From Vulcanimicrobiota bacterium (GTDB lineage: Bacteria; Vulcanimicrobiota; Vulcanimicrobiia; Vulcanimicrobiales; Vulcanimicrobiaceae), in the NCBI GenBank assembly GCA_003140215.1, contig PLJL01000001.1, positions 391,283-455,282 on the forward strand: a stretch of DNA of 64,000 bases, given 5' to 3'. Shown here in pieces: positions 1-64,000 of this stretch (positions are counted from its first letter, which is position 1; the number at the start of each line of letters is the position of its first letter). The position numbers and the translations under genes were made by a program. The notes under the pieces were generated by a model that saw only the letters and a program-made list of their open reading frames with translations, had not been told where the DNA came from and ran no database searches.

Positions 1-1
1 G

Positions 2-97
2 CTCGAGGGCGGCTTCGGCATCGAGTTCGCGCGCGAGGTCGTCCCCGCGGGGGCGCCGTTGCCGTTTCCGGCGAACACTGTCGCGGAATCCGCATGA
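2..97 (+). CDS. C-terminal fragment of an unidentified protein (cut by window start)
   Basis: Reading frame 2 is open from the window edge to a TGA at 95-97 and gives 31 residues ending in TVAESA. The stop overlaps the lipA ATG (94-96) as ATGA, the classic sign of translational coupling, so this is probably the upstream gene of a lipA operon. The tail is too short to identify. A lipoate or octanoyl-transfer enzyme or a 2-oxoacid dehydrogenase subunit would suit the context, but I see no diagnostic motif. Confidence 0.5.
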   Translation, partial: LEGGFGIEFAREVVPAGAPLPFPANTVAESA

Positions 98-978
98 GTA
101 CCATCGATCTCATCAACCCGCAACCGCCGCCGCGTAAGCCCGAATGGCTCAAGGTCCGACTTCCGTCGGGCGAAGCCTACGAGAACGTGCTGGGTGAGGT
201 GCGCCGCCTCGACCTGCACACCGTGTGCCAGGAAGCGATGTGCCCGAACATCGGCGAGTGCTGGGGTGCGGGGACCGCGACGATCATGATCCTGGGTGAC
301 GTATGCACGCGCGGCTGTCATTTTTGCAACGTCAAAACGGGTTCACCCAAAGGCGAAGTCGATTGGATGGAGCCCAAGCGCGTCGCCGAAGCCGTCGCGC
401 AGCTGGGCTGGAAGTATCTCGTGCTTACCGCGGTCGACCGCGACGACCTCGCCGACGGCGGCGCGGCGATCTTCGCCAACACCGTGCGGATGATTCACAA
501 GCAGGTGCCCGATGCCAAGGTCGAATGCCTCACGGGCGACTTCGCCGGTGATCTCGCCGCGCTCGATGTGCTGCTCGCCTCACGCCCCGAGGTGTTCGCC
601 CACAACATCGAGACCGTCGACCGGCTGCAGGCCTCGGTGCGCGACCGGCGCGCGAACTACCGCCAATCGCTGAGCGTCCTCGAGCACGCCAAGCGGTCGG
701 GCAACGTCACCTACACCAAGACGTCGATGATGCTGGGGCTGGGCGAGCACGAGGCCGAGATCGAGCAGGTGATGGACGACGCGCGCGCGATCGGTGTCGA
801 CATCTTCACCCTGGGCCAGTACCTGCAGCCGACGAAGCGGCACTTGCGCGTCGAAGAGTTCGTCACGCCCGCGAAGTTCGCGCGGCTCAAAGCCCTCGGC
901 GACGCGAAGGGCTTCGTACAGGTCGTCTCGAGCCCGCTCTCGCGTAGCTCCTATCACGCCGAGCAAGCCTTCGTCTAG
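94..978 (+). CDS. lipA: Lipoyl synthase LipA
   Basis: Radical SAM enzyme that inserts two sulfurs into protein-bound octanoyl groups to make the lipoyl cofactor of 2-oxoacid dehydrogenases and the glycine cleavage H protein. At 294 residues it has the usual length. The auxiliary-cluster cysteines C45, C50 and C56 (VCQEAMCPNIGEC) are present, as is the radical SAM triad C71, C75, C78 (CTRGCHFC). The conserved C-terminal RSSYHA supplies the serine ligand of the auxiliary cluster. The ATG overlaps the upstream stop by ATGA. A glycine-cleavage gene (gcvPB) at the far end of the window is a plausible user of the cofactor. Confidence 0.97.
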   Translation: MSTIDLINPQPPPRKPEWLKVRLPSGEAYENVLGEVRRLDLHTVCQEAMCPNIGECWGAGTATIMILGDVCTRGCHFCNVKTGSPKGEVDWMEPKRVAEAVAQLGWKYLVLTAVDRDDLADGGAAIFANTVRMIHKQVPDAKVECLTGDFAGDLAALDVLLASRPEVFAHNIETVDRLQASVRDRRANYRQSLSVLEHAKRSGNVTYTKTSMMLGLGEHEAEIEQVMDDARAIGVDIFTLGQYLQPTKRHLRVEEFVTPAKFARLKALGDAKGFVQVVSSPLSRSSYHAEQAFV

Positions 979-1003
979 CGGACACGGCACGGTAACATCA
1001 GGC

Positions 1004-1282
1004 ATGTCCAATGGGAGCGTGACGGACGAGACGATCCTGGCCGGGTTCAAGAGCCTGCACGAGGCGATGGCCGAAGGCTTCGATCGGCTCGATCGCAAGA
1101 TCGAGTATGAGATCCGCACGCTGCGTGGCGAGATGAACGAGCGTTTTGCGGCGGTCGATCGCCGTTTCGCGGAATTCGAAGCGCGGATGATGCGACGCTT
1201 CGACGAGCGCGACGTGCGGTTGGACGATCACGAGCGCCGGATCGTGGCGCTCGAAGCACCTGGCCGAGCGCAACCGGCCTAG
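1004..1282 (+). CDS. Small predicted coiled-coil protein
   Basis: A 92-residue protein of unknown function. From about residue 15 to 85 it is very rich in E, R, D and K with hydrophobics at heptad spacing (LHEAMAEGFDRLDRKIE and onward), so a long single coiled coil is predicted. There is no signal peptide or membrane segment. The start is the ATG 25 bp after the lipA stop. It converges on the M16-family gene and the two stop codons overlap inside one CTAG (1279-1282). Homology cannot be judged for such a low-complexity sequence. Confidence 0.6.
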   Translation: MSNGSVTDETILAGFKSLHEAMAEGFDRLDRKIEYEIRTLRGEMNERFAAVDRRFAEFEARMMRRFDERDVRLDDHERRIVALEAPGRAQPA

Positions 1283-2739
1283 CGCGTCAGCTGTTCACCC
1301 GCGAGGTCGAGGTCGGTCGCCTTCACGACCAGCACGTCGGGATGCGACTTGCGCACCGCGTCGAGGAACTTCGACGCGTCGCCGACGAGCACGATCGTGG
1401 GCGGCCGTGCGTACGAAGCGCTCGCGAAGCGGGTGACCGCGGCCGGATCGACCGCGGTCAAGGCCGCGTTGCTCACACCCAGCGCGCCGAGCGGCAGGCC
1501 GTTGAACGCGTTCGCAGTGACCGCGCGAACCAGCCCGCCGGTGGTCTCGATCGAGGACGCGATGCCGCCCAGCAACGACGTCCGCCGCGTGCCCAGCTCG
1601 TCGGCCGCGACCGGTGCGGTACCGAGTGACGCCAGCGTCGTGAGCATCACGTCGAGGGCCTCGGCGGCCTTGGCGTGCTCGACCAGCGTGTTCGCCGACG
1701 TTCCCGCGGCGTAGCGTCCGCTGAGGTAGGTCGAGCTCGCGCCGTACGACAGCCCGCGCTTGACGCGAATCTCCTCGTTGAGCCGTCCGGAGTAGCCCGA
1801 CAGCACGGAGTTGGCGATCGAGGCCGCTGCCCAATCGGACGCGGTACGCAGCGGCGCCGGGCGCGCGACGGCGATCGCCGTGCGACCCGCCGCCGGTTGA
1901 TCGACGACAATCACGCGCGCCGTCGCCGGCGCGGCGGTCGGGAGCGGCGCGGGTGCCGGACCCGACGCGGTCCACGCTCCGAACAGGTGCTGCGCCAGCG
2001 CGAACGCTTGGGCGGGCGTAAGATCGCCCCCGATGGTCAGCACCGAGCCCGACGGCCGGTAGTACGCGCGATGGTACGCGACGACGGCGTCGCGCTGCGT
2101 CGCGGCGACGGATCGCACGGTTCCGGAGATGGGCCGGCCGAACGGGTTCGCGAAGAGCGCGCGTTGCACGACGAGGTTGGCGAGGTTGGAAGGCGAGCCG
2201 TTGGCCAGCAAGATGCCGCTGGATGCCCGCTGCTTCGCGAGCGTGAGCTCGTCCGGCGCGAACGCGGGCTCGGCCACCGCCTCGGCCATGATCGCCAGCG
2301 CGGCGGGAAACCTCGCCGTCAGCGCATCGGTGGTGATGTCGGTGCGCTCGGTCGTCGCGCTCGCGTTCAACGTCGCGCCCAGCGCGTCGAGCGCGACCGC
2401 GACCTCCTTGGCGGAACGGTGCCCCATCCCGCGCGAAATCAGCGACGCGGTCAGCGCGGCGAGACCCGGCGCGCCGTCGGGATCGGCGGCCGCCCCGCCC
2501 GGCAGCGCCAAGTCCGCCGCGACGAGCGCGCTGCCGGGCACCCGTACCGCGAGGACGCGCAGCCCGTTCGGCAGCGTCGTTTGGACCGGCGTCGGATACC
2601 GCACCGCCCGCTGCGGCCGCGGCGGCGGCGGCGTCGACTTCGCGCCGGGGACGATCGGGCTTTCCTGCGCGCGCGCGGCACCCGCGCCCACGAGCGCGGC
2701 GGTCACGAGCAGGACCGCCGACAGATGCGTACGCTTCAC
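1279..2739 (-). CDS. M16-family peptidase-like protein, non-catalytic partner
   Basis: A 486-residue exported protein of the insulinase/pitrilysin fold. The N terminus is a signal peptide (Lys-rich start, Leu/Val/Ala core, AARAQ end). The region matching the zinc site reads GLAALTASLISRG, so the HxxEH motif is missing and the subunit should be inactive. The downstream arginine- and glycine-rich half (SGYSGRLNEEIR) is typical of the family. The GTG start overlaps the stop of the active M16 gene by GTGA (2736-2739). Such active/inactive pairs are known to form heterodimers, so the two proteins probably form one periplasmic protease. Confidence 0.88.
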   Translation of the reverse strand: MKRTHLSAVLLVTAALVGAGAARAQESPIVPGAKSTPPPPRPQRAVRYPTPVQTTLPNGLRVLAVRVPGSALVAADLALPGGAAADPDGAPGLAALTASLISRGMGHRSAKEVAVALDALGATLNASATTERTDITTDALTARFPAALAIMAEAVAEPAFAPDELTLAKQRASSGILLANGSPSNLANLVVQRALFANPFGRPISGTVRSVAATQRDAVVAYHRAYYRPSGSVLTIGGDLTPAQAFALAQHLFGAWTASGPAPAPLPTAAPATARVIVVDQPAAGRTAIAVARPAPLRTASDWAAASIANSVLSGYSGRLNEEIRVKRGLSYGASSTYLSGRYAAGTSANTLVEHAKAAEALDVMLTTLASLGTAPVAADELGTRRTSLLGGIASSIETTGGLVRAVTANAFNGLPLGALGVSNAALTAVDPAAVTRFASASYARPPTIVLVGDASKFLDAVRKSHPDVLVVKATDLDLAGEQLTR

Positions 2740-4103
2740 TTCGAGGCTCCCGGTCCGTTGGGCGTGGCGGTTTCGTACGCCACGACGGTGCTGTTGCTCG
2801 CGATGAGGTACTTGCGCGCGACGCGCTGCACGTCGGCGGCGGTCACGCGCTCGTACTCCGACGTGGCGCGGTTCACGATCCCCGGATCGCCGTCGATGAC
2901 CGCGGCGCGCACCAGCGCCTGCGCGACGTTGTCATGCGTCTGCAGCGCGCGCGCGAGCGTCGCGATCGCTTGGGTCCTGGCCTTGTCGAGCTCGGCGGCC
3001 GAAACGCGCTCGTCGCGCATCCTCGCGACCTCCTTGTCGAGCGCCGCTTCGAGATCGCCCGTCGTCTTGCCGGCGTTCGCGATGGCAAACACGTAGAAGA
3101 GCCCGGGCTGCTGGCGCGTGTCGGCGTTGGCGACCACCTGCGATGCGACCCCACCGTCGATCAGCGCGACGCGCAGCCGCGAGCTGGTCCCGCGGCCCAG
3201 GAGCGCCTCGACGATGTTGAGCGCGGGCGTGTCGGCGGAGCGCTGGGCCGGGATGTGGTATGCGATCACCGTCGCCGGGAGCGGCGCGTTCTTGCTGGTG
3301 TACGTGACTCGCCGTTGCGTGGTCTGCGCCGGCTCGACGATCCTGACGCGCGGAATCGGCGCCGCCGGCCTCTTGAGCGGGCCGAAATACTTCTGGACCC
3401 ACGCGAACGCCTGCTTGGGATCGAGATCGCCGACGAGCACCAGCGTTGCGTTGTCGGGGCGATAGAAGCTCGTGTGGAACGCGATGACGTCGGACAACTT
3501 CGCGGCGTTGAGCTGCTCGGGGTTCCCGATGACGCCGAATTGGTACGGATGCCGCGTGTACGCGGCGTTAACGAGCTGGAACAGCATCCCGTACGGCTGG
3601 GCGAGCACGGACTGGTCGTACTCGCCGATGACGACCTTGCGCTCGGTCACGAAGTTCGGCTCGTCGACGGTCAGGTTTGCCATGCGGTCGGCCTCGGCCC
3701 ACAGCAGCCGCTCGAGATGGTTCGACGGAACGATCTCATAGTAGTTCGTGATGTCTTCGGCGGTGTAGGCATTGTTGTAGCCGCCGACGTCTTCGGTGAA
3801 GCGGTCCATCGACTCGGGCTTCACGTTGACGGTGCCCTTGAACATCAAGTGCTCGAAGAGGTGCGCAAACCCGGATTTTCCGGGTGGATCGCTCTTTCCG
3901 CCGACGTTGTAGCCGATGTCGATGGCTACGGTGGGCGTGCGATGATCCTCGACCACGACCACGTGGAGCCCGTTGGGCAGAACGCGCTGCGTGAAGACGA
4001 TCGGCGCCACCGCGATCGGTGCTTGCTGCGCGCGCGCGGAGCACGGCGCGACCAAGCCCGTAGACAGGGCGGCGAGCGCGAGCCCGCGAGCAAACCTATG
4101 CAT
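2736..4103 (-). CDS. M16-family zinc metallopeptidase, catalytic subunit
   Basis: Exported M16B-type metallopeptidase. Numbered from the ATG at 4103, a signal peptide (MHRFARGLALAALS through SARAQ) is followed by the inverted zinc motif H81-LFE-H85. About 75 residues later comes the downstream glutamate region (ERKVVIGE) that supplies the third zinc ligand. The frame stays open to 4196, but that extension is Arg-rich and would bury the signal peptide, so I prefer 4103 (455 residues). It is coupled to the inactive M16 partner by a 4-base overlap. The role is probably peptide turnover in the envelope; the substrate is unknown. Confidence 0.93.
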   Translation of the reverse strand: MHRFARGLALAALSTGLVAPCSARAQQAPIAVAPIVFTQRVLPNGLHVVVVEDHRTPTVAIDIGYNVGGKSDPPGKSGFAHLFEHLMFKGTVNVKPESMDRFTEDVGGYNNAYTAEDITNYYEIVPSNHLERLLWAEADRMANLTVDEPNFVTERKVVIGEYDQSVLAQPYGMLFQLVNAAYTRHPYQFGVIGNPEQLNAAKLSDVIAFHTSFYRPDNATLVLVGDLDPKQAFAWVQKYFGPLKRPAAPIPRVRIVEPAQTTQRRVTYTSKNAPLPATVIAYHIPAQRSADTPALNIVEALLGRGTSSRLRVALIDGGVASQVVANADTRQQPGLFYVFAIANAGKTTGDLEAALDKEVARMRDERVSAAELDKARTQAIATLARALQTHDNVAQALVRAAVIDGDPGIVNRATSEYERVTAADVQRVARKYLIASNSTVVAYETATPNGPGASK

Positions 4104-4204
4104 TCTTGCGTTGTGCGCGATCGGCGAGCGCCGAACCTCGCGCCGCCGCCCGCGGAGCGACCGCCATCGTTCGGTTGGAGCCTCGGCCGGGTACACTACC
4201 GCCG

Positions 4205-4582
4205 ATGGAGACGACGGTCGACGAACTGCGCGCGCTGGCCGATGCCGGGGCGACGATCCTCAACGTCGGAGCGCGCGGCGGCCGCCGCGAGATCCGCGGC
4301 GCCGTCCGGTATCGCCCCCACGATCTGCTCACCCCCGAGCGCCTGGCGATACCGCTCGCGTCGGACAAGCCGGTCGTCCTCTACGACGAAGACGGTGCCG
4401 GCGACCTGACCTCGCGGATCGCCGACAAGCTACGCGCCGAAGGCTTTGCCGACGTGCGCGTCCTGGGGGGCGGCTTCGCCGCCTGGGAACGCGCCGGCGG
4501 CGTGACCCAGGAGTCCTCGATCGAGCAGGTCGTGCCGCCGATGAGCTCATCCGAGGTCCAAGCGCTGGACCGCCGGATCTAG
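4205..4582 (+). CDS. Rhodanese-like domain protein lacking the catalytic cysteine
   Basis: Single rhodanese-fold protein of 125 residues. The family frame is clear: an N-terminal V-DELRAL helix, the ILNVGARG strand, and the GFADVRVLGGGFAAWERAG segment near the C terminus. The active-site loop after VVLY, where active sulfurtransferases carry Cys, reads D61-EDGAGDLTSR. It therefore cannot act as a persulfide carrier and is more likely a binding or sensory domain. ATG at 4205. The gene is divergent from the M16 pair and converges on doxX with stops sharing one CTAG (4579-4582). Confidence 0.8.
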   Translation: METTVDELRALADAGATILNVGARGGRREIRGAVRYRPHDLLTPERLAIPLASDKPVVLYDEDGAGDLTSRIADKLRAEGFADVRVLGGGFAAWERAGGVTQESSIEQVVPPMSSSEVQALDRRI

Positions 4583-5103
4583 GGAAGCGCTTCGGCTGCA
4601 GGCGCGGCAGCGGCCGGCTTGCGCCGCGCCGCCATGTTGAGCAGCCCGCCTACGATCCCGAGACCGACGAACAGCCAGGCGAGCGCAGGCGTCCAGACGG
4701 CGCTCCAGCCCAGCGCGGCGTCGAGGCTGTACGCCCCGTAGCCGACGAACGCGAAGGTGAAGCCGACAGCCAGGTACAGGAGCGCCAGTTCGACGCCCTT
4801 CGGCGCGAAGAAGCCGTTGCCGATGTGAATCGCTAGGATCGCCACGACCATCACGGAGATGATCAGCATCGAGCCGATCGGTCCGCCGAGGCCCAGCGCG
4901 AGCAGCACGCCGCCCAGCAGTTCGCCCGTACCGGCGGCGCCGGCAAAGAGCTTACCGGGCTTGAACCCAACGGTTTCGAAGAATCCGCCGGTACCGGCAA
5001 GGCCATAGCCCCCGAACCAGCCGAAGAGTTTCTGGGCCCCGTGCGCGGCAAAGCCGAGCCCGACGACGAGGCGAACGATGAGGAGTGGGAGCGCGATTTC
5101 CAT
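4579..5103 (-). CDS. DoxX-family membrane protein
   Basis: A 174-residue integral membrane protein with four predicted helices. It has the DoxX signature near the N terminus (RLVVGLGFAAHGAQKLFGWFGG) and Gly-rich membrane segments after it. Family members act with quinone or thiol redox enzymes; in Bacillus, CatD (DoxX) is controlled by the HxlR-type CatR in response to catechol and quinones. The same pairing occurs here, because the divergent neighbour is an HxlR regulator. The start is the ATG at 5103; an open extension upstream to 5157 runs through the promoter and is unlikely. The C-terminal tail is Ala/Pro-rich. Confidence 0.9.
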   Translation of the reverse strand: MEIALPLLIVRLVVGLGFAAHGAQKLFGWFGGYGLAGTGGFFETVGFKPGKLFAGAAGTGELLGGVLLALGLGGPIGSMLIISVMVVAILAIHIGNGFFAPKGVELALLYLAVGFTFAFVGYGAYSLDAALGWSAVWTPALAWLFVGLGIVGGLLNMAARRKPAAAAPAAEALP

Positions 5104-5119
5104 GAGCGGTCTTTCGTTG

Positions 5120-5176
5120 TACTTACGGAGAGTAGGTAGCCAACATCCTATCACCATGCTATACTTACGTCAAGTA
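5120..5176. promoter_or_regulatory. Divergent doxX/hxlR control region with two inverted-repeat operators
   Basis: Two 15-bp sites share the pattern TACTT-N5-AAGTA. Site 2 (5162-5176) is the perfect palindrome TACTTACGTCAAGTA. Site 1 (5120-5134) is TACTTACGGAGAGTA with one mismatch. Their centres are 42 bp apart, about four helical turns. On the minus strand a strong doxX promoter is visible: TTGACG (5168-5173), 17-bp spacer, TAGGAT (5145-5150). Site 2 covers its -35 box and site 1 lies just past its start point. A plus-strand -10 (TATACT, 5160-5165) for hxlR overlaps site 2. Repression of both genes by HxlR is inferred. Confidence 0.75.
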
Positions 5177-5193
5177 GCCTCCAGAGATTTCGT

Positions 5194-5562
5194 ATGAGCC
5201 TTCGCAGCGCCCCCGCCCCGGTCCAGACCCCTGCCGCCGACGACCATGCCGGCGAGATCAGCCCGTTCTGCCCCCGCTTCCAGTACGCCATCGAGCTGAT
5301 CGGCCGGCGCTGGATCGGGGCGATTCTGCGCGTCCTCGGGGCTGGGCCGGCGCGTTTCAACGAGATCCTGACCGCCATCCCCGGTCTCTCCGACCGGCTG
5401 CTGACCGAGCGCCTGCGCGAGCTTGAACGCGAGGGCCTGGTGACCCGCACGGTCGCCCAAGAGCGCCCCGTCCGTGTCACCTACGAGCTGACGGACTGCG
5501 CTCGCAGCCTGAGCGCGATCATTTGCTCGATCGCCACCTGGTCCGAACGCTGGGTCGAGTAG
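5194..5562 (+). CDS. HxlR/MarR-like winged-helix transcriptional regulator
   Basis: A 122-residue HxlR-family DNA-binding protein. The family opening is present (FCPRFQYAIELIGRRWIGAIL), including the conserved N-terminal cysteine that in YodB and CatR senses quinones or other electrophiles. The winged helix follows (RFNEILTAIPGLSDRLLTERLRELE). It is divergent from doxX across a region with two matching palindromes, so it probably represses doxX and itself until the cysteine is modified. The acetyltransferase frame downstream overlaps its 3' end. Confidence 0.92.
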   Translation: MSLRSAPAPVQTPAADDHAGEISPFCPRFQYAIELIGRRWIGAILRVLGAGPARFNEILTAIPGLSDRLLTERLRELEREGLVTRTVAQERPVRVTYELTDCARSLSAIICSIATWSERWVE

Positions 5563-6017
5563 AACCCGCCGCCTCGGGTTCGCGGATCGCGGGCGCACGG
5601 GTCACGCTACGCCCGGCGAGCGCGTCCGATCTCGATCTGCTGACCGCCTGGTTCGGCGATCCCGAGTTCGTGCGCTGGTGGGGCGGCGAGCCGAAAACGC
5701 GCGACGATGTCGCCGCGGACTACCTCGGGCGCAATTCCGGCAACGAGATCGTCTTCGCGTTCATCGTCCTGCACCAATCGCAGCCGATCGGCTACATTCA
5801 CGCTTGGAGCGACGAACCAAACGTCGGCGGGATCGACATCGTTTTGATTCCCGCGGCGCAAAACCGAGGGCTCGGACCGGATGCCGTTCGGACCCTAGCC
5901 CACTACTGCCGAACTGCGCTACAGTGGACCGAAGTCACGATCGACCCGGCGATCGACAACCACCGTGCGATAAGAGCCTTCGAAAAAGCCGGCTTCTCGC
6001 CCCATCAAATCCATTGA
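5523..6017 (+). CDS. GNAT-family N-acetyltransferase
   Basis: Acetyltransferase of the RimJ/RimL or aminoglycoside 6'-acetyltransferase-like type. The fold is clear from VTLRPASASDLDLLTAW, a central beta strand run (IVFAFIVLHQSQPIGYI), an acetyl-CoA loop QNRGLGPDAVR, and the closing IDNHRAIRAFEKAGF. The first usable start is a TTG at 5523 inside the hxlR 3' end, giving 164 residues. No better start exists before the conserved part, so coupling to hxlR is likely. The substrate is unknown; resistance to an amino-bearing toxin or metabolite would fit the regulator beside it. Confidence 0.85.
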   Translation: MLDRHLVRTLGRVEPAASGSRIAGARVTLRPASASDLDLLTAWFGDPEFVRWWGGEPKTRDDVAADYLGRNSGNEIVFAFIVLHQSQPIGYIHAWSDEPNVGGIDIVLIPAAQNRGLGPDAVRTLAHYCRTALQWTEVTIDPAIDNHRAIRAFEKAGFSPHQIH

Positions 6018-6074
6018 AGACGAACGCGACGGTACGCTTCTCCTCATGAAGTTCCGCGAATAGCGATGGTGGCG

Positions 6075-6120
6075 CACCCTTCGACAAGCTCACGCGCACG
6101 TTGACTACGTCAGGGTGACA
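6075..6120. repeat. Split copy of a dispersed palindromic repeat
   Basis: CACCCTTCGACAAGCTCA (6075-6092) and CAGGGTGACA (6111-6120) look like the two halves of a short palindromic repeat (ACCCTTCGACAAGCTCAGGGT type) separated by 18 extra bases. A related sequence with TCGAAGGGTCGAAGGGTCA lies at 58299-58335. It sits in the gap between the acetyltransferase and gdhA stops, where it could also form a weak hairpin. Repeat status is inferred from two related occurrences only. Confidence 0.4.
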
Positions 6121-6185
6121 AAAGTCAGACCATGTCGCGAGCCCGTCGCTGTGATGCGGTCGCGCCCGCGACTAGACGGATCGAT

Positions 6186-7463
6186 CTAAGCGTAGACTCC
6201 GCGGAGTTTTAGCGATTTGACGACGCGATCGATTGCCACCATGTACGCGGCGGTGCGATAGCTGATTCCGCGCGACTCGGCGATCTCGCGCAACACGGTG
6301 AAATTGTCGAGCAGCACTTCTTTGAGGCGTTCGTTGACCTCGGATTCGCGCCAGAAGTAGCCTTGCCGGTCCTGCACCCACTCGAAGTACGAGACCGTCA
6401 CGCCCCCGGCGTTGGCCATGATGTCGGGGATCACCACGATCCCGTTCTTGGCGAAGATGTGGTCGGCTTCGGGCGTCGTCGGCCCGTTTGCGCCCTCGAC
6501 GATGAGCTTGGCCTTGATGCGCGACGCGTTGTCGACGTTGAGCACCTTCTCCAGCGCCGCCGGGACGAGCACGTCGCAATCGATCTCGAGCATCGCCTGA
6601 TTTGACATCTTTTCGCCGCCGCGATACCCGTCGAGCGAGTGGTGCTCTTGCGCGTAGGCCATGGCGCCCTCGACGTCGAGCCCCTGCTCGTTGACGTAGG
6701 CGCCGGTGACGTCGGAGATTCCGATCACCTTGCAGCCCGCATCGGAGAACATTCGGCCGGCGATGCCGCCCACGTTGCCGAAACCTTGCACGACCACGCG
6801 GGCGCCCTTGGGATCGATCCCCAGTCGTGCCATCTCATCGAGGGCCACGATGGAGACGCCCCGCCCGGTGGCCTCGACGCGTCCGCGCGATCCGCCGATC
6901 TCGAGCGGTTTGCCGGTCACGACGCCCGGCGTATTCTGCCGAACGTGCATCGAGTAAGTGTCCATGATCCACGCCATGTGCTGCGGCGTCGTGTTGACGT
7001 CGGGCGCCGGAACATCTTTGTCAGGCCCGATGACTTCGACGAGCTCCGCGGCGTAGCGGCGCGTGATGCGCTCGATCTCGGCCATCGACAAGGTGTTGGG
7101 ATCGCAGGTGACGCCGCCCTTACCGCCGCCGAACGGCAAGTCGACGACGGCGCACTTCCAGGTCATCCAGAACGCCAAAGCGGTGACCTCGTCCAGGGTG
7201 ACGCCGGGATGGAAGCGGATCCCGCCCTTGGCCGGCCCGCGCGCGAAGTTGTACTGAACGCGGTACCCGGTGTAGACCTCGATGCCGCCGTTGTCACGCT
7301 GGAACGGGATGGAAAAGATGATCTGCCGCGACGGGTGCGTCAGGATCGCCTTGATCCCGGGATCGAGGTTGAGCAGGGCCGCCGCCTCGTTGAAGTAGGC
7401 GATCGCATCCCCGAAGACGCTGACCTCGCGTACCGCGGTCGTGCCCGGAACGGCTGTGGACAT
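6186..7463 (-). CDS. gdhA: Glutamate dehydrogenase
   Basis: NAD(P)-dependent glutamate dehydrogenase interconverting glutamate with 2-oxoglutarate and ammonium, 425 residues, the length of the hexameric bacterial type. The substrate-binding lysines K79 (GPAKGG) and K103 (MTWKCA), the catalytic K115 (GGGKGG) and the PAPDVNT motif are in order. The Rossmann motif VQGFGNVG follows, then the C-terminal VEGANGPTTPEAD. An AGGAGG site lies about 14 bp before the ATG. It stands alone between a convergent acetyltransferase and ychF. Coenzyme specificity cannot be assigned with confidence. Confidence 0.96.
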   Translation of the reverse strand: MSTAVPGTTAVREVSVFGDAIAYFNEAAALLNLDPGIKAILTHPSRQIIFSIPFQRDNGGIEVYTGYRVQYNFARGPAKGGIRFHPGVTLDEVTALAFWMTWKCAVVDLPFGGGKGGVTCDPNTLSMAEIERITRRYAAELVEVIGPDKDVPAPDVNTTPQHMAWIMDTYSMHVRQNTPGVVTGKPLEIGGSRGRVEATGRGVSIVALDEMARLGIDPKGARVVVQGFGNVGGIAGRMFSDAGCKVIGISDVTGAYVNEQGLDVEGAMAYAQEHHSLDGYRGGEKMSNQAMLEIDCDVLVPAALEKVLNVDNASRIKAKLIVEGANGPTTPEADHIFAKNGIVVIPDIMANAGGVTVSYFEWVQDRQGYFWRESEVNERLKEVLLDNFTVLREIAESRGISYRTAAYMVAIDRVVKSLKLRGVYA

Positions 7464-7642
7464 CGAGCAATGGCCTCCTGAGCCGTCCCGCTCCTTTAGG
7501 ACATTGGGAGCAAACCCCTGGCTTCCGATTCGCCATTAGGCGAATCATGCCGAGCGAACGGTGGACGTAGTGTTCCCCCGCGCCGGGAGCAAGGCCGCTC
7601 GCTTGGTACCGAAGGGCGCCGTTCGCGCGGCCCCCGGAGCCT

Positions 7643-8737
7643 TCAGACGTTGAAGCGGAACTCGACCACGTCGCCTTCCTGCATTCCGTAGTCCTTGCCC
7701 TCGGATCGCAGCTTGCCCGCGGCGCGGATCGCGTCCATCGTGCGATACGCCACGTAGTCGACGTACGACACGATCTCGGCGCGGATGAAACCGCGCTCGA
7801 TGTCGGTGTGGATCTTGCCGGCCGCCTGGGGCGCCCGGGTGCCCTTTTCGATCGTCCAGGCGCGCGTCTCTTTGGGGCCGGTGGTGAGAAACGTCATCAA
7901 GCCGAGCAGGTCGTAGGCCTCGACGATGAGCCGGTCCAGCCCGCCCGACGTGATCCCGTAGTCGGCGCGGAACATCTGCACGTCCTCATCGCTCATCCCC
8001 GCGAACTCCGACTCGATCTTGCCGTTGAACGCGATCGCGCGACTGTTCTCGGCCTTCGCGTAGTCGAACACCGCGCGCGCCATCGGGCCGGGGTCGTTGA
8101 TCTGCGCTTCGTCGACGTTGGCGACGTACAGCATCGGCTTCGCCGTCAACAGGAACGCGTCGCGCGCCAGCTCCGCCTCGGGCGAGTCGTGCGGGAACGC
8201 GCGTGCCGGCTTGCTCGCCTCGAGCGCGGCGATCAGCCGATCGAGCGCCCCGAGCTTGGGCGCCTCTTTCGGGTTGACGCGAACCTCACGGCCCAGCTTG
8301 TCGCGGCGGCGCTGGAGCGTCGCGAGATCGGCCAGTGCCATCTCGATCCCGACGATCTCGATGTCGCGCAACGGATCCGGCGAGCCCTCGACGTGCGAAA
8401 CGTTGGAATCTTCGAAGCAGCGCACCACCATCGCCACGGCATCGGTTTCCCGGATGTGCGAGAGGAATGCGTTGCCCAGGCCTTGGCCGCTCGACGCGCC
8501 CCGCACCAGCCCCGCGATGTCGACGAAGCGCATCGTCGTCGGGACGATCTGTTCGGAACGGCTCAGCTCGGCCAGGGCACCGAGCCGAGGGTCGGGGACG
8601 GGGACCTCGCCGATGTTGGGTTCGATCGTGGCGAACGGGTAGTTGGCCGCAAGCGCCTGCGCGGACCGCGTCAGCGCGTTGAAGATGGTCGACTTGCCGA
8701 CGTTGGGAAGTCCGACGATACCGCACGACAATGCCAC
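7643..8737 (-). CDS. ychF: Redox-regulated P-loop ATPase YchF/OLA1
   Basis: Obg-family ATPase of 364 residues, the normal YchF length. The P-loop GLPNVGKST is at residues 9-17, G3 is DIAGLVRGAS, and the nucleotide-specificity motif reads NVDE. This NxxE form replaces the GTP-specific NKxD and explains why the family prefers ATP. The C-terminal TGS domain contains AWTIEKGTRAPQAAGKIH. The start is a GTG at 8737 (VALSCGIVG). The frame stays open far upstream, but that extension is the antisense of the divergent bifunctional-nuclease gene. Confidence 0.96.
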   Translation of the reverse strand: MALSCGIVGLPNVGKSTIFNALTRSAQALAANYPFATIEPNIGEVPVPDPRLGALAELSRSEQIVPTTMRFVDIAGLVRGASSGQGLGNAFLSHIRETDAVAMVVRCFEDSNVSHVEGSPDPLRDIEIVGIEMALADLATLQRRRDKLGREVRVNPKEAPKLGALDRLIAALEASKPARAFPHDSPEAELARDAFLLTAKPMLYVANVDEAQINDPGPMARAVFDYAKAENSRAIAFNGKIESEFAGMSDEDVQMFRADYGITSGGLDRLIVEAYDLLGLMTFLTTGPKETRAWTIEKGTRAPQAAGKIHTDIERGFIRAEIVSYVDYVAYRTMDAIRAAGKLRSEGKDYGMQEGDVVEFRFNV

Positions 8738-8827
8738 GGAGCGCGTTCGTACGCGACACCGTACGAATCGACCTCGCCATGGCTTACCCCGGAGGAGTTG
8801 CCCCCGAGGCCCCCGGAGTACCATGCT

Positions 8828-9301
8828 ATGCGGCAGATGAAGGTCGACAAGCTGGGGATCGATCTCCTCACGCACGACCCCGTCGTCATCCTCAAGGATC
8901 TCGAAGGCAAGCGCTATCTTCCGATTCTGATCGGACCGTTCGAGGCGACCGCCATCGCCCTGGCGCTCGAGGGGACCGCGGTGCCGCGCCCGCTGTCGCA
9001 CGATCTGATGCGCACGCTGCTCGAAGCACTCTCCGCCAAGCTCGAGCAGATCGTCATCCACGATATCAAGGACTCCACGTTCTTCGCCAAGCTCATTGTG
9101 CGCACCAACGGCGAGGTCCAAGAGATCGACGCCCGGCCCTCCGACGGGATCGCGCTCGCGCTGCGCATGGAAGCGCCGATCTTCGTCAGCGACAAGATCG
9201 CGCTCGAAGAGACCGTGGGCGACAAGAACGCCGAACCCGAGGACGGAACGAAGTTCAAAAAGTTCATCGACGAACTCAAGCCCGCCGACTTCATGGACTA
9301 G
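8828..9301 (+). CDS. Bifunctional nuclease-family (DUF151) protein
   Basis: A 157-residue protein of the BFN/DUF151 family. The conserved core is clear: a D-P-VVILKDLEGKRYLPI strand pair, IGPFEATAIALALEG, the helix with PLSHDLM, then FFAKLIV and the strongly conserved IDARPSDGIALALR. Plant and Aquifex members have been reported to cleave RNA and DNA, but the role in most bacteria is unknown. The ATG at 8828 follows a CCGGAG site; a second ATG at 8837 is also possible. It is divergent from ychF with a 90-bp gap. Confidence 0.9.
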   Translation: MRQMKVDKLGIDLLTHDPVVILKDLEGKRYLPILIGPFEATAIALALEGTAVPRPLSHDLMRTLLEALSAKLEQIVIHDIKDSTFFAKLIVRTNGEVQEIDARPSDGIALALRMEAPIFVSDKIALEETVGDKNAEPEDGTKFKKFIDELKPADFMD

Positions 9302-9486
9302 TCTGAGTCTAACGGCGCTCCGCCCCTGGCTCCGCGCCCCCCACCGCTTCGCGTGGGGCCCCCATGCAGCCGCGCGCGGCGACAATGGTCGCAGGGCGAC
9401 ATGCCCCGGGGCCGCGCGCGAACGTGGATGTTCTCTTGCCGCGCGCGAGCGGGGATTTTCGTCTCGCCGTCCTATCTAGGCGCGCG

Positions 9487-10296
9487 ATGTATATGACAGA
9501 TGACAAGGCTGAGATCGGGGTTTATGGGGGGTCGGGGTTTTACTCGCTCATCGAGAACCCGCGCGAGGTCTGGGTCGAGACGCCGTACGGGATGCCGTCG
9601 GACAAGATCGCGCTGGGCGAGATCGCCGGCAAGCGGGTCGCCTTTCTCCCGCGCCACGGCAAGGACCATCGCTACCCGCCGCAATCGATCAACTACCGCG
9701 CCAACGCGTTCGCCATGAAGGCGCTGGGCGTGACGCGAATCATCGGGCCGACGGCCTGCGGCTCGCTGCAGCATCACGTCAAGCCCGGCTCGATGGTCGT
9801 CGCCGACCAGATCGTCGACCGCACCACCGGGCGCCGCGACACGTTCTACGACGGACCGGTGACGACGCATGTTTCGTTCGCCGACCCGTACTGCGCGCAG
9901 TTGCGCCCGATCGCGATCGCCGCGCTGCAAGGCCTGGGGATCGAGACGCACGACAAGGGCACCATCGTCGTGATTCAAGGACCGCGCTTCTCGACGCGGG
10001 CGGAATCGAAGTGGTTCAGCTCGTTGGGCTGGGAGGTCATCAACATGACCAACTATCCCGAGTCGTACCTCGCTCGCGAGCTCGAGATGTGCTACGTCAA
10101 CATCTCGCTGATCACCGACTACGACGTCGGCCTGGAAGGTCAGACCGGCGTCGAGCCGGTTTCGCACCACGAAGTGATGCAGGTATTCGCCAGCAACAAC
10201 GAGCGCGTGAAGAACGCGATCTTCACCATCATCGAGAAGACCCCGGCCGAGCGCACCTGCGGGTGCGGCAACGCGCTGGCCGGCGCGCGCGGCTGA
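9487..10296 (+). CDS. mtnP: S-methyl-5'-thioadenosine phosphorylase
   Basis: Purine nucleoside phosphorylase family 2 enzyme that splits methylthioadenosine to adenine and methylthioribose 1-phosphate for methionine salvage. The 269 residues carry YGGSGFY (phosphate loop), RHGKDHRYPPQSINYRAN and the NMTNYPESYLA ribose/purine segment. A C-terminal CGC motif resembles the CxC disulfide of thermophile-type MTA phosphorylases. The ATG at 9487 is followed by a second at 9493. A membrane protein gene begins 13 bp downstream and may be cotranscribed. Confidence 0.93.
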   Translation: MYMTDDKAEIGVYGGSGFYSLIENPREVWVETPYGMPSDKIALGEIAGKRVAFLPRHGKDHRYPPQSINYRANAFAMKALGVTRIIGPTACGSLQHHVKPGSMVVADQIVDRTTGRRDTFYDGPVTTHVSFADPYCAQLRPIAIAALQGLGIETHDKGTIVVIQGPRFSTRAESKWFSSLGWEVINMTNYPESYLARELEMCYVNISLITDYDVGLEGQTGVEPVSHHEVMQVFASNNERVKNAIFTIIEKTPAERTCGCGNALAGARG

Positions 10297-10308
10297 GCGG
10301 AGTCGGCC

Positions 10309-11031
10309 GTGAAACGCGCACCGCTGCCGGGAGTCGACCTCATGCTCTACGCCGCTGCGGTCCCGCTGTTGCTGCGCAATCCGTCGATCGTGGTCATCCC
10401 GTTGCTCATGGCGGTGATCGGGGTGTTTCTCGGGGTCGTCATGACGCCCGGCGGCGGCGGGATCGAGGCCGTGACGCAGAACCTCGCGCAGCTGATCGGT
10501 TTTCTGCTGACGCTGTTCGGGCTGGGCACGGCGTGCATCATCGCCGACGACGCCTGGCGGCACGGCCAGGCATCGTTCGATCGCGGCTGGACCGAAGCGC
10601 GCCGGCGCGGCGGCGAGATCCTCATGGCCTCGATCGGGTTCGGTTTGCTCGTGACCGTCGGGACGTACGTGGCCGCATGGTTCGGCGTGATCGGCCTGCT
10701 GCTGACGCTGGTCATCATCGTGTTCCTGGTTTGGACGATCCCGGCCGCTGCGGTCGGGGGGGTCCCCGGCGGCGCGGCGATCCAAGTCTCGATCGACCGC
10801 GTACGCGCGACACCGATTCCCGCCGTGATCGCGACGATCGTCGCCGTCGCGCTGCGGGGGTTCGTCGTTCCGTACGCTCAGGCCGGTCTGGGTGGATGGC
10901 TGGTGTCATTGGGCTGGGGCAGCACGTTACTCTATAGCCTCGTCGGCGCGCTGCTGCAAGCGATCGCGATCGCGTACATCGCGCTGGTGATCACCAAGAC
11001 CTACACCGACTCCGGCGCACGCCGCTGGTAG
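10309..11031 (+). CDS. Integral membrane protein, unknown function
   Basis: A 240-residue protein with about five or six hydrophobic helices (for example around residues 20-45, 60-80, 105-150 and 205-230) separated by short basic loops such as RRGGE. The pattern resembles EI24/DUF-type membrane proteins, but no signature is secure. The start is a GTG at 10309, 13 bp after the mtnP stop, suggesting an operon. It converges on holB with a 9-bp gap. Confidence 0.75.
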   Translation: MKRAPLPGVDLMLYAAAVPLLLRNPSIVVIPLLMAVIGVFLGVVMTPGGGGIEAVTQNLAQLIGFLLTLFGLGTACIIADDAWRHGQASFDRGWTEARRRGGEILMASIGFGLLVTVGTYVAAWFGVIGLLLTLVIIVFLVWTIPAAAVGGVPGGAAIQVSIDRVRATPIPAVIATIVAVALRGFVVPYAQAGLGGWLVSLGWGSTLLYSLVGALLQAIAIAYIALVITKTYTDSGARRW

Positions 11032-11040
11032 CATACGATC

Positions 11041-12045
11041 TTACCGCGTCGAAGGCGCTAGCGCCATGCGCACCAGGTCGGCGACGAGCGGCGGGCTGAC
11101 GTTCGTGCGGGCGATGCGCTCGGCATCACCAATCGCGGCCAGGAGCTTCGCGAACGCAGCCGGCTCCCGTGCGGGCAGCGTCTCGAGCCGCGAGCGTTGA
11201 TCGCGCGCCAGCAGCGGAACGCTCGCGCCCAGCCCGAGCGCGATCCAGTCGCGTGCCAGCGTCTTGACCGTCTCGAGCCCGGCTTCGAGCGTCGGCCGCG
11301 TCGCCCAGCCGGCGGCGTCGGCCTCGGCACCTTGCGCGGCGGCGAAGAACCACTCGACCGCGGCGCTACGGGTCGATAACTCACCCTCGTCGAGGACGGC
11401 CAGCGCGCGTGCGACGCTGCCGCCGGCGATCGTTGCCGCAGCCTGCGCATCGCCCGAAGCGAGTCCGCGCCGCTCGAGGACCTCGGCGACCTCGCGCTCG
11501 CTCAGCAGCGGAAACGTCACCTCCACCAAACGCGAGCGAATCGTCTCCAGCACGCGGCCGGGCGCGCTCGTGGTGACGATCAGCACCACGTGCGCGGGCG
11601 GCTCCTCGAAGAACTTCAGCAGCGCGTTGGCCGCTTCGCGCGTGAAGTCGGCGTCACCGAGGATGAAGACGCGCTGCCCGCCGGCATACGAGTGCAGCGA
11701 GAGCTGCCGGACCAGATCGCGCGCCGTCGCTTCCTCGTTGTCGTGAAAGCCGCCGCCGCCGCCGTCGCGGTCGCCGATCTTGACCTGACCGTCGGAGAGG
11801 TAGAGATCCGGATGCGTCCCGGCTTGGACGCTCGTGCAGCCGGTACAGGTGCCGCACCAGCCCAACAGGGTGCGCTTGGGCGTCGTGCACAGCAGCGACC
11901 GGGCCAGAGCGCGCGCGAAGGTCTTCTTCCCGATCCCCTGCGGCCCGGTGAAGAGATAGCCGTGCGAGAGCGTCGCCGCGGTGAGGCGCTCGAAGAACGA
12001 GCGCGGGGCAGCCGCGCCGACCACATCGAAGGTTCCCTCGATCAC
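11041..12045 (-). CDS. holB: DNA polymerase III clamp-loader delta' subunit
   Basis: AAA+ clamp-loader subunit of 334 residues. It has a Walker A-like motif G34-PQGIGKK-T42, a four-cysteine zinc module C53, C64, C67, C70, and the EEPPAHVVLIVTTSAPGRVLETIRSR region typical of delta'/tau. The gene lies just downstream of tmk, an arrangement common in bacteria. The start is the GTG at 12045, which sits inside a small CACAC/GTGTG hairpin and next to a 20-bp tandem repeat. An insertion rich in Gly (GDRDGGGGGFHD) after residue 90 is unusual. Confidence 0.92.
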   Translation of the reverse strand: MIEGTFDVVGAAAPRSFFERLTAATLSHGYLFTGPQGIGKKTFARALARSLLCTTPKRTLLGWCGTCTGCTSVQAGTHPDLYLSDGQVKIGDRDGGGGGFHDNEEATARDLVRQLSLHSYAGGQRVFILGDADFTREAANALLKFFEEPPAHVVLIVTTSAPGRVLETIRSRLVEVTFPLLSEREVAEVLERRGLASGDAQAAATIAGGSVARALAVLDEGELSTRSAAVEWFFAAAQGAEADAAGWATRPTLEAGLETVKTLARDWIALGLGASVPLLARDQRSRLETLPAREPAAFAKLLAAIGDAERIARTNVSPPLVADLVRMALAPSTR

Positions 12046-12085
12046 ACGAAGTGTGACTCCGTCATGCGAAGCGTGACTCCGTCAT
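12046..12085. repeat. Two 20-bp tandem copies between tmk and holB
   Basis: Positions 12046-12065 and 12066-12085 are direct repeats that differ at two positions; both end in GTGACTCCGTCAT on the plus strand. On the minus strand each copy offers an ACGGAG ribosome-binding-like element. The second copy carries the tmk stop and the first abuts the holB GTG. With the bases before it, the first copy can form a CACAC/GTGTG stem that covers the holB start codon. Confidence 0.7.
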
Positions 12086-12702
12086 AGCAGCGGCCCGGCT
12101 CTGCGCTCGGCGAGCACGTCGCGGGCCGCGGTGGCGATGCGCTCGGGCAGCTGCGTTCCGTCCAGGACCACGAACCGGTTGGCGAACCGCTGGGCCAGCG
12201 CGAGATAGCCGTCGCGGACCCGCGTATGGAATGCGGCGTCCTCGCGTTCGAGGCGGTCGGCGCCGCCGCGAGCGCGGACGCGAGCTCGCGACACCTCGAC
12301 CGGAAGATCGATCAAGAACGTCAGGTCCGGGGCGATGCGGTGCGTCGCGACTAGGCAGGTCTCCAGCAATGCGTCCACGTTTTGGCCGCGTCCGTAGCCC
12401 TGATACGCGACGGTCGCGTCGAAGAATCGGTCGCACAGGACGACCGTCTTGGCCTTGAGCGCCGGGGCGATGACCTCGGCGACGAGTTGAGCGCGCGAGG
12501 CGTTGAGCAGCATCACCTCGGCGACCGGGTCGACCGCAAACGCCGGGTCGAGGAAAATCGCACGTAAAGAATCACCGAGGGGAGTCCCCCCGGGCTCCCT
12601 GGTGACCAGGACGACATCGCCGCGGGTCCTAAGGTCTTGCGCCAACGCTGCGATGAGCGTCGACTTTCCGGCGGCTTCGATCCCTTCGAAGGTGACGAGC
12701 AC
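12082..12702 (-). CDS. tmk: Thymidylate kinase
   Basis: dTMP kinase of 206 residues, making dTDP for DNA synthesis. The P-loop GIEAAGKST is at residues 7-15, followed by TREPGGTPLGDSLRAIFLD. The DRFFDATVAYQGYGRG substrate motif and the lid RGGADRLEREDAAFHTRV are also present. The GTG start at 12702 puts the protein at the usual N terminus (MLVTFEG); the longer open frame upstream is the antisense of a PilZ gene. It is linked to holB downstream by a 36-bp gap made of a tandem repeat. Confidence 0.96.
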   Translation of the reverse strand: MLVTFEGIEAAGKSTLIAALAQDLRTRGDVVLVTREPGGTPLGDSLRAIFLDPAFAVDPVAEVMLLNASRAQLVAEVIAPALKAKTVVLCDRFFDATVAYQGYGRGQNVDALLETCLVATHRIAPDLTFLIDLPVEVSRARVRARGGADRLEREDAAFHTRVRDGYLALAQRFANRFVVLDGTQLPERIATAARDVLAERRAGPLL

Positions 12703-12748
12703 CCGGATCTCTTCGCGCTCGCGGCGTCTTGGCCATCGCGGAGGTTCG

Positions 12749-13402
12749 ATGCTCAACGAGTTCGTGAGACGACTCGGCACACGCAAGGCCAACCGCCGGA
12801 CCGCCGATCGGGTGCGCAAGCGCTTTCCGGTCGCGTGGCTCCGCGACGGCGAGCTCGTGCGGGGCATAGGCCTGGAGATCAGCGAGAAAGGCGTGCTGTT
12901 CGCGAGCAAGGACGCACCCCCCGGACCCGAAGTCGACGTGGCGCTCGAGCTGGGCGGGCGCCGCGTGCGGGCGCGGCTGAGGATCGCGCGGCAGGGCCCT
13001 ATGGCGCGCGACGGCGTGGACTGGGTCGTGGTCGCGGGCGTGTTTGCCGGCATCGCGGCGGACGATTGGGACGCGATCGTGCGGTTTTGCAAGAACGTGC
13101 CCGAGCCCGCGAACAAGGCCGCCGCGGAGCTCTCCGCGCTAGCGAGCGCCGACGACGACGCGTATCGCCTGCTGCCGCTGCGGATCCAGCAGCGCATCGT
13201 CGCGGCGCTGGTGGCCGCAGGACGGCTTGCCCCGGGAAGCGATGCAAGAAACCCGCTGTTGCGCATCTCCTACACCGGCAATCCCCGCCCGGGCACGCAT
13301 CGCTTCGCCGTGCACAGCCGGCGCGCGCACGACGGCGACGTCTTGCAGTTCGATTCGTCGGTGACCGTCGACGACGCCGGCCACGTCCATCTCGAGACCT
13401 GA
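12749..13402 (+). CDS. PilZ-domain protein
   Basis: A 217-residue protein with an N-terminal PilZ-like domain (residues about 15-105). The first half of the cyclic-di-GMP site is RTADRVRKR (RxxxR). The second, normally D/NxSxxG, reads EISEKG, so ligand binding is likely but not certain. The C-terminal 110 residues are not recognised. ATG at 12749 with GGAGG upstream; divergent from tmk. A second, shorter PilZ gene lies at 54334-54648. Confidence 0.75.
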   Translation: MLNEFVRRLGTRKANRRTADRVRKRFPVAWLRDGELVRGIGLEISEKGVLFASKDAPPGPEVDVALELGGRRVRARLRIARQGPMARDGVDWVVVAGVFAGIAADDWDAIVRFCKNVPEPANKAAAELSALASADDDAYRLLPLRIQQRIVAALVAAGRLAPGSDARNPLLRISYTGNPRPGTHRFAVHSRRAHDGDVLQFDSSVTVDDAGHVHLET

Positions 13403-13464
13403 CTGGCCGGAGCCGGAGCCCGCGACGCGAACATCCGCGAAGCCCCGGCGACGGCCGCCCGCGA

Positions 13465-16158
13465 CTACGGTGCGTCGTGCGCCGCGACCGTGCGCGGCGC
13501 GAGTTTGGTCTTCGGATCGGCCTTACATTGGACTGCGAACTTTCGGCTTGCGCCGTCGATCGTCACCCCAACGAAGAACGCGTGGGTAGAGAGTGACGCC
13601 GCCGGAACCGGATTCGACTGATCGTTGACGACTTTGTACGAGAAGCGCAACACCGGCTCAAAGGTGGGGCGTCCCCCGAAGTCGAGTCGAGCCTCGAACA
13701 ATTTTCCTGGGACGTACGAGCTCCGATTCTCAGCCACGTTCGTGTCGAATGTCGCCGAGGGCTGAACTCGCACGGACGGAAAGCACCAATTCGAATAGGT
13801 ACCGATGGCCTTGACGTCGAGTTGGTTGGACGCCACCGCTTTCTGATCGAACGCCGTTTGGGTCGCGGGCGCTAGACCGGCCTTGACGTCGAGGTAGAAC
13901 GCCTTCTGATCCGCGAGCAGCTCGTAACTGAGCTGGCGATTGGGCGATGCCGCGCACTTCGGCGTGGCCGTCGCATCGCATTTCTTGGGGGCGTTCGTCC
14001 AGGCTGGGCCAGCTGAGAAGGTGAAGACGCCGGAGTTCAGCTTCACCGTCGCACTATCGGAGTCGTTCCGCAGCAGCGTGCGCCCCTCGTCCGCGTCGGT
14101 TACGAGCACGCCTGACTGCCGCGCGAACACCGACGTCGCGATGTTCGAGCGCGTGTGCACGAGCGACACGATCGGGGACGCCGTGCCTGCTCCGAGCTTC
14201 ATCGAAAAACTCGCGGCCAGAGCGTTGTAACGCGCCTGCACGTCGTCCCAGGAACGGACGCCCGTCAACGAAAGCTCGACCTGGGGATCCTTGTTCGAGA
14301 CTCCGGCCGCGACGCGCTGGTACCCCGCTGTCGCGAAGATCGATTTTGTCCCCGTGAACGAGTCGTATTGGGTGCCGAGCGGATCGTAGCCGGCGTCGAC
14401 CGCCCGGTAACCCACGCCTGCGAACGGACGCCAATAAGAACCGGCTTTGTTCACCGTATAATTGACGTCGGTCGGAGCGTAGGTCAGTACGCTGAGCATA
14501 TCGCGCGCACCGGTATTGTTGCCGAGGAAACCGTACCGGCCGTAGAGCTGGACCGACCGGTCCGGGGACAAGCGCGCGATCGCACCCACGACCGTGTTCG
14601 CAGTGTGAGCGGTGTCGATTTGATACGGATTGGTGACCTGTGCCGGATCCGTGTTGGCAACGACGTGGGTGACTCCGAGCGCGAAGGGGCCGAAGTCGTG
14701 GTCGGCGTGGATGGCCGAACCGGACGCGCCGGCATCGATGTCGCGGTACCAGGCCAGGCCGACACGCGTATCCAGCGGCGCCATCACCAGCTTCGCACCG
14801 TAGTTCACGCTCGTGATCGTGCTGAAATCGACCGGTTTGAGATCGACTTGGGCGTCGGCGAACTTCGCGCCGACGCCCTTACGGAACGGCGTCGGCAACA
14901 CGTCGAAGATACCGGCATCCAAGGTCTTGAACGAGTCGTCCGGGCATTTGCCTTCACAGCCGACGCTTAACGGCTTGGACGCCAACGACAACGCGCTTTG
15001 CGACGCAGTCTGCAGCAGCGCGCTCGCGGCGCCCGATGCGCTTGCATTCTGCTGCAACCGGGCAAGAATCGATCCGACGTCGAGCTTGTCGACGGAGAAG
15101 CTCGCGCGAACCGCGTTGGGGACGATCGGGATGACCGCAGTCCCGCCGTAGAGGCCGCCGGCGCTCGTCTTCGGCTTCGGACTCGCGGCCGGGGCGGCGC
15201 CCGCCGCCCGCACCGCCCGCGCGCGCGCGCTGGATGCTGCCCCGTCGACAGCGCTACCGCTGTTTCCAGACTGTGTTCCGTCGTCGGCTTGGAAGGTCCC
15301 GCGCGCCCGCTCGCCGCTGGCCTGAGCAATTTGCACGCCCTGGGTGCAGCTCGATGCAGGCGGCTCGCTAGTAGCGAGGTCGCGATCCGAGTACGCCGTA
15401 CAGATGTCTACGCTCTGGGCATAGGGCTGCCAGATCGCACCGACGCGCAGGCGCTGGGAAAGCAACGCCCACTGAGCAACCACCCGGCCGCAGAAGGTTG
15501 AGTCGTCGGCGACGGCTTGGCACGTGCCGGCTAGCTCGTCGTCCTTGCCGCCGACGTTCTTATCGCCTTTGGGTCGCACGGCACCGTGGCACAAGGCACG
15601 GTCGGTATCGAAAAACTCGGGGCCGTCAACGAAGCAGTGGCCTTTGAAATTCACGTAGACGATGAACGGACGGGCATCACGCGGGCTGCCATTCGGACGC
15701 ACGACGAAGGCGAAACGGTCCTCCGGCGTGGTGCCGGCCTGGCCCGGGGTAAGAAAGCGCACGCCGTCGGTCGTGCGGTAGCCGGTAAACGCGCCTCCCG
15801 CGCGCGTCGCCATGAAGTCGATCGCGAGGCCGTCCTTGACGACCGATACGCTGGTCGTGACCGCCTTTGTCTGCTGGGATGCGTAGACGATTGACGGCGT
15901 CGGCAGTGGTGGAGCTTTCGATATGCAACCCACTCCCACGCCGTCGCTCCATGTGATCAAGACACTCGCAGCGGGAGCTTGCGCCGGAATGACGCAAGGG
16001 GTCGGAGTCGGGCTAGGCGTCGGAGCCGGATTCGGCGTCGCAGCCATTGCGGGGGGCGTCGCCGCGGCGCTCGGAGCCCGGGCCCCCGCCTGGTACGTGC
16101 CCAGCGCAAAGATCATCGTCATTGCACTCGCAGCAATGATCGATCCAACGTACTTCAT
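13465..16158 (-). CDS. Large exported protein, probable outer-membrane beta-barrel C-terminal half
   Basis: An 897-residue secreted protein of unknown family. A signal peptide or anchor (residues 1-30) leads into a Pro/Thr spacer (TPNPAPTPSPTPTP). An N-terminal Cys-containing domain runs to about 300 (FCGR, SSCTQG), then an Ala/Ser-rich linker. From about 380 to the end, alternating amphipathic strands (LAWYRDIDAG, VQLYGRYGF, FAGVGYRAVDAGYD, ATAGYQRVAAG, ARLDFGGRP) look like an outer-membrane barrel. The start is set by GGAGG five bases before the ATG at 16158. A SARP-style repeat lies in the promoter and a C39-like peptidase gene is upstream on the same strand. G+C is lower than in flanking DNA. 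Confidence 0.65.
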   Translation of the reverse strand: MKYVGSIIAASAMTMIFALGTYQAGARAPSAAATPPAMAATPNPAPTPSPTPTPCVIPAQAPAASVLITWSDGVGVGCISKAPPLPTPSIVYASQQTKAVTTSVSVVKDGLAIDFMATRAGGAFTGYRTTDGVRFLTPGQAGTTPEDRFAFVVRPNGSPRDARPFIVYVNFKGHCFVDGPEFFDTDRALCHGAVRPKGDKNVGGKDDELAGTCQAVADDSTFCGRVVAQWALLSQRLRVGAIWQPYAQSVDICTAYSDRDLATSEPPASSCTQGVQIAQASGERARGTFQADDGTQSGNSGSAVDGAASSARARAVRAAGAAPAASPKPKTSAGGLYGGTAVIPIVPNAVRASFSVDKLDVGSILARLQQNASASGAASALLQTASQSALSLASKPLSVGCEGKCPDDSFKTLDAGIFDVLPTPFRKGVGAKFADAQVDLKPVDFSTITSVNYGAKLVMAPLDTRVGLAWYRDIDAGASGSAIHADHDFGPFALGVTHVVANTDPAQVTNPYQIDTAHTANTVVGAIARLSPDRSVQLYGRYGFLGNNTGARDMLSVLTYAPTDVNYTVNKAGSYWRPFAGVGYRAVDAGYDPLGTQYDSFTGTKSIFATAGYQRVAAGVSNKDPQVELSLTGVRSWDDVQARYNALAASFSMKLGAGTASPIVSLVHTRSNIATSVFARQSGVLVTDADEGRTLLRNDSDSATVKLNSGVFTFSAGPAWTNAPKKCDATATPKCAASPNRQLSYELLADQKAFYLDVKAGLAPATQTAFDQKAVASNQLDVKAIGTYSNWCFPSVRVQPSATFDTNVAENRSSYVPGKLFEARLDFGGRPTFEPVLRFSYKVVNDQSNPVPAASLSTHAFFVGVTIDGASRKFAVQCKADPKTKLAPRTVAAHDAP

Positions 16159-16181
16159 GCTCACCTCCGTCAGGAACGAGC

Positions 16182-16226
16182 GATGATCGAATCATCATCG
16201 ACGGCGGTGACAAGACGGTTACAAGG
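16182..16226 (-). promoter_or_regulatory. SARP-type direct-repeat operator and promoter of the barrel gene
   Basis: Read on the minus strand, two heptamers CTTGTAA and CTTGTCA are separated by 4 bases, an 11-bp period. Eight bases after the second lies GATGAT, a candidate -10. This is the geometry known for SARP activators, which bind heptameric direct repeats with 4-bp spacers placed 8 bp before the -10. A small palindrome GATGATCGAATCATC (16182-16196) covers the presumed start point. The nearest SARP-type regulator gene is 1.4 kb away in the same island. Confidence 0.55.
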
Positions 16227-16254
16227 TGCGCCGCGCTAGGTGATGCGCCGCAGG

Positions 16255-17454
16255 CTAGCGATGCCGCTCGAGCCGAGAATGAACTCGCCCATCGAGCGAC
16301 GCATAAGCGAGTGACCCTGCAAGGTTGATTTGGACGAACGGGTAGAACGGAGACATCGATTGTCGACAGGGCCGCCATACCAGCGTAGGATGGAGCGTGT
16401 AGCGCCGGTCCGGAATCACCAAAACATCCAAATTGTGCGTCTGGCTTGCATACCGGGCCAGCGCGGCTTTGGCGAAGTCGTACATCTGAGATGGCCCAGG
16501 AACGTCGGACCGCGGGGCCTGCAAGCTCAGGAACCGCCCATCGGCGCACCCGACGCGGACGTTAGCTACAGGCTCGTGACCTCGCCGCAGCATCACGAGG
16601 TAGTAAGGCTCCGAGCTTCCGAGTTGACCGTTACCGGGCCGCTCGGCGATCGTGTAGACATCCTCGGGGCGTGCTTCCACACCAGCAACCGCTGCCGCCA
16701 AGGGTGAACCGGGATCGCGAAGACCGTACCGCTCGATGCCGGCCATCGCTGCCACGCACGCTTCAGGCTTGCTGAGCACGGAGCCAGCCGGTACGACCTG
16801 CGGCGGAACGTCGCTGATGGATCCACGGAGCGGGCCCGAGGCTTGAGCCCCCCGACGGATCGATACGAACGTCCCTCGGCGCGACGGCGAACGCCAGTAA
16901 AAGTTCAGCCACTCATACATGGTGACGAATGTATTTCCGCTTCCGTAGTCGGTGCTGCACCGGGGTGGAAAAATGCCGCAGGTATCGTCGATTTGGTGCG
17001 GCCTTGCGATAACGCGTCCGGATTCCGGACATGGGAACCGCGGATTCTGCGGCTCAGGATCGTGGATGAAAAACCCCATGACGCCGCTGGATGCGCTGCT
17101 CGGATCACCGTCGTAGGAAACACCGGTGACCGCGATCCAGTGTCCGCCATCGAGCACCAGAGCGGGTACGGCGGGTCCGAGCTCAGCAATCCCGCCGGAA
17201 ATGCGGAGAACCCCGTCTCGCGCAGTGAGATCGCTGCAAACACCGAAATCGGCTCCGCCGGATGCCGGATTCAAATTCAGGCAAAGTTCCTCGGGAGTCG
17301 TGTCGGGGTGCTTGATACTCGCCTGTCGGCGCATGGTGCGCTGGTCACCGAGGTCACGTCCCAAAGACCCAAGCACCATTTGCGCGACGGCCTGGCCGCA
17401 GAAGTCGTAACCGTCTTGCTGATGATACGGCGCACCGGAGTAAACGACGGGCAT
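16255..17454 (-). CDS. C39-like papain-fold cysteine peptidase
   Basis: A 399-residue protein whose N-terminal 160 residues match a stand-alone C39-like peptidase. It has the oxyanion/catalytic segment QDGYDFCGQAVAQMVLGSLG, a histidine strand GGHWIAVTGVSYDGD, and a third catalytic acid in FFIHDPEPQNPRF. There is no ABC-transporter fusion as in bacteriocin exporters and no clear signal peptide. The C-terminal 120 residues, ending in SPFYPFVQINLAG, form an unrecognised domain. Start at ATG 17454 behind a G-rich GGGGGAG; an open extension to 17538 enters the divergent promoter. It lies 96 bp upstream of the barrel gene, so cotranscription is possible. Confidence 0.7.
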   Translation of the reverse strand: MPVVYSGAPYHQQDGYDFCGQAVAQMVLGSLGRDLGDQRTMRRQASIKHPDTTPEELCLNLNPASGGADFGVCSDLTARDGVLRISGGIAELGPAVPALVLDGGHWIAVTGVSYDGDPSSASSGVMGFFIHDPEPQNPRFPCPESGRVIARPHQIDDTCGIFPPRCSTDYGSGNTFVTMYEWLNFYWRSPSRRGTFVSIRRGAQASGPLRGSISDVPPQVVPAGSVLSKPEACVAAMAGIERYGLRDPGSPLAAAVAGVEARPEDVYTIAERPGNGQLGSSEPYYLVMLRRGHEPVANVRVGCADGRFLSLQAPRSDVPGPSQMYDFAKAALARYASQTHNLDVLVIPDRRYTLHPTLVWRPCRQSMSPFYPFVQINLAGSLAYASLDGRVHSRLERHR

Positions 17455-17567
17455 ATCTCCCCCAATCCGACGAATGTGAGCGGGCAATAAAAACGGTGAT
17501 CGAACGGCCGGCGTCGTAGAACGCCCCACCTGCGACAAGCCTCCACCGGGCGGGAGCGATCGAGATC

Positions 17568-20384
17568 ATGGTCGACTCGCGTACTCAAAACTTCGCGAGG
17601 TCCCTCGCCGCTGCGGCGGTGGATGTCCTGGTGCTCGAGGCGCCGCCGGGATATGGGAAATCGTCGCTCGCCCGCGTGTATGCGTCGGCACTTGGACCGG
17701 CCTACGAATGCTGGCTTTCGGCGGAAAGCGATGAGGCGTCCAGGCTGATCCTCGACGCGCTCGTCGGGACCGAGGGATTGCGTGGCGCGCGATTCGCCGT
17801 CGATCGGCTGGCGCGCCGCGGCGGCAGCGCCGCTGCGCACGCCAGGGAAACCCTTCGTCGGGAGTGGGTGTCCGCCGCGACCGAAGATGTTCTCGTGCTT
17901 CACGACTTCTCCGGAGCGCTCGCGACGCGCGCCGGCGCAGACCTGCTGGGCGAACTTCTCGTAACGAAGCCCGCCAAGCGCCGCCTGGTCCTGTCGATCC
18001 GCAAACCGTTGCCTCCCGGTACGGTAGGAAATCTCCCGATCCGCGGCACGACGACGCTCACGCGCAGTGACCTCGCACTGACGCTGCCGGAAGTCGGCGA
18101 CATCGCGGGACGCGCCGGACTCCCGCGCCCGAAGGCTGCCGAGATCTACTCCCTGACACGCGGTTGGCCCCTGGTAACCCGCTTGCTCGTGCAACAACTG
18201 CAGGCCGACTCCCAGGACCCCGTACTCGATGCCGTGCGCACGCTGCCCCACGACACGATGCTGGCATTCGCGGCGCATCGATTGATCGCGCAGTTGGACG
18301 ACCGTTTGCGCGACACGCTCGCCGTGGCCTCGTTCTTTGCCGAGGCCCATTACCTCGATCTTATTCGCATCCTCGGTCCCGAGTGCGACGACGCGGTGTT
18401 CGCTCGAATGTCGGTGCTGCCGTTCGTGTCCCAGGAAGGGGACGGCGTCGCGGTGCACTGCGAGGTCGCGCGACTCTTGCGCGACCGTTTTGCGTCCATC
18501 GTCGAGCCGCTGTACGAGCGAACGTTGGACGTCTTGTGCCGAGCAGGTCGTCACCTCGTCGCCGCGCGCATGGCGCTCGACCGTGGCGATGGGCTGCGAG
18601 CAGCCGAAGTCATCGACAGCGCGCCACCGTTTACCACCCTTCCGGTTCCGCTCGGTGAATATGAAAGAATCATCGAACGGGTGGAACCGCGCCTCATCAC
18701 ACGCTTTCCGAACCTTTGGATCGCGACGATCCCATATCGCTCGTTCTCGATCGACCCCGCGACATACATCCGCGAAGCGGAAACGGTTTATTTCTGCTTG
18801 CCGGCAGGAACCGATCCCGATCAGCGAGCGGCCGCGTTGATGATGCTTGCCTCGGCGTATGCGAATGTCGGTCGGTCCCGCGACGCCGAGGTGCTGCTCG
18901 CCGAGGCGTTCGAAGGATTTGCAAGCGCCGATGGCTCCCCACGTGCGTCGCTGCTCAACTTTTTCGCATCGCTGCGTGGCATCGAAGGGCGATTCACCGA
19001 AGCGCGTGGCCTTGCGGAGCAGGCCGCCCGCGCCTCTCGCGACACCTTCGGTCAGAATCAAACGTTGCACTACATCGATGCGCACGAGGCCGCGTTTCGC
19101 GGCCGCCAAGATAGGCTGGTAGTCATTCTGGATGAGCTCATGCACCGGCGGGCTCGTGCCGATCCGCCGCTCTATCTGGCGTACGTCGCAGAAAATGGGG
19201 CGTTCTTCTCGTGGGCCAATGGCGACGACGCGGCGTTCGAGCGGTATCAGACGGCCTTCGAGGACTCGATTACTCCGGCGATAGAGCACGCGCTGGCCAC
19301 GCTGATCGATGCCGCGCGCGGGCGCGCTGCGCCGTCGGATGACGAGCGTGTGTGGCCCTTGATCGCGGCATTCGCAAATCTGTATTGGATGGCAAACGCG
19401 CCGACCCATGAGGTCGCGGTTCGGGCCGCGAGCGCCGCCGTCCGAGCCGCCGACCAGCGGGGGGCACCCTATACTCAGACACTCGCACACGTCGCGCTGT
19501 ACGTGCTCGATGAGGCCACGCGCGCCCAGCAGGCTGCGGCACTGATGGAGATCGTGCGCAACGTTGAGAGCGAGGAGTTGCGCCAAGCAGTCCGGGGAGT
19601 GATCGAAGGCGGCCCGGCGGGGATGCTGGAGCCTTTCGTTCGGCGACGCGTGCGGCGGCAACGGACACGTTCGGGCCCGCGCCTCGTGGTGGAGCTGCTG
19701 GCCGGCCGCGTCACGGTCGATGGCGCGGCGGCACGGTTGCGGGAAAAGGAGTTCGAGCTCGTAGCCTTGTTGGCTTCGACACGTGGTGCGCTTTCGCGCG
19801 AGCAGATCGGCGAGGCGCTGTGGGAACATCTCGATCCCGATGAGTGGTCGAATAACCTCAAGGTCACGCTCTATCGCGTCCGAAAGGCGCTCACGACGCG
19901 CGACGTCACGGTCACGGAGGGAACTCGCTACCGACTGGCTCCAAGCATCGACGTGGACCTGCGGCGAGGCGAAGCGCTCCTTCGCGATCTCGGCCCGACC
20001 ATTCGTGACGAAGCCGCGCGAGCGACGTTGGCCGACGTCTTGCGGTCGTTTCAGGACGGTGTCCTGGAACGCTACGAGCGCTTCGGATGGTCGCATACCC
20101 TGGTTGCGCGCTTGAACGACCTGGCTTGCGGCTGCGGCCTGTCCTTGGCGTCGGACGCGCTCGAGCGCGACGCGGTCGATGATGCGGTCGAGTATGCGTC
20201 GCGTGTCCGTGATCTCGACCCGCTCAATGAAAAGGCCTGCGGGATCACCATCCGCGCGCTGAAGACGCGCGGGGCCGACGACGCGGCCCGGCGCGAGTTC
20301 CAGCGCTATGCGGAGGCGCTTGAACGCGAGTTCGCGGCCGTGCCGTCTGCGGCGCTCTTGGAACTGGTAGTCCATGGCGCGTGA
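17568..20384 (+). CDS. AAA-ATPase / winged-helix / BTAD (SARP-type) transcriptional regulator
   Basis: A 938-residue regulator. An N-terminal STAND/MalT-like ATPase has P-loop A25-PPGYGKSS and a Walker B-like VLVLHDF near 110. A long helical-repeat region (about 330-660) probably senses a ligand or partner. It is followed by an OmpR-like winged helix (about 690-790; REKEFELVALLAS, NNLKVTLYRVRKAL) and a C-terminal BTAD domain with DLDPLNEKACGITIRAL. Usual SARPs put the DNA-binding and BTAD domains first, so this is a reversed order. Divergent from the C39-like gene and convergent with the 220-residue gene; it probably controls both flanks. ATG behind GGGAGCG. Confidence 0.85.
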   Translation: MVDSRTQNFARSLAAAAVDVLVLEAPPGYGKSSLARVYASALGPAYECWLSAESDEASRLILDALVGTEGLRGARFAVDRLARRGGSAAAHARETLRREWVSAATEDVLVLHDFSGALATRAGADLLGELLVTKPAKRRLVLSIRKPLPPGTVGNLPIRGTTTLTRSDLALTLPEVGDIAGRAGLPRPKAAEIYSLTRGWPLVTRLLVQQLQADSQDPVLDAVRTLPHDTMLAFAAHRLIAQLDDRLRDTLAVASFFAEAHYLDLIRILGPECDDAVFARMSVLPFVSQEGDGVAVHCEVARLLRDRFASIVEPLYERTLDVLCRAGRHLVAARMALDRGDGLRAAEVIDSAPPFTTLPVPLGEYERIIERVEPRLITRFPNLWIATIPYRSFSIDPATYIREAETVYFCLPAGTDPDQRAAALMMLASAYANVGRSRDAEVLLAEAFEGFASADGSPRASLLNFFASLRGIEGRFTEARGLAEQAARASRDTFGQNQTLHYIDAHEAAFRGRQDRLVVILDELMHRRARADPPLYLAYVAENGAFFSWANGDDAAFERYQTAFEDSITPAIEHALATLIDAARGRAAPSDDERVWPLIAAFANLYWMANAPTHEVAVRAASAAVRAADQRGAPYTQTLAHVALYVLDEATRAQQAAALMEIVRNVESEELRQAVRGVIEGGPAGMLEPFVRRRVRRQRTRSGPRLVVELLAGRVTVDGAAARLREKEFELVALLASTRGALSREQIGEALWEHLDPDEWSNNLKVTLYRVRKALTTRDVTVTEGTRYRLAPSIDVDLRRGEALLRDLGPTIRDEAARATLADVLRSFQDGVLERYERFGWSHTLVARLNDLACGCGLSLASDALERDAVDDAVEYASRVRDLDPLNEKACGITIRALKTRGADDAARREFQRYAEALEREFAAVPSAALLELVVHGA

Positions 20385-20390
20385 CCGGTT

Positions 20391-21053
20391 CTACTCCCCA
20401 CCGTTGCCGGAGCCGTCGTCAATCACAAGCCCCATCGGACCAAGCTCGCCGCCGCCATCTTCGGGATCGGGCGGAGGAGGTAGGATGAGCGTGACGTCGC
20501 CGTTCGCCCTGATGGGCGTGAGATCGTCGATCTGAATCCGGTCAGGGTCTACGTTGTCGATGAACATGATTCGGAACGGCGCATCGGGCTCGGAGCGGTC
20601 CCGGAAGGCGACGTAGGTGAACTCGCCCATGTCCGCCTCTTGCAAGCCGGTTCGTCCCGTTTTCTTTTCGAGCCGCGCCTTCATAGAGACAATCGGTCGG
20701 GTGCCTTGCTTCAGGACGAGCGTGACAATGGAGAACGTGCTGTCGAAGCGGGGCTCGAGGATGACGATGTTCGCCTCGAACGTGAACGGTCCGCGAAAGT
20801 CCACCGTGCCCCCGCCGTCCGTTAGGTCAGCGACGACAGACGCACGCTCGAACACTCCCGTGACCGGCTCTTTCGGGCCGGGATCCTCGTCGACGACGTG
20901 CACGACTAGCAGGTTCGCCGTGGCCTCAGCAAAGCAGAAGAGGCGTCTGCCAAAATAGGGAATCGCCGGGGCGAAGGCGACCGCGTCGTTGCCCAGCGGA
21001 ACAAATTTTGCAAAGCCGATCGACGCGTTCGAGGTGGACGTAATGCTAGGCAA
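20391..21053 (-). CDS. Unknown 220-residue protein coupled to the radical SAM gene, Gly/Asp/Pro-rich tail
   Basis: No family recognised. Residues 1-185 look like a beta-rich soluble domain with a single cysteine (RRLFCFAEA). The last 30 residues form a low-complexity tail: a PPPPDPEDGGG run, a short hydrophobic stretch (MGLVIDD), then GSGNGGE. The start is a TTG at 21053 preceded by GAGGAGA and overlapping the radical SAM stop by 8 bases, so it is translated with that enzyme. The frame continues upstream, but inside the enzyme gene. A modified protein substrate or partner of the radical SAM enzyme is the obvious hypothesis; nothing proves it. Confidence 0.7.
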   Translation of the reverse strand: MPSITSTSNASIGFAKFVPLGNDAVAFAPAIPYFGRRLFCFAEATANLLVVHVVDEDPGPKEPVTGVFERASVVADLTDGGGTVDFRGPFTFEANIVILEPRFDSTFSIVTLVLKQGTRPIVSMKARLEKKTGRTGLQEADMGEFTYVAFRDRSEPDAPFRIMFIDNVDPDRIQIDDLTPIRANGDVTLILPPPPDPEDGGGELGPMGLVIDDGSGNGGE

Positions 21054-22110
21054 GGCTCTTCTCCTCGTAGGATGCAGCTTTGAGTGATCGTGGCGCGTCC
21101 ACGTGCTTGGCTTGGAGTTGCACGAATTGCTCAGCGACGATTGAAGCAACCTCGGCTCCGTATCGTCCGACGATCTCCATTGCGCGATCGTCTCGTTGCA
21201 GGCGGGTGCAGGCGCTGCAGATGGAAGCCGATTGGGGCAAGGTGTATCCTGGGACATATCGTGCGACGAACGCTGCGACCCCGGCGGGTCCGGACACGTG
21301 CAGCCACATCTTCAGCAATTCATTCGGGCTCGAGTCCAGGACGCTATCGAGAGTGCGTTCCGAGACCGAACCGATGCCCAAATGTGGCAGCTGTTCTGAA
21401 GGGAACCCGCAGCACGCGATCAGCTTTTGATCGGACGTGACCGAGATGACGTCCAGAACTTGGGCACAACGGCCGAGCCCACGCGAACCAACGTCGTCAA
21501 GGTACGCGTCGTGAGAAAGGTCCGCCAGCCCGCGTCCTCCAGCATCCACTATCCAGGGATCGCGTGAGAGATGCACCGACCCTGACGCGACGAGATCGGC
21601 CAACGATTCGAAGAGAACCGCATCGTCGAACGTCGATTGATCGCAAGCCTCTATGGAAATGCGCGTGAGGATCCCGCTCTCAGCCGCGGCGCGCGCTGCG
21701 GCGATCACACGATCCACGCTAACGAAACGTTGGTGAAATGATCCGGTCGACAGCATCATCTCATCGAGACCGCGCTCGCGGATCGCCGCCACGCGGTCGC
21801 GCGCAACGCGTGGGCTGACCGCCCAGTAACCGTTGGTAATGACGCGCGTGATAAATCCTAGCCGGGATGCGTGACCAACTAGCTCGTCGAGGTCGCGGCC
21901 AAGCAGGAAGCACTCGCCTCCGCTAAACCCAATCCGTTCCAGTGACGGAATGCGGGTTGCCTCGTCGATTAATCGATGAATTCGCTCGACGGGGATGGCG
22001 TCGGTTTCTCGCGGCCCAGCGCCGACCGAGCAGTGATCGCAAGCCGCCGGGCAACGGCGGGTCGTGAGGATTGATAGTATGCGAGGCCGCACGAACATCG
22101 CGGTTGGCAT
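21046..22110 (-). CDS. Radical SAM protein with partial SPASM/twitch-like C terminus
   Basis: A 354-residue radical SAM enzyme. The 4Fe-4S motif is RRCPAACDHCSVG (CxxxCxxC) near residue 20. GFSGGECFLL gives the SAM-binding GGE, ITNGYW is a strand motif, and an unusual MMLSTGSFHQRFV occurs near residue 120. The C-terminal third holds further cysteines: GRCAQV, IACCGFPSE and SICSACTR. These suggest an auxiliary cluster of the kind used in peptide and protein modification. The ATG at 22110 has AGAGAGG directly against it; ATG 22098 (MFVRPRIL) would have better spacing. It is cotranslated with the 220-residue protein. Confidence 0.87.
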   Translation of the reverse strand: MPTAMFVRPRILSILTTRRCPAACDHCSVGAGPRETDAIPVERIHRLIDEATRIPSLERIGFSGGECFLLGRDLDELVGHASRLGFITRVITNGYWAVSPRVARDRVAAIRERGLDEMMLSTGSFHQRFVSVDRVIAAARAAAESGILTRISIEACDQSTFDDAVLFESLADLVASGSVHLSRDPWIVDAGGRGLADLSHDAYLDDVGSRGLGRCAQVLDVISVTSDQKLIACCGFPSEQLPHLGIGSVSERTLDSVLDSSPNELLKMWLHVSGPAGVAAFVARYVPGYTLPQSASICSACTRLQRDDRAMEIVGRYGAEVASIVAEQFVQLQAKHVDAPRSLKAASYEEKSLA

Positions 22111-22237
22111 CCTCTCTGATAGGCACGAGCGAGCTAACGCTTATCTTGCTACTAAGAGCGACTACGCCTCCCTCTGGAGCGATCTTTTCACGGCTCGGTT
22201 AATAGCCGGTGACACAAGACGGCCGCCCGACACCAGT

Positions 22238-22251
22238 CGAGCGGCCGCTCG
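22238..22251. repeat. 14-bp perfect palindrome upstream of the radical SAM gene
   Basis: CGAGCGGCCGCTCG is a perfect palindrome in the 173-bp gap between the R3H ATPase stop and the radical SAM start. No T run follows on either strand, so it is not a standard terminator. It may be an operator for the radical SAM operon or a chance G+C palindrome. Confidence 0.35.
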
Positions 22252-22283
22252 GAAGGCCCTCACGTCCGACAGGCGTTGCCGTT

Positions 22284-23864
22284 CTAGACGTCAGGCCCCT
22301 TGAAAATTCGCACCCGTCTGTTCGGCTCCAGCCCCGTCGAGCGCGACTGTAGGCGGTAGCGCTCGGCGAGCTGATGCTGCATCCGCCGGATGTACGAGGT
22401 CTGCGGCGTCAACTCGATCGCGCGGCTGTCGAGCAGCACTTGGTAGACCGCTTCCTCCGCCTCGCGCATCGCGATCTCTTCGACGTCGAGCGACGGCAGG
22501 TTGAAGACGTCCTTGAGCGCGTTTTGAATCTGCGTCGTGGTGTTCGTCTTGATCGAATAGATCGGGACGTTCTCGGCGGCGATCTGCTTGAGCCGGTCCG
22601 ACTCCTTGCGCTCGAGCGTCTTGAGCGTGAGGACCACGTCGGCATCGTCCCACTTGCGCGCGATCGACGCGTGCACGCGCAGGTTGTGCACGGCGCGCTC
22701 GATCTTGTTGCGTGACACGCCGTAGGGGAAGATCATCAGCGGCCTGGCATCTTCGGGGATCGACTCGCCGGTCGCACCGAAAAGCGCCATCTCGTCGTCG
22801 CGCGACTGCTGCGGCAGCGCGCGCACCTTGTCGGGGATCGCCTCGGGGTTGGCATGCTGCAGGATGTCGATGGCGCCGCCGGCGGTGCGTTGACGCACCT
22901 CGGGTTGCGGCTGGTACCCCCGCAGCAGCGCGTCGACGACCTCACCGACGTTTTGGTGGATCGCCAGCCGATCGCGGTCTTGGATCTCGACCACCACATC
23001 GAACGTCGGCGGCTGCTTGCGCTCGAGCACGGTCTTGCGGGTGCCGCGGCGGCGCGCCTCCTCGTCGGAGAGCGTCACGGCGCTGATCCCGCCCAGCAGA
23101 TCCGAGAGCGTCGGATTCATCAGCAAGTTCTCGAGCGTCTGGCCGTGCGCGGTTCCGATCAGTTGCACGCCGCGCTCGGCGATGGTGCGCGCGGCGAACG
23201 CCTCCGCCTCGGTCCCCATCTCGTCGATCACGATGACCTGCGGCATGTGGTTCTCCACCGCCTCGATCATCACGTTGTGCTGCAGGTGCGTATCGGGAAC
23301 CGGCATGCGGCGCGAGTGTCCGATCCCGGGGTGCGGAACGTCGCCGTCGCCGGCGATCTCGTTGGAGGTGTCGACGATGACGACGCGTTTGCGGTCCTCG
23401 GCGAGCACGCGCGCGCATTCGCGCAGCATCGTGGTCTTGCCGACGCCGGGCCGCCCCAACAAACAGATCGATTTGCCGCTACGGATCACGTCGAGCACGA
23501 TGTCGATCGTCCCGTACACCGCCCGCCCGACACGACAGGTGAGCCCGACGATGCGGCCGGTGCGATTGCGAATCGCGCTGATGCGGTGCAGCGTCTGCTC
23601 GATCCCGGCCCGATTGTCGCCGCCGAACGGCGATAGCCGCGAAGCGACGTGAACGATGTCTTCCGACGTCACGGGCGTGTCGCTCAAGAACACGAAATCG
23701 TCTTCGAAACGCGCCTCGGGCGGACGGCCGAGGTCGAGCACCACTTCGATGACGTGGTCGAGGTTCGGAAGACGGACGAGCGGTTGGCGGATCGGGAGGG
23801 GGAAGATGTCCAGGAGCTGCGTGAGCTCCCAATTCGGCACGAAGGACTCGGCGTTAACGGCCAA
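22284..23864 (-). CDS. R3H-domain AAA ATPase (Ycf45/SpoIIIAA-like)
   Basis: A 526-residue ATPase with Walker A G137-RPGVGKTT, Walker B VIVIDEMG near 210 and the AHGQTLENLLMNPTLSDLLGG segment typical of the family. A C-terminal R3H-type nucleic-acid-binding region follows (KWDDADVVLTLK, KESDRLKQIAAENVPIYSIK). Members occur in cyanobacteria, chloroplasts (Ycf45) and Firmicutes; the biochemical role is not established. The start is a TTG at 23864 with GGAG five bases upstream. It marks the right edge of the low-G+C island. Confidence 0.9.
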   Translation of the reverse strand: MAVNAESFVPNWELTQLLDIFPLPIRQPLVRLPNLDHVIEVVLDLGRPPEARFEDDFVFLSDTPVTSEDIVHVASRLSPFGGDNRAGIEQTLHRISAIRNRTGRIVGLTCRVGRAVYGTIDIVLDVIRSGKSICLLGRPGVGKTTMLRECARVLAEDRKRVVIVDTSNEIAGDGDVPHPGIGHSRRMPVPDTHLQHNVMIEAVENHMPQVIVIDEMGTEAEAFAARTIAERGVQLIGTAHGQTLENLLMNPTLSDLLGGISAVTLSDEEARRRGTRKTVLERKQPPTFDVVVEIQDRDRLAIHQNVGEVVDALLRGYQPQPEVRQRTAGGAIDILQHANPEAIPDKVRALPQQSRDDEMALFGATGESIPEDARPLMIFPYGVSRNKIERAVHNLRVHASIARKWDDADVVLTLKTLERKESDRLKQIAAENVPIYSIKTNTTTQIQNALKDVFNLPSLDVEEIAMREAEEAVYQVLLDSRAIELTPQTSYIRRMQHQLAERYRLQSRSTGLEPNRRVRIFKGPDV

Positions 23865-24059
23865 CGTGGCTCCTACTCGACGTCTGTCGATTGTCGATCG
23901 CCGCCGCCCCCATCGCCGGAAGGCCGCGACGGGATAGCGGCTTCCCGCCCGTCTGCCCGTTTACCTGGAACATATGTCACACCAAATACTATCGGCACTC
24001 CGTTCGTTTCGCCCGCGCGGCCGAGAGGAACCGGCGGCTTGGGCCGCCCAGGGACCGGG

Positions 24060-24524
24060 ATGGCGACGCGATACCTCGAGGACTATCCGGTCGGCACCAG
24101 CGCCGAGTTCGGCAACGCACAGGTCACCGAAGCCGAGATTCGCGAGTTCGCCGCACGCTACGACCCGCAACCGTTTCACACCGACCCGGAAGCGGCCAAG
24201 AAGTGGCCGTACGGCGGCTTGATTGCGAGCGGCTGGCACACCGCCGCGATGATGATGCGCATCCTCGTCGATCGCTTCATCGACGGCGAAGCCAGCCTGG
24301 GATCACCGGGCCTGGGCCCGATCCGCTGGAAGCTTCCGGTTCGCCCGGGCGACGTGTTGCGCGTTCGCGCGCGCGTGCTCGACAGCCGCGTATCGCAGAG
24401 CAAACCGGATCGCGGGATGCTCACCTTCGAGGTCGAGGTCATCAATGGGCGCGACGAGGTCGTGATGGTCGTCGAGAACTGGCTGGCGATCCTACGTACG
24501 CGTCCGAAAAGCGGCGTCGCCTAG
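24060..24524 (+). CDS. MaoC-family (R)-specific enoyl-CoA hydratase
   Basis: Single hot-dog domain of 154 residues. The hydratase-2 motif is complete: D35 and H40 in YDPQPFHTDPEAA, followed by the GLIASGWHTAA helix. Such enzymes hydrate trans-2-enoyl-CoA to (R)-3-hydroxyacyl-CoA in fatty-acid, polyhydroxyalkanoate or side-chain breakdown. ATG at 24060. It converges on the nitronate monooxygenase gene with stops in a shared CTAG (24521-24524). No polyhydroxyalkanoate synthase is near. Confidence 0.9.
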   Translation: MATRYLEDYPVGTSAEFGNAQVTEAEIREFAARYDPQPFHTDPEAAKKWPYGGLIASGWHTAAMMMRILVDRFIDGEASLGSPGLGPIRWKLPVRPGDVLRVRARVLDSRVSQSKPDRGMLTFEVEVINGRDEVVMVVENWLAILRTRPKSGVA

Positions 24525-25489
24525 CGCGCCAGCGGGACCGCGCCCAGTTCGCGCAGCGCTGCGTCGTACTCGCGCGCGAGCCGCGCCACCAGCTCGCCCG
24601 CGCTGGGGACGCGATCCACCGCGCCGATCCCTTGGCCCGAGCCCCAAATGTCGCGCCACGCCTTGGTCTTCTCCGCGGCGAAGTTCATCTTCGACGGATC
24701 GCTTTGGGGCAAGTTGTCGGGATCGAGCCCGGCGCTCTCGATCGAGGATCGCAGATAGTTTCCGTGCACGCCGGTGAACAGGTTCGTGTATATCACGTCC
24801 CGCGCACCCGACGCGACGATGCTCTGCTTGTACGCCTCGCCGGCATGCGCCTCGAGGGTCGCGATGAAGGCCGAGCCGACGTAGGCGAAGTCGGCGCCCA
24901 GCGCGCGCGCCGCCAGCACGGAGCGGCCGTTGGCGATCGCTCCGGAGAGCGCGAGCGGTCCGTCGAACCAGGCCCGGATCTCTTGCACCAGCGCGAACGG
25001 CGACCACGTGCCGGCGTGCCCCCCCGCGCCGGCCGCTACCGCGATCAAACCGTCGGCGCCCTTCTCGATCGCTTTGTGCGCGAAGGCGACGTTGATGACG
25101 TCGTGCAGCACGATCCCACCGTAGGCGTGGATCGCCTCGTTGAGATCGGGACGCGCGCCCAGCGACGTGATCACGATCTCGACGCGGTGCTTCACGCACA
25201 GCTCGAGATCGTGCATCAGCCGCGGGTTGGACTTGTGGACGATGAGGTTCACCGCGAACGGCGCCGACGGGCGCCCCGGATGCGCGGCGTCGTAGTCCGC
25301 GAGCTCGCTGCGCAGGCGCGTCAGCCACTCGTCGAGGACGTGCTCCGGACGGGCGTTGAGCGACGGGAACGCGCCGATCACGCCCGCCTTGCACTGCGCG
25401 AGCACGAGTTCGGGCTGCGAAACGATGAACATCGGCGCCCCGATGACGGGCAGGGCGAGCCGATCGGTCGAGAGCGCGTCGGGGAGCAT
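24521..25489 (-). CDS. Nitronate monooxygenase-family flavoprotein
   Basis: A 322-residue FMN-dependent TIM-barrel protein of the nitronate monooxygenase/2-nitropropane dioxygenase family. Seen: PVIGAPMFIVS at the N terminus, AVNLIVH, the phosphate-binding VAAGAGGHAGT with the family histidine, LSGAIANGRSVLAARALGADFAYVGSAF for FMN phosphate, and SGQGIGAVD near the end. The natural substrate may be propionate-3-nitronate or an enoyl compound. It starts 16 bp after the LuxR-type regulator stop and may be the last gene of that run. Confidence 0.88.
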   Translation of the reverse strand: MLPDALSTDRLALPVIGAPMFIVSQPELVLAQCKAGVIGAFPSLNARPEHVLDEWLTRLRSELADYDAAHPGRPSAPFAVNLIVHKSNPRLMHDLELCVKHRVEIVITSLGARPDLNEAIHAYGGIVLHDVINVAFAHKAIEKGADGLIAVAAGAGGHAGTWSPFALVQEIRAWFDGPLALSGAIANGRSVLAARALGADFAYVGSAFIATLEAHAGEAYKQSIVASGARDVIYTNLFTGVHGNYLRSSIESAGLDPDNLPQSDPSKMNFAAEKTKAWRDIWGSGQGIGAVDRVPSAGELVARLAREYDAALRELGAVPLAR

Positions 25490-25505
25490 CCCCGCGTCCT
25501 TCGCG

Positions 25506-26135
25506 CTAGAGCATCACCAGCCCCAGCCGCACGCCGAGCATGACCGCCTCGGTGCGCGTCGTCGCCCCGAGCTTGGCGAGGATCGACGCGACGTGCGCCT
25601 TGACCGTGTTCTCGCTCAGCGCCAGCCGTTCGGCGATGCGGCGGTTCGAGAGTCCGCCGGCGAGCAGCGCGAGGATTTGCCGCTCGCGCTCGGTCAGCGG
25701 TTCGGACGGTGCCGTGCCGCGTAACATCGTCGCCGCGGGCGCGAGCGTGTCCCGCACCGCGGCGTCCAAAACGACCAGGCCGGTGCTCACGGCGGCGAGG
25801 GCCGCCAGCAGCTCTTGCGCATCGCTCTGGCGCGCCAGCACGGCCGCCGCGCCGGCACGCAGCGCCGCGAGCGCGACGTCGGCGTGCGGATCGTCGACGA
25901 GCACGATCGTCGGCAGCGTGAAAACATCGAGCAGCCCGGCTCGTGCGACGGCCGTGCCGGGCAGGTCGCGCAGGACGATCGCTGCAGCGTCGCCCGGAAC
26001 GACCTCGACGGCGTCGCCGAGGGCTCGCGCGAGCCGTTCGCGCGACGCCGCGTCGGCGACGATGGCGATGCGCGTGCGCTCAGGCAGCGCGCGCGCGCTC
26101 CGGGTCGCGCGGGATGCGCACCGTGGTCGCGACAC
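25506..26135 (-). CDS. LuxR/NarL-type regulator with degenerate receiver domain
   Basis: A C-terminal GerE/LuxR helix-turn-helix is unambiguous (LTERERQILALLAGGLSNRRIAERL with SENTVKAHVASILAKL). The N-terminal 120 residues follow a receiver fold (RIAIVADAASRERLARAL), but the strand that should end in the phospho-accepting Asp reads AAIVLRDLPG. Classical phosphorylation is therefore doubtful. The start is uncertain: GTG 26135 is the first standard codon before the fold and overlaps the protease gene by 56 bases; a CTG near 26089 would remove most of the overlap. It is downstream of two serine proteases and probably cotranscribed. Confidence 0.8.
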   Translation of the reverse strand: MSRPRCASRATRSARALPERTRIAIVADAASRERLARALGDAVEVVPGDAAAIVLRDLPGTAVARAGLLDVFTLPTIVLVDDPHADVALAALRAGAAAVLARQSDAQELLAALAAVSTGLVVLDAAVRDTLAPAATMLRGTAPSEPLTERERQILALLAGGLSNRRIAERLALSENTVKAHVASILAKLGATTRTEAVMLGVRLGLVML

Positions 26136-26871
26136 CGCCGCGCAGGACGTCGAGCGCGCTCGCATAGCGCAGGCGGTCCGCATCGCGTCCCGGCAGGACG
26201 TCGCCGACGATCAAGCCGGCACGCTGCGCGCGGCTGTTGGGCTCGACGGCGACGACCAGCAGTGCCTCGCGGCCGCCGCGCAGGAGAACCGGCGCGAGGT
26301 GAACGCCGAGCAGCGACGGCGGGCGGGCGTCGACGAAACGCTCCACGTCGTCGGCGGGGACGGCGAGCGCGAGCCCGCCGTACACCATGCTGTTGATCCC
26401 GACGACCCGGCCTTGTGCGTCGGCGAGCGGGCCACCGGAGTTGCCGGGGGCCAACCGCAGATCGGCCTGCACGAAGCGGCGCGAGCCGGCGGTCACGGCG
26501 GCATGCGCGATCCCCATGGTCAGAGCGTTCGGGATCCCCAGCGGATGTCCGACCGCGACGAGCACTTCACCGATGCGAATCTCGGCCGGGTCACGGATCG
26601 CCGCCGCCGGCAGCCCTACCGCGTCGATGCGCAGCAGCGCAAGGTCGCGCCCAGCGTCGCGCCGCTCGACGCGGGCGGCGAAGCTCCGGCCGTCGCTCAG
26701 GACGACCTCGGCCGTGGGCCGGCTCGCGACGTGCGCGTTGGTCACGATCGCACCGTCGCTCGCCCAGATCACCCCTGAGCCCGCGCCGGCACGGCCCAAC
26801 CGTACCGCCACCGTACTAGCCCGCAGCTTCTCCGCCAGGAGTTCGAGATCGCGCTCGATGGACGGGTTCAT
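26080..26871 (-). CDS. HtrA/Deg-like trypsin-fold serine protease with C-terminal PDZ
   Basis: A 263-residue protease with a full triad: His in TNAHVA, Asp in RDLALLRI and Ser in LAPGNSGGPL. The C-terminal 75 residues form a short PDZ-like domain (LLGVHLAPVLL through GLIVGDVLPG). No signal peptide or transmembrane helix is visible, so it may be cytoplasmic, unlike most DegP/DegS proteins. The ATG lies 1 base after the stop of the upstream paralogue. Confidence 0.88.
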   Translation of the reverse strand: MNPSIERDLELLAEKLRASTVAVRLGRAGAGSGVIWASDGAIVTNAHVASRPTAEVVLSDGRSFAARVERRDAGRDLALLRIDAVGLPAAAIRDPAEIRIGEVLVAVGHPLGIPNALTMGIAHAAVTAGSRRFVQADLRLAPGNSGGPLADAQGRVVGINSMVYGGLALAVPADDVERFVDARPPSLLGVHLAPVLLRGGREALLVVAVEPNSRAQRAGLIVGDVLPGRDADRLRYASALDVLRGGVATTVRIPRDPERARAA

Positions 26872-26872
26872 G

Positions 26873-27748
26873 CTAGTCGTGCTCCGGGCGTTCGCCGACG
26901 GTGGCGTCGAGGTGCCGCGGCGCCCCGCCGCGCCGCACGTCGATACCGATCTGCGCGCCGACGCTCGACGCGCCGAGCTGCGCGTGCACGTCGTCGGCGT
27001 CTTCGACGGTCTGCCCGCCGATCGCGACGATCACGTCCCCGACGAGCAAGCCCGCGCGCTCCGCCGGGCTGTCGGGCGCCACGCCGAGCACGATTGCGCC
27101 GCCGTCGACGCCGTGGAGCGCGAGTCCGAGATAGCCGCGCGGAATTCGGCCGCCGCGCGCCAGCAGCGTCTCGACGACCCGCTGGATCGTCGACGCCGGA
27201 ACGGTCAGCGACTGCCGGCGCGACAGCCCGCCGGTGTTGAGGCCGATGACCCGCCCGGATACGTCGATCAGCGGGCTTCCGGAGAAGCGCGGATAGAGGG
27301 AGAGGTCGGGGCGCACGAAGCGGTCGATCTCGCCGCCCTGCCAGGTGCGCCATTTTTCGCCGACGACGCTGAGCACGCCCATCGTCGCCGCGAGGTCGCC
27401 GTCGTCGTCGCGGGCGACGGCCAGCACGATGGCGCCGACACGCAACGCCTCGGCGGGCGCGAACTCCAGCGGCACGCCCGCGTTCTCGACGCGCAAGAGC
27501 GCCAAGTCCGTCGACGGATCGCGACCGACGATCACGGCCCGCGCGGTGTCGCCGCCGGCGCGTACGATCTCGACCTCGTCGCTCTCGAGCGCATGATCCG
27601 CGGTCAGGATCAGATCGGGCCGAACGTAGAACCCGGACGAGCCTATGCGCGAACGCGCTTCGACCGCGACCACGGCGGCGGCGACGCGCTCGACGGTCGA
27701 CGCAACATCGTTGGAGAGCGCGACCAGCGCGCTGGTATCGGTAGCCAT
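26873..27748 (-). CDS. Second trypsin-fold protease with PDZ domain, altered serine motif
   Basis: A 291-residue paralogue of the next gene. His (LTADHALE) and Asp (STDLALLRV) are conserved. The serine segment reads LYPRFSGSPLID instead of GNSGGPL: the serine is kept but the oxyanion-hole glycines are changed, so activity may be reduced or specialised. The C-terminal PDZ is clear (GYLGLALHGV, SPAERAGLLVGDVIVAIGG). There is no export signal. It is the first gene of the run protease, protease, regulator, monooxygenase. Confidence 0.87.
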   Translation of the reverse strand: MATDTSALVALSNDVASTVERVAAAVVAVEARSRIGSSGFYVRPDLILTADHALESDEVEIVRAGGDTARAVIVGRDPSTDLALLRVENAGVPLEFAPAEALRVGAIVLAVARDDDGDLAATMGVLSVVGEKWRTWQGGEIDRFVRPDLSLYPRFSGSPLIDVSGRVIGLNTGGLSRRQSLTVPASTIQRVVETLLARGGRIPRGYLGLALHGVDGGAIVLGVAPDSPAERAGLLVGDVIVAIGGQTVEDADDVHAQLGASSVGAQIGIDVRRGGAPRHLDATVGERPEHD

Positions 27749-27842
27749 GCGGTCATGCTACGCCCCCTACGCGCACCCCGCATCACCCGTTCGGGTAACG
27801 CAGCTCGGGAATGCCCGGCGATCCCGGCGAAGCGGCGCCCCG

Positions 27843-28703
27843 ATGGCGACCACCGATTTGCGCCCGCTGAGCTTGGGCGAGGTGCTCGACCGAGCGGTTA
27901 CGCTCTTCGTGCGCCGCTTCAGCGCCATCGTTACCGCGATCGCGGTCGCGTACGTGCCGTTTGCATTCCTCCAGTGGGCGCTCCTCGGTTGGCTCGTCCC
28001 CTACAAGGCTCGACTCACGCGCGAGGAGTGGTCGTCGTTCGGTCTCGATCTCGTGCTGGGCGTGCTCGTCTTTGCTCTTTCTCGGACGGCGGTGGCGGCC
28101 GTCGTGGGAGAAGCCTACATGTCCCGCGCCCTCTCGCTCGTAGCCGCGTACCTCTTGGCGGCGCGTCGCTTCGGCGCGCAGATCGTAGTGCTTTTCGTTG
28201 CCGCCCTTTTCGGATGCGCGATCGTGATCGTCGCCGCGATCCCGGTCCTCGTGATGCCGCTCTTCTGGACGCCCGACAGCGGAGTGCTGCCGATCTTCAC
28301 CGTGCTGAGCATCGCCGGCACCGCCGCGGCCGTGCTCGGCGCTTGGCTCTTCCTCGGATACGAACTGGCGACGGTGCGCCTCGCCGTCCGGGCGCAGAAT
28401 GGCTATGCGGCAGTCGTGGCGGCACTCCGGGCGACGGTATTCTGGCGTCCGTGGCGGTCGTTGCTCGCCGCCGGCACGTTGCTGCTCGTCCAAGTGGGCG
28501 GTGCATTTATCTTCTCGGGGCTTGCCCAGCTCATGCCGTCACCGGCCCTGCAGGCGTTCATGACATTCGGAGTTGGCTCTGTCGCCGCGATCCTGATCGA
28601 AGCGTTGACGGTGACGTTCTTGGTCGTGTACGACGTCGACATCGCGGTCCGCCACGAAGGTTTCGACCTCGCCGTCGCGCTGGACGCGGCTAGTGAAATG
28701 TGA
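27843..28703 (+). CDS. Multi-pass membrane protein of the GdpP-membrane-domain-like type
   Basis: A 286-residue protein. The opening LRPLSLGEVLDRAVTLFVRRF is characteristic of membrane proteins annotated as glycerophosphoryl diester phosphodiesterase membrane-domain-like. About six hydrophobic helices follow, with the VRLAVRAQNGYAAVVAALRATVF amphipathic segment seen in that group. No enzymatic domain is attached and the role is unknown. ATG at 27843, divergent from the protease run. The 3' end overlaps the convergent TonB-like gene by 14 bases. Confidence 0.75.
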   Translation: MATTDLRPLSLGEVLDRAVTLFVRRFSAIVTAIAVAYVPFAFLQWALLGWLVPYKARLTREEWSSFGLDLVLGVLVFALSRTAVAAVVGEAYMSRALSLVAAYLLAARRFGAQIVVLFVAALFGCAIVIVAAIPVLVMPLFWTPDSGVLPIFTVLSIAGTAAAVLGAWLFLGYELATVRLAVRAQNGYAAVVAALRATVFWRPWRSLLAAGTLLLVQVGGAFIFSGLAQLMPSPALQAFMTFGVGSVAAILIEALTVTFLVVYDVDIAVRHEGFDLAVALDAASEM

Positions 28704-29328
28704 TTTCGAGCTGGTAGGTCGTCGGGGATTGAGGGCAGCCGGGGATCGGCTCGAAGCGATACGCGCCGCTGCGTGCGGCGGCGGTCGCTGCGTTGTCGGT
28801 CTTCGGGTTGCCGCTTGAGTGCACGAGCCGCACGCCGGTGACCGCCGCCGCCGAATCGAGCGACACCTCGACGGTCGCCGTACCCGGCACCTCGCGTTGG
28901 GGCGGCGGCGAAAAGCCCATCGGCCGCACGAACGGTCCGGCGCACGGCGCGAGTGAGACGTTTGGCGCGGGGCTCTGTCGCGCCGCGGTCGCCTCCGGCG
29001 GCACGTTGAAACTGAGCGCTGCGGTGCTGCTGGTCGTCACGCAGCCGTATGCGGGCGGTGCAAAGCGAAAGTGCTCGACCGCTTTGGCGGCGGCTGCGTC
29101 GACGGCCGCGTCACCCGAAGATTCGACCGTCACGACCCGCCGGACGCGTCCGTCGCTGCCGAGATCGGCTAAGACGCGCACGCGCGGGTTCGTCGGGTGC
29201 ATGCCCTCCGGGATCGTCAGCATCGCTTCCTGGACAATGCGCAGAGCCGAGCGCGGACAGGCCGCCGTGGGTTCCGACGGCGCGGGCGAGGCAGCCGCAA
29301 CGAGCGCTGCGGCGAGCAGCGCGATCAA
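28690..29328 (-). CDS. Secreted protein with two TonB-C-like domains
   Basis: A 212-residue protein. After a short signal peptide (MIALLAAALVAAASPAPS) there are two copies of a TonB C-terminal-like fold. The first has VLADLGSDGRVRRVVTVESS then AVEHFRFAPP; the second has VEVSLDSAAAVTGVRLVHSS then AYRFEPIPGC. The conserved SSG(D/N)...D...A pattern occurs in both. There is no cytoplasmic-membrane anchor plus proline linker as in a true TonB, so energy transduction is unlikely. Tandem paralogue of the next gene (GSDGRVRR and VESSGDAAVD identical). Confidence 0.78.
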   Translation of the reverse strand: MIALLAAALVAAASPAPSEPTAACPRSALRIVQEAMLTIPEGMHPTNPRVRVLADLGSDGRVRRVVTVESSGDAAVDAAAAKAVEHFRFAPPAYGCVTTSSTAALSFNVPPEATAARQSPAPNVSLAPCAGPFVRPMGFSPPPQREVPGTATVEVSLDSAAAVTGVRLVHSSGNPKTDNAATAAARSGAYRFEPIPGCPQSPTTYQLEITFH

Positions 29329-29388
29329 AGCGCCACCCCGATAGACTGGAGATCGTCGTCACACGGGCGTCGCACGGGTTGCTCCACC

Positions 29389-30024
29389 TCAGTGAAACGT
29401 GAGCTCGAGCCGATACGTCGTCGCGGTGGGTGTGCAACCGGGTTGGCGTTCGAAAACGTAGGTGGCGTTGCGGCCCAAAATCGCGGCGAAATAGTCAGCC
29501 TTCGTGTTGCCGCTGGATCGGGCGAGGTGCACGCCGGTGACACGAGCAGTCGCATCGAGTACGATGTCGATCGCGGCGGTTCCCGGCGGTTCGCGACGGC
29601 GCGGCACCGGAAAGCGAGTCACCCGGACGAACGGCGCGGCGCACGGCAGCGAAACTGCACCGGGAGGCGCCGGCGATGCGATCGATTCCGCGGGCATCTC
29701 CCAACCGTGCGACCACGCGGTGCTGGTGCTCATGCAGGCCCCCGTCTGCGGCGCGAATCGCCACTCCGCGACCGCCTTCGCGGCGAGCTCGTCCACCGCC
29801 GCATCGCCCGATGATTCAACCATCGCCGACCGCCGAACGCGGCCATCACTTCCGATGTCCAGCGCGAACCATACGCGGCTGCGCGTCGGACGCGCGTTGT
29901 CCGGCATCGTGAAGTTGGAATCCTGGATAATCCGCGCTTCTGCGCGTGGACACGCCGCGATGGAGCCGGGCAGCGGCGCCGGAGAGGCTGCGGCCACGAG
30001 CAACGAGGCGAACATCGCGATCAT
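29389..30024 (-). CDS. Secreted protein with two TonB-C-like domains (paralogue)
   Basis: A 211-residue paralogue of the downstream gene with the same plan: signal peptide, Cys-containing spacer, TonB-C-like repeat 1 (LDIGSDGRVRRSAMVESS, AVAEWRFAPQ) and repeat 2 (IDIVLDATARVTGVHLARSS, YVFERQPGC). Each repeat is followed by cysteines (TGAC, PGC) that could pair in the periplasm. The ATG overlaps the decarboxylase stop by ATGA (30021-30024), so it is translated with that gene. Function unknown. Confidence 0.78.
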   Translation of the reverse strand: MIAMFASLLVAAASPAPLPGSIAACPRAEARIIQDSNFTMPDNARPTRSRVWFALDIGSDGRVRRSAMVESSGDAAVDELAAKAVAEWRFAPQTGACMSTSTAWSHGWEMPAESIASPAPPGAVSLPCAAPFVRVTRFPVPRRREPPGTAAIDIVLDATARVTGVHLARSSGNTKADYFAAILGRNATYVFERQPGCTPTATTYRLELTFH

Positions 30025-31532
30025 CGCACTACTCGGATGAACTTGAGATCGTCGTCGTACGGGCCTTGCATCCTCACCCCGGCCCGCTTTTCCAGCGAGA
30101 GATAGGCGATGATCTCCGGCGTGATCTCCTCGCCGGGGGAGATCACCGGGATCCCGGGCGGATACGGCGTGATGACCTCGGAGCAGATGCGGCCGGCCGA
30201 GGTCTTGAACGGTACGAGTTCGGTGTCGGCGAGAAATGCGTCGCGCGGCACCAACCGTATCGGCGGGATCGACGGAAGCTTGTACGTTCCGGTGTTCATG
30301 CGCCGCTCGAGCACGCCCGAAGGCGAGAAGATGTCGACCGGCCGGTCCTCACGCGCCAGCTCGCGCACGCCGTGGATGAGCAGGTCGGACGCTTCGGTCG
30401 TCGTGCCGATCGTGTACAGCGCGACCACGTTGAACAGGTCGGCCAACTCGACCTGAACGTTGTAGCGGCGGCGCAAGATCTCTTCGGCCTCGTACCCGGT
30501 GTAGCCCAGGTCCTTGACCGTGATCGTGATCTTGGTCGGATCGATGTCGAAGACGCCGGGCCGCCCTTCGAGCTCTTCGCCGAAGCAGTACACGCGCGGA
30601 ATCTCGTTGAGCCGCGTGCGCGCGTCGCTGGCGATTTCGATCGTGCGCGACAGGAGCGCCGGCCCTTCGATCGCCATTTGCCGCCGGGCGACGTCGAGCG
30701 ACGCCACCAGCACGAGGTTGGGCGAGGTCGACAAAAAGAGCTTGTACACCGCCTTGAGGCGGTCGACGCGGATCCGCTTGCCCTGCACGTGGAGCATCGC
30801 GGTTTGCGACAACGACCCAAGCATCTTGTGCGTCGAGTTGATGCACATGTCGGCGCCGGCTTGCATCGCCGAGAGCGGCAGCGCGGGGTGGAAATGGAAG
30901 TGCGGCCCCCAGGCCTCGTCGACGAGCAGCGGGATGTTGTGCTCGTGCGCGATCGCCGCGATCGCCTCGAGATCGGCCGCGACGCCGTAGTACGTCGGCG
31001 AGACGATGTAGATCGCCTTGACGTCGGGCTCGCGCTCGAGTGTCGCGCGCACGGTCGCCGGCGTGATCGTGTGATCCATGTGCAGCGCCTCGTCGACCTC
31101 GGGCTGCATCCACACGGGCGTGGCGCCGGACATGATCAGGCCGCCCATCGAGCTCTTGTGCGAATTGCGCGGCAAAGCCAACTTGTCGCCCGGGTTGAGC
31201 GCCGTCATCATCATGCACTGGTTGCCGCTGGTCGACCCGTTGATCAGAAAAAACGACTGCTCCGCGCCAAAGCACGCGGCGGCCAGGTCCTGCGCCTCGA
31301 CCAGCGCCTCCTCGGGCTGCAAGAGGTCGTCGAGCCCGCGGATCTGGGTGAGGTCGATCGCCAGCACGTTGTCGCCGACGAAATCGCGGAAGGCCCGGTC
31401 CATCCCGATCCCCTGTTTGTGGCCGGGCGTGTGAAACGGAATGACGCCGGCGTCGACGTAGTCGAGCAGGACCTGGAAGTACGGCGCACGCGTTTGGTCG
31501 AGCGCCGTCGTCGAGGGCTTCCGGCGGTTCAC
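30021..31532 (-). CDS. Orn/Lys/Arg decarboxylase, PLP-dependent
   Basis: Fold-type I, prokaryotic-type basic amino-acid decarboxylase, 503 residues, resembling the short SpeA/Cad group without a long N-terminal wing domain. Seen: FHTPGHKQG (33-41), LINGSTSGNQ, H125 in RNSHKS stacking on the cofactor, D205 in LLVDEAWGPH, and the Schiff-base lysine K236 in STHKMLGS. The C-terminal YPPGIPVISPGE motif is present. It should make a polyamine precursor (agmatine, cadaverine or putrescine); the substrate cannot be told from sequence. A near-leaderless promoter precedes the GTG start. Confidence 0.93.
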   Translation of the reverse strand: MNRRKPSTTALDQTRAPYFQVLLDYVDAGVIPFHTPGHKQGIGMDRAFRDFVGDNVLAIDLTQIRGLDDLLQPEEALVEAQDLAAACFGAEQSFFLINGSTSGNQCMMMTALNPGDKLALPRNSHKSSMGGLIMSGATPVWMQPEVDEALHMDHTITPATVRATLEREPDVKAIYIVSPTYYGVAADLEAIAAIAHEHNIPLLVDEAWGPHFHFHPALPLSAMQAGADMCINSTHKMLGSLSQTAMLHVQGKRIRVDRLKAVYKLFLSTSPNLVLVASLDVARRQMAIEGPALLSRTIEIASDARTRLNEIPRVYCFGEELEGRPGVFDIDPTKITITVKDLGYTGYEAEEILRRRYNVQVELADLFNVVALYTIGTTTEASDLLIHGVRELAREDRPVDIFSPSGVLERRMNTGTYKLPSIPPIRLVPRDAFLADTELVPFKTSAGRICSEVITPYPPGIPVISPGEEITPEIIAYLSLEKRAGVRMQGPYDDDLKFIRVVR

Positions 31533-31542
31533 AACGCGAGCG

Positions 31543-31571
31543 AGTATAGCACGGCGCCGGGGCGCTGTCGC
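31543..31571 (-). promoter_or_regulatory. Promoter giving a nearly leaderless decarboxylase mRNA
   Basis: On the minus strand GCGACA (31566-31571), a 17-bp spacer and TATACT (31543-31548) form a good sigma-70-type promoter. The expected start point is near 31536, only about four bases before the GTG start codon at 31532. No ribosome-binding site fits in that space, so the mRNA would be leaderless or nearly so. Confidence 0.5.
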
Positions 31572-31590
31572 GCCTGGGCGGGGCAGCCTG

Positions 31591-32127
31591 CTAGGCGGGA
31601 GCTTCTACGCGCTCTTCGATCGAGACGTTGTAGAGGAACAGGAACTGGTGCCACTCGCCGGGGAGCGTGTTGCGCTTGACGCGGATCCACGGGATGTACT
31701 TGGGCGCCTTGGGCTTACGCTTGAGGCGCATGTTGGCGTGCTCGGGCGTGCGGTTGTTCTTGCGGTTGTTGCAGCGCATGCACGCGCAGACGAGATTCTC
31801 CCACGTCGAGGGTCCGCCTTTGCTCTTGGGCAGCACGTGATCGACCGTCATCATGCGCTCGCCTTTGAGGTTGCAGTACTGGCAGGTATAGTCGTCACGC
31901 AGCAGCACGTTCTTCTTGGTCAGGGCGACCTTCTGCATCGGGCGCTTGATGTAGTACAGCATGCGGATGATCGACGGCAGGCGCATCTCGTACGACGTCG
32001 ACTTGATCACTTCGTCGCGGCGGTGCACCATCTCGGCCTTGCCGGAGAACAGCAGCTTCACCGCGCGCTGGAACGAGGTGATGTTGAGCGCTTCGTAGGT
32101 GAAGTTCAGGACGAGAACGTCGTTCAT
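31591..32127 (-). CDS. HNH endonuclease
   Basis: A 178-residue HNH nuclease of the common stand-alone chromosomal type. The beta-beta-alpha-metal motif is complete: C82 and C85 (CQYC), D96-H97 (TVDHVLPKSKGG), N111 (ENLV), and C116 and C119 (CMRCN), with H130 beyond. The four cysteines bind a structural zinc. The start is the ATG at 32127 with GGGAGCG upstream; a 13-residue open extension is unlikely. Cellular role unknown. It does not lie in an intron, intein or phage context. A strong 14-bp hairpin lies 45 bp before the start. Confidence 0.9.
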   Translation of the reverse strand: MNDVLVLNFTYEALNITSFQRAVKLLFSGKAEMVHRRDEVIKSTSYEMRLPSIIRMLYYIKRPMQKVALTKKNVLLRDDYTCQYCNLKGERMMTVDHVLPKSKGGPSTWENLVCACMRCNNRKNNRTPEHANMRLKRKPKAPKYIPWIRVKRNTLPGEWHQFLFLYNVSIEERVEAPA

Positions 32128-32171
32128 GATCGCTCCCGTTTCCAATGCGGCTGGGCTGCGGACCACAAACG

Positions 32172-32205
32172 CGAGAAGCGAGACATCAGGGTGTCTCGCT
32201 TCTCG
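32172..32205 (-). terminator. Perfect 14-bp stem hairpin between pdxT and the HNH gene
   Basis: CGAGAAGCGAGACA (32172-32185) pairs perfectly with TGTCTCGCTTCTCG (32192-32205) around a 6-base loop. On the minus strand it lies after the pdxT stop and is followed by CGTTTGTGG, a weak T-rich tract. It could end the pdxST transcript or act as a 5' leader structure of the HNH mRNA. Confidence 0.55.
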
Positions 32206-32340
32206 AGAACGACATGGGGACGCATCGGAACGGACTGCGCGAGTCGTTCCACTCGGCGGGCCTGAGCCTTTGGGCGCGGGCGCCGGTCGGCGGCATGGCC
32301 GGACGATTCGCTTCCCCGGCGCCGCTTCACCTCGTTTCCC

Positions 32341-32952
32341 TTAGGCGGAGGCCGCGGCGGGCCGGGCCGCGCGGACCATGCCCAGGAAATAGTCGTGGAC
32401 GCGGTCGTCGCCGGTGAGCTCGGGATGGAACGACGTTCCCAGGACGTTGCGCTGCCGGACCATCACACCGCGGCCGTCGCGCCGCGCCAGCGTCTCGACC
32501 CCGGGACCGGTGCGTTCGATCCACGGAGCACGAATGAACACCGCCGGAAACGGCTCGGCGCCCAAGACCGGGATCGCCAGCGGGACTTCGGCCGAATCGA
32601 CCTGGCGGCCGAACGCGTTGCGGCGCACCGTGACGTCGAGCAGGTCGAGCGTCGGCTGGGCGAGCTCGGCGACGTCGTGCGCCGCGACGATCATCCCCAT
32701 GCAGGTGCCCCAGAACGGCATCCCGGCGGCGACGCGCGAGCGGACCGGCTGCGTGAGGCCGAACCGGTCGAGCAAACGGATCACCGTCGTCGACTCGCCG
32801 CCCGGCACGACCAGCGCGTCGACCCGCGCGAGATCGGCGGGCGTCCGCACCTCGACTACCGTCGCGCCGGCGCGCGCGAAGGCGCGCACGTGCTCGACGA
32901 CGTCACCCTGGAGCGCGAGCACGCCGACGACCGGCGCCTCCGATCTCGCCAT
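32341..32952 (-). CDS. pdxT: Pyridoxal 5'-phosphate synthase glutaminase subunit PdxT
   Basis: Class I glutaminase that feeds ammonia to PdxS in deoxyxylulose-independent PLP synthesis. The 203 residues carry ALQGDV, the GGEST substrate loop (51-55), the nucleophile C84 in WGTCMGM, and the His/Glu pair in SFHPELTGD. C84 is followed by Met rather than the usual Ala. ATG at 32952, 10 bp after pdxS, so the two are one operon. PLP is needed by the decarboxylase and the glycine dehydrogenase encoded in the window. Confidence 0.96.
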   Translation of the reverse strand: MARSEAPVVGVLALQGDVVEHVRAFARAGATVVEVRTPADLARVDALVVPGGESTTVIRLLDRFGLTQPVRSRVAAGMPFWGTCMGMIVAAHDVAELAQPTLDLLDVTVRRNAFGRQVDSAEVPLAIPVLGAEPFPAVFIRAPWIERTGPGVETLARRDGRGVMVRQRNVLGTSFHPELTGDDRVHDYFLGMVRAARPAAASA

Positions 32953-32962
32953 GCGGCAGCCG

Positions 32963-33865
32963 TTAATTGCCGCGGGTGGCGAGCAGCTGCGATTCGTGCA
33001 GCTGGCGGATGTCCAGGCCGGGCATTGCCTTGGCGTCTTCGGGGATCGAGGTGTGCGCGCGCAGGACGACGTCGGCATCCTGCCAGTGCGTCGTCGCATC
33101 GACGATGGCGCGCGCGAACGCCGCCGGTCCGGTCGACTTGAAGATCCCGCTGCCCACGAAGATGCCCTCGGCGCCCAGCTCCATCATCAGCGCCGCATCG
33201 GCCGGCGTCGAAACCCCGCCAGCGCAGAACAGGACGACCGGCAGCTTGTGGTTCGTCGCGACGTCGCGGACGAGCTCGAGCGGCGCGCCGAGATCGCGTG
33301 CCCGGGCGACGAGCTCTTCGCGCGGCACCGCCGCCAGCGTCGCGATGCCGTCGCGAATGGCGCGCATGTGGCGCACCGCCTCGACGATGTTGCCCGACCC
33401 CGCTTCGCCCTTGCTGCGGATCATCGCCGCGCCCTCGGCGATGCGCCGCAGGGCCTCACCCAGATCGCGCGCGCCGCACACGAACGGCACGGTGAAGGGG
33501 GCCTTTTCGAGGTGGTACATGTCGTCGGCCGGGGTGAGCACCTCGGACTCGTCGATGTAGTCCACACCCAGCGCCTGCAGCTGGCGGGCCTCGCCGATGT
33601 GACCGATCCGGACCTTGGCCATCACCGGGATGCTGACGGCCTGCATGATCCGCTCGATGAGGGCCGGGTGACTCATGCGCGCGACGCCGCCGTCGGCTCG
33701 AATGTCGGCGGGGATCCGCTCGAGCGCCATCACGGCGACCGCGCCGGCCTCCTCGGCGATCTTGGCCTGCTCGGGGGTCACCACGTCCATGATGACGCCG
33801 CCCTTGAGCATCTGCGCGAGGCCGCGCTTGACCGTGTCCGTTCCCGTCTGCGACTGACCGTTCAT
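32963..33865 (-). CDS. pdxS: Pyridoxal 5'-phosphate synthase subunit PdxS
   Basis: TIM-barrel synthase of 300 residues that condenses ribose 5-phosphate, glyceraldehyde 3-phosphate and ammonia into PLP. Diagnostic stretches are [17 protein letters not shown], the catalytic lysine K84 in [21 protein letters not shown], the second lysine region [10 protein letters not shown], and the [10 protein letters not shown] phosphate site. Strong family identity leaves no doubt. It is upstream of pdxT; a small membrane protein gene and a glycosidase gene precede it on the same strand. Confidence 0.98.
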
Positions 33866-33951
33866 ATCCGCCTCATTGTCCTGCTCCTACTGCCCGCCTT
33901 CAATGCGGACAATAGGGACACCGGACGCGAGGGTTGCGGCACGCGAGTCGC

Positions 33952-34383
33952 CTACGGCGGCGGCAGGGTCGGAGGCTCGGTCTCGACGTCGGTGGGCTCG
34001 TGCGAGACCAGCGGGATGGGCAGCGGCGGCGAGGTGTAGAGCGCCGGCGCCTTGGTCGGCGCGGGGGCCGGCGTCTTGCGGCGCGGCGGCGGCGTATAGG
34101 CCTGCGGCGAGGGCATCGGCGGCGGGGTAATGCGCGGATCCGGGAAGGCGGGATCGGTGGCGACCGAGATCACCTGCAGCCGCTTCCAGTTCTTGAGTAC
34201 GTCGTGCCCCGACGCGTCGGCGCCGGGGACGGGCGTCACGCCGCCGCCGCCGATAAGGGGGGGACGCGCCGTCTGAAGCAGGACGCGATCGCCGAGCTTC
34301 TGCCCGATCAGGATCGAGATCACGAGGACGAGCGCGCCCCCGACCAGGAGCGCGGACAGCCCTGGACGGCGGGTCGGCGGCAC
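33952..34383 (-). CDS. Small single-pass membrane protein with Pro-rich tail
   Basis: A 143-residue protein of unknown function. One transmembrane helix (about residues 9-26, LSALLVGGALVLVISILIG) is followed by a Pro-rich, low-complexity exterior segment with PPP, TPAPAPTKAP and PPLPIP runs. There is no enzymatic motif. It lies 13 bp after the glycosidase stop and may be cotranscribed. Bias toward Pro in G+C-rich DNA calls for some caution, but the helix and start support a real gene. Confidence 0.6.
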   Translation of the reverse strand: MPPTRRPGLSALLVGGALVLVISILIGQKLGDRVLLQTARPPLIGGGGVTPVPGADASGHDVLKNWKRLQVISVATDPAFPDPRITPPPMPSPQAYTPPPRRKTPAPAPTKAPALYTSPPLPIPLVSHEPTDVETEPPTLPPP

Positions 34384-34396
34384 GGTGCGCGAGGTT

Positions 34397-36832
34397 CTAA
34401 CCGACCGGGGCGGCGGCCTCTCGGGGCTCGTGGGTCGGCATCGCGTCGATGAGGACCGGCTCGCCGATCCGAATCTCGAGCAATTTCCCGGCCTCGACGC
34501 GCCGGCGGAACGCTGCGCCGCGGAACTCGAGCGTCACCTCGCGCGGGTGCTCGCGGTCGTTGCAGACGTAGATGAGCACCGCCCCCTGCGCATCCTCGAA
34601 CCCGACGGCGGCGACCTCGACGGGCGAAGTGCGGATCTCGTCGGAGACGTCCCGCCCCGCGAAATAGACCCGGTACGGCTCGTCGGCTGAGGCGAAGTCC
34701 ATGTCGCCAACGATGGTCTTGCGCTCGGCATCGATCACGTAGCTGTGCCGGCGGCCGCCCCAGTGCACGCGGACCGCGGCGCTCCAGCCCCAGCCGGCCG
34801 GGAGCAACGGCGCGATGTGCGGGCGGCCGCTGGTGCGATAGCCGTCCAGCCCGCACACCGTCTCGGCGACCGCCCACAGATATTTCGCTCCGGTCCACGG
34901 CGAGAGGTACATCCCGCGATTCGTCAGCGATCCGCCGTCGAACCACTCGGCGAACTGCCCGGGCACGGTGTTGCGGCTGGCCCCCGCCTCCATCGTCGCA
35001 TACACGCATTCGAGCCGCTGCGCTGCCTCGTCGTACGCGCCGTTGCGGGCCAGCGCTACCGCGAACCACAACGTGAGGTCCGGCCAGATGCCGCCCAGCA
35101 GCCCGAAACCGTGTGACGGAAAGTACCACGAGTCGGCGGTCGAGATCGTGCGCAAGCCGACGGGCGTCGTGAAGTCCGACTCCATGAGCCGCCGCAGGAT
35201 CGCTTTGCTCACCGCCGGCTCGGCGACTTCGAACAGCACCGGAAAGACCTCGTCGGCGGTGAAGTTGTCTTGGTAGTTGGCGTCGCGGTCGTAGTTGAGC
35301 ACGAACGCCGACGTATCGGCGTTGAACAGCTTGGCGAGCATCGCCTCGCGCAGCGCACTCGCCTCGCCCGAGAAGCGTTCCCACGCCGCGCCGTCGTCGA
35401 GGATGGCCGCCATTCGCGCCGTCGCCTCGAGCGCGAAGTAGGCTTCCGCGTTGATCTCGGTCACTGCCCCGTCGAGCTTGTAGAGCGGGATGATGTTGCG
35501 CCACGACGTGATCCCGAACATGTCCTCGCCCGCCGCCTTGCAGAACAGCAGCCCGTTGGCATCGCGCTGCGACAGCATGTAGTCGGCGATCTTCACCACC
35601 ATCGGAAAGACCCCGCGCAGCCACGCGTCGTCGAGCGTCGCGTTGTAGTGGTGCAAGATCGCGATGATGTGCAGCGGGGTGTCGTCGTTGACGTTGAGGT
35701 CGTAGAAGGTCGAGAAGCCGTTGACGCCGCGCACGTACTCGACGACCTGGCCGCTGGGCTCGAGAAAGCGGTTGAACAGCTCGATCGCGTCGCGCGAGAA
35801 CTTGGGCAAGAAGTAGTCGTAGCCGTGCACGAACCACGACGTATCGCGCGAGACCAGAATGTCCGACGGCGGCGAATTCGTTGAGCCCCAGCCTTGCGGA
35901 TACTCTTTGATGACGCGTAGCATGTTCGTCTTGGCCCACACCACGCCGCGGTTGATCAGCGGCGACGGCGTGAGCAGCCGCGCGTCGGCAAGCTTCTCCG
36001 CGTAATAGCGCTCGGTCGCGGGCAACGCGTCGGGATCGCCGAGCAGCTGCTCGAGCACGGGCTTGGAGCGCGCGTCGCCGTCCTTGTGGAACACCACCGC
36101 GAGACGCAGCGACTCGCGCCCGCCGGCCGCGATCTCGATGCGGTACTCGAAGGCACCGAAGATGCGGCTCGAGGCGAACTCCGCGAGGTGCGGCGTGATC
36201 TCCCCGAGGTGCTCACCCCGGTCGAGCGTGCCGTCCATCATCCCCTTCATCAGCGTCTGTTCGCGCAGCGCGACGACGACCGCATGCGGCGTCCGTGAGC
36301 CGCCCCACCAGCGCACCCATCCCGACTCCTCGCCGAAGGAGCGGATGAAGCGCTCGCCGGCGCTGGCCCGGACCTGCTTCTCGGGCTCGCCGTAGAAGCG
36401 CTGGCCGATGAGCAGCGCCCACGGAAAGACGCGCACCGTTGCGGGCGTCGAGGCCGCGTTGTGCACCGTGATGTCGACGACGAAGGAAACGACGCGGTCG
36501 TGCCGTGCGCCGTGCGGCACGAAGAAGGTCTCGGTGACGCGCAGGTCGCGGGCGAGCGCGAACTCCGCGATCTGCGCATACGGCAAGAAGGTGAACTCGC
36601 GAACGATCTGGTGGGGGAAGAACGTCTCGTCGTCGCCGGCCCGGTACGCGACCTGATGCGCGCCGAAGATGATCTGATCGGTGTCGGCGTCCCATAGCCC
36701 GCGAATGCCGCCCTTGGGCGTCGAGGTCGCAAACGTCTTGAAGTTGCCCAGCGTCAGGCCGAACGGCGTCTCGTCCTCGCGGAGAACGTACGCGCTGAAC
36801 TCGTTGCGCTGCGCATCGAAGGTGGGTCCCAC
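34397..36832 (-). CDS. Large (alpha/alpha)6-barrel glycosidase, amylo-1,6-glucosidase/GDE-like
   Basis: An 811-residue cytoplasmic protein. An N-terminal beta-sandwich (about 1-270; VPHGARHDRVVSF, VFPWALLIGQRFYG) is joined to a six-hairpin helical barrel (about 290-670) with WVHGYD-type motifs: SRDTSWFVHGYDYFLPKF, DDTPLHII, WPDLTLWFAVAL and LSPWTGAKYLWAVAE. A C-terminal beta domain follows. This matches the GDE C-terminal/GH63-GH15 superfamily. Acidic residues at SRDTSW and EINAEAYF are candidate catalytic groups. The substrate is probably an alpha-glucan or trehalose-like glucoside. It starts 54 bp from the divergent propeller gene. Confidence 0.75.
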   Translation of the reverse strand: MGPTFDAQRNEFSAYVLREDETPFGLTLGNFKTFATSTPKGGIRGLWDADTDQIIFGAHQVAYRAGDDETFFPHQIVREFTFLPYAQIAEFALARDLRVTETFFVPHGARHDRVVSFVVDITVHNAASTPATVRVFPWALLIGQRFYGEPEKQVRASAGERFIRSFGEESGWVRWWGGSRTPHAVVVALREQTLMKGMMDGTLDRGEHLGEITPHLAEFASSRIFGAFEYRIEIAAGGRESLRLAVVFHKDGDARSKPVLEQLLGDPDALPATERYYAEKLADARLLTPSPLINRGVVWAKTNMLRVIKEYPQGWGSTNSPPSDILVSRDTSWFVHGYDYFLPKFSRDAIELFNRFLEPSGQVVEYVRGVNGFSTFYDLNVNDDTPLHIIAILHHYNATLDDAWLRGVFPMVVKIADYMLSQRDANGLLFCKAAGEDMFGITSWRNIIPLYKLDGAVTEINAEAYFALEATARMAAILDDGAAWERFSGEASALREAMLAKLFNADTSAFVLNYDRDANYQDNFTADEVFPVLFEVAEPAVSKAILRRLMESDFTTPVGLRTISTADSWYFPSHGFGLLGGIWPDLTLWFAVALARNGAYDEAAQRLECVYATMEAGASRNTVPGQFAEWFDGGSLTNRGMYLSPWTGAKYLWAVAETVCGLDGYRTSGRPHIAPLLPAGWGWSAAVRVHWGGRRHSYVIDAERKTIVGDMDFASADEPYRVYFAGRDVSDEIRTSPVEVAAVGFEDAQGAVLIYVCNDREHPREVTLEFRGAAFRRRVEAGKLLEIRIGEPVLIDAMPTHEPREAAAPVG

Positions 36833-36886
36833 GGCGTCACCCCTCTACCCGGGGGCGTCCGCGACGGCCTCCTCGAACGGCTCCGC

Positions 36887-38281
36887 GTGCGCTTGGGATT
36901 GCTTGCCGTTTTGGCAGCCGTGGCGCTTGCCGCGGCGCCGGCGCCGGGAGCAAGCGGACGCGGCGAACGATCGTACCGGTTGACGGAGATTCGTGAAGTG
37001 GCTCCGCCGCCGTCGCGCCTCGTCACTCGCGCGGCGTGGTCGCTTGCAGCCGATCCGAATCCGAGCGGCCACGACGTGCTCGCGATCGGTTCACGGATCG
37101 TGGCATTCGCGGCCGGCGGCCGGATGTGCGGATTCGACGAGAGCACCGGCGTCCGACGCTGGTGCGCCGGAGCGGGGAGCGGTCCCGCATACGCCGGCGG
37201 TGAGGTCGCGTTCGTCGAAGCCGACGGCACCGTGCGCGCCGTCGGTGCGCGCGCGGGCGAGAACCGTTGGCGACACCGCTTCCGCGGCGCGTCGCGCTCG
37301 GCGTTCACCGACCCGCCACCGCCGAACTGGCCGGTCTCCCAGGTGGTGTGGGCCGCCGGCGATGATTTTTTAACGGCCCGCATGGACGGTGCAGGCGGAC
37401 ACGACGCGCCGAACCTCGGCGAGATCGACCGCGCGGGACGCATCGTCTGGCAAACGACCGTCGCCGAATCGTTGAACAAGCCGGCGATCGTGCCGCCCTA
37501 TGCGCTAATCCAGAGCTCGGCGTCGGGTGCCAGGATGGTTTTCTTCGTGAGCGCACTGCGACTCGGCCGGGGCGGCGGCGTGATCGGCACGATCAGTGAC
37601 GCGTCGACGATTGCCGACCTGCGCCCTCCCCTCGCCGTCGTCGCCGGCGTGACCAGCATGAGGGACGTCAGCGACTACTTCCTCACCTACGACGTGTGGC
37701 TCGCCGACGTGCGACGCGGCGAGGCTGTCTCGCACATCTTCCACTTCGAGCCCGACTTCGATGCGAACTACGACCTCTACCAGCATCGCAACGACCTGTG
37801 GGTGCAGGCGAACGGCAAGGGACGCGTCGCGGCCGAAGGCGACTACGTCTACGTTACGGTGCTCCAGCACGTCTATCGGTACCGCCTTGCGGACGGAGAA
37901 ACGCAGCGGCCGCTCTTGCTAAGTGCACGCGGGTGGTTCGTTCTCGGACCGTATCGCGGCACGGTCTATGTGCAGCGCGACGACGGCGTATGGGCGCTGC
38001 GCGCCGGCGAGCGCGACGTTCACGCGCGGCTCGTCGCGCCGTCGAAGAGCGCGCTGAAAGCATCGGCTATCATCGGTCGCGTCGCGTACTTCGCGTTCGA
38101 GGATGGGCTCGTGCGCGGCGTCGACACCGGCGACGGTCGAATGGTGCTCGACGCGGCCGTGCCGGGCGGCGCCTTCGGCATCGGCTCGAGCGCGGCACAC
38201 GTTTTCTTCGCGTGCGGGTCGGCGAACGCCGCGGCCGGGACGTGGCACGTCGCGGCGTTCCCACGCCCCGATGCGACGTGA
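36887..38281 (+). CDS. Secreted PQQ-like beta-propeller protein
   Basis: A 464-residue protein. A signal peptide (MRLGLLAVLAAVALAAAPAPGAS) precedes repeated strand pairs of the type GGRMCGFDESTGVRRW, VRAVGARAGENRWRH, VYRYRLADGETQ and VRGVDTGDGRMVLDA. These are the hallmark of PQQ-like or outer-membrane BamB-like propellers. No cofactor residues are evident. GTG start at 36887. Its stop overlaps the ispE GTG by GTGA, an odd partner for an isoprenoid kinase. Confidence 0.7.
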   Translation: MRLGLLAVLAAVALAAAPAPGASGRGERSYRLTEIREVAPPPSRLVTRAAWSLAADPNPSGHDVLAIGSRIVAFAAGGRMCGFDESTGVRRWCAGAGSGPAYAGGEVAFVEADGTVRAVGARAGENRWRHRFRGASRSAFTDPPPPNWPVSQVVWAAGDDFLTARMDGAGGHDAPNLGEIDRAGRIVWQTTVAESLNKPAIVPPYALIQSSASGARMVFFVSALRLGRGGGVIGTISDASTIADLRPPLAVVAGVTSMRDVSDYFLTYDVWLADVRRGEAVSHIFHFEPDFDANYDLYQHRNDLWVQANGKGRVAAEGDYVYVTVLQHVYRYRLADGETQRPLLLSARGWFVLGPYRGTVYVQRDDGVWALRAGERDVHARLVAPSKSALKASAIIGRVAYFAFEDGLVRGVDTGDGRMVLDAAVPGGAFGIGSSAAHVFFACGSANAAAGTWHVAAFPRPDAT

Positions 38282-39207
38282 CGCCGCTGCTCGCGCGGGC
38301 CAAGATCAACCTTACGCTGGAGATCCTCGCGCGTCGTGAGGATGGCTACCACGCCTTGCGCAGCGTGATGGTTCCGCTCGACTTTGCCGACGAGCTCAGC
38401 TTCGAGCCCAGCGCGCGGTTCACGTTCACGTGTGAGCCGGCTTCGCTCGCCCCCGACAACCTGGTCGTCCGCGCGTTCGAACGGATCGGCCTCGCCGATT
38501 CGCCGGTTGCGGTGACGCTGCGCAAGCGCATCCCCGTCGGCGCCGGGCTCGGGGGCGGCTCGAGCGACGCGGCGAGCGTGCTGCGCGCGGCGATGAGCGG
38601 CGCATTGCGTGAGCCGCTTTCACGCGACTGGATCGCCGACGCGCGCGCGCTTGGCTCCGACGTCCCGTTCTTCCTCGCTGACGCTCCGGCGATCGTCGAA
38701 GGGACCGGCGAACGCGTCACGGCGCTCGGCGCGGCGCCGCCGTGGTGCGTCGTACTGGTCGTGCCCAACGTGCACGTCGCGACGGCCGAGGCGTACGCCG
38801 CGCTCGACGCCTGGCGCGAGCACACGCCGGCACCGACGCGCGCGCGCAGCGACTCGGCGACGCTGCGCTGCGGCGAAGCACTGCAGCGCGGCGACTACGC
38901 CGGCGTGCTGGCGGCGCTGACCAACGATTTCGAGCCGGCCGTGCGCGCGGCGCACGCACCCGTCGACGCCGCGCTGCGGGCGCTCGACGCCGCGGGCGCG
39001 CCGGGGCGCGCGATGCTCTCGGGTTCGGGGGGCGCGTGCTTCGCGCTTTTTTGCAACCAGGCCGAAGCCCGCGAGTTCGCAGCTCGGCTGCGCGCGCCCG
39101 GCGATGCAGCGGTGCACGTCGTCGCGTTGGCGCACGGCGACGCATGGGTGGATTCGCCCGAGGCGAATCCTTCGCGGCCCTCGCTGCGCTGCGGTCCGCC
39201 GGCGTGA
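38278..39207 (+). CDS. ispE: 4-diphosphocytidyl-2-C-methyl-D-erythritol kinase
   Basis: GHMP kinase of the MEP isoprenoid pathway, 309 residues. The opening ARAKINLTLEI, the GHMP phosphate loop PVGAGLGGGSSDA, LGSDVPFF with the catalytic Asp, and the C-terminal MLSGSGGACFAL are all present. The GTG start overlaps the propeller gene stop, and the TGA overlaps the GTG of the next gene (39204-39207). The C-terminal SPEANPSRP tail is longer than usual. Confidence 0.95.
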   Translation: MTPLLARAKINLTLEILARREDGYHALRSVMVPLDFADELSFEPSARFTFTCEPASLAPDNLVVRAFERIGLADSPVAVTLRKRIPVGAGLGGGSSDAASVLRAAMSGALREPLSRDWIADARALGSDVPFFLADAPAIVEGTGERVTALGAAPPWCVVLVVPNVHVATAEAYAALDAWREHTPAPTRARSDSATLRCGEALQRGDYAGVLAALTNDFEPAVRAAHAPVDAALRALDAAGAPGRAMLSGSGGACFALFCNQAEAREFAARLRAPGDAAVHVVALAHGDAWVDSPEANPSRPSLRCGPPA

Positions 39208-39959
39208 GCGCCGTAGACGCGATCGTGCTGGCCGGCGGCGGTGCCGACGCCGTGTCGGCGCTCGAGCCCGGCGCGCCCAACAAAGCCTTCGTGCGCGTCG
39301 GCGGCGTGCCGCTGGTGGCGCGCACGATCGCGGGGTTGCGCGAGTCGTCGCGGATCGACCGCATCGTCGTGGTCGCGCCGCCCGCGTCGGCGGCAGATCC
39401 GGCCCTGGCGGGCGCGAGCGAGGTCCGTGGTGACGGTCCGCGGATGCTCGAGAGCCTGCGTTCCGGGATGCAAGGCTTCACCGAGGACGCGCTGGTCGTC
39501 GTGGTCGCCTCGGATCTTCCGGCGCTCGACGCGCCGGCGGTCGACGAGTTCGTCGATGCGGTCTTGGCACGCGATCTCGACATCGCGTACGCCTGCTTGG
39601 AACGCAGCTATCACGAGGCGGCGTACCCCGAGTTTCCCCACACCTGGGCCAAGATGCGCGAGGGCCGGTATTGCGGCGGCGGGCTGGTGGCGTTGCGCGC
39701 CCGGGTGCTGCCGCGCTTGAGCACCTTTATGGATGCGCTGGGCAACGCGCGAAAGTCGCCGCTGCGCCTGGCCGGGCTGTTCGGGTGGGACGTCATGGCC
39801 CGTTTCGCGCTCGGGCGCCTCGCGATCGCTCAGGCCGAAGACCGGGCTTCGCGGTTGCTGCGCGCGCGTGTCGGCGCGATCCGATGCACGCACGCCGAAG
39901 TCGCGCTCAACGTGGACCGCGTCGAGGACGTCGCCCGCGCGAACGCACGCTTCGCCTAG
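39204..39959 (+). CDS. MobA/IspD-like nucleotidyltransferase
   Basis: A 251-residue GT-A-fold NTP transferase. N-terminal VDAIVLAGGG with a lysine in APNKAFVRVGGVPLV is the nucleotide-binding signature; VVVVASDLPALDAPAVD is the metal-binding strand. The LAGG loop reads AGGGADAVSA, without the usual basic residue, so activity is not certain. Close coupling to ispE suggests a role next to the MEP pathway. However, the sequence lacks clear IspD motifs, so a cofactor- or sugar-activating enzyme is equally possible. Confidence 0.7.
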   Translation: MSAVDAIVLAGGGADAVSALEPGAPNKAFVRVGGVPLVARTIAGLRESSRIDRIVVVAPPASAADPALAGASEVRGDGPRMLESLRSGMQGFTEDALVVVVASDLPALDAPAVDEFVDAVLARDLDIAYACLERSYHEAAYPEFPHTWAKMREGRYCGGGLVALRARVLPRLSTFMDALGNARKSPLRLAGLFGWDVMARFALGRLAIAQAEDRASRLLRARVGAIRCTHAEVALNVDRVEDVARANARFA

Positions 39960-39974
39960 AACGTTGACCGAACG

Positions 39975-40595
39975 ATGCGTCTGGTGGCCGCCGTTCTCGC
40001 GTTCGTGCTCGCCGCACCCGCCGCCGCGCTCGCGCAAAGCGCGCCGGCAGCGCTCGAGTGCACGCCGCACCAAACCATCGTCGCCGGGATCGGGCGCGCC
40101 GGGGTCGTCGCGTTCACCGGCCCGGTGTTCGGGGCGCGAGTCTGCGCGACCGTCGTCAACCTCGCGATCGACCTGTTCACCGCCCGGATCGCCGAGGCGC
40201 CGGCGAGCGACGCGCTCGTCACCGCGGCGCTGACCGGCGGCGGCGACGTGACGTTGCAGCTGGAGGGCGCCACGGTGTCCGGCGTGGGCCCGTACGTCGT
40301 CGCGCCCGGCGGGGTTTTCCCGGCACTGGGGGGCGACACGTCCGAGGTGCCGCGGGTGCTCCTGGCATACGCCGGTCAGCGCGTGCTGGTGATCGGTACG
40401 ACGCCGGTGGCGCTCGTCGATCTGGCACGCATCCTGCGGGACCAGCCGGACCTCTTCGGCGCCGACGCCGTCGAACGGGCCGTCGTGATCGCCAGCGGCC
40501 CGGGTGCCGCGTTGTCGGTGCGCGGCGACGACGGGGTCCTCGGTGCGGCGAGCGTGGCGTCGCCGCGCGTCTTGCTGCTCATTAAGCGGGGCTGA
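39975..40595 (+). CDS. Secreted protein of unknown function
   Basis: A 206-residue protein with a clean signal peptide (MRLVAAVLAFVLAAPAAALAQ). The mature part is beta-rich (VTAALTGGGDVTLQLEG, RVLVIGTTPVALVDLA) with two cysteines near the start (LECTPHQ, ARVCATV). It resembles secreted phosphodiester-glycosidase-like domains in rhythm only; I would not assign it. It lies 15 bp after the nucleotidyltransferase stop, so it is probably the fourth gene of the ispE run. Confidence 0.6.
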   Translation: MRLVAAVLAFVLAAPAAALAQSAPAALECTPHQTIVAGIGRAGVVAFTGPVFGARVCATVVNLAIDLFTARIAEAPASDALVTAALTGGGDVTLQLEGATVSGVGPYVVAPGGVFPALGGDTSEVPRVLLAYAGQRVLVIGTTPVALVDLARILRDQPDLFGADAVERAVVIASGPGAALSVRGDDGVLGAASVASPRVLLLIKRG

Positions 40596-40658
40596 GAAAG
40601 TTGCCCCCGCGACAATTCTCCCAGCGACTTGCCAGCCCGCTACGGTAGCGCTGCGCTC

Positions 40659-41840
40659 ATGCGGGCGATCACCGTGCTGTGCGACCGCCTCGGCGACGTA
40701 GGCGGTGCGGAGCGCTATTGGGAGACCGTCCTGCCCGCCCTGACCGCACGGCAGGTCAACGTACGGTTGCTCGCGCGCGACGTCTCTTCGGACGCGGGCT
40801 ACGCGCTGCGCCCGCAAACCATCCGCTGGGCCGACGAACACGGCCTGCCCTCGAGCGCCGCGGCGCGCGCCGTCGCGGACGAGCTCGTCGAACATCCGCC
40901 CGACGCGGTCATCACGGCGAGCGTTTTCGACACCGCTGTCCTCGATGCGGTCCGCCTGCACGCGCCGCGCTGGCTGGCGCGCATCCACGACCACCGCGCG
41001 TTCTGTCCCACCGGGGATCGCGTCTATCCGCAATTCGAAGCGCTGTGCAGCGCGCCCATGGGAGCCGCGTGCCGCACCGCGGCGGTCGTGCGCGGTTGCG
41101 TGCACGGGCCGCGGCCGACGTCGTACCGCCGGATTCGGGCACGCGAAGCGTTGCGGGACCGCCTCGGTCAGGCCGACGGCGTCCTCGTCTCGAGCCGGCA
41201 CATGCGCGATACCTGCGCAGCCAACGGTATTCCGGCCGAGCGCATCGCCGTAACGCCGCCGCCCCTGCCGGACGCCGCCTTCGCGGTCGCGCCGGCGCTG
41301 CGGCCGCGCACCCGCACGCTAGTATTCGCCGGCCGGCTCACGCCGCGCAAAGGCCTGCGCTCGCTGCTCGGCGCGCTGGCAAAGATCGACCCCGACGAAC
41401 GGCCGCGCTTGATCGTGGCCGGCGAGGGTGACCACGAAGAGCGCGACGCCCGCGCGCTCGCCGCGCGCGACGGCATCGAGGTCGACTGGCGCGGCCGGCT
41501 GACGACGGTCGCCTTGCGCGGCGCGATCGATGAGGCGGATGCGGTGGCGCTGCCCTCGCTGTGGCCCGAACCGTTCGGTCTCGTCGGTATCGAGGCCCAA
41601 GCGCGCGGGCGTCCGGCCGTGGGATACCGCGTCGGGGCGATCGGCGAATGGATTGCCGACGCCGGGTTCGCGGTAAAACGTGGTGACGAGCAGGCTTTGG
41701 CGGACGCGATCCGGGCAGTCCTCGAGGAGCGCACCTGGCACGAGTTGTCGGCCGCGGCGTTGGCGCGCGCTCAAGCGTACCGCCTCGACGCGCACGTCGA
41801 GCGACTACTCGGCATCTTCGGAGGAGCTCCCTGTACATGA
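40659..41840 (+). CDS. GT4-family glycosyltransferase, coupled to sqdB
   Basis: A 393-residue GT-B glycosyltransferase. The N-terminal half has the DVGGAERYW acceptor loop and a Cys-containing segment (DHRAFCPTGDRVYP, LCSAP, AACRT, RGCVHG) seen in many GT4 enzymes but not in canonical SqdX. The donor half is typical: VFAGRLTPRKGLRSLL, VDWRGRL, and the EPFGLVGIEAQARGRP motif with the nucleotide-binding glutamates. Its stop overlaps the sqdB ATG (ATGA, 41837-41840), so it probably uses UDP-sulfoquinovose. The acceptor may be diacylglycerol or a glycan. Confidence 0.85.
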   Translation: MRAITVLCDRLGDVGGAERYWETVLPALTARQVNVRLLARDVSSDAGYALRPQTIRWADEHGLPSSAAARAVADELVEHPPDAVITASVFDTAVLDAVRLHAPRWLARIHDHRAFCPTGDRVYPQFEALCSAPMGAACRTAAVVRGCVHGPRPTSYRRIRAREALRDRLGQADGVLVSSRHMRDTCAANGIPAERIAVTPPPLPDAAFAVAPALRPRTRTLVFAGRLTPRKGLRSLLGALAKIDPDERPRLIVAGEGDHEERDARALAARDGIEVDWRGRLTTVALRGAIDEADAVALPSLWPEPFGLVGIEAQARGRPAVGYRVGAIGEWIADAGFAVKRGDEQALADAIRAVLEERTWHELSAAALARAQAYRLDAHVERLLGIFGGAPCT

Positions 41841-43021
41841 AGGTTCTGGTGATCGGCGGCGATGGCTATTGCGGCTGGGCCACGTCGATCCATCTCTCCA
41901 ACCGGGGCTTCGACGTCACGATCGTCGACAGTCTGGTGCGTCGGGAGTGGGACCGCGAACACGGGCTCGCGTCACTGGTGCCGATCGCGTCGATGCGCCG
42001 GCGCATCGACGAGTGGTCGCGCGTCTCCGGGCGCACGATCCGCTTTTGCGAGACCGATGTCACGGACTACGCGGCGCTGTGCCGGGTCGTTCGTGACGGG
42101 GCCCCCGACGCGATCGTGCACTTCGGGCAACAACGCAGCGCGCCGTTCTCGATGATCGACCACGAGCACGCCCTGCGAACCCACCTCAACAACACCGTGG
42201 CGAACTTGAACGTGTTGTGGGCTCTGCACGAGCATGCACCGGACGCCCATCTGGTCAAGCTCGGCACGATGGGCGAATACGGAACGCCGAACATCGACAT
42301 CGAGGAAGGCTTTCTCACCGTCGAGCACAAGGGGCGCACCGACTCGTTGCCGTTCCCCAAACAACCCGGGTCGTTCTACCACTTGACGAAGGTGAGCGAC
42401 AGCGACCAAATCGCGTTCGCTTGCAGAACGTGGTCGCTGCCTGCGACCGACCTCAATCAAGGCGTCGTCTACGGCACCGCCACGAACGAGACGGAGCTCT
42501 CGCCGGCGCTGGCCAACCGCTACGATTACGACCACATCTTCGGCACGGTGCTCAACCGCTTTTGCGTGCAGGCCGCGCTCGGCCACCCGCTCACCGTGTA
42601 CGGCGGCGGCACACAGACGCGCTCCTTCCTCGACATCCGCGACACAGTCCGCTGCGTCGAGCTCGCGCTGGAGCACCCCGCTCGCAGCGGCGAGTACCGC
42701 GTGTTCAACCAGTTCACCGAGACGTTCGCGGTCGGCGAGCTCGCCGCACGGGTCGCCGGCGTCGCGCGCGGACGCGGCCTGGCGTGCGAAATCATGCACC
42801 TGGCGAACCCGCGGACCGAGCGCGAGTCGCACTACTACAACCCGGTGAACACCAACCTGCGTGCCCTCGGCCTCGAGCCAACGCGGCTCTCGGACGCGAC
42901 CATCGCCGGGTTGATCGCCCTGGCGCAAGCCCGCGCCACGCGCGTCGATCTGCGGCTCATCCCGCCGCGGGTCGAATGGCGTCCGGCCGAGCCGAACGAA
43001 GGCGCGCCGGCGGTCGCGTAG
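41837..43021 (+). CDS. sqdB: UDP-sulfoquinovose synthase
   Basis: Extended short-chain dehydrogenase that converts UDP-glucose and sulfite to UDP-sulfoquinovose, the head-group donor of the sulfolipid SQDG. The 394 residues carry the NAD loop GGDGYCGWAT, VDSLVRREWD, HFGQQRSAPFSMID and TMGEYGTPNIDIEEG with T144. PKQPGSFYHLTK holds the Y181/K185 pair and FNQFTETFAV follows; together these are specific for SqdB/SQD1. Its partner is a GT4 enzyme. In archaea, SqdB homologues can instead serve glycan synthesis. Confidence 0.95.
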   Translation: MKVLVIGGDGYCGWATSIHLSNRGFDVTIVDSLVRREWDREHGLASLVPIASMRRRIDEWSRVSGRTIRFCETDVTDYAALCRVVRDGAPDAIVHFGQQRSAPFSMIDHEHALRTHLNNTVANLNVLWALHEHAPDAHLVKLGTMGEYGTPNIDIEEGFLTVEHKGRTDSLPFPKQPGSFYHLTKVSDSDQIAFACRTWSLPATDLNQGVVYGTATNETELSPALANRYDYDHIFGTVLNRFCVQAALGHPLTVYGGGTQTRSFLDIRDTVRCVELALEHPARSGEYRVFNQFTETFAVGELAARVAGVARGRGLACEIMHLANPRTERESHYYNPVNTNLRALGLEPTRLSDATIAGLIALAQARATRVDLRLIPPRVEWRPAEPNEGAPAVA

Positions 43022-43056
43022 CGGCAACCTTGACGAGGCGGCCGGCGTTGGCGGGG

Positions 43057-43584
43057 ATGATGCGACTGGTCCTCGCCGCTGCCGTGCTTGGGCTGACCGC
43101 GGTAGCGCATGCGACACCGCACGCCCAGCCGAAGTCGGCCGCCCGCAGCGTCATCGTCATCGTCCGGGCGCGAATCGTCTCGGGGACGCGGCAAGCGGCG
43201 CGCGCCTACGTGTCGCCCGCGGCGGCGACGTACGTCACCGAATTTCCGGCGCCCCTGGTCGTCGCGGTCGCGCCTGAAGCCGCGGAGGGCAAGGCGCGCC
43301 GCGTGCGTTTCCGCTGTGTGACCGCTGGTTGCAAAATAGCACCTGCCGACCAACCTAACCTGGACGCAATCCATGTGGTCTGGCGTTACGTCAGTCCGAT
43401 CTCACCCAAGAAGAACATCCTCGACCCGGCTGCGAAAGATGCCGACGTCGCCGACGGCCGAGCGGCTATCGGGATCGCGATCGAGGCCGCTCGGCCCGAC
43501 GCGACCTACGTCATCACGGCGACGCCGCTCGCCCAGGAGGGCGAGCGCGCAGTGCCCGCCACCTTCACGCTCACCTCGCGCTGA
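43057..43584 (+). CDS. Secreted protein of unknown function
   Basis: A 175-residue protein with a signal peptide (MMRLVLAAAVLGLTAVAHA). The mature chain is a beta-rich domain with one close cysteine pair (RFRCVTAGCK) and Ig-like alternating strands (VIVIVRARIVSGT, GIAIEAARP). No family recognised. ATG at 43057, 35 bp after sqdB; it may be the end of that operon. It converges on ubiX with a 3-bp gap. Confidence 0.6.
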   Translation: MMRLVLAAAVLGLTAVAHATPHAQPKSAARSVIVIVRARIVSGTRQAARAYVSPAAATYVTEFPAPLVVAVAPEAAEGKARRVRFRCVTAGCKIAPADQPNLDAIHVVWRYVSPISPKKNILDPAAKDADVADGRAAIGIAIEAARPDATYVITATPLAQEGERAVPATFTLTSR

Positions 43585-43587
43585 ACG

Positions 43588-44163
43588 CTAGGGAGCCTCG
43601 GCGCCGCTCCAGCGCGTGAAGAGCTTGGCGTCGATCCCGAACTGATCGAGCGCCTTGCCGACCGTGTGCGCGATGATGTCGTCGACGGTCTTGGGCCGCG
43701 CGTACATCCCGGGGACCGGCGGTAAGATCACCGCGCCGAGCTCCGCGAGTTGTGCGAGCGTGCGCAGATGCCCTAAGTGCAGCGGCGTCTCGCGGACCAC
43801 CAGGACGACGCGGCGCTTCTCCTTGAGGCAGACGTCGGCGGCGCGCGCCAGCAAGTTGGCGTTGAAACCGTAGGCGATCGAGGACGCCGTCTTGATCGAG
43901 CACGGGATCACCAGCATGCCGCCGGTCTCGAACGAGCCCGAGGAGATCGAGGCCGCGAGATCGCCGTCCCGATGGACGACGCCGGCGAGCGCCTCCACCT
44001 CGGCCGCGGTCATGTCGGTTTCCAATTCGATCGTTTGGCGCGCTTGCTCGGAGAGCACGAGGTGCGTCTCGATATCGGGGATCCGCTGCAACGCCCGCAG
44101 CGCCGCGATCGCATAGACGCTCCCGCTCGCTCCCGAGACCCCGACGATCAGCCGTTTCACCAT
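43588..44163 (-). CDS. ubiX: Flavin prenyltransferase UbiX
   Basis: Makes prenylated FMN, the cofactor of UbiD-type decarboxylases, from FMN and dimethylallyl phosphate. The 191 residues start at ATG 44163 (MVKRLIVGVSGASGS), with the flavin/phosphate loop GVSGASGS. Further motifs are the VIPCSIKTASSIAYG serine/lysine motif, ERRVVLVVRETPLHLGHL and the C-terminal TVDDIIAHTVGKALDQFGI. No ubiD gene is in the window. It starts 33 bp from the divergent nuclease gene. Confidence 0.95.
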   Translation of the reverse strand: MVKRLIVGVSGASGSVYAIAALRALQRIPDIETHLVLSEQARQTIELETDMTAAEVEALAGVVHRDGDLAASISSGSFETGGMLVIPCSIKTASSIAYGFNANLLARAADVCLKEKRRVVLVVRETPLHLGHLRTLAQLAELGAVILPPVPGMYARPKTVDDIIAHTVGKALDQFGIDAKLFTRWSGAEAP

Positions 44164-44196
44164 GCACCCCGTTCCACGCCGGTCCACAGAATCCGC

Positions 44197-46092
44197 ATGC
44201 GATCTGTGGAGGCGCCCGAGGGTCGCGCGGTCGCTGCGCCCGAATCACGAGGGGTGCTCCTGGTCGACGAACGCCGGCTGCCCCGCGACGACGCGCTCGC
44301 GCCCGCGGAGTTCCTGACCCGGCTGGTCGGACGCCGCGTGCTCGGCGACGGCGAACGCCGGGCGATCGTGCGCCGCATCGCCGCGACGCGCGAGGACGTC
44401 AGCCTCCCCGCACAGGTGCGCTCGAGCCCGTCCTTCGCCGGGCGCGTCCTCGACGCGGTCGACCGCGGCGCTATTCCGTCCGCGTTCGAGACGCTCGCGC
44501 AACACGTGCGCACCCTCGTCGCGTTCGCCGACACGCTCGACGTGGGCAGCGCCCTGCGGTTCGCCGTCGGCGCGCAGCCGGCGCTCGAGGGCGAGACCCT
44601 GACCGTCGACGCCGCCTTGCTGGCGCATCCCGACGATGCGTTCGCCTGGCGGCGGCTGGCCGCCGAGGCCGGGCTGACGCTCGAATCGGTCGAGCTCGGC
44701 GCGCCGGCTCCGCCGCCGCTCGACCTCGCCGCGGTCGACGGCATCTGCGCCTTGTTGCGCTACGCCGCGTCGCAGCTCGACGTGCACGCGCGCCGCATGC
44801 TGATCGCGCCGCAAAGCGGCGTCCCGGCCGACGACGCGCGCACCCTGCTGGCCACCGCCGGCGAGCGCTCCGCTCTGCTCGAGGTCATCGCGAAAGGTGC
44901 GAGCGCCGACGCGCAGCGCTTCGCGCACGCACTGGGTACGGTGACCTCAGCGTACAAGGCTCCCGACGCCTCGGCGACGACCGTCCTCGCGACGGTCACC
45001 GCTGCGTTTCCGATCGCCGACGGGCGCACGCGCGCGGCGCTCGAACGCATCGCGCACGACTTCGACGCGGCGCGCGCGTTCGCCGAACCGTGGGAAGCCT
45101 CCGACCTGATCGGCGAGTTCGAGGCCGAGGTCGCAGGCGCAGCGCGGGTGTCGACGGCGGTGAGCGGCATCGAGCCCGCGGAGCCGGTCGCGGACGAGCC
45201 GCCGGCCCCGGTCGTGATGCGCAAGCTCTCCTTCAGCGCGTCGTCGCTCAACGCGTACGCCGAGTGCTCGCGCAAGTGGTGGTTCCGCTATGCCTGCGCG
45301 GCGATCGAGGACCGCGGTTCGTCGGCCTCGTTCTACGGGATCGCCTTCCACGCAGCGCTCGAGGACTTCCACGGCGTTCACGCGCGCTTTGACGGCGCCG
45401 ACGCGGAGTCGCTGGCGAACGAGCTGGACTTCCGCGTCGTCACGGCGTTCGACCGGCATCGTACCCGGTTCGACGCGCCGGTGGAGTTCGAGCTCCAGAA
45501 ACGCCGCGCTCGGCGCACCGCCAAGAAGTACCTGGCCTGGCTGCTCGAACGCGCGCGGCGCGCGCCCTTCGCGGTGATCGGCTGCGAGACGCAAGCCGAC
45601 GTCGAGCTGGGCGGACACCATTTCGTCGGCTACATCGACCGCCTCGATCGCGACGACCGCACCGGGACGGTCACCGTGGTCGACTACAAGACCGGCTCGA
45701 TCGCGACGAGCGCCGAGGAGTACCTGGCCGAGGTGCGGGCGTTTCGCGAGTTCCAGCTCCCGTTTTACTATTGGGCCCGGACCGCGGCCGGCGACGTGGT
45801 CACGCGGCTGGCGCTCGTCCCGCTCAAGGATGCGCTGCTCGACATCGCGCCGGTCGAGCTCGAGGTCGTGAACGCCTCCCGCGCGACCAACGCGCAGGGT
45901 GCGCGCGGCGAGATCGGTTTAGGCGAGCTGGAGCGGGCGCGCGCGCGCATGATCGCGCTGGCGACGGAACTCGCGGGCGGAACCCTCGCAGTTTTCCCGG
46001 CCACGGACGACCCGTCCGCGTGCCGGTACTGCGCCTACGCGCAAGCCTGCCGCGAACGTCCGCTCGCGCTCGAGGAGCGGTTCGCGCGATGA
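44197..46092 (+). CDS. PD-(D/E)XK nuclease with iron-sulfur cysteines, AddB-like
   Basis: A 631-residue protein. The N-terminal 330 residues are helical and unrecognised. From about 340 a RecB/AddB nuclease domain follows: SASSLNAYAECSRKWWFRY, FHAALEDFH (386), ETQADVEL, GYIDRLDRD with the metal Asp (480), and VVDYKTG (Asp/Lys, 495). The first Cys (about 356) with C609, C612 and C618 (CRYCAYAQAC) matches the 4Fe-4S cluster that pins the domain shut in AddB. Its stop overlaps the helicase ATG (46089-46092), so the two act as one complex, probably double-strand-break end resection. Confidence 0.82.
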   Translation: MRSVEAPEGRAVAAPESRGVLLVDERRLPRDDALAPAEFLTRLVGRRVLGDGERRAIVRRIAATREDVSLPAQVRSSPSFAGRVLDAVDRGAIPSAFETLAQHVRTLVAFADTLDVGSALRFAVGAQPALEGETLTVDAALLAHPDDAFAWRRLAAEAGLTLESVELGAPAPPPLDLAAVDGICALLRYAASQLDVHARRMLIAPQSGVPADDARTLLATAGERSALLEVIAKGASADAQRFAHALGTVTSAYKAPDASATTVLATVTAAFPIADGRTRAALERIAHDFDAARAFAEPWEASDLIGEFEAEVAGAARVSTAVSGIEPAEPVADEPPAPVVMRKLSFSASSLNAYAECSRKWWFRYACAAIEDRGSSASFYGIAFHAALEDFHGVHARFDGADAESLANELDFRVVTAFDRHRTRFDAPVEFELQKRRARRTAKKYLAWLLERARRAPFAVIGCETQADVELGGHHFVGYIDRLDRDDRTGTVTVVDYKTGSIATSAEEYLAEVRAFREFQLPFYYWARTAAGDVVTRLALVPLKDALLDIAPVELEVVNASRATNAQGARGEIGLGELERARARMIALATELAGGTLAVFPATDDPSACRYCAYAQACRERPLALEERFAR

Positions 46093-48344
46093 CCTGGCGC
46101 TCGGCGCAGGGTGAGGGCGACGTCGCCGTGTTGGCGCTCGAACGCGCGCTCGCGCTGCCCGCGGAGCACGGCCTCATCGCGTTCACGGGACCCCCGACGA
46201 GCGGCAAGACGGAGGCGCTGGTGCGGCGCTTCGCGGCGCTCGTCGGTGCCGAACCGGCGCTGGCCGGCGCCGCGATCGTGACCGCCGCGCGCGAGGACGG
46301 AGCGCGCACGCTGGCCGCACGCATGACCGCGGCGACCGGGTTCGCCGTGCGGGGTGCGACGCTCGACGAACTCGCGCTCGAGCTGCTGCGCGCGCACCCG
46401 TGGGATACCGGCCTGGCGCTAGACCTCGAATTGGTCGACCCGCTCGACGCCGAGGAGATCTTCGCGCGCGCCGCGGCGCCGCTGTTCTCGCCCGAGTGGA
46501 GCGACTGGCTCGGCGCCGACGTCGACCCGGAGATCGCCGGCCTGCGCACGCCCGCGCGTTTCGCCGATGCGGCACTGCGCTTGATCCGCAAGCTGCGCGA
46601 TGCCGGGATCGGCGACGAAGCGTTCCTCGCGATCGCGTTGCGCGGTGCGACGACGTTCTACGCGCGGCCGCCCAACCTCGCGTCGCCCGCGCTGCTCTCC
46701 GCGACGAAGGACGAGCACCGGGCCTCGCTCGCGATCGACGCGGCCGAGCTCGAGCGCCAGCGCCGGCGCGAGCTGGACCTGGCCAAGATCTTGGCGCGTC
46801 TGTATCGCGCCTACGTCGACGAGCTGGTACGGCGCGGCTGCCTCACCGCGAGCGACGCGCTCGCCGAGGCGACGCATCTGCTCGAGCACCGCAGGACGAT
46901 CGCCGGCGCGCTGCGGCGCCGGCTGCGCGTCGCGTTCGTCGATGACGCTCACGATCTCTCGCCGGCCGCGCTGCGCTTCCTGCGCGCGCTGTTCGGAGGC
47001 GCCCTCGACGGCGTGGTCGTCGCCGGTGATCCCGACGCCGCGACGCAGACGTTCGCCGGTGCGCGTCCGGAGCGTATCTTCGGTATCGCGACGACGTCGG
47101 TCGCGCTGCCCGCGCGCACGCTGCACCCGCAGATCGCGGCGGTCATGCGCGGCGTGATCGACGGCGATCCGGCACGCCCGGTTCCGAGCGGCGACGCCGT
47201 GCGCGTGCTGCGCTCTTCCGACCGGCTTGCGGAGGCGGACGAGATCGCCCAACGTGTGGCGGCGTTGCTGCTGGGCGGCACGCCGCCGGCGCGCATCGGC
47301 GTGCTCCATCGCACGCTGCGAACGCTCGCGACGTACGAAGACGCGCTGGTCGGACGCGACATCCCGGTCGCGCTGGCCGGCGATCCGGCGTTGTTCGAGC
47401 GCGCCGACGTCCGCGACGCCCTCGCGCTGCTGTGGACCGCGACGGACGTCTTCCGGCACGCCTGGACGCTGCGCGCGCTGCAGCTGCCGATGTTGCGGCT
47501 CTCCGATGCGTCGATCGCGATTCTGTGCGGTGAACCGGCGAGCCCGCAGCCCGCCTTGTTCGTGCTGCCCGAAGCGGAGGCCGACGGCGACCGGCGCTGG
47601 GATCGGAAGCGCGACCTGCGGCTGGGGACCAACCTGCTGCGGGGCGAGCGCGACGCCGACCTCTCGCCCCAAGCGCGCGAGCGCATCGCCGCATTTCGCG
47701 TGCGGCGGGCGCGCTGGACCCAATGGCTGGGCACGACCGACGTGGCAAGCGCGGCGCGCGCCATTATCGAGGACGGCGGGTTATTGCTGCCGCGACACGG
47801 CGAGACGGCCGCCCGCGCTCGGCTGCGCGCGACGCTGGTGGAGCGCCTTATCGCGCTGGTGGGCTCGTATGCCGCGCGCCATCCTTTCGACGACCTCGCC
47901 GGTGCGCTGGGGTACTGCGAACGGCTCGCCGTCGCCGAACACGGGCCCGAACTGGTCGACGAGCGCACCGACGCGGTCGTGGTCGCGGCGGTCGAACGCG
48001 CGCTCGGGCGCCGCTTCGAGCACGTGTTCGTCGTCGACGCGCGCGCCGGCGCGTTCCCGCCGTACTACGTCCCCGACGCGTTCCTGTTCAGCCCGACCTA
48101 CGGCATGATCCCCAAGGACAGCGCCGGGGACGCCGTCGCGGCGCGCACCGCGAAGTTCACCTGGTACGAACACCATGCGAAGCCGCGCGCAGCATACGTG
48201 CGCGAGCAGCGGCGCCTCTTTGCTGCGGCGCTGGGCCGGGCCGACCTCTCGGTCACGGTTTCGGCAAGCGGCCGTCCCACCCGGGGAGTCGCAGCTCCGG
48301 AGCTGGCCGCCGAAGTCAGCGTGCTGCTGGGGAACGCGCGCTAG
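46089..48344 (+). CDS. UvrD/AddA-like SF1 helicase with altered motif II
   Basis: A 751-residue SF1 helicase. Walker A GPPTSGKT is at 34-41. Motif II reads VAFVDDAHDLSP where UvrD/AddA have DExxD, so the catalytic Glu is Asp. Motif III is VVAGDPDAATQTFAGA, and motif VI is REQRRLFAAALGRAD. The protein lacks its own nuclease domain, which sits in the upstream gene. Short N terminus and long helical insertions resemble AddA/AdnA. It is translationally coupled to the nuclease. The pair may replace RecBCD/AddAB here. Confidence 0.8.
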   Translation: MTWRSAQGEGDVAVLALERALALPAEHGLIAFTGPPTSGKTEALVRRFAALVGAEPALAGAAIVTAAREDGARTLAARMTAATGFAVRGATLDELALELLRAHPWDTGLALDLELVDPLDAEEIFARAAAPLFSPEWSDWLGADVDPEIAGLRTPARFADAALRLIRKLRDAGIGDEAFLAIALRGATTFYARPPNLASPALLSATKDEHRASLAIDAAELERQRRRELDLAKILARLYRAYVDELVRRGCLTASDALAEATHLLEHRRTIAGALRRRLRVAFVDDAHDLSPAALRFLRALFGGALDGVVVAGDPDAATQTFAGARPERIFGIATTSVALPARTLHPQIAAVMRGVIDGDPARPVPSGDAVRVLRSSDRLAEADEIAQRVAALLLGGTPPARIGVLHRTLRTLATYEDALVGRDIPVALAGDPALFERADVRDALALLWTATDVFRHAWTLRALQLPMLRLSDASIAILCGEPASPQPALFVLPEAEADGDRRWDRKRDLRLGTNLLRGERDADLSPQARERIAAFRVRRARWTQWLGTTDVASAARAIIEDGGLLLPRHGETAARARLRATLVERLIALVGSYAARHPFDDLAGALGYCERLAVAEHGPELVDERTDAVVVAAVERALGRRFEHVFVVDARAGAFPPYYVPDAFLFSPTYGMIPKDSAGDAVAARTAKFTWYEHHAKPRAAYVREQRRLFAAALGRADLSVTVSASGRPTRGVAAPELAAEVSVLLGNAR

Positions 48345-48448
48345 CGGCGCCGCGGGCAGGCCGCCGCAACCAACTTTTCACCCTCCTCTCATGCCGCCGC
48401 GCCGCAGCGCCGCAATGATAGCGAGGCAGGAGGCGTTCGGAGGATATC

Positions 48449-49900
48449 GTGCTGCCGCCCAAGATCGACACGTCGACCGATCCACAGGTCGGTTTTCGCC
48501 CGCCGGGGACGCTGGACGCGCCCGGCGCGCTCCTGCCCTATGCCGGGCGCTTCGGCCGGCGGCAGGCCGCCCATCTGCTGCGGCGGGCCGGCTTCGGCGG
48601 CTCCGAGGCCGACGTCGCGCGACTGGCGTCGCTGGGAATGCAAGGCGCCGTGGACGCGCTGCTGCATCCCGCGGCACCCGACGCCGACCTACCGTCGTAC
48701 CCGGACGTCACGTCGCTGTACGATCCCAAGAAGGCGCGCCAAACTGCGCAGCTGTGGTGGCTCGACCGAATGCTGCGCACGAACCGCCCGCTCGACGAGA
48801 AGATGACGCTGTTCTGGCACGGTCATTTCGCCACGTCGATTCAAAAAGTTGCGCCACCGCAGATGGTCGCGCAGGTCAACCTCTTCCGCCAGTTCGGGTT
48901 GGGGCGCTTTCCGGCGCTCCTCTCGGCGGTGACGCGCGATCCCGCGATGCTGATCTGGCTCGACAACCGTGCCAACGCGAAAGCGCATCCCAATGAGAAC
49001 TACGCGCGCGAAGTGATGGAGCTGTTCGCGCTGGGCCTGGGGGCGTACACCGAGGACGACGTCAAGGAAGCCGCCCGCGCCTTCACCGGCTGGACCATCG
49101 ACAAGAACCAGCAGGCCGTGTTCGTGCCGGCCCGGCACGACGACGGGATCAAAACGGTGCTCGGAAAGTCAGGGCGGCTCGACGCCGACGACGTAGTCGC
49201 GATCGTCGTCTCGCAGCCGGTGCACCAGCGCTTTCTTGCGCACAAGCTGCTCGAGTTCTTCGTGTACAGCGACCCCGAGCCGGAGTTGATCGAAGCGCTC
49301 GCGCAAGTCTACGCGCTGGGCGGATTCGACGTCGCCAAGGCGGTCGGGACGATCCTGCGCTCGGACGTGTTCTTCTCGCCGCGGGCCTACCGCGCGATTC
49401 CGAAATCACCGATCGAGCTCGCGCTCGGGACGTTGCGCTACATCGGCGCGCAGACGGTACCGCCCAACCTGCCCTACCAGCTGGCGCGGATGGGTCAGGA
49501 ACCCCTGAACCCGCCCAGCGTGAAGGGGTGGGATGGTGGACCCACGTGGATCAACACCTCGACGCTGCTGGCACGCTTCAACTTCGTCAACGCTTTGGTC
49601 GCGCAGACCGCACCGGCAAAGAACGGCCAGGCCGCGATTCCGGCCCCGAACGTCGCGCCCGACGAGATCGTACGGCGCGTCGGCATGGATCCCGACAAGA
49701 TCGCGCAGACCATCGTCGGCGGCGTCGTACAGGACGACGTCACCTCCGACGTGCGCTCGACGCTGGTCGCGTACTTGAACTCACAGACCCCCAGCGCGAT
49801 GGCGCAGAACCCGCTGCCGTTCGGCCCCGAGAACTATCAAGACAAGATCCGCGGCGCGCTCGCGCTGACCCTCAACCTCCCCGTCAACCAGCTGGACTGA
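48449..49900 (+). CDS. DUF1800 protein
   Basis: A 483-residue member of DUF1800: GRRQAAHLLRRAGFGGSE, KMTLFWHGHFATS, NENYAREVMELFALGLG, TEDDVKEAARAFTGW and KFLAHKLLEFFVY-type segments are all recognisable. The GTG start at 48449 has a GGAGG site 6 bp upstream. No export signal is evident. In many bacteria DUF1800 and DUF1501 genes are adjacent, as here with the next gene 9 bp on, but the function of the pair is unknown. Confidence 0.9.
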   Translation: MLPPKIDTSTDPQVGFRPPGTLDAPGALLPYAGRFGRRQAAHLLRRAGFGGSEADVARLASLGMQGAVDALLHPAAPDADLPSYPDVTSLYDPKKARQTAQLWWLDRMLRTNRPLDEKMTLFWHGHFATSIQKVAPPQMVAQVNLFRQFGLGRFPALLSAVTRDPAMLIWLDNRANAKAHPNENYAREVMELFALGLGAYTEDDVKEAARAFTGWTIDKNQQAVFVPARHDDGIKTVLGKSGRLDADDVVAIVVSQPVHQRFLAHKLLEFFVYSDPEPELIEALAQVYALGGFDVAKAVGTILRSDVFFSPRAYRAIPKSPIELALGTLRYIGAQTVPPNLPYQLARMGQEPLNPPSVKGWDGGPTWINTSTLLARFNFVNALVAQTAPAKNGQAAIPAPNVAPDEIVRRVGMDPDKIAQTIVGGVVQDDVTSDVRSTLVAYLNSQTPSAMAQNPLPFGPENYQDKIRGALALTLNLPVNQLD

Positions 49901-49909
49901 AGGATCGCG

Positions 49910-51142
49910 ATGAAGAGACAGCATTTCGTCACGTCAGCGCTCTCCGTCGCGTTTCTGGGCGGCAACGGTGCGCGTGCGCTCGCTCAAGTCGCCGCGGGCT
50001 CACCGCTGCTGCCGGGGTTCGCGAGCGGCGTCGATCCGGACAACGTGCTCGTGGTGGTGCAGATGGGCGGCGGAAACGACGGCCTCAACACCGTGGTGCC
50101 GTGGAGCGACGATGCGTACCATCGCGTCCGGCCTGCGATCGGCATCGCGGAGAATGCGGTCCTCAAGCTCAACGACCGGATCGGTTTCAACCCCGCGCTC
50201 AAAGGGCTCAACGAGCTCTACAAGCAGGGTCGGGTCGCACTGGTCCAAGGCGTCGGCTACCCGAATCCCAACCGCTCGCATTTCGAGGCGACGCAGATCT
50301 GGGAGACGGCGTCACCCGATCGCCCGCAGCAGTATGGCTGGCTGGGACGCTATCTCGACCGGCGCTTCAGCGCCGCCAAGCCGGCCTCGACGTTCGAAGC
50401 CGTCTCGCTGGGCGACTCGCTGCCGGCCGCGTTGGTCGCCTCGCACGTCGAAGTGCCCGCGATCGGCGCACTCAACGCCTTTGCGTACAACACCGGCCGC
50501 GACCTGGCCTCGAAGCAGAGCGCCGGCGTGCTCTACGACGGAGCGAAAGCCGGACAATCCCCGTACCTCGCGATGATCGCGCAGACCGCCCGCGACGCGT
50601 ACCACGGCGGTGACGTGCTGCGCAAGCAAACCGCCGAGTTCACCAACAAGGCGACCTACGCGCCCAACGGCTTCGCTCAGCAGCTCGCGCTCGCGGCCAA
50701 GCTGATCGGCTCGACCGCCGGATCGAAGATCGTGTTCGTCTCGCTCGGCTCGTTCGACACCCACGCCGGACAGCGAGCGCAACAGGATCGCCTGCTCGGC
50801 TATCTGGGGGACGGGCTGCTCGCGTTCTACGCGGATCTCGCAGCGCACGGTCTCGACAAGAAGGTCCTCACGATGACGTTCAGCGAGTTCGGCCGCCGGG
50901 TCGCGCAGAACGCGTCCAACGGGACCGATCACGGTACCGCGATGCCGTTGTTCATCGCCGGCGGCGGGGTGAAGGGCGGCATCTACGGCGAGCACCCGTC
51001 GCTGACCGACCTCGACCGCGGCGGCGACCTGAAATTCTCGACCGATTTCCGCGCCGTCTATGCAACCGTGATCGAGAAGTGGCTGGGGCGGAATCCGGCC
51101 GAGGTCCTGACCGGGGCGTACCCGACGCTCGCCTTCGTCTGA
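49910..51142 (+). CDS. DUF1501 exported protein
   Basis: A 410-residue protein of the DUF1501 (alkaline-phosphatase/sulfatase-like) family. N-terminal MKRQHFVTSALSVAFLGG looks like an export signal without a twin-arginine pair. Core motifs are VVVQMGGGNDGLNTVVP, VQGVGYPNPNRSHFEATQIWE, FVSLGSFDTHAGQ, TMTFSEFGRRVAQN and GTDHGTA. They hold Asp, His and Ser residues like the metal sites of phosphatases. ATG 9 bp after the DUF1800 stop; the two are almost certainly one operon. Confidence 0.9.
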   Translation: MKRQHFVTSALSVAFLGGNGARALAQVAAGSPLLPGFASGVDPDNVLVVVQMGGGNDGLNTVVPWSDDAYHRVRPAIGIAENAVLKLNDRIGFNPALKGLNELYKQGRVALVQGVGYPNPNRSHFEATQIWETASPDRPQQYGWLGRYLDRRFSAAKPASTFEAVSLGDSLPAALVASHVEVPAIGALNAFAYNTGRDLASKQSAGVLYDGAKAGQSPYLAMIAQTARDAYHGGDVLRKQTAEFTNKATYAPNGFAQQLALAAKLIGSTAGSKIVFVSLGSFDTHAGQRAQQDRLLGYLGDGLLAFYADLAAHGLDKKVLTMTFSEFGRRVAQNASNGTDHGTAMPLFIAGGGVKGGIYGEHPSLTDLDRGGDLKFSTDFRAVYATVIEKWLGRNPAEVLTGAYPTLAFV

Positions 51143-52113
51143 TCGCCGGACCGATTCGTCTCGACGTCGTCGGCCCCGACGAGTACGTGCGCGTGGTGTT
51201 GCCGCGATCGCACGCACTCTGGGCTGGTGCACGGAGCTTCGACGAGTACGCCGGCGAGTTCCGCACGACGGCGGCTTCCGGCTGGGGCAAACGCCGTTTT
51301 CGTACGCTCGGGCTGCGCATCGGCGGCGAGCTCGTCGCGTCGTGCAAGCGCTACGAGCGCGTGTTGCGCTGCGGCGAGCGCACGTTTGCCGCGGCTGGGA
51401 TCGGCGCGGTCTACACCCCCGCTGAGCTGCGCGGGCGCGGCTACGCGACAGCGTTGCTCGGCGCGTTCCTCGACGCCGAGCGCGACGCCGGGACGGATTT
51501 GGCGTATTTGTTCAGCGACATCCATCCGGCGTTCTATGCGCGGCTCGGTTTCGTAGCGCTGCCGTCGCGCACGATCGCGTTGCGGGCCGACCTGCTGCCC
51601 GGCGAGCGTGTCACGGTCGTCGCCCTGGGCGACGGCGACGCGGCCGCGATCCGCCGCGTCTTCGACGCGCTCGATGCACGGCGCCCGTTCGCGTTCGCGC
51701 GCACGCCGCTGGAGTGGGACTGGCAGCGCTTGCGCGCCGGCTCGAGCGAACATCCGGGACAAGTCCTGCGGCTCGGCGTCCGGCGCGGCCGCGGCTTGGC
51801 CGCCTACGTTACCGGACGGCGCGTCCCGCTGGCCGATGCGTTCGTCCTGGACGAGTTCGCGTTCGCGCGCGACGAGGACGCGGGCACGCTCGCGCCGCTG
51901 CTGCGCGCCGCGGCCGGAGACTTGCGCACCATCCGCGGCTGGCTGCCGCCCGCGGTCGCACGCGACCCGCTGCCGCGCGGCGCTGTGCGGGCGCGCACCA
52001 GCGCGATCGCCATGCTGCTCCCGCTCAGCGCGGCTTTTCGCGCGGCGTTTCGCGCCCGGCCGCTCGAACGGCGCGCGCCGGCCGACCCCTGTTGGAGCAC
52101 CGACCATATCTAG
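51079..52113 (+). CDS. GNAT-family acetyltransferase (Eis-like layout)
   Basis: Up to 344 residues. An N-terminal GNAT domain carries VASCKRYERVLRCGERTFAAAGIGAVYT and the acetyl-CoA loop LRGRGYATALLGAFLD, then YLFSDIHPAFYARLGF. A second, degenerate GNAT-like half follows (VTVVALGDGDAAAIRRVFDAL). The start is unsure: GTG 51079 overlaps the DUF1501 end by 64 bases, and a CTG at 51139 would overlap by only 4. The last base pairs form the CTAG where the 170-bp element is inserted. Substrate unknown. Confidence 0.75.
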   Translation: MAGAESGRGPDRGVPDARLRLIAGPIRLDVVGPDEYVRVVLPRSHALWAGARSFDEYAGEFRTTAASGWGKRRFRTLGLRIGGELVASCKRYERVLRCGERTFAAAGIGAVYTPAELRGRGYATALLGAFLDAERDAGTDLAYLFSDIHPAFYARLGFVALPSRTIALRADLLPGERVTVVALGDGDAAAIRRVFDALDARRPFAFARTPLEWDWQRLRAGSSEHPGQVLRLGVRRGRGLAAYVTGRRVPLADAFVLDEFAFARDEDAGTLAPLLRAAAGDLRTIRGWLPPAVARDPLPRGAVRARTSAIAMLLPLSAAFRAAFRARPLERRAPADPCWSTDHI

Positions 52114-52279
52114 GGAGGCTCTGAAGAAGTCGGGTGCCACAAAGCCGCCGAGGATTTTTCGTCGGATCGAGGCGCGAGGAGGGAGCAATGCCGTAGCATT
52201 GTGACCGACGCAGCAACGAAGAGCCCGGGCGGAAAAGACCGGCGGCGACTGGCGCGGGACTTCTTGAGAGCCTCCCTAG
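52110..52279. mobile_element. MITE-like inverted-repeat element flanked by CTAG
   Basis: CTAG (52110-52113) and CTAG (52276-52279) flank 162 bp whose ends are inverted repeats: GGAGGCTCTGAAGAAGTC and GACTTCTTGAGAGCCTCC, 18 bp with one mismatch. Inner arms remain partly complementary (GCCGCCGAGG near the left, GACCGGCGGC near the right). The centre has a perfect CAATGC-cgta-GCATTG hairpin, so the whole element can fold as one long imperfect hairpin. No transposase frame is inside. The layout fits a non-autonomous transposon remnant with a 4-bp CTAG target duplication. Confidence 0.7.
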
Positions 52280-53202
52280 TTCAGGACAACGTCCGTCTGC
52301 ATCGGGTCGTCAAGCGACTTCGCAGCTTCCTTTAGGCAGCGCACGAACGGCGCGATCGCGGAGTTGCCCTCGTCGGCACGCCAGACCGCGTGCAGAGCGA
52401 TCGTCTTCTGTTTTGGACGGAGCGGACGGTAGACGATGCCCGGTATCGGCAGCTCGCGACTCGCGTCGTACATGAGCGCGACACCGATACCAGCCGCAAC
52501 GCACATCACCAACATGTCGACGGTCTCGACTACCTGCACGACGTTTGCCCGGAACCCGGCCTCGGAGAGCGCGCCGCGCACGAGGTCCTTGGACCCGTAG
52601 CCTCGATGCGCCGCGATCTCGACGAACCGTTCCCCAGCCAGGTTTCCCAGTTCGACGACGGTGTTGCCGGCAAGACGGTGCCCCGCCGGCAAGGCTACCA
52701 CAAGGGGATCGCTCCGCAATCGTTCACTGCGCAGCCCATTGCGCAGGTCAACCGGACCACGCACGACGGCGATATCGAATTCGCCTTTGCGCAGTTGCTC
52801 CAACTCGAGCAGCTTCACCGGATCGCTGAGCGAAATCGGGACCCCCGGACGCTCGGCTCGGAAAAGCCGAATCGCCACCGTGATCACCGCGTAGCGCGCG
52901 CTGCTGCGCGTTCCGATCTTCAGGCGTTCCGTTGAGCCGGCCGATGCTTCGGCCATCATGCGCCGAATGTTTTGGGCCCTGCCCAGCAGGGCCATCGATT
53001 CGCGGGCGAAGATTTCACCAGCCGGCGTTGGCTCGATCTGCCGTTGCGCGCGCGAAAACAACGAAACGCCCAGACCTCGTTCAAGCGCCGCGATACGACG
53101 GGTGAGCGCGGGCTGGGTCATCCCGAGTGCGGCCGCACCGCGCCCGAAGCCGCGGTGCTCAATGACCGTCATGAAGCATTCGAGATCGCGGAAATCAAAC
53201 AT
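52276..53202 (-). CDS. LysR-family transcriptional regulator
   Basis: A 308-residue LTTR. The N-terminal winged helix is clear (DLECFMTVIEHRGFGRGAAALGMTQPALTRRIAALERGLGVSLFSR), followed by the linker helix and the two-lobed effector domain (FDIAVVRGPV, IGVALMYDASRELPIPGIVYRPL). The stop TAG lies within the right CTAG of the inverted-repeat element. The effector and targets are unknown. The next gene on the same strand, dinB, lies upstream at 53275. Confidence 0.92.
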   Translation of the reverse strand: MFDFRDLECFMTVIEHRGFGRGAAALGMTQPALTRRIAALERGLGVSLFSRAQRQIEPTPAGEIFARESMALLGRAQNIRRMMAEASAGSTERLKIGTRSSARYAVITVAIRLFRAERPGVPISLSDPVKLLELEQLRKGEFDIAVVRGPVDLRNGLRSERLRSDPLVVALPAGHRLAGNTVVELGNLAGERFVEIAAHRGYGSKDLVRGALSEAGFRANVVQVVETVDMLVMCVAAGIGVALMYDASRELPIPGIVYRPLRPKQKTIALHAVWRADEGNSAIAPFVRCLKEAAKSLDDPMQTDVVLN

Positions 53203-53274
53203 CGTACGTCCGCATCGGCGTCGTGTTCGCCGGGGCGGCTCGCATCCCGTCCTCCTCCGAGTCGCAGCGTGCGG

Positions 53275-54315
53275 TCAGAAGAGCTTGAGTTGCCGAGCTT
53301 CTTCGTCGGTCAGAGAGGCAACCCGCGTGCCCAGCAGCCGGATCGGAACGCCGTACATCCCGGCGCGTTGCCAGCACCATACCGCCGCGTCGTGGATCGT
53401 CGCGGCGTCGTTGGTCGCGATGGCGAGTGAGGTCTGCCGCCCGGTGATCGTGTGGTCGGCCTTCTTGATCTTGACGCCGACGGTCGAGGCGCGCAGTTGC
53501 TTGGCTTGGAGATCGCGAGCCAGCTCGTCGGACTGCACCCGCAGGAGCGCCAGGATGCGGGCCTCGTCGCGCTCGTCGTACTCGAACGTCTCCTCGGTCG
53601 AAATCGACTTGCGTTCGCGCGACGGATCGACGTCGCGCTCGTCGATGCCGCGCGCCAGGTCACGATAGAACGTGCCGCCGCGCCCGAACAAGTCGTAAAG
53701 CGTGCGTTCGTCGAGCGCCGCGACGTCGCCGATGGTACGAACGCCCGCGGCCTCGAGGCGCGGCTGGGTCTTGGGACCGATCCCCCACAAGCGCGCGATC
53801 GGCATCGGCGCCAGGAACGCCGCTTCGGTGCCCGGGCGCACGACCGTGAGACCGTCGGGCTTGTCGAGGTCGCTGGCGATCTTGGCGACCATCTTCCCGG
53901 ATGCGACGCCCGCACTCACCGTCAAGCCGACCTCGGCGCGGACGCGCGCCCGCACCCGCTGCGCGAAGGCGACCGCCGCGTCGAGATCGTCCCCCGCGAC
54001 GGCAACGAACGCTTCGTCGAGCGACAGCCCTTCCACGGCGCGACCGTCCTCCTCGAAGATCGCGAACACGCGCTGCGACGTCTCGCGGTACGCCGTGAAG
54101 TTGGGCGGAACGACCGTGAGTTGCGGACATAGCTCGAGGGCACGATACAGCGGCATCGCCGATCGCACGCCGTACGGCCGCGCCTCGTACGACGCGGTCA
54201 AGACGACGGCCCGCCGTGACGATCCCGAGACTGCCAACGGAACCCCGCGCAGCGACGGATCGTCACGCTGGGCGACGGACGCATAGAACGCATCGAGGTC
54301 GAAGTGCGCGATCAT
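53275..54315 (-). CDS. dinB: DNA polymerase IV
   Basis: Y-family translesion polymerase, 346 residues. The catalytic carboxylates are in FDLDAFYASV (D6) and GLSLDEAF. The finger ASYEARPYGVRSAMPL, helix-hairpin-helix LWGIGPKTQPRLEAAGVRTIGDV and little-finger domain follow. The C-terminal QLKLF is a standard beta-clamp-binding motif. The ATG lies 18 bp after the PilZ stop, placing it at the end of a run with nfo, a helicase and scpAB. Confidence 0.96.
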   Translation of the reverse strand: MIAHFDLDAFYASVAQRDDPSLRGVPLAVSGSSRRAVVLTASYEARPYGVRSAMPLYRALELCPQLTVVPPNFTAYRETSQRVFAIFEEDGRAVEGLSLDEAFVAVAGDDLDAAVAFAQRVRARVRAEVGLTVSAGVASGKMVAKIASDLDKPDGLTVVRPGTEAAFLAPMPIARLWGIGPKTQPRLEAAGVRTIGDVAALDERTLYDLFGRGGTFYRDLARGIDERDVDPSRERKSISTEETFEYDERDEARILALLRVQSDELARDLQAKQLRASTVGVKIKKADHTITGRQTSLAIATNDAATIHDAAVWCWQRAGMYGVPIRLLGTRVASLTDEEARQLKLF

Positions 54316-54333
54316 GAGCGGTGCCGCCGGCAG

Positions 54334-54648
54334 CTACGGGTCGGGGTTCGTCTGCTCCAAATCGACGATCGCCTCGACGTCGCCTTCGTCGATCGACACG
54401 GCAACGCGACCATCGGAATCAGAGCGGACGACCTCGCCGGCAAACTCTCGCTCGCGCCCGTCGAGACCGGTGACCGCGAAGCGCAGGCGCGTCCCCTCCG
54501 CCGCGGGACCCTGCGCGACCAGCAGCATCCCGCCGCGCGAGACGTTCTCGGTCGTACCGTGCTTGGGCGTACCGTCCGGGCCGCGGTACACGACGGGGAG
54601 CCGGATCGCGATACGCTTCGTGCTGCGGCGTTCGGGCTGTTCGCTCAT
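54334..54648 (-). CDS. Small PilZ-domain protein
   Basis: A single PilZ domain of 104 residues. The RxxxR part is RRSTKRIAIR and the second motif is canonical NVSRGG (NxSxxG), so cyclic-di-GMP binding is likely. The C-terminal tail is acidic (DEGDVEAIVDLEQ). ATG 54648 has GGAGGTGAG upstream. Its place between nfo and dinB, with gaps of 18-22 bp, is unusual for a second-messenger receptor. Confidence 0.85.
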   Translation of the reverse strand: MSEQPERRSTKRIAIRLPVVYRGPDGTPKHGTTENVSRGGMLLVAQGPAAEGTRLRFAVTGLDGREREFAGEVVRSDSDGRVAVSIDEGDVEAIVDLEQTNPDP

Positions 54649-54670
54649 GGTCTCACCTCCGGTGCCGTCG

Positions 54671-55519
54671 TCACGCCGCAACCCCGTCCAACACGGTCCG
54701 GATGGCGCGCAGGTTGCGCGCGTCGTCATCTTCCTCGCCCGGCGTTTCGAGGATCGCGACCTTTCCCACGACCCCCGGATGCGCGACGATCGCGCGGAAC
54801 CCTTCGATGCCGATCCGGCCCTCGCCGATGTGCCAGTGGCGGTCGCGATGACCGCCCAGCTCGATCTGGGTGTCGTTGAAGTGGAACATCACCACGCGCT
54901 CGAGACCCAGCTCGCTCTCGACCAGCTCGAAAAACCGCTCGACGCCGTCGCGGCTGTCGATCGCGTAGCCGGCCGCCCAAGTATGGGCGGTGTCCAGGCA
55001 GACGCGCAGGTTCGGATGTCCGATCGCACGCACGAATGCGCCGAGCTCCTCGATCGTGCCACCGCACAGCTGGCCCGCTCCCGCGCTGTTCTCCATCACC
55101 AGGGAGACGTCGGGTGCGATGCCGTCGAGTGCGTCCTCGAGTGCAGCCACGACCGCTGCGAAACCGTCGGCCCGCGCGCGCGTACCGTATGAGCCCAGAT
55201 GCGTGTTGACGTAGGCGACGTCACCGACGGCGGCGATCGCGAGATCGTTCTTGAGCAGCCGCAGCGAGCCGGCAACGGTCTTGTCGTCCTCGCTCGCGAG
55301 GTTGATGAGATACGACGTGTGGATCACGGCCGGGGCGATCCCGGCCTGGACTCGCGCCGCCGCGAAGCGTTGCAGCGCCGGCGTGTCGATGGCGCCGACC
55401 CGGTACGTCTTGGGGTTGCCGGCGAAGAACTGCAGCGCGTCGTAGCCGAGCTTGCGCGCGTAGCCGACGGCGGCTTCGTACCCCGTACCGACGCGCACGT
55501 GCGCCCCGATCCGCATCAA
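54671..55519 (-). CDS. nfo: Endonuclease IV
   Basis: Zinc-dependent AP endonuclease of base-excision repair, 282 residues. Metal ligands of the TIM barrel are in order: IHTSY, VNTHLGS, VMENSAG, CLDTAHTWAAGY, VMFHFNDTQ, HRDRHWHIGEG and ILETPGE. Start at 55519, 15 bp after the helicase stop. PilZ and dinB follow, so abasic-site repair and translesion synthesis may be co-expressed. Confidence 0.96.
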   Translation of the reverse strand: MMRIGAHVRVGTGYEAAVGYARKLGYDALQFFAGNPKTYRVGAIDTPALQRFAAARVQAGIAPAVIHTSYLINLASEDDKTVAGSLRLLKNDLAIAAVGDVAYVNTHLGSYGTRARADGFAAVVAALEDALDGIAPDVSLVMENSAGAGQLCGGTIEELGAFVRAIGHPNLRVCLDTAHTWAAGYAIDSRDGVERFFELVESELGLERVVMFHFNDTQIELGGHRDRHWHIGEGRIGIEGFRAIVAHPGVVGKVAILETPGEEDDDARNLRAIRTVLDGVAA

Positions 55520-55534
55520 CGGTGCTCTAGCAGG

Positions 55535-56755
55535 CTAGCGGCGGCGGCCGAAGTTGAATTGGCGCGCCCGCATCCCGGTCGGCATGAAGCTCTTGGCACG
55601 CGGCGACGCCATCGCCCGGGACGGGTTCTTCTCGAACGTCGTCCCGGTCAGCAGCACCGCGTCCGAGGGGCGTTCGCGGCGGCCGACGCGGCCGATGAGC
55701 TGCTCGACCTCCGACTCGCCGAACGCGTCGGAATCGGTGATGACGATGAGGTCCGCGGCCGGGATGTCGATCCCGCTGCCGACCAAGTTCGTCGCGGCCA
55801 GCACCGCCGGCGCCTTGCCGCGAAACGCGTTCATCATCTCGATACGCGTCCCGACCTCGTTCACCCGAACGCCCTTGCGGCGGTGGCGGCGGCCTTGTTC
55901 CTCGGTATCGGCCATGTCGCCGCGCAGCTGCTGCACTTCGATCCCATAGGTGTGCTCGAGCCGTTCGGCCAGGCGCGGCACGTCGCCGCGAGTCCGCCCG
56001 ATGACGAAGATGCGCGAACCGCGCGCGAGATGGTCGCGAATGAGCACGTCGGCACGCGAGAGCTGCTCGGCCGGCGGCTCACCCCAAACGCCCTCGACCT
56101 TGTGCACCTTGGTCGGCAACACGTCGAAGGGCATGCCCTTCATCGCGACGACGTTGTCCATCGCGCCGATCCGTTCGAGAAAGCGCCTCAACTCGTCGGG
56201 CGTCGCCGACGCGAAGAGCATCGGACAGTCGAGATCTTCGAGCAGCCGCAAGTGCTCGCGCTCGTCGAACGCGTTGACGTCGTCGACGACGAGCAGATCG
56301 CTCGAATCGAGGATGTCCCAATGCCGGTCGATCGTGAGCATCATCGCCGAGCCGACGACGACGTGAATCGTACCGTTCGCGATCCCGGCCTCGACCGCAC
56401 GCCGCTCCCCCGGCGTGGCGCCGCCATGGATCTGACCGACGCCGATCCCCGTCCCCTCCAGCCGTTCGGTGAAGTAGGTGACGTGCTGGCGAATCAAGTC
56501 GCGCGTCGGCGCCAAGATCACCACGTAACCGTCGGTCTTCATGATGGTGTCGACCGCGACACGCAGCATCACCTCGGTCTTGCCGGAGCCGGTCGGGGCC
56601 TTGAGCAAAAACTCGAACTGGCCTTCGTCGAGGCCGGTGGTGAGCCGGTTGAGGGCGACCTGTTGGCCGTCGGTGAGGGCGAAGGATTCGCCCGGCTGGA
56701 TCAACTCGTGGATGAGCGCGACGCGCTGGGCGTTTCGGTCGATCGTCGCCCACAC
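55535..56755 (-). CDS. SF2 helicase with DDVN motif II
   Basis: An SF2 helicase of about 406 residues. Q-like segment, motif I APTGSGKTEV, Ia ILAPTRDLIRQH, III LFASATPDEL, IV FVIGRTRGDVPRLAERLE and VI QLIGRVGRRERPSD are all present. Motif II reads VVDDVNAFDE, so the metal/catalytic Glu of DExx is Asp. A C-terminal basic tail (MRARQFNFGRRR) may bind nucleic acid. The start is uncertain: GTG 56755 is the first codon after scpB; the frame stays open into scpB to 56896. RNA or DNA substrate unknown. Confidence 0.82.
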   Translation of the reverse strand: MWATIDRNAQRVALIHELIQPGESFALTDGQQVALNRLTTGLDEGQFEFLLKAPTGSGKTEVMLRVAVDTIMKTDGYVVILAPTRDLIRQHVTYFTERLEGTGIGVGQIHGGATPGERRAVEAGIANGTIHVVVGSAMMLTIDRHWDILDSSDLLVVDDVNAFDEREHLRLLEDLDCPMLFASATPDELRRFLERIGAMDNVVAMKGMPFDVLPTKVHKVEGVWGEPPAEQLSRADVLIRDHLARGSRIFVIGRTRGDVPRLAERLEHTYGIEVQQLRGDMADTEEQGRRHRRKGVRVNEVGTRIEMMNAFRGKAPAVLAATNLVGSGIDIPAADLIVITDSDAFGESEVEQLIGRVGRRERPSDAVLLTGTTFEKNPSRAMASPRAKSFMPTGMRARQFNFGRRR

Positions 56756-56802
56756 GTCGGCAGGGACGAGACTCGATGATAGGTTCGCCGGGGGCGAACC
56801 CG

Positions 56803-57510
56803 CTAGACCGCTGATGGTTGTGGCTCCGTTTCTTGCTCTGCGACGATCGTCTCGACCGGCGCCTCGTTGCTGTTTCGTTCGTCCGTCTCGGACCAAATAG
56901 ACTCACCCCGGTGGACCGCGTCCGGCCCGGCAGGGGTTTCCTGCCCGGCGGCAACGGTGCGGATCGGGAGCGCCAGCTCGATGGGGGAGGCGCCGTCGAC
57001 GTCGATCGGGGGCAGCTCCTCGAGCGAGCGCAGCCCGAACACCTCGAGAAACTCCGGCGTGGTCTTGTACAGGATGGGGCGGCCCGGGACGTCCTTGCGG
57101 CCCGATTCGGTCAGGAACCGGCGGTCGACGAGCGTCGCGATGACCGAATCGGCGCTCACCCCTCTGATCCCCTCGATCTCCCCTTTGGTCACCGGCTGCA
57201 TGTACGCGGCGATGGCGAGCGTCTCAAGCGCGGCCGGCGACAGGTTCGTCTTGGGCGGCATCAGGTAGGCTTCGACCGCCTCGCGGGCGCCGGGCGAGCT
57301 GGCGAAGCGGTAGCCGCCCGCGATCTCGCGCAGCACGACGCCGCGGTGCGAGAACTCCTCGTCGATCTTCTGCAGGGCGACGGTGACCTCGGCCTCCTCG
57401 GCTCCGGTGAGCTTGGCCAGGGTCTTGATCGAAAGCGCTTCTGAGGCCACGAACAGCAGCGCCTCGAGGTCGCGCTGCAGCTTGCCGGTGTCGACGAGCT
57501 CAGGCTGCAC
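56803..57510 (-). CDS. scpB: Segregation and condensation protein ScpB
   Basis: Kleisin-interacting winged-helix protein of the SMC condensin, 235 residues. The family core is LEALLFVASEALSIKTLAKLTG, YRFASSPGAREAVEAYL, LSPAALETLAIAAYMQPVTKGEIEGIRGV and GRPILYKTTPEFLEVFGL. The C-terminal 50 residues are an acidic, Thr/Glu-rich tail. GTG start at 57510 with GAGGAG upstream; it overlaps scpA by 11 bases. Confidence 0.95.
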   Translation of the reverse strand: MQPELVDTGKLQRDLEALLFVASEALSIKTLAKLTGAEEAEVTVALQKIDEEFSHRGVVLREIAGGYRFASSPGAREAVEAYLMPPKTNLSPAALETLAIAAYMQPVTKGEIEGIRGVSADSVIATLVDRRFLTESGRKDVPGRPILYKTTPEFLEVFGLRSLEELPPIDVDGASPIELALPIRTVAAGQETPAGPDAVHRGESIWSETDERNSNEAPVETIVAEQETEPQPSAV

Positions 57511-58258
57511 GGTGCTCCTCGGGGACCGCGACAAGCTCGATGTCGCCGAATGCCTCGGCCTGCGCGACGCGCACCCGCTCCCGGCGGACCAATTCGAGAA
57601 CCGCCAAGAAGGTGACGATGATCGCGAGCCGGTCCAGACCCGCGCACAGCGCGAAGAACGAGGCCCGGCCCTGGCGGCGCACCGCTCGCACGACCGCGTC
57701 CATCTGCTCGACCAGCGAGACCCGCTCGCGCACGATCGTGCGCTTCTCGGGCTTGGCCGCGCGCAACGCCGCAGCCAACGCTTCGGCGAGCTTGGCGACG
57801 TCGATCTTGTAGCGCTGCACGAAATCCGCGGTCGGATCGCCGCCGTCGGCGCGCAGAAAGAACGCGGCGGCCTCGGCGGCACGCGCCTTGAGCTCGTGGC
57901 CCGCGTCGCGGTACTTCGAGTAGGTCAACAGGCGTTCGCGCAGCCGCGCCTCGACGGCTTCGGCCGACTCTTCGGGATCGCCGGCGAACTCGATCGGGAT
58001 CGGCGGCAGCAAGGCCTTGGACTTCAGGAAGACCAGCGTGGCAGCGACCACGAGGTAGTCCGCCGCGAGCTCGACGTCGAGCGCTTCCATCGCCTGGATG
58101 TAGGCGAGGTACTGGTCGGCTACCAGCGCGAGCGGGACCGTCGCGATGTCGAGCTGGCGCTCCTTGACGAGGCTGAGCAGCAGGTCCAGCGGACCGTCGA
58201 ATACATCGAGCGAGACACGCAGCGCCGGCGGCAACGACCCATTGTCACCCGGACGCAT
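57500..58258 (-). CDS. scpA: Segregation and condensation protein ScpA (kleisin)
   Basis: Kleisin subunit of SMC condensin, 252 residues from ATG 58258. The N-terminal SMC-head-binding part is typical (LDVFDGPLDLLLSLVKERQLDIATVPLALVADQYL), as is the C-terminal winged helix (RASFFALCAGLDRLAIIVTFLAVLELVRRERV). The frame is open upstream through ATG 58279 to a TTG at 58336. That part is a 21-bp tandem repeat plus a dispersed palindromic repeat, so it is probably a repeat-derived extension and not ancestral coding sequence. Overlaps scpB by 11 bases. Confidence 0.93.
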   Translation of the reverse strand: MRPGDNGSLPPALRVSLDVFDGPLDLLLSLVKERQLDIATVPLALVADQYLAYIQAMEALDVELAADYLVVAATLVFLKSKALLPPIPIEFAGDPEESAEAVEARLRERLLTYSKYRDAGHELKARAAEAAAFFLRADGGDPTADFVQRYKIDVAKLAEALAAALRAAKPEKRTIVRERVSLVEQMDAVVRAVRRQGRASFFALCAGLDRLAIIVTFLAVLELVRRERVRVAQAEAFGDIELVAVPEEHRAA

Positions 58259-58295
58259 GTCACGCTGCGCGTGACGCATGTCAGGCTGCGCGTGA
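58254..58295. repeat. Two 21-bp tandem copies at the scpA start
   Basis: Positions 58254-58274 and 58275-58295 are direct repeats with one mismatch (CGCATGTCAC and CGCATGTCAG at their left ends). On the minus strand each copy contains an in-frame ATG and encodes a repeated HAQ(P/R)DMR, so the repeat supplies alternative scpA start codons. Confidence 0.8.
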
Positions 58296-58298
58296 GCT

Positions 58299-58335
58299 TG
58301 GCCTGCCCTGAGCCCGTCGAAGGGTCGAAGGGTCA
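58299..58335. repeat. Dispersed palindromic-type repeat between nudix and scpA genes
   Basis: GCCTGCCCTGAGC followed by CCGTCGAAGGGTCGAAGGGTC lies between the nudix stop and the scpA tandem repeat. TCGAAGGG occurs twice. The same family as the split copy at 6075-6120 (AGCTTGTCGAAGGGTG when read in reverse). It is in frame with scpA and open on the minus strand. Confidence 0.45.
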
Positions 58336-58336
58336 A

Positions 58337-58819
58337 TTACGCGCTCGTGTCCCTCACCGCTTGCACCGCTGGAACGATCTCGGGCTCGAAGATGCCGCTC
58401 TCGCGCTCGAGCCACTCGAGGCCGAGGTCGACCAAGCGCTTCTCGTTGACGTACTTGAGCGCTTTCTTGGCCGCCTTGATCTCGAACCACCGGGCTTCGT
58501 CGACCTCGTGGTCGTGGTTCGCAGTGTCACCCGAGAGGTAGCGCATCAGGTAGAAATACACGGATTTCTTGTGCTTGGTGCGGTTGAGATAGAACCAGTA
58601 CGAGATATCGGAGAGCTTGGACAGGATCTCGGCCCAGCAACCGGTCTCCTCGCGAACTTCGCGCAACGCCGCCTGCTCGTGCGTCTCCCGGTTCTCGACG
58701 TGCCCCTTGGGAAGCGACCAAACGCGCGGCTCGCCGCGGCCGATAAGCAGGGCCTCCAAGGAGTTTCCGTTCCGCCGCAAGACTAGCCCGCCGGCGGAGA
58801 CCTCGTACTTGATCCGCAT
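58337..58819 (-). CDS. Nudix hydrolase
   Basis: A 160-residue pyrophosphohydrolase of the diadenosine-polyphosphate/MutT type. The nudix box is complete: G39, E45, R53-E54, E57-E58, G60 (GHVENRE then REVREETG). The SYWFYLNRTKHKKSVYFYLM strand pair is typical of the Ap4A-hydrolase-like group. First gene of the run with scpAB; its promoter region carries a 10-bp hairpin. Substrate unproven. Confidence 0.92.
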   Translation of the reverse strand: MRIKYEVSAGGLVLRRNGNSLEALLIGRGEPRVWSLPKGHVENRETHEQAALREVREETGCWAEILSKLSDISYWFYLNRTKHKKSVYFYLMRYLSGDTANHDHEVDEARWFEIKAAKKALKYVNEKRLVDLGLEWLERESGIFEPEIVPAVQAVRDTSA

Positions 58820-58839
58820 CGTCGCTTCCGGAGACAGCG

Positions 58840-58870
58840 CCAGCCCGAAGAATTCGGGCTGGTTTTCTTT
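58840..58870 (+). terminator. Intrinsic-terminator-like hairpin in front of the nudix gene
   Basis: CCAGCCCGAA (58840-58849), loop GAA, TTCGGGCTGG (58853-58862), then TTTTCTTT (58863-58870): a perfect 10-bp stem with a T tract on the plus strand. No plus-strand gene enters it; both neighbours run leftward. On the minus strand a TATACT -10 (58871-58876) lies immediately before it. It may therefore be the 5'-terminal hairpin of the nudix mRNA, or a stop for antisense transcription. Confidence 0.5.
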
Positions 58871-58918
58871 AGTATAGCGCGCGGCCCCAAGAAGGACCGG
58901 CCGCCGGGGACGCCGCCG

Positions 58919-60307
58919 TTACAGCTGGGCGGGGGCGCGCGGCAGCCGGAACCAGGACATCCCCCCGCCCCAATCGACCGGGCCCGACGTCGGGTCGGGG
59001 ACCGCGATCGTCGAGGTGGTCGCGCTGGTGCCGGCGGGCGGCACGAAGGCCGCTCCCACCGACGAACCGCCGTCGTCGGGCGAGCGCAGCGGGCCGAAAC
59101 AGGTAGCGCAACGACGCTGCGTCGCGACGAAAGCCAGCTTCTCGACGGTCAGCGGCCGAATCCCCGGGATCGGGCGGGTCGGCAGGGTTCGCGCCGCCGG
59201 CACCGCGACGACGAGGTGGTGGCGCGCCGGCCGAATCGGCCCGAGCCTCGAGCGCTCGGAGCGCGGGTAGCCGGCGGCCGTCGGGGCGGATCGCACGGGC
59301 GGCGCGACTTCGACGGGATGCTGGTAGGCCAGGACGGCCGCGTGCCGCGGCGGCTTCGCCGCCGGGTGGGTGCCCGCAGCCGGCCGGTGCGGCGCGGGAC
59401 GGCCTACCGTGGGCGCAACCGCAAGGGCTTGGCGCGCCGGCACGGCGCTCCGCGCCCCGGCACCGGGCACCGCCAACACGGCGATCCCGAAGACCGCGAA
59501 CGCCGTTGCGGTGAACGCGCCGAGCGCCGCGGCGCGCATGACCGGACCGCCGCCGCTGGCCGGCCGCAAGAGACGCTCGACGCGGATCGCGACGTGCGAG
59601 CGGCGGCCCCACAGCGCCGGGGCCACGGCGTCGATGTCGTTGCGGCTCGTCGCCAGCCGCAGCAGGCAGGCCGCATAGCGCCGCGCGCCGGTCTGGACGG
59701 CAGCATGCTCGTCGCTAGCCAGCTCGCGCTCGAGGTCCAGCGCGCGGCCCAGGATCCACAAGCCCGGCAGCCACCAGGCGGCCCGACCGATCGCACTTTG
59801 CAGCGCCTTCGCCCAGTCGTCGCGGCGCGCCAGGTGCGCGCACTCGTGGGCGATCACCGCGTCCCACTCGCTGGCGTCAACCCGCGCGCGAAAGCCCTGG
59901 GGGAGCACGACGGCGGGGTGCAGGTAGCCGATCGCGGTCGGGGTCAGCACGGTCGGCGAGCTCCCGATGTGCGCGCCGCGCACGCCGGCCGAACCCAGCG
60001 GAGCGGCGGCCCGTTTGACGCGGCGCAGCCGGACGACGTCGACCGCGAGCTCGAACAGCAACGCGGTGGCAAGCGCGGCGACGATCGCGCCGGCGGGGAA
60101 CAGTAGGGGCGCAAGGGCGCCGTCCGGGACGACGGTGCCCGAGCCTGCGGCCGGGGCGGTGCGAAAAACGGCCGCCACGAACGCGACCGGCCCGACCGCC
60201 GCAGCGATGAGGTAGCCGGCGGCGACGATGCGGTACCGGACCGCGGCCCGCGCGAACGGGCGTGCGGCGGCTAGAGCCCCCGCGGCGAGCGGGAGGCTCG
60301 CGAGCAT
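58919..60307 (-). CDS. BlaR1/MecR1-like M56 membrane metallopeptidase
   Basis: A 462-residue M56 peptidase. Three or four N-terminal helices lead to the zinc motif HECAH (VIAHECAHLARRDDW) and the downstream ERELASDEHA. The C-terminal 200 residues are a Pro/Ala-rich external segment, not a penicillin-binding sensor, so it may sense something other than beta-lactams. The first ATG is 60307; the frame extends 13 residues to a CTG at 60346 that overlaps the blaI stop as CTGA and would complete the first helix. Confidence 0.85.
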   Translation of the reverse strand: MLASLPLAAGALAAARPFARAAVRYRIVAAGYLIAAAVGPVAFVAAVFRTAPAAGSGTVVPDGALAPLLFPAGAIVAALATALLFELAVDVVRLRRVKRAAAPLGSAGVRGAHIGSSPTVLTPTAIGYLHPAVVLPQGFRARVDASEWDAVIAHECAHLARRDDWAKALQSAIGRAAWWLPGLWILGRALDLERELASDEHAAVQTGARRYAACLLRLATSRNDIDAVAPALWGRRSHVAIRVERLLRPASGGGPVMRAAALGAFTATAFAVFGIAVLAVPGAGARSAVPARQALAVAPTVGRPAPHRPAAGTHPAAKPPRHAAVLAYQHPVEVAPPVRSAPTAAGYPRSERSRLGPIRPARHHLVVAVPAARTLPTRPIPGIRPLTVEKLAFVATQRRCATCFGPLRSPDDGGSSVGAAFVPPAGTSATTSTIAVPDPTSGPVDWGGGMSWFRLPRAPAQL

Positions 60308-60342
60308 CGCCGCGAGCGCCGCGAGCGCAGCGGTGGAGGCGT

Positions 60343-60717
60343 TCAGCCCGAACCCTCCAGGAGCGTGCGCAGGCGCCGCTCCTCGTCGGGGTTCAAGCGC
60401 TCCGAGTCGAGCAGGTTGAGCATCAACGCGCGCGGCGAGCCGCCGAAGAACGTCGCCAGGACGTTCTCGACCACGGTCAGGCGAGCGGCATCGCGCTCGA
60501 CTCTGGGCTTGTACACGTTGGCCTTGCCGCGCGTCGTGTGCCGGACGTACGCCTTGCGCTCGAGGATGGTGAGCGTCGAGAGGACGGTGGTGTACGCAAT
60601 CGGACGGTCTTCGAGGCGCGCGTGGATATCGGCCACGGTAGCACTACCGAGGTTCCACAGGATGTCCATGAGACGATACTCCGCCTCAGTCAGAGTCGGT
60701 GTCGGCCGCCTTGCCAT
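60343..60717 (-). CDS. BlaI/MecI-family repressor
   Basis: A 124-residue winged-helix repressor: TLTEAEYRLMDILWNLGSATVADIHARL, then IAYTTVLSTLTILERKAYVRH with the recognition helix, and the C-terminal dimer helices. In known systems it is cleaved after activation of the M56 partner, which is the next gene here. Its start lies inside the DUF885 gene (32-base overlap), so all three are likely one transcript. Confidence 0.94.
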   Translation of the reverse strand: MARRPTPTLTEAEYRLMDILWNLGSATVADIHARLEDRPIAYTTVLSTLTILERKAYVRHTTRGKANVYKPRVERDAARLTVVENVLATFFGGSPRALMLNLLDSERLNPDEERRLRTLLEGSG

Positions 60718-62548
60718 GCGCCCCTAATACGACGGGCACTCCGTATTCCCCGCGAGGTCGGGAGCCCAAAGCGCGGCTCGGGCCGCGCGCCAGCCACGCG
60801 TCGACCCGCCGCTCGAGCAGGTCGAGCGGCAGCGATCCCGCGCCCAGCACGACCGCATGGAAATCGCGCAGATCGAAGCGCGCTCCGAGCCGGCGCCGCG
60901 CGCGCTCGCGCAGCTCGAGGATTTTGAGCTGCCCGATCTTGTACGCCAGCGCTTGACCCGGGTCGGTGATGTAGCGGTCGATCTCGTTGGTGACGTCGAG
61001 CTTCGTCTTCGCGGCGTTGTCGAGAAAATACGCGATCGCGCGGTCGCGTGACCAACCGAAGGCGTGCATACCGGTGTCGACGACGAGCCGCACCGCGCGC
61101 CACATCTCATAGCTGAGCGCGCCGAGCTTTGCTTTGGGGTCGTCGTAGACGCCGATGTCGTCACCCAGCGACTCCGCGTAGAGGCCCCAACCTTCGGAGT
61201 ACCCGACGTAGTACGCAGCGCGCCGAAACGTCGGCAGCCTGCCCAGCTCCGCGGCGAGCGAGAACTGCAAATGGTGGCCCGGAACCGACTCGTGCAGCGT
61301 CAGAACCGGCATCTCGTAGATCGGCCGCTGATCCGGCCGGTAGAGGTTGACGTTGTACATCCCGGCGCGCGTACCGTCGAGCGCGCCGGGCTGATAGTAC
61401 GCGGTCGTCGCATCGGGCGCGATCGACGCCGGAATCGGGACGACGCCGTACGGCAGGCGCGGAAGCACGCGAAAGAAGCGCACCAGCTCGGGGTCGATGC
61501 GCTTGGCCAGCGCGCGGTATGCCGCGAGCAGCTCGTCGGCGCTGCGGTAGTAGTTCGCCGGGTCGGCGCGCATCTGGGCGAACACGTCCTGCAGCGATCC
61601 GGTGTAGCCGGTGCGCGGTGCGACGCTCTCCATCGCCGCGCGGATCCGCGCGACCTCGCGCAGGCCGAGCTCGTGAATCGCCCGCGGAGCCAACGCCGTC
61701 GTCGTGTTGACGCGGGCGAGATACGCATAGATCGCCGCGCCGCCGGGGACGTGCGCCAAACCCACATCGGCGGGTGCCGCCGGCAAGTAGACGTCGGTGA
61801 AGAACGCGCGCAGGCGGCGGAGCGCGGGCAACACGCCGCCGGCGATCGACGCGCGCACGCGCTCGCGCAACCGGGCCGCAGCGGCTGGCGAAACGCCGGC
61901 CGGAACGCGCGCGAACGGAGCGAAGAACGGATGCGTCTCGGGCGCCGTGAGCTGACGGTCGAGTTGCGCGGGGATGCGTTCCATGACCACGCGCGGCCAC
62001 AGCATACGGCGGGCGACGGCCTCGTGCAGCAGCGCGATGACGGCGTCCACTTTGCGCGGCCACGCGTCGACGCGCACCGCCCAGGCCGCGTAGTCGCGCA
62101 GCGAGGCGAACGGGAGCTGGTCGACGAGCGCGACGTCGGTCTGCACGCCGCCGCGCTGGTTGAGGGCGAACAGGTGCGTGCGCAGCTCGTAGCCGCGAAC
62201 CGCGTCACGCAGCCGCTCGGCGTACAGGTCCACGTTGATGCGGCCGGTTTCGGACAGGTGCGTGCGGTCGATGCGCGCCAGTTGCGCCAGCACGCCGCGC
62301 TGGTGCTGCGCCTCGTCGGCGGCCGCCGCTGCGGACGGATCGTCCCAGCGTTCGTCGCCCGAGCGGTCGCCTTCGATCGACGCCGTCTCCGGGTGCCGAC
62401 GGTAGTAGTCGCGATGGTCCGCTTCGAGGAGCCGGTCGAGCTGCGCGTCGCCTGCGGCTGACGCCACGTCGAAGGGTGCGTCGACGGGGGAAAACGCAAG
62501 CGCACCGCACGACAGCGACGCACTCTTGAGCAAGTCGGCCCGCTTCAT
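60686..62548 (-). CDS. DUF885 exported metallopeptidase-like protein
   Basis: A 620-residue protein of DUF885. The N-terminal MKRADLLKSASLSCGALAFS is an export signal with a cysteine that could be lipidated. The HExxxH-like zinc motif is in LTLHESVPGHHLQFSL, with the downstream YSEGWGLYAESLG glutamate; GMYNVNLYRP and the C-terminal YKIGQLKILELRERAR are family marks. Start ATG 62548; the upstream open frame is antisense. It ends 32 bases inside blaI. Probably a periplasmic carboxypeptidase. Confidence 0.9.
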   Translation of the reverse strand: MKRADLLKSASLSCGALAFSPVDAPFDVASAAGDAQLDRLLEADHRDYYRRHPETASIEGDRSGDERWDDPSAAAAADEAQHQRGVLAQLARIDRTHLSETGRINVDLYAERLRDAVRGYELRTHLFALNQRGGVQTDVALVDQLPFASLRDYAAWAVRVDAWPRKVDAVIALLHEAVARRMLWPRVVMERIPAQLDRQLTAPETHPFFAPFARVPAGVSPAAAARLRERVRASIAGGVLPALRRLRAFFTDVYLPAAPADVGLAHVPGGAAIYAYLARVNTTTALAPRAIHELGLREVARIRAAMESVAPRTGYTGSLQDVFAQMRADPANYYRSADELLAAYRALAKRIDPELVRFFRVLPRLPYGVVPIPASIAPDATTAYYQPGALDGTRAGMYNVNLYRPDQRPIYEMPVLTLHESVPGHHLQFSLAAELGRLPTFRRAAYYVGYSEGWGLYAESLGDDIGVYDDPKAKLGALSYEMWRAVRLVVDTGMHAFGWSRDRAIAYFLDNAAKTKLDVTNEIDRYITDPGQALAYKIGQLKILELRERARRRLGARFDLRDFHAVVLGAGSLPLDLLERRVDAWLARGPSRALGSRPRGEYGVPVVLGAHGKAADTDSD

Positions 62549-62611
62549 CCCGCGCTCTGTTCCCGGAGCAAGCGGTCGCGCCTGTCGAGCAGGTCCGCAC
62601 CGGGGACCGCG

Positions 62612-63382
62612 GTGTACGAACGTAGCGTGCACGTTCTCGGGGCATCCCTCGCTCTCGCCATCGCGCTGGCCGCGGCGCCCACGCCGACGCCGTTCCCGAT
62701 CGGGACGCTGGTGCCGTTCGGCTCGTCCGGCCAGACCCCGCCGCCGCTGCCGAACATCGGGCACGTGCGTTCGGCGACGCCGGCGTGCTCCGCGATGCGT
62801 GACTTGATCATCCCCTCGTTCGCCGCCGCGCAGCGCTCCGACGTGCGCTTCGAAGCGACGCGCAAGGCGCTCCCCAACTACGCGGAGTTGATCTCCGACC
62901 CGCTGCACCGCGCCGACATCTACCGCGAGTCCGCGCTGGCGCGGCTCGACGGCGACGCGACGAAGCTGCTCGAGGAGGCGCTCCTCATCTCCAAGGCGCT
63001 GGGCGACGCGCGCTTCGCCAACAAGAACGACGCCGACGTCGTGGCCGAAAAGCGCGCGCTCGAGCAGCTCTATCAAACGGTGCAGGCCCGCGCGAACACC
63101 ATGACCGAGTTCGTCACGCGCCAACGTGTCGCGATCGCGAAGAACGGGATCGACACGGGCGCCAGCGCGTTCGTCGGAGGCCGCTTCCAAGGCCAGCCGA
63201 CCATCGCACCGGTGCCGATGCCCGTACTCACCGCGCCGCCCGGGATGCCGCTGCTCCAGGGGAACAACCTCAGCGACAAGCAGTCGATGAACCAGTGGAG
63301 CGGCGACATGTCGGCCGCCGTCCGCTACAGCGAGAACGAGGCCGCCCGGACGTTCCTGCCCATCGCGCAGAAATGCCGCTGA
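62612..63382 (+). CDS. Secreted protein of unknown function
   Basis: About 256 residues. A signal peptide (VHVLGASLALAIALAAAPTP) is followed by a Pro-rich stretch. A helical middle (LPNYAELISDPLHRADIYRESALARLDGDATKLLEEALLI) looks like a coiled coil or tetratricopeptide-like region. The C-terminal part is Gly/Pro/Met-rich with a final Cys. Start could be GTG 62612 or GTG 62630. Divergent from DUF885 and convergent with gcvPB. Confidence 0.6.
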   Translation: MYERSVHVLGASLALAIALAAAPTPTPFPIGTLVPFGSSGQTPPPLPNIGHVRSATPACSAMRDLIIPSFAAAQRSDVRFEATRKALPNYAELISDPLHRADIYRESALARLDGDATKLLEEALLISKALGDARFANKNDADVVAEKRALEQLYQTVQARANTMTEFVTRQRVAIAKNGIDTGASAFVGGRFQGQPTIAPVPMPVLTAPPGMPLLQGNNLSDKQSMNQWSGDMSAAVRYSENEAARTFLPIAQKCR

Positions 63383-63410
63383 TGGGCGGCGCCGGCGCGC
63401 GCCGCGTGAC

Positions 63411-64000
63411 CTAGGCGGGGCGCCAGCGCAAGTCGGGTTGGCGCGCCGCGCGCGTCTCGTCGATCCGGCCGACGGCGGTGTTGACCGGCGTCTCGAGAAC
63501 CTTGTCCGGATCGGATTTCGCCGTCGCGACGATCTCGCGGAAGACCGCGATGAACCCGTCGAGCGTCTCCTTCGACTCCGTCTCGGTCGGCTCGATCATG
63601 AGGCACTCGGGCACGATGAGCGGGAAGTACACCGTCGGCGCGTGGTAGCCGCGGTCGAGCAATGCTTTGCCGAGATCGAGCGCCCGCACCCCGGTCTCGC
63701 GCTTGAGCGTCTGCGCCGAGGCGACGAACTCGTGCCGGTTGATCTCGTCGTAGGGAATGTCGATGATGTCGCGGATGGAGGCCCGGATGTAGTTCGCGTT
63801 GAGCACCGCGAGTTGCGAAACGCGGGTCAAGCCCGCGGCGCCGTTGGCATAGGTGTAGGCCAGCGCGCGCACCATGTGCGCGAAGTTCGACCAGAAAGAA
63901 CGCATCGTGCCGATCGCGTCGGGGCACGCGAAGTCCAGCGCGAAGGTCAGCTCCGCGCTGTCGCGCCAGCCGGCGGCTTCGACGTCCTTGCCGGCGGCGT
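63411..64000 (-). CDS. gcvPB: Glycine dehydrogenase (decarboxylating) subunit 2, C-terminal part
   Basis: PLP-dependent P-protein of the glycine cleavage system, cut by the window edge (the frame is open to 64000). The remaining 195 residues match the C terminus of GcvPB: WSNFAHMVRALAYTYANG, AVLNANYIRASI, HEFVASAQTLKRETGVRALDLGKALLDRGYHAP, YFPLIVPECLMIEPTETES and a final ETRAARQPDLRWRP. The catalytic lysine lies upstream, outside the window. The split GcvPA/GcvPB form is expected. Confidence 0.95.
   Translation of the reverse strand, partial: AAGKDVEAAGWRDSAELTFALDFACPDAIGTMRSFWSNFAHMVRALAYTYANGAAGLTRVSQLAVLNANYIRASIRDIIDIPYDEINRHEFVASAQTLKRETGVRALDLGKALLDRGYHAPTVYFPLIVPECLMIEPTETESKETLDGFIAVFREIVATAKSDPDKVLETPVNTAVGRIDETRAARQPDLRWRPA

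Follow-up and report, generated by a model that had tools for sequence, protein, structure and literature searches.

Shared CTAG stops at three convergent gene pairs are very probably ordinary four-nucleotide overlaps

In the 64,000-nucleotide stretch of Vulcanimicrobiota DNA analysed here (the window), three pairs of converging genes end in a single CTAG, as an earlier note had described: at 1279–1282, 4579–4582 and 24521–24524 the tetramer is a double TAG stop common to both genes, and the open reading frames (ORFs) overlap by 4 nt. The pattern looked plausible at first as something special; we conclude with high confidence that it reflects ordinary 4-nt convergent overlaps and follows from the geometry of stop codons and the use of TAG. 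The geometry, the sample counts, the drift at two junctions and the target sites of a mobile element in one same-genus genome are shown directly, whereas the direction of causation and neutrality are inferred. No function of the shared stop itself could be demonstrated.

At the first junction a short coiled-coil-like gene called from its ORF and the codon model (1019–1282, plus strand, 87 aa as called, stop TAG) meets an M16 peptidase gene (1279–2739, minus strand, stop TAG; PF05193 and PF00675). The start of the coiled-coil-like gene is uncertain, its ORF opening at 794. It had no Pfam match; a homologue in genome G007 is 47% identical over 96 columns. The second CTAG joins a rhodanese-domain gene (4205–4582, plus strand, 125 aa as called, ORF opening at 4106, stop TAG; PF00581 and gene call) to a DoxX-family ORF (4579–5157, minus strand, stop TAG; PF07681); the gene caller places the start of the latter at 5103, and the ORF extends to 5157. 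At the third, a MaoC-like dehydratase (24060–24524, plus strand, 154 aa as called, ORF opening at 23649, stop TAG; PF01575 and gene call) converges on a nitronate monooxygenase, NMO (24521–25489, minus strand, 322 aa, stop TAG; PF03060). The CTAGs themselves, placed from the sequence and the gene calls, are strandless. All three junctions are 4-nt convergent overlaps in which the stops of both genes share a YTAR tetramer.

CTAG, stop codons and overlaps were counted in an 864 kb sample of the 3.88 Mb assembly, with genes called by a home-made codon model. CTAG is indeed rare, as had been supposed: the window holds 42 copies, where 100 shuffles averaged 66.06, and the sample 446 against 838 expected from a second-order Markov model (ratio 0.53). 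The genome-wide count of CTAG at convergent stops that the earlier note had proposed was thus made on 864 kb, where 100 of the 446 copies coincide with one or more called stops, nine of them with two convergent stops. A 4-nt overlap was found in 17 of 119 convergent pairs (CTAG 9, TTAG 4, CTAA 3 and TTAA 1; TTAG and CTAA are one tetramer viewed from either strand). CTAG overlaps occur in 3/12 called convergent pairs in the window and in 6/107 elsewhere in the sample (Fisher p = 0.047, a post hoc comparison without correction); with all tetramers counted, 4-nt overlaps occur in 3/12 and 14/107 (p = 0.38). The genome has 68% G+C, and TAG makes up 36% of its stops. C is not commoner before TAG (109/269) than before TGA or TAA (209/475; p = 0.40). 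At non-overlapping ends, TAG is more frequent in convergent (76/143) than in co-directional genes (124/327), which runs against our reading and is left unexplained by it.

We compared these counts with a simulation in which frames read at random into the tails of genes, with tetramer shares taken from the tails of co-directional genes only. The simulation is our own construction, separate from the model of Kingsford, Delcher and Salzberg, in which the offsets of neighbouring genes are reportedly explained by possible stop positions. An offset of −4 was seen in 17 of the 89 junctions with offsets between −60 and +30 (19.1%), against 14–16% predicted (p = 0.23), so convergent ends show no excess over the chance model. 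Two other genomes gave similar results (G005, 6/31 against 13.3% predicted, p = 0.29; G008, 4/24 against 11.3%, p = 0.34). The predicted shares at −4 were 0.56 for CTAG, 0.14 for TTAG, 0.25 for CTAA and 0.05 for TTAA, the share of CTAG being a result of TAG usage; CTAG accounted for four of six such overlaps in G005 (0.56 predicted) and for only one of four in G008 (0.48 predicted), the latter speaking against our reading. When overlapping pairs alone are considered, an excess at −4 speaks against the model in the window's genome (17/39, 0.205 predicted, p = 0.001), in G005 (6/11, 0.191 predicted, p = 0.009) and in G008 (4/7, 0.167 predicted, p = 0.018). Longer overlaps are therefore rarer than neutral read-in predicts, which reflects either selection or a penalty on long overlaps in the home-made gene caller. 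The compaction invoked in the earlier note calls for no special explanation; −4 is the commonest halt of a frame that reads into the tail of a converging gene.

We suggest that a gene losing its own stop would read on towards its converging neighbour, and that the extended frame would often end at the stop of that neighbour, since genes ending in Y-TAG or Y-TAA (Y being C or T) carry a stop on the opposite strand. In a 68% G+C genome with TAG at 36% of stops, CTAG would be the commonest such tetramer. The stops would then drift, leaving each overlap lineage-specific. From sequence comparison, the two comparable junctions are not conserved in the genus. MaoC and NMO converge in seven of the ten same-genus relatives searched, at offsets of −20, −29, +30, +25, −26, −23 and +1138, and rhodanese and DoxX in five of ten, at +3, −4 (TTAG), +10, −18 and +62. 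The M16 junction allowed no comparison across the genus: the best relatives are 40–44% identical, and beyond the window's genome the single fetched locus with a match to the coiled-coil gene does not have it next to an M16 gene.

It is extremely unlikely that the three overlaps are gene-calling artefacts. Gene starts are uncertain and one of the six genes lacks a Pfam match, but the stop positions are independent of the starts, five genes match Pfam families (M16, rhodanese, DoxX, MaoC and NMO) and the sixth has a homologue. We also consider it very improbable that selection acts on the CTAG double stop as a whole, for instance because it couples termination of both genes or serves as a structural signal. 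Such selection would fit the excess of −4 among overlapping pairs. It would also fit the scan for terminator-like sites in 1100–5000 and 24000–25000, which gave a single site at 3270–3286, away from the junctions (shuffled sequence gave means of 1.3 and 0.6 for the two stretches); with no such site nearby, the overlapping ends must terminate in another way. However, the CTAG share of −4 overlaps in the window's genome is near the neutral share, C is not favoured before TAG, and the junction offsets drift among relatives.

The earlier note had also proposed that these junctions may be preferred insertion sites. This is not borne out at the three window sites, all of which are empty, and gains support in G005, where a YTAR-duplicating element is enriched at convergent stops. 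G005 is a same-genus, single-contig genome of 3,508,363 bases (68.2% G+C in the sample) with two Photo_RC genes. It is probably Vulcanimicrobium alpinus WC8-2, an identification made by inference; the available part of the published description gives V. alpinus as a phototroph with a gap-free complete genome of 68.4% G+C (PMC9758169). The element is present in 24 full copies, all flanked by a 4-bp target duplication, which is YTAR in 23 (CTAG 12, CTAA 8, TTAG 2, TTAA 1; the remaining one is CTAC). Its transposase is an IS5-family DDE enzyme (NF033581, 272.8 bits against a cut-off of 140; PF05598 and PF01609 above their cut-offs), and its imperfect terminal inverted repeats have the ends CAGCCCCGTGAAAAA and, reversed, CAGGCCAATGAAAAA. 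The copies are 99.1–100% identical to the reference copy, which suggests recent movement.

Twenty-one independent insertion sites were analysed, leaving out repeats of the L202 context (L219, L220 and L210, the last identical at 116/116 bases), copies interrupted by other DNA (L204, L213, L226), diverged elements (L223, L224, L225) and L227, which had no match. Twelve of the 21 lie on a stop codon; for nine, this stop belongs to a convergent junction, against 2.06 expected from YTAR availability. Insertions inside genes number 4/21 (7.86 expected). Of the 17 outside genes, ten fall within convergent junctions, where 4.08 are expected (P = 0.0025), and nine fall on stops there, where 2.55 are expected (P = 0.0001); these P values are uncorrected, with seven contrasts examined on 21 sites and an 800 kb background. 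The background stretches were picked by hand along the contig after the element positions were known, and none contains the element. A first null (400 kb, 22 contexts including L210) pointed in the same direction as this second one (800 kb, 21 contexts). At such stop-codon sites the element mostly leaves both neighbouring genes unbroken. One insertion of the 21 is exactly within a 4-nt convergent overlap, where the target duplication leaves each gene its own stop; in the window's genome, the corresponding junction is a CTAG that holds no insertion.

YTAR, the target motif of IS5, comprises exactly the tetramers able to form a 4-nt convergent double stop. As CTAG is rare in total and comparatively frequent where genes end, a YTAR-specific IS5-family element that enters such a genome would often land at gene ends, and after insertion into a double stop the 4-bp duplication would leave both genes a stop. 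Whether the transposase in addition prefers convergent YTAR stops, more than YTAR itself and the action of selection would account for, is a separate matter, and we think it rather unlikely. The excess at convergent stops and junctions argues for such a preference, and the favoured flanking bases (T at −1, A at +4) do not explain it, the convergent-stop share being 26/278 with neither base, 12/121 with one and 1/11 with both. Against it, the depletion of insertions inside genes indicates that purging is at work, insertions before promoters would be harmful too, the 4-nt double stop holds a single insertion, and the data are from one element in one genome with 21 sites. It is decidedly doubtful that YTAR specificity and the 4-bp stagger form a safe-site strategy, with the shared CTAG stops of the window as vacant landing pads. 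If true, the element would be steered in G+C-rich genomes to the ends of genes, most of all to convergent ends, at low insertion cost. The rarity of CTAG and its position at gene ends are here connected with the YTAR target of IS5-family elements, a connection that allows a simple test of how short target motifs let insertion sequences spare their host.

A search of 149 genomes with NF033581 found no other multi-copy element with a YTAR target in the phylum, although smaller families may escape it. Matches occurred in 44 genomes, above cut-off in 13; G005, with 43 candidates, had 15 scored matches, and no other genome among those listed exceeded eight. The window's genome gave no match to the G005 transposase (assembly 86.68% complete). 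Of the two copies in that genome, the boundary comparison covered the one at C5:635753, which showed no clean element boundary against six loci of G003 and G008; the other is L229. The palindromic repeat CCTTCGACAAGCTCAGG was rejected as a marker of convergent junctions on its locations: both copies in 864 kb of the window's genome are at co-directional junctions, none of six in 400 kb of G008 is at a convergent junction, and 800 kb of G005 contains no copy.

That only the YTAR tetramers CTAG, TTAG, CTAA and TTAA allow a 4-nt convergent overlap is known, and in the available part of Lillo and Krakauer 2007 the convergent overlaps of prokaryotes jump at length 4 with the same four tetramers (PMC2174442). 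The window overlaps resemble these tail-to-tail overlaps in length, tetramers and the sharing of both stops. In our 864 kb sample with home-made gene calls they are as frequent as in other prokaryotes (17/39 against 672/1890, a figure derived by subtraction from Tables 2 and 3 of that paper; p = 0.32). There is no difference in kind; CTAG leads here because TAG makes up 36% of stops. A limited literature search, mostly at listing level, found no report of IS5 enrichment at convergent stops. The G005 element resembles IS5 in its IS5-family transposase and 4-bp YTAR duplications; the E. coli IS5 targets from ISfinder, as given in the accessible part of PMC5493358, include 15 CTAG, 3 CTAA and 3 TTAG among 24. 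No element occupies any of the three CTAGs of the window, which sets them apart from IS5 target sites.

At each of three CTAG tetramers in the window, a plus-strand and a minus-strand frame both close with TAG and the two genes overlap by 4 bases. The site at 1279-1282 (both strands) joins a short plus-strand gene to an M16 peptidase gene, that at 4579-4582 (both strands) rhodanese to DoxX, and that at 24521-24524 (both strands) MaoC to nitronate monooxygenase (NMO). All of these genes have Pfam matches apart from the short gene ending at 1282, which has a match in genome G007 (47% identity over 96 columns). ORFs, gene calls and Pfam therefore agree with the earlier note, which had described three convergent pairs each ending in one CTAG. 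The M16 gene belongs to a tandem pair of M16-type peptidase genes (1279-4055, minus strand; 4 nt overlap), the first of which shows at most 44% identity to any match found in the genus. A further convergent overlap, of 14 nt, lies between an unmatched gene (27843-28703, plus strand) and a TonB C-terminal-domain gene (28690-29328, minus strand). Separately, the plus-strand gene at 17568-20384 encodes a 938-aa regulator whose Trans_reg_C and BTAD domains are C-terminal and follow a TPR match below the cut-off; these two domains usually stand at the front of the protein.

The claim that CTAG is rare also holds. The window has 42 copies, against a mean of 66.06 in 100 dinucleotide shuffles, all of which reached at least 42. 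A sample of the window's own genome (G000; 3,884,886 bases in 7 contigs, 86.68% complete), made up of 40 stretches of 20 kb plus the window (864 kb), contained 446 copies against 838 expected from trinucleotides. Of these, 180 lay within genes, 166 were intergenic, 91 coincided with a single called stop and 9 with a convergent pair of stops, so that the fraction at convergent double stops, the check that the earlier note proposed, is 9/446 for the sample rather than for the whole genome.

Our own codon-model caller found 779 genes and 119 convergent junctions in the 864 kb. Seventeen junctions overlap by exactly 4 nt (CTAG 9, TTAG 4, CTAA 3, TTAA 1); these tetramers (YTAR), the only ones able to form such an overlap, have already been published in this role (PMC2174442). 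Of 744 closed stops, 269 (36%) are TAG and 101 TAA. When genes were simulated as running on, with random phase, into tails taken from actual genes that have a co-directional neighbour, the 4-nt overlap (offset -4) arose at 14-16% of junctions within -60 to +30, 55-56% of them CTAG. The observed 17/89 (p = 0.23; CTAG 9/17) is not above this model, and 400 kb samples from two genomes of the genus agree with it on the frequency of 4-nt overlaps (G005, 6/31, p = 0.29; G008, 4/24, p = 0.34). CTAG makes up 4/6 of these overlaps in G005 (0.56 predicted) and 1/4 in G008 (0.48 predicted). C before TAG is not favoured over C before other stops. One finding runs against the model: when only overlapping pairs are counted, the 4-nt class is commoner than predicted in each of the three genomes (p = 0.001, 0.009 and 0.018), which means that longer overlaps are rarer than neutral read-in predicts; their scarcity could reflect either selection or the caller's penalty on long overlaps. 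The 4-nt share of convergent overlaps, 17/39 here, is normal against the 672/1890 that we calculated for 58 published species from PMC2174442, Tables 2 and 3 (p = 0.32). The CTAG overlap is an ordinary feature of a known kind. Among non-overlapping neighbours, TAG ends 76/143 convergent versus 124/327 co-directional genes in G000 (864 kb), 15/65 versus 41/148 in G005 and 17/55 versus 44/131 in G008, an excess at convergent ends seen in G000 only.

MaoC and NMO are convergent in 7 of 10 other genomes of the genus, at offsets (negative for overlap, positive for gap) of -20, -29, +30, +25, -26, -23 and +1138, none of them -4. Rhodanese and DoxX are convergent in five of ten (+3, -4 with TTAG, +10, -18, +62). 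The stops drift at both of these junctions, and the shared CTAG is a transient state of each. The MaoC/NMO junctions of G006 (L045) and G010 (L046) carry repeat-like sequence related to a palindromic repeat, CCTTCGACAAGCTCAGG, which occurs at 10 exact places in G000, at up to 119 in same-genus G002, and in 20 of 60 genomes (reversed control, 0); no paper was found for a 15-base piece of it.

The earlier note had suggested that such stops may be preferred insertion sites. The three window sites are empty, with no sign that they were ever used; support comes from G005, a single-contig genome. It has 32 DDE_Tnp_1 matches, mostly one element with an IS5-family transposase (NF033581). The surroundings of 31 places yielded 24 full copies (about 1,317 bp; 99.1-100% identity with the reference copy), all flanked by a 4-bp duplication (CTAG 12, CTAA 8, TTAG 2, TTAA 1, CTAC 1). 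The window's genome (86.68% complete) gave no match to this transposase; its two DDE_Tnp_1 matches are other elements, one with a weak, below-cut-off NF033581 match.

Dropping three copies in repeated context left 21 independent sites. They were compared with the contexts in which these tetramers occur across 800 kb of element-free G005 sequence, in stretches hand-picked once the element positions were known. Stop codons are hit by 12 insertions against an expectation of 5.44, and convergent junctions by 10 against 3.15; for stops at convergent junctions the figures are 9 against 2.06 (P = 0.0001), or 9/17 against 2.55 (P = 0.0001) with in-gene insertions excluded. Among the 18 neighbours of the nine convergent sites, 14 of 17 scanned have a Pfam match over the cut-off. 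At eight sites the element leaves both called genes whole; at the ninth (L222) it cuts one overlapping gene.

Because convergent 3' ends lack promoters and are not followed by a co-directional gene, insertions at them should harm least, and the deficit of in-gene insertions (4/21 against 7.86 expected from YTAR availability) fits purging. Together these lead us to read the enrichment mainly as survival; target preference may also contribute. YTAR specificity combined with CTAG scarcity makes gene ends a natural landing place.

At one junction the occupied and empty states can be compared. In G005 (L207, L370) the element sits exactly within the 4-nt convergent overlap of Hpt-domain and NFACT genes, and both genes keep a stop, one in each copy of the duplicated tetramer; the orthologous junction in G000 (L373, G000:C4 near 2159924) is an empty CTAG overlap. 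The junction is readable in 8 of 12 loci examined, these two included, and the other six have offsets of +7, +1045, +4, +961, +31 and -8. The 1045-base gap (G001, L374) contains a toxin-antitoxin-like pair, made up of an Xre/MbcA/ParS antitoxin and a RES-domain gene, and the 961-base gap (G004, L377) a response regulator with an HD domain. Three lineages thus differ in the DNA that they carry at this junction.

What modest interest there is comes from this insertion pattern in a close relative, seen at 21 sites of a single element in a single genome. Among the open-access papers listed for CTAG or YTAR together with insertion sequences, stop codons and convergent genes, we saw no description of enrichment at convergent stops. 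The duplications made by the G005 element correspond to what E. coli IS5 is known to target, most commonly CTAG (PMC5493358).
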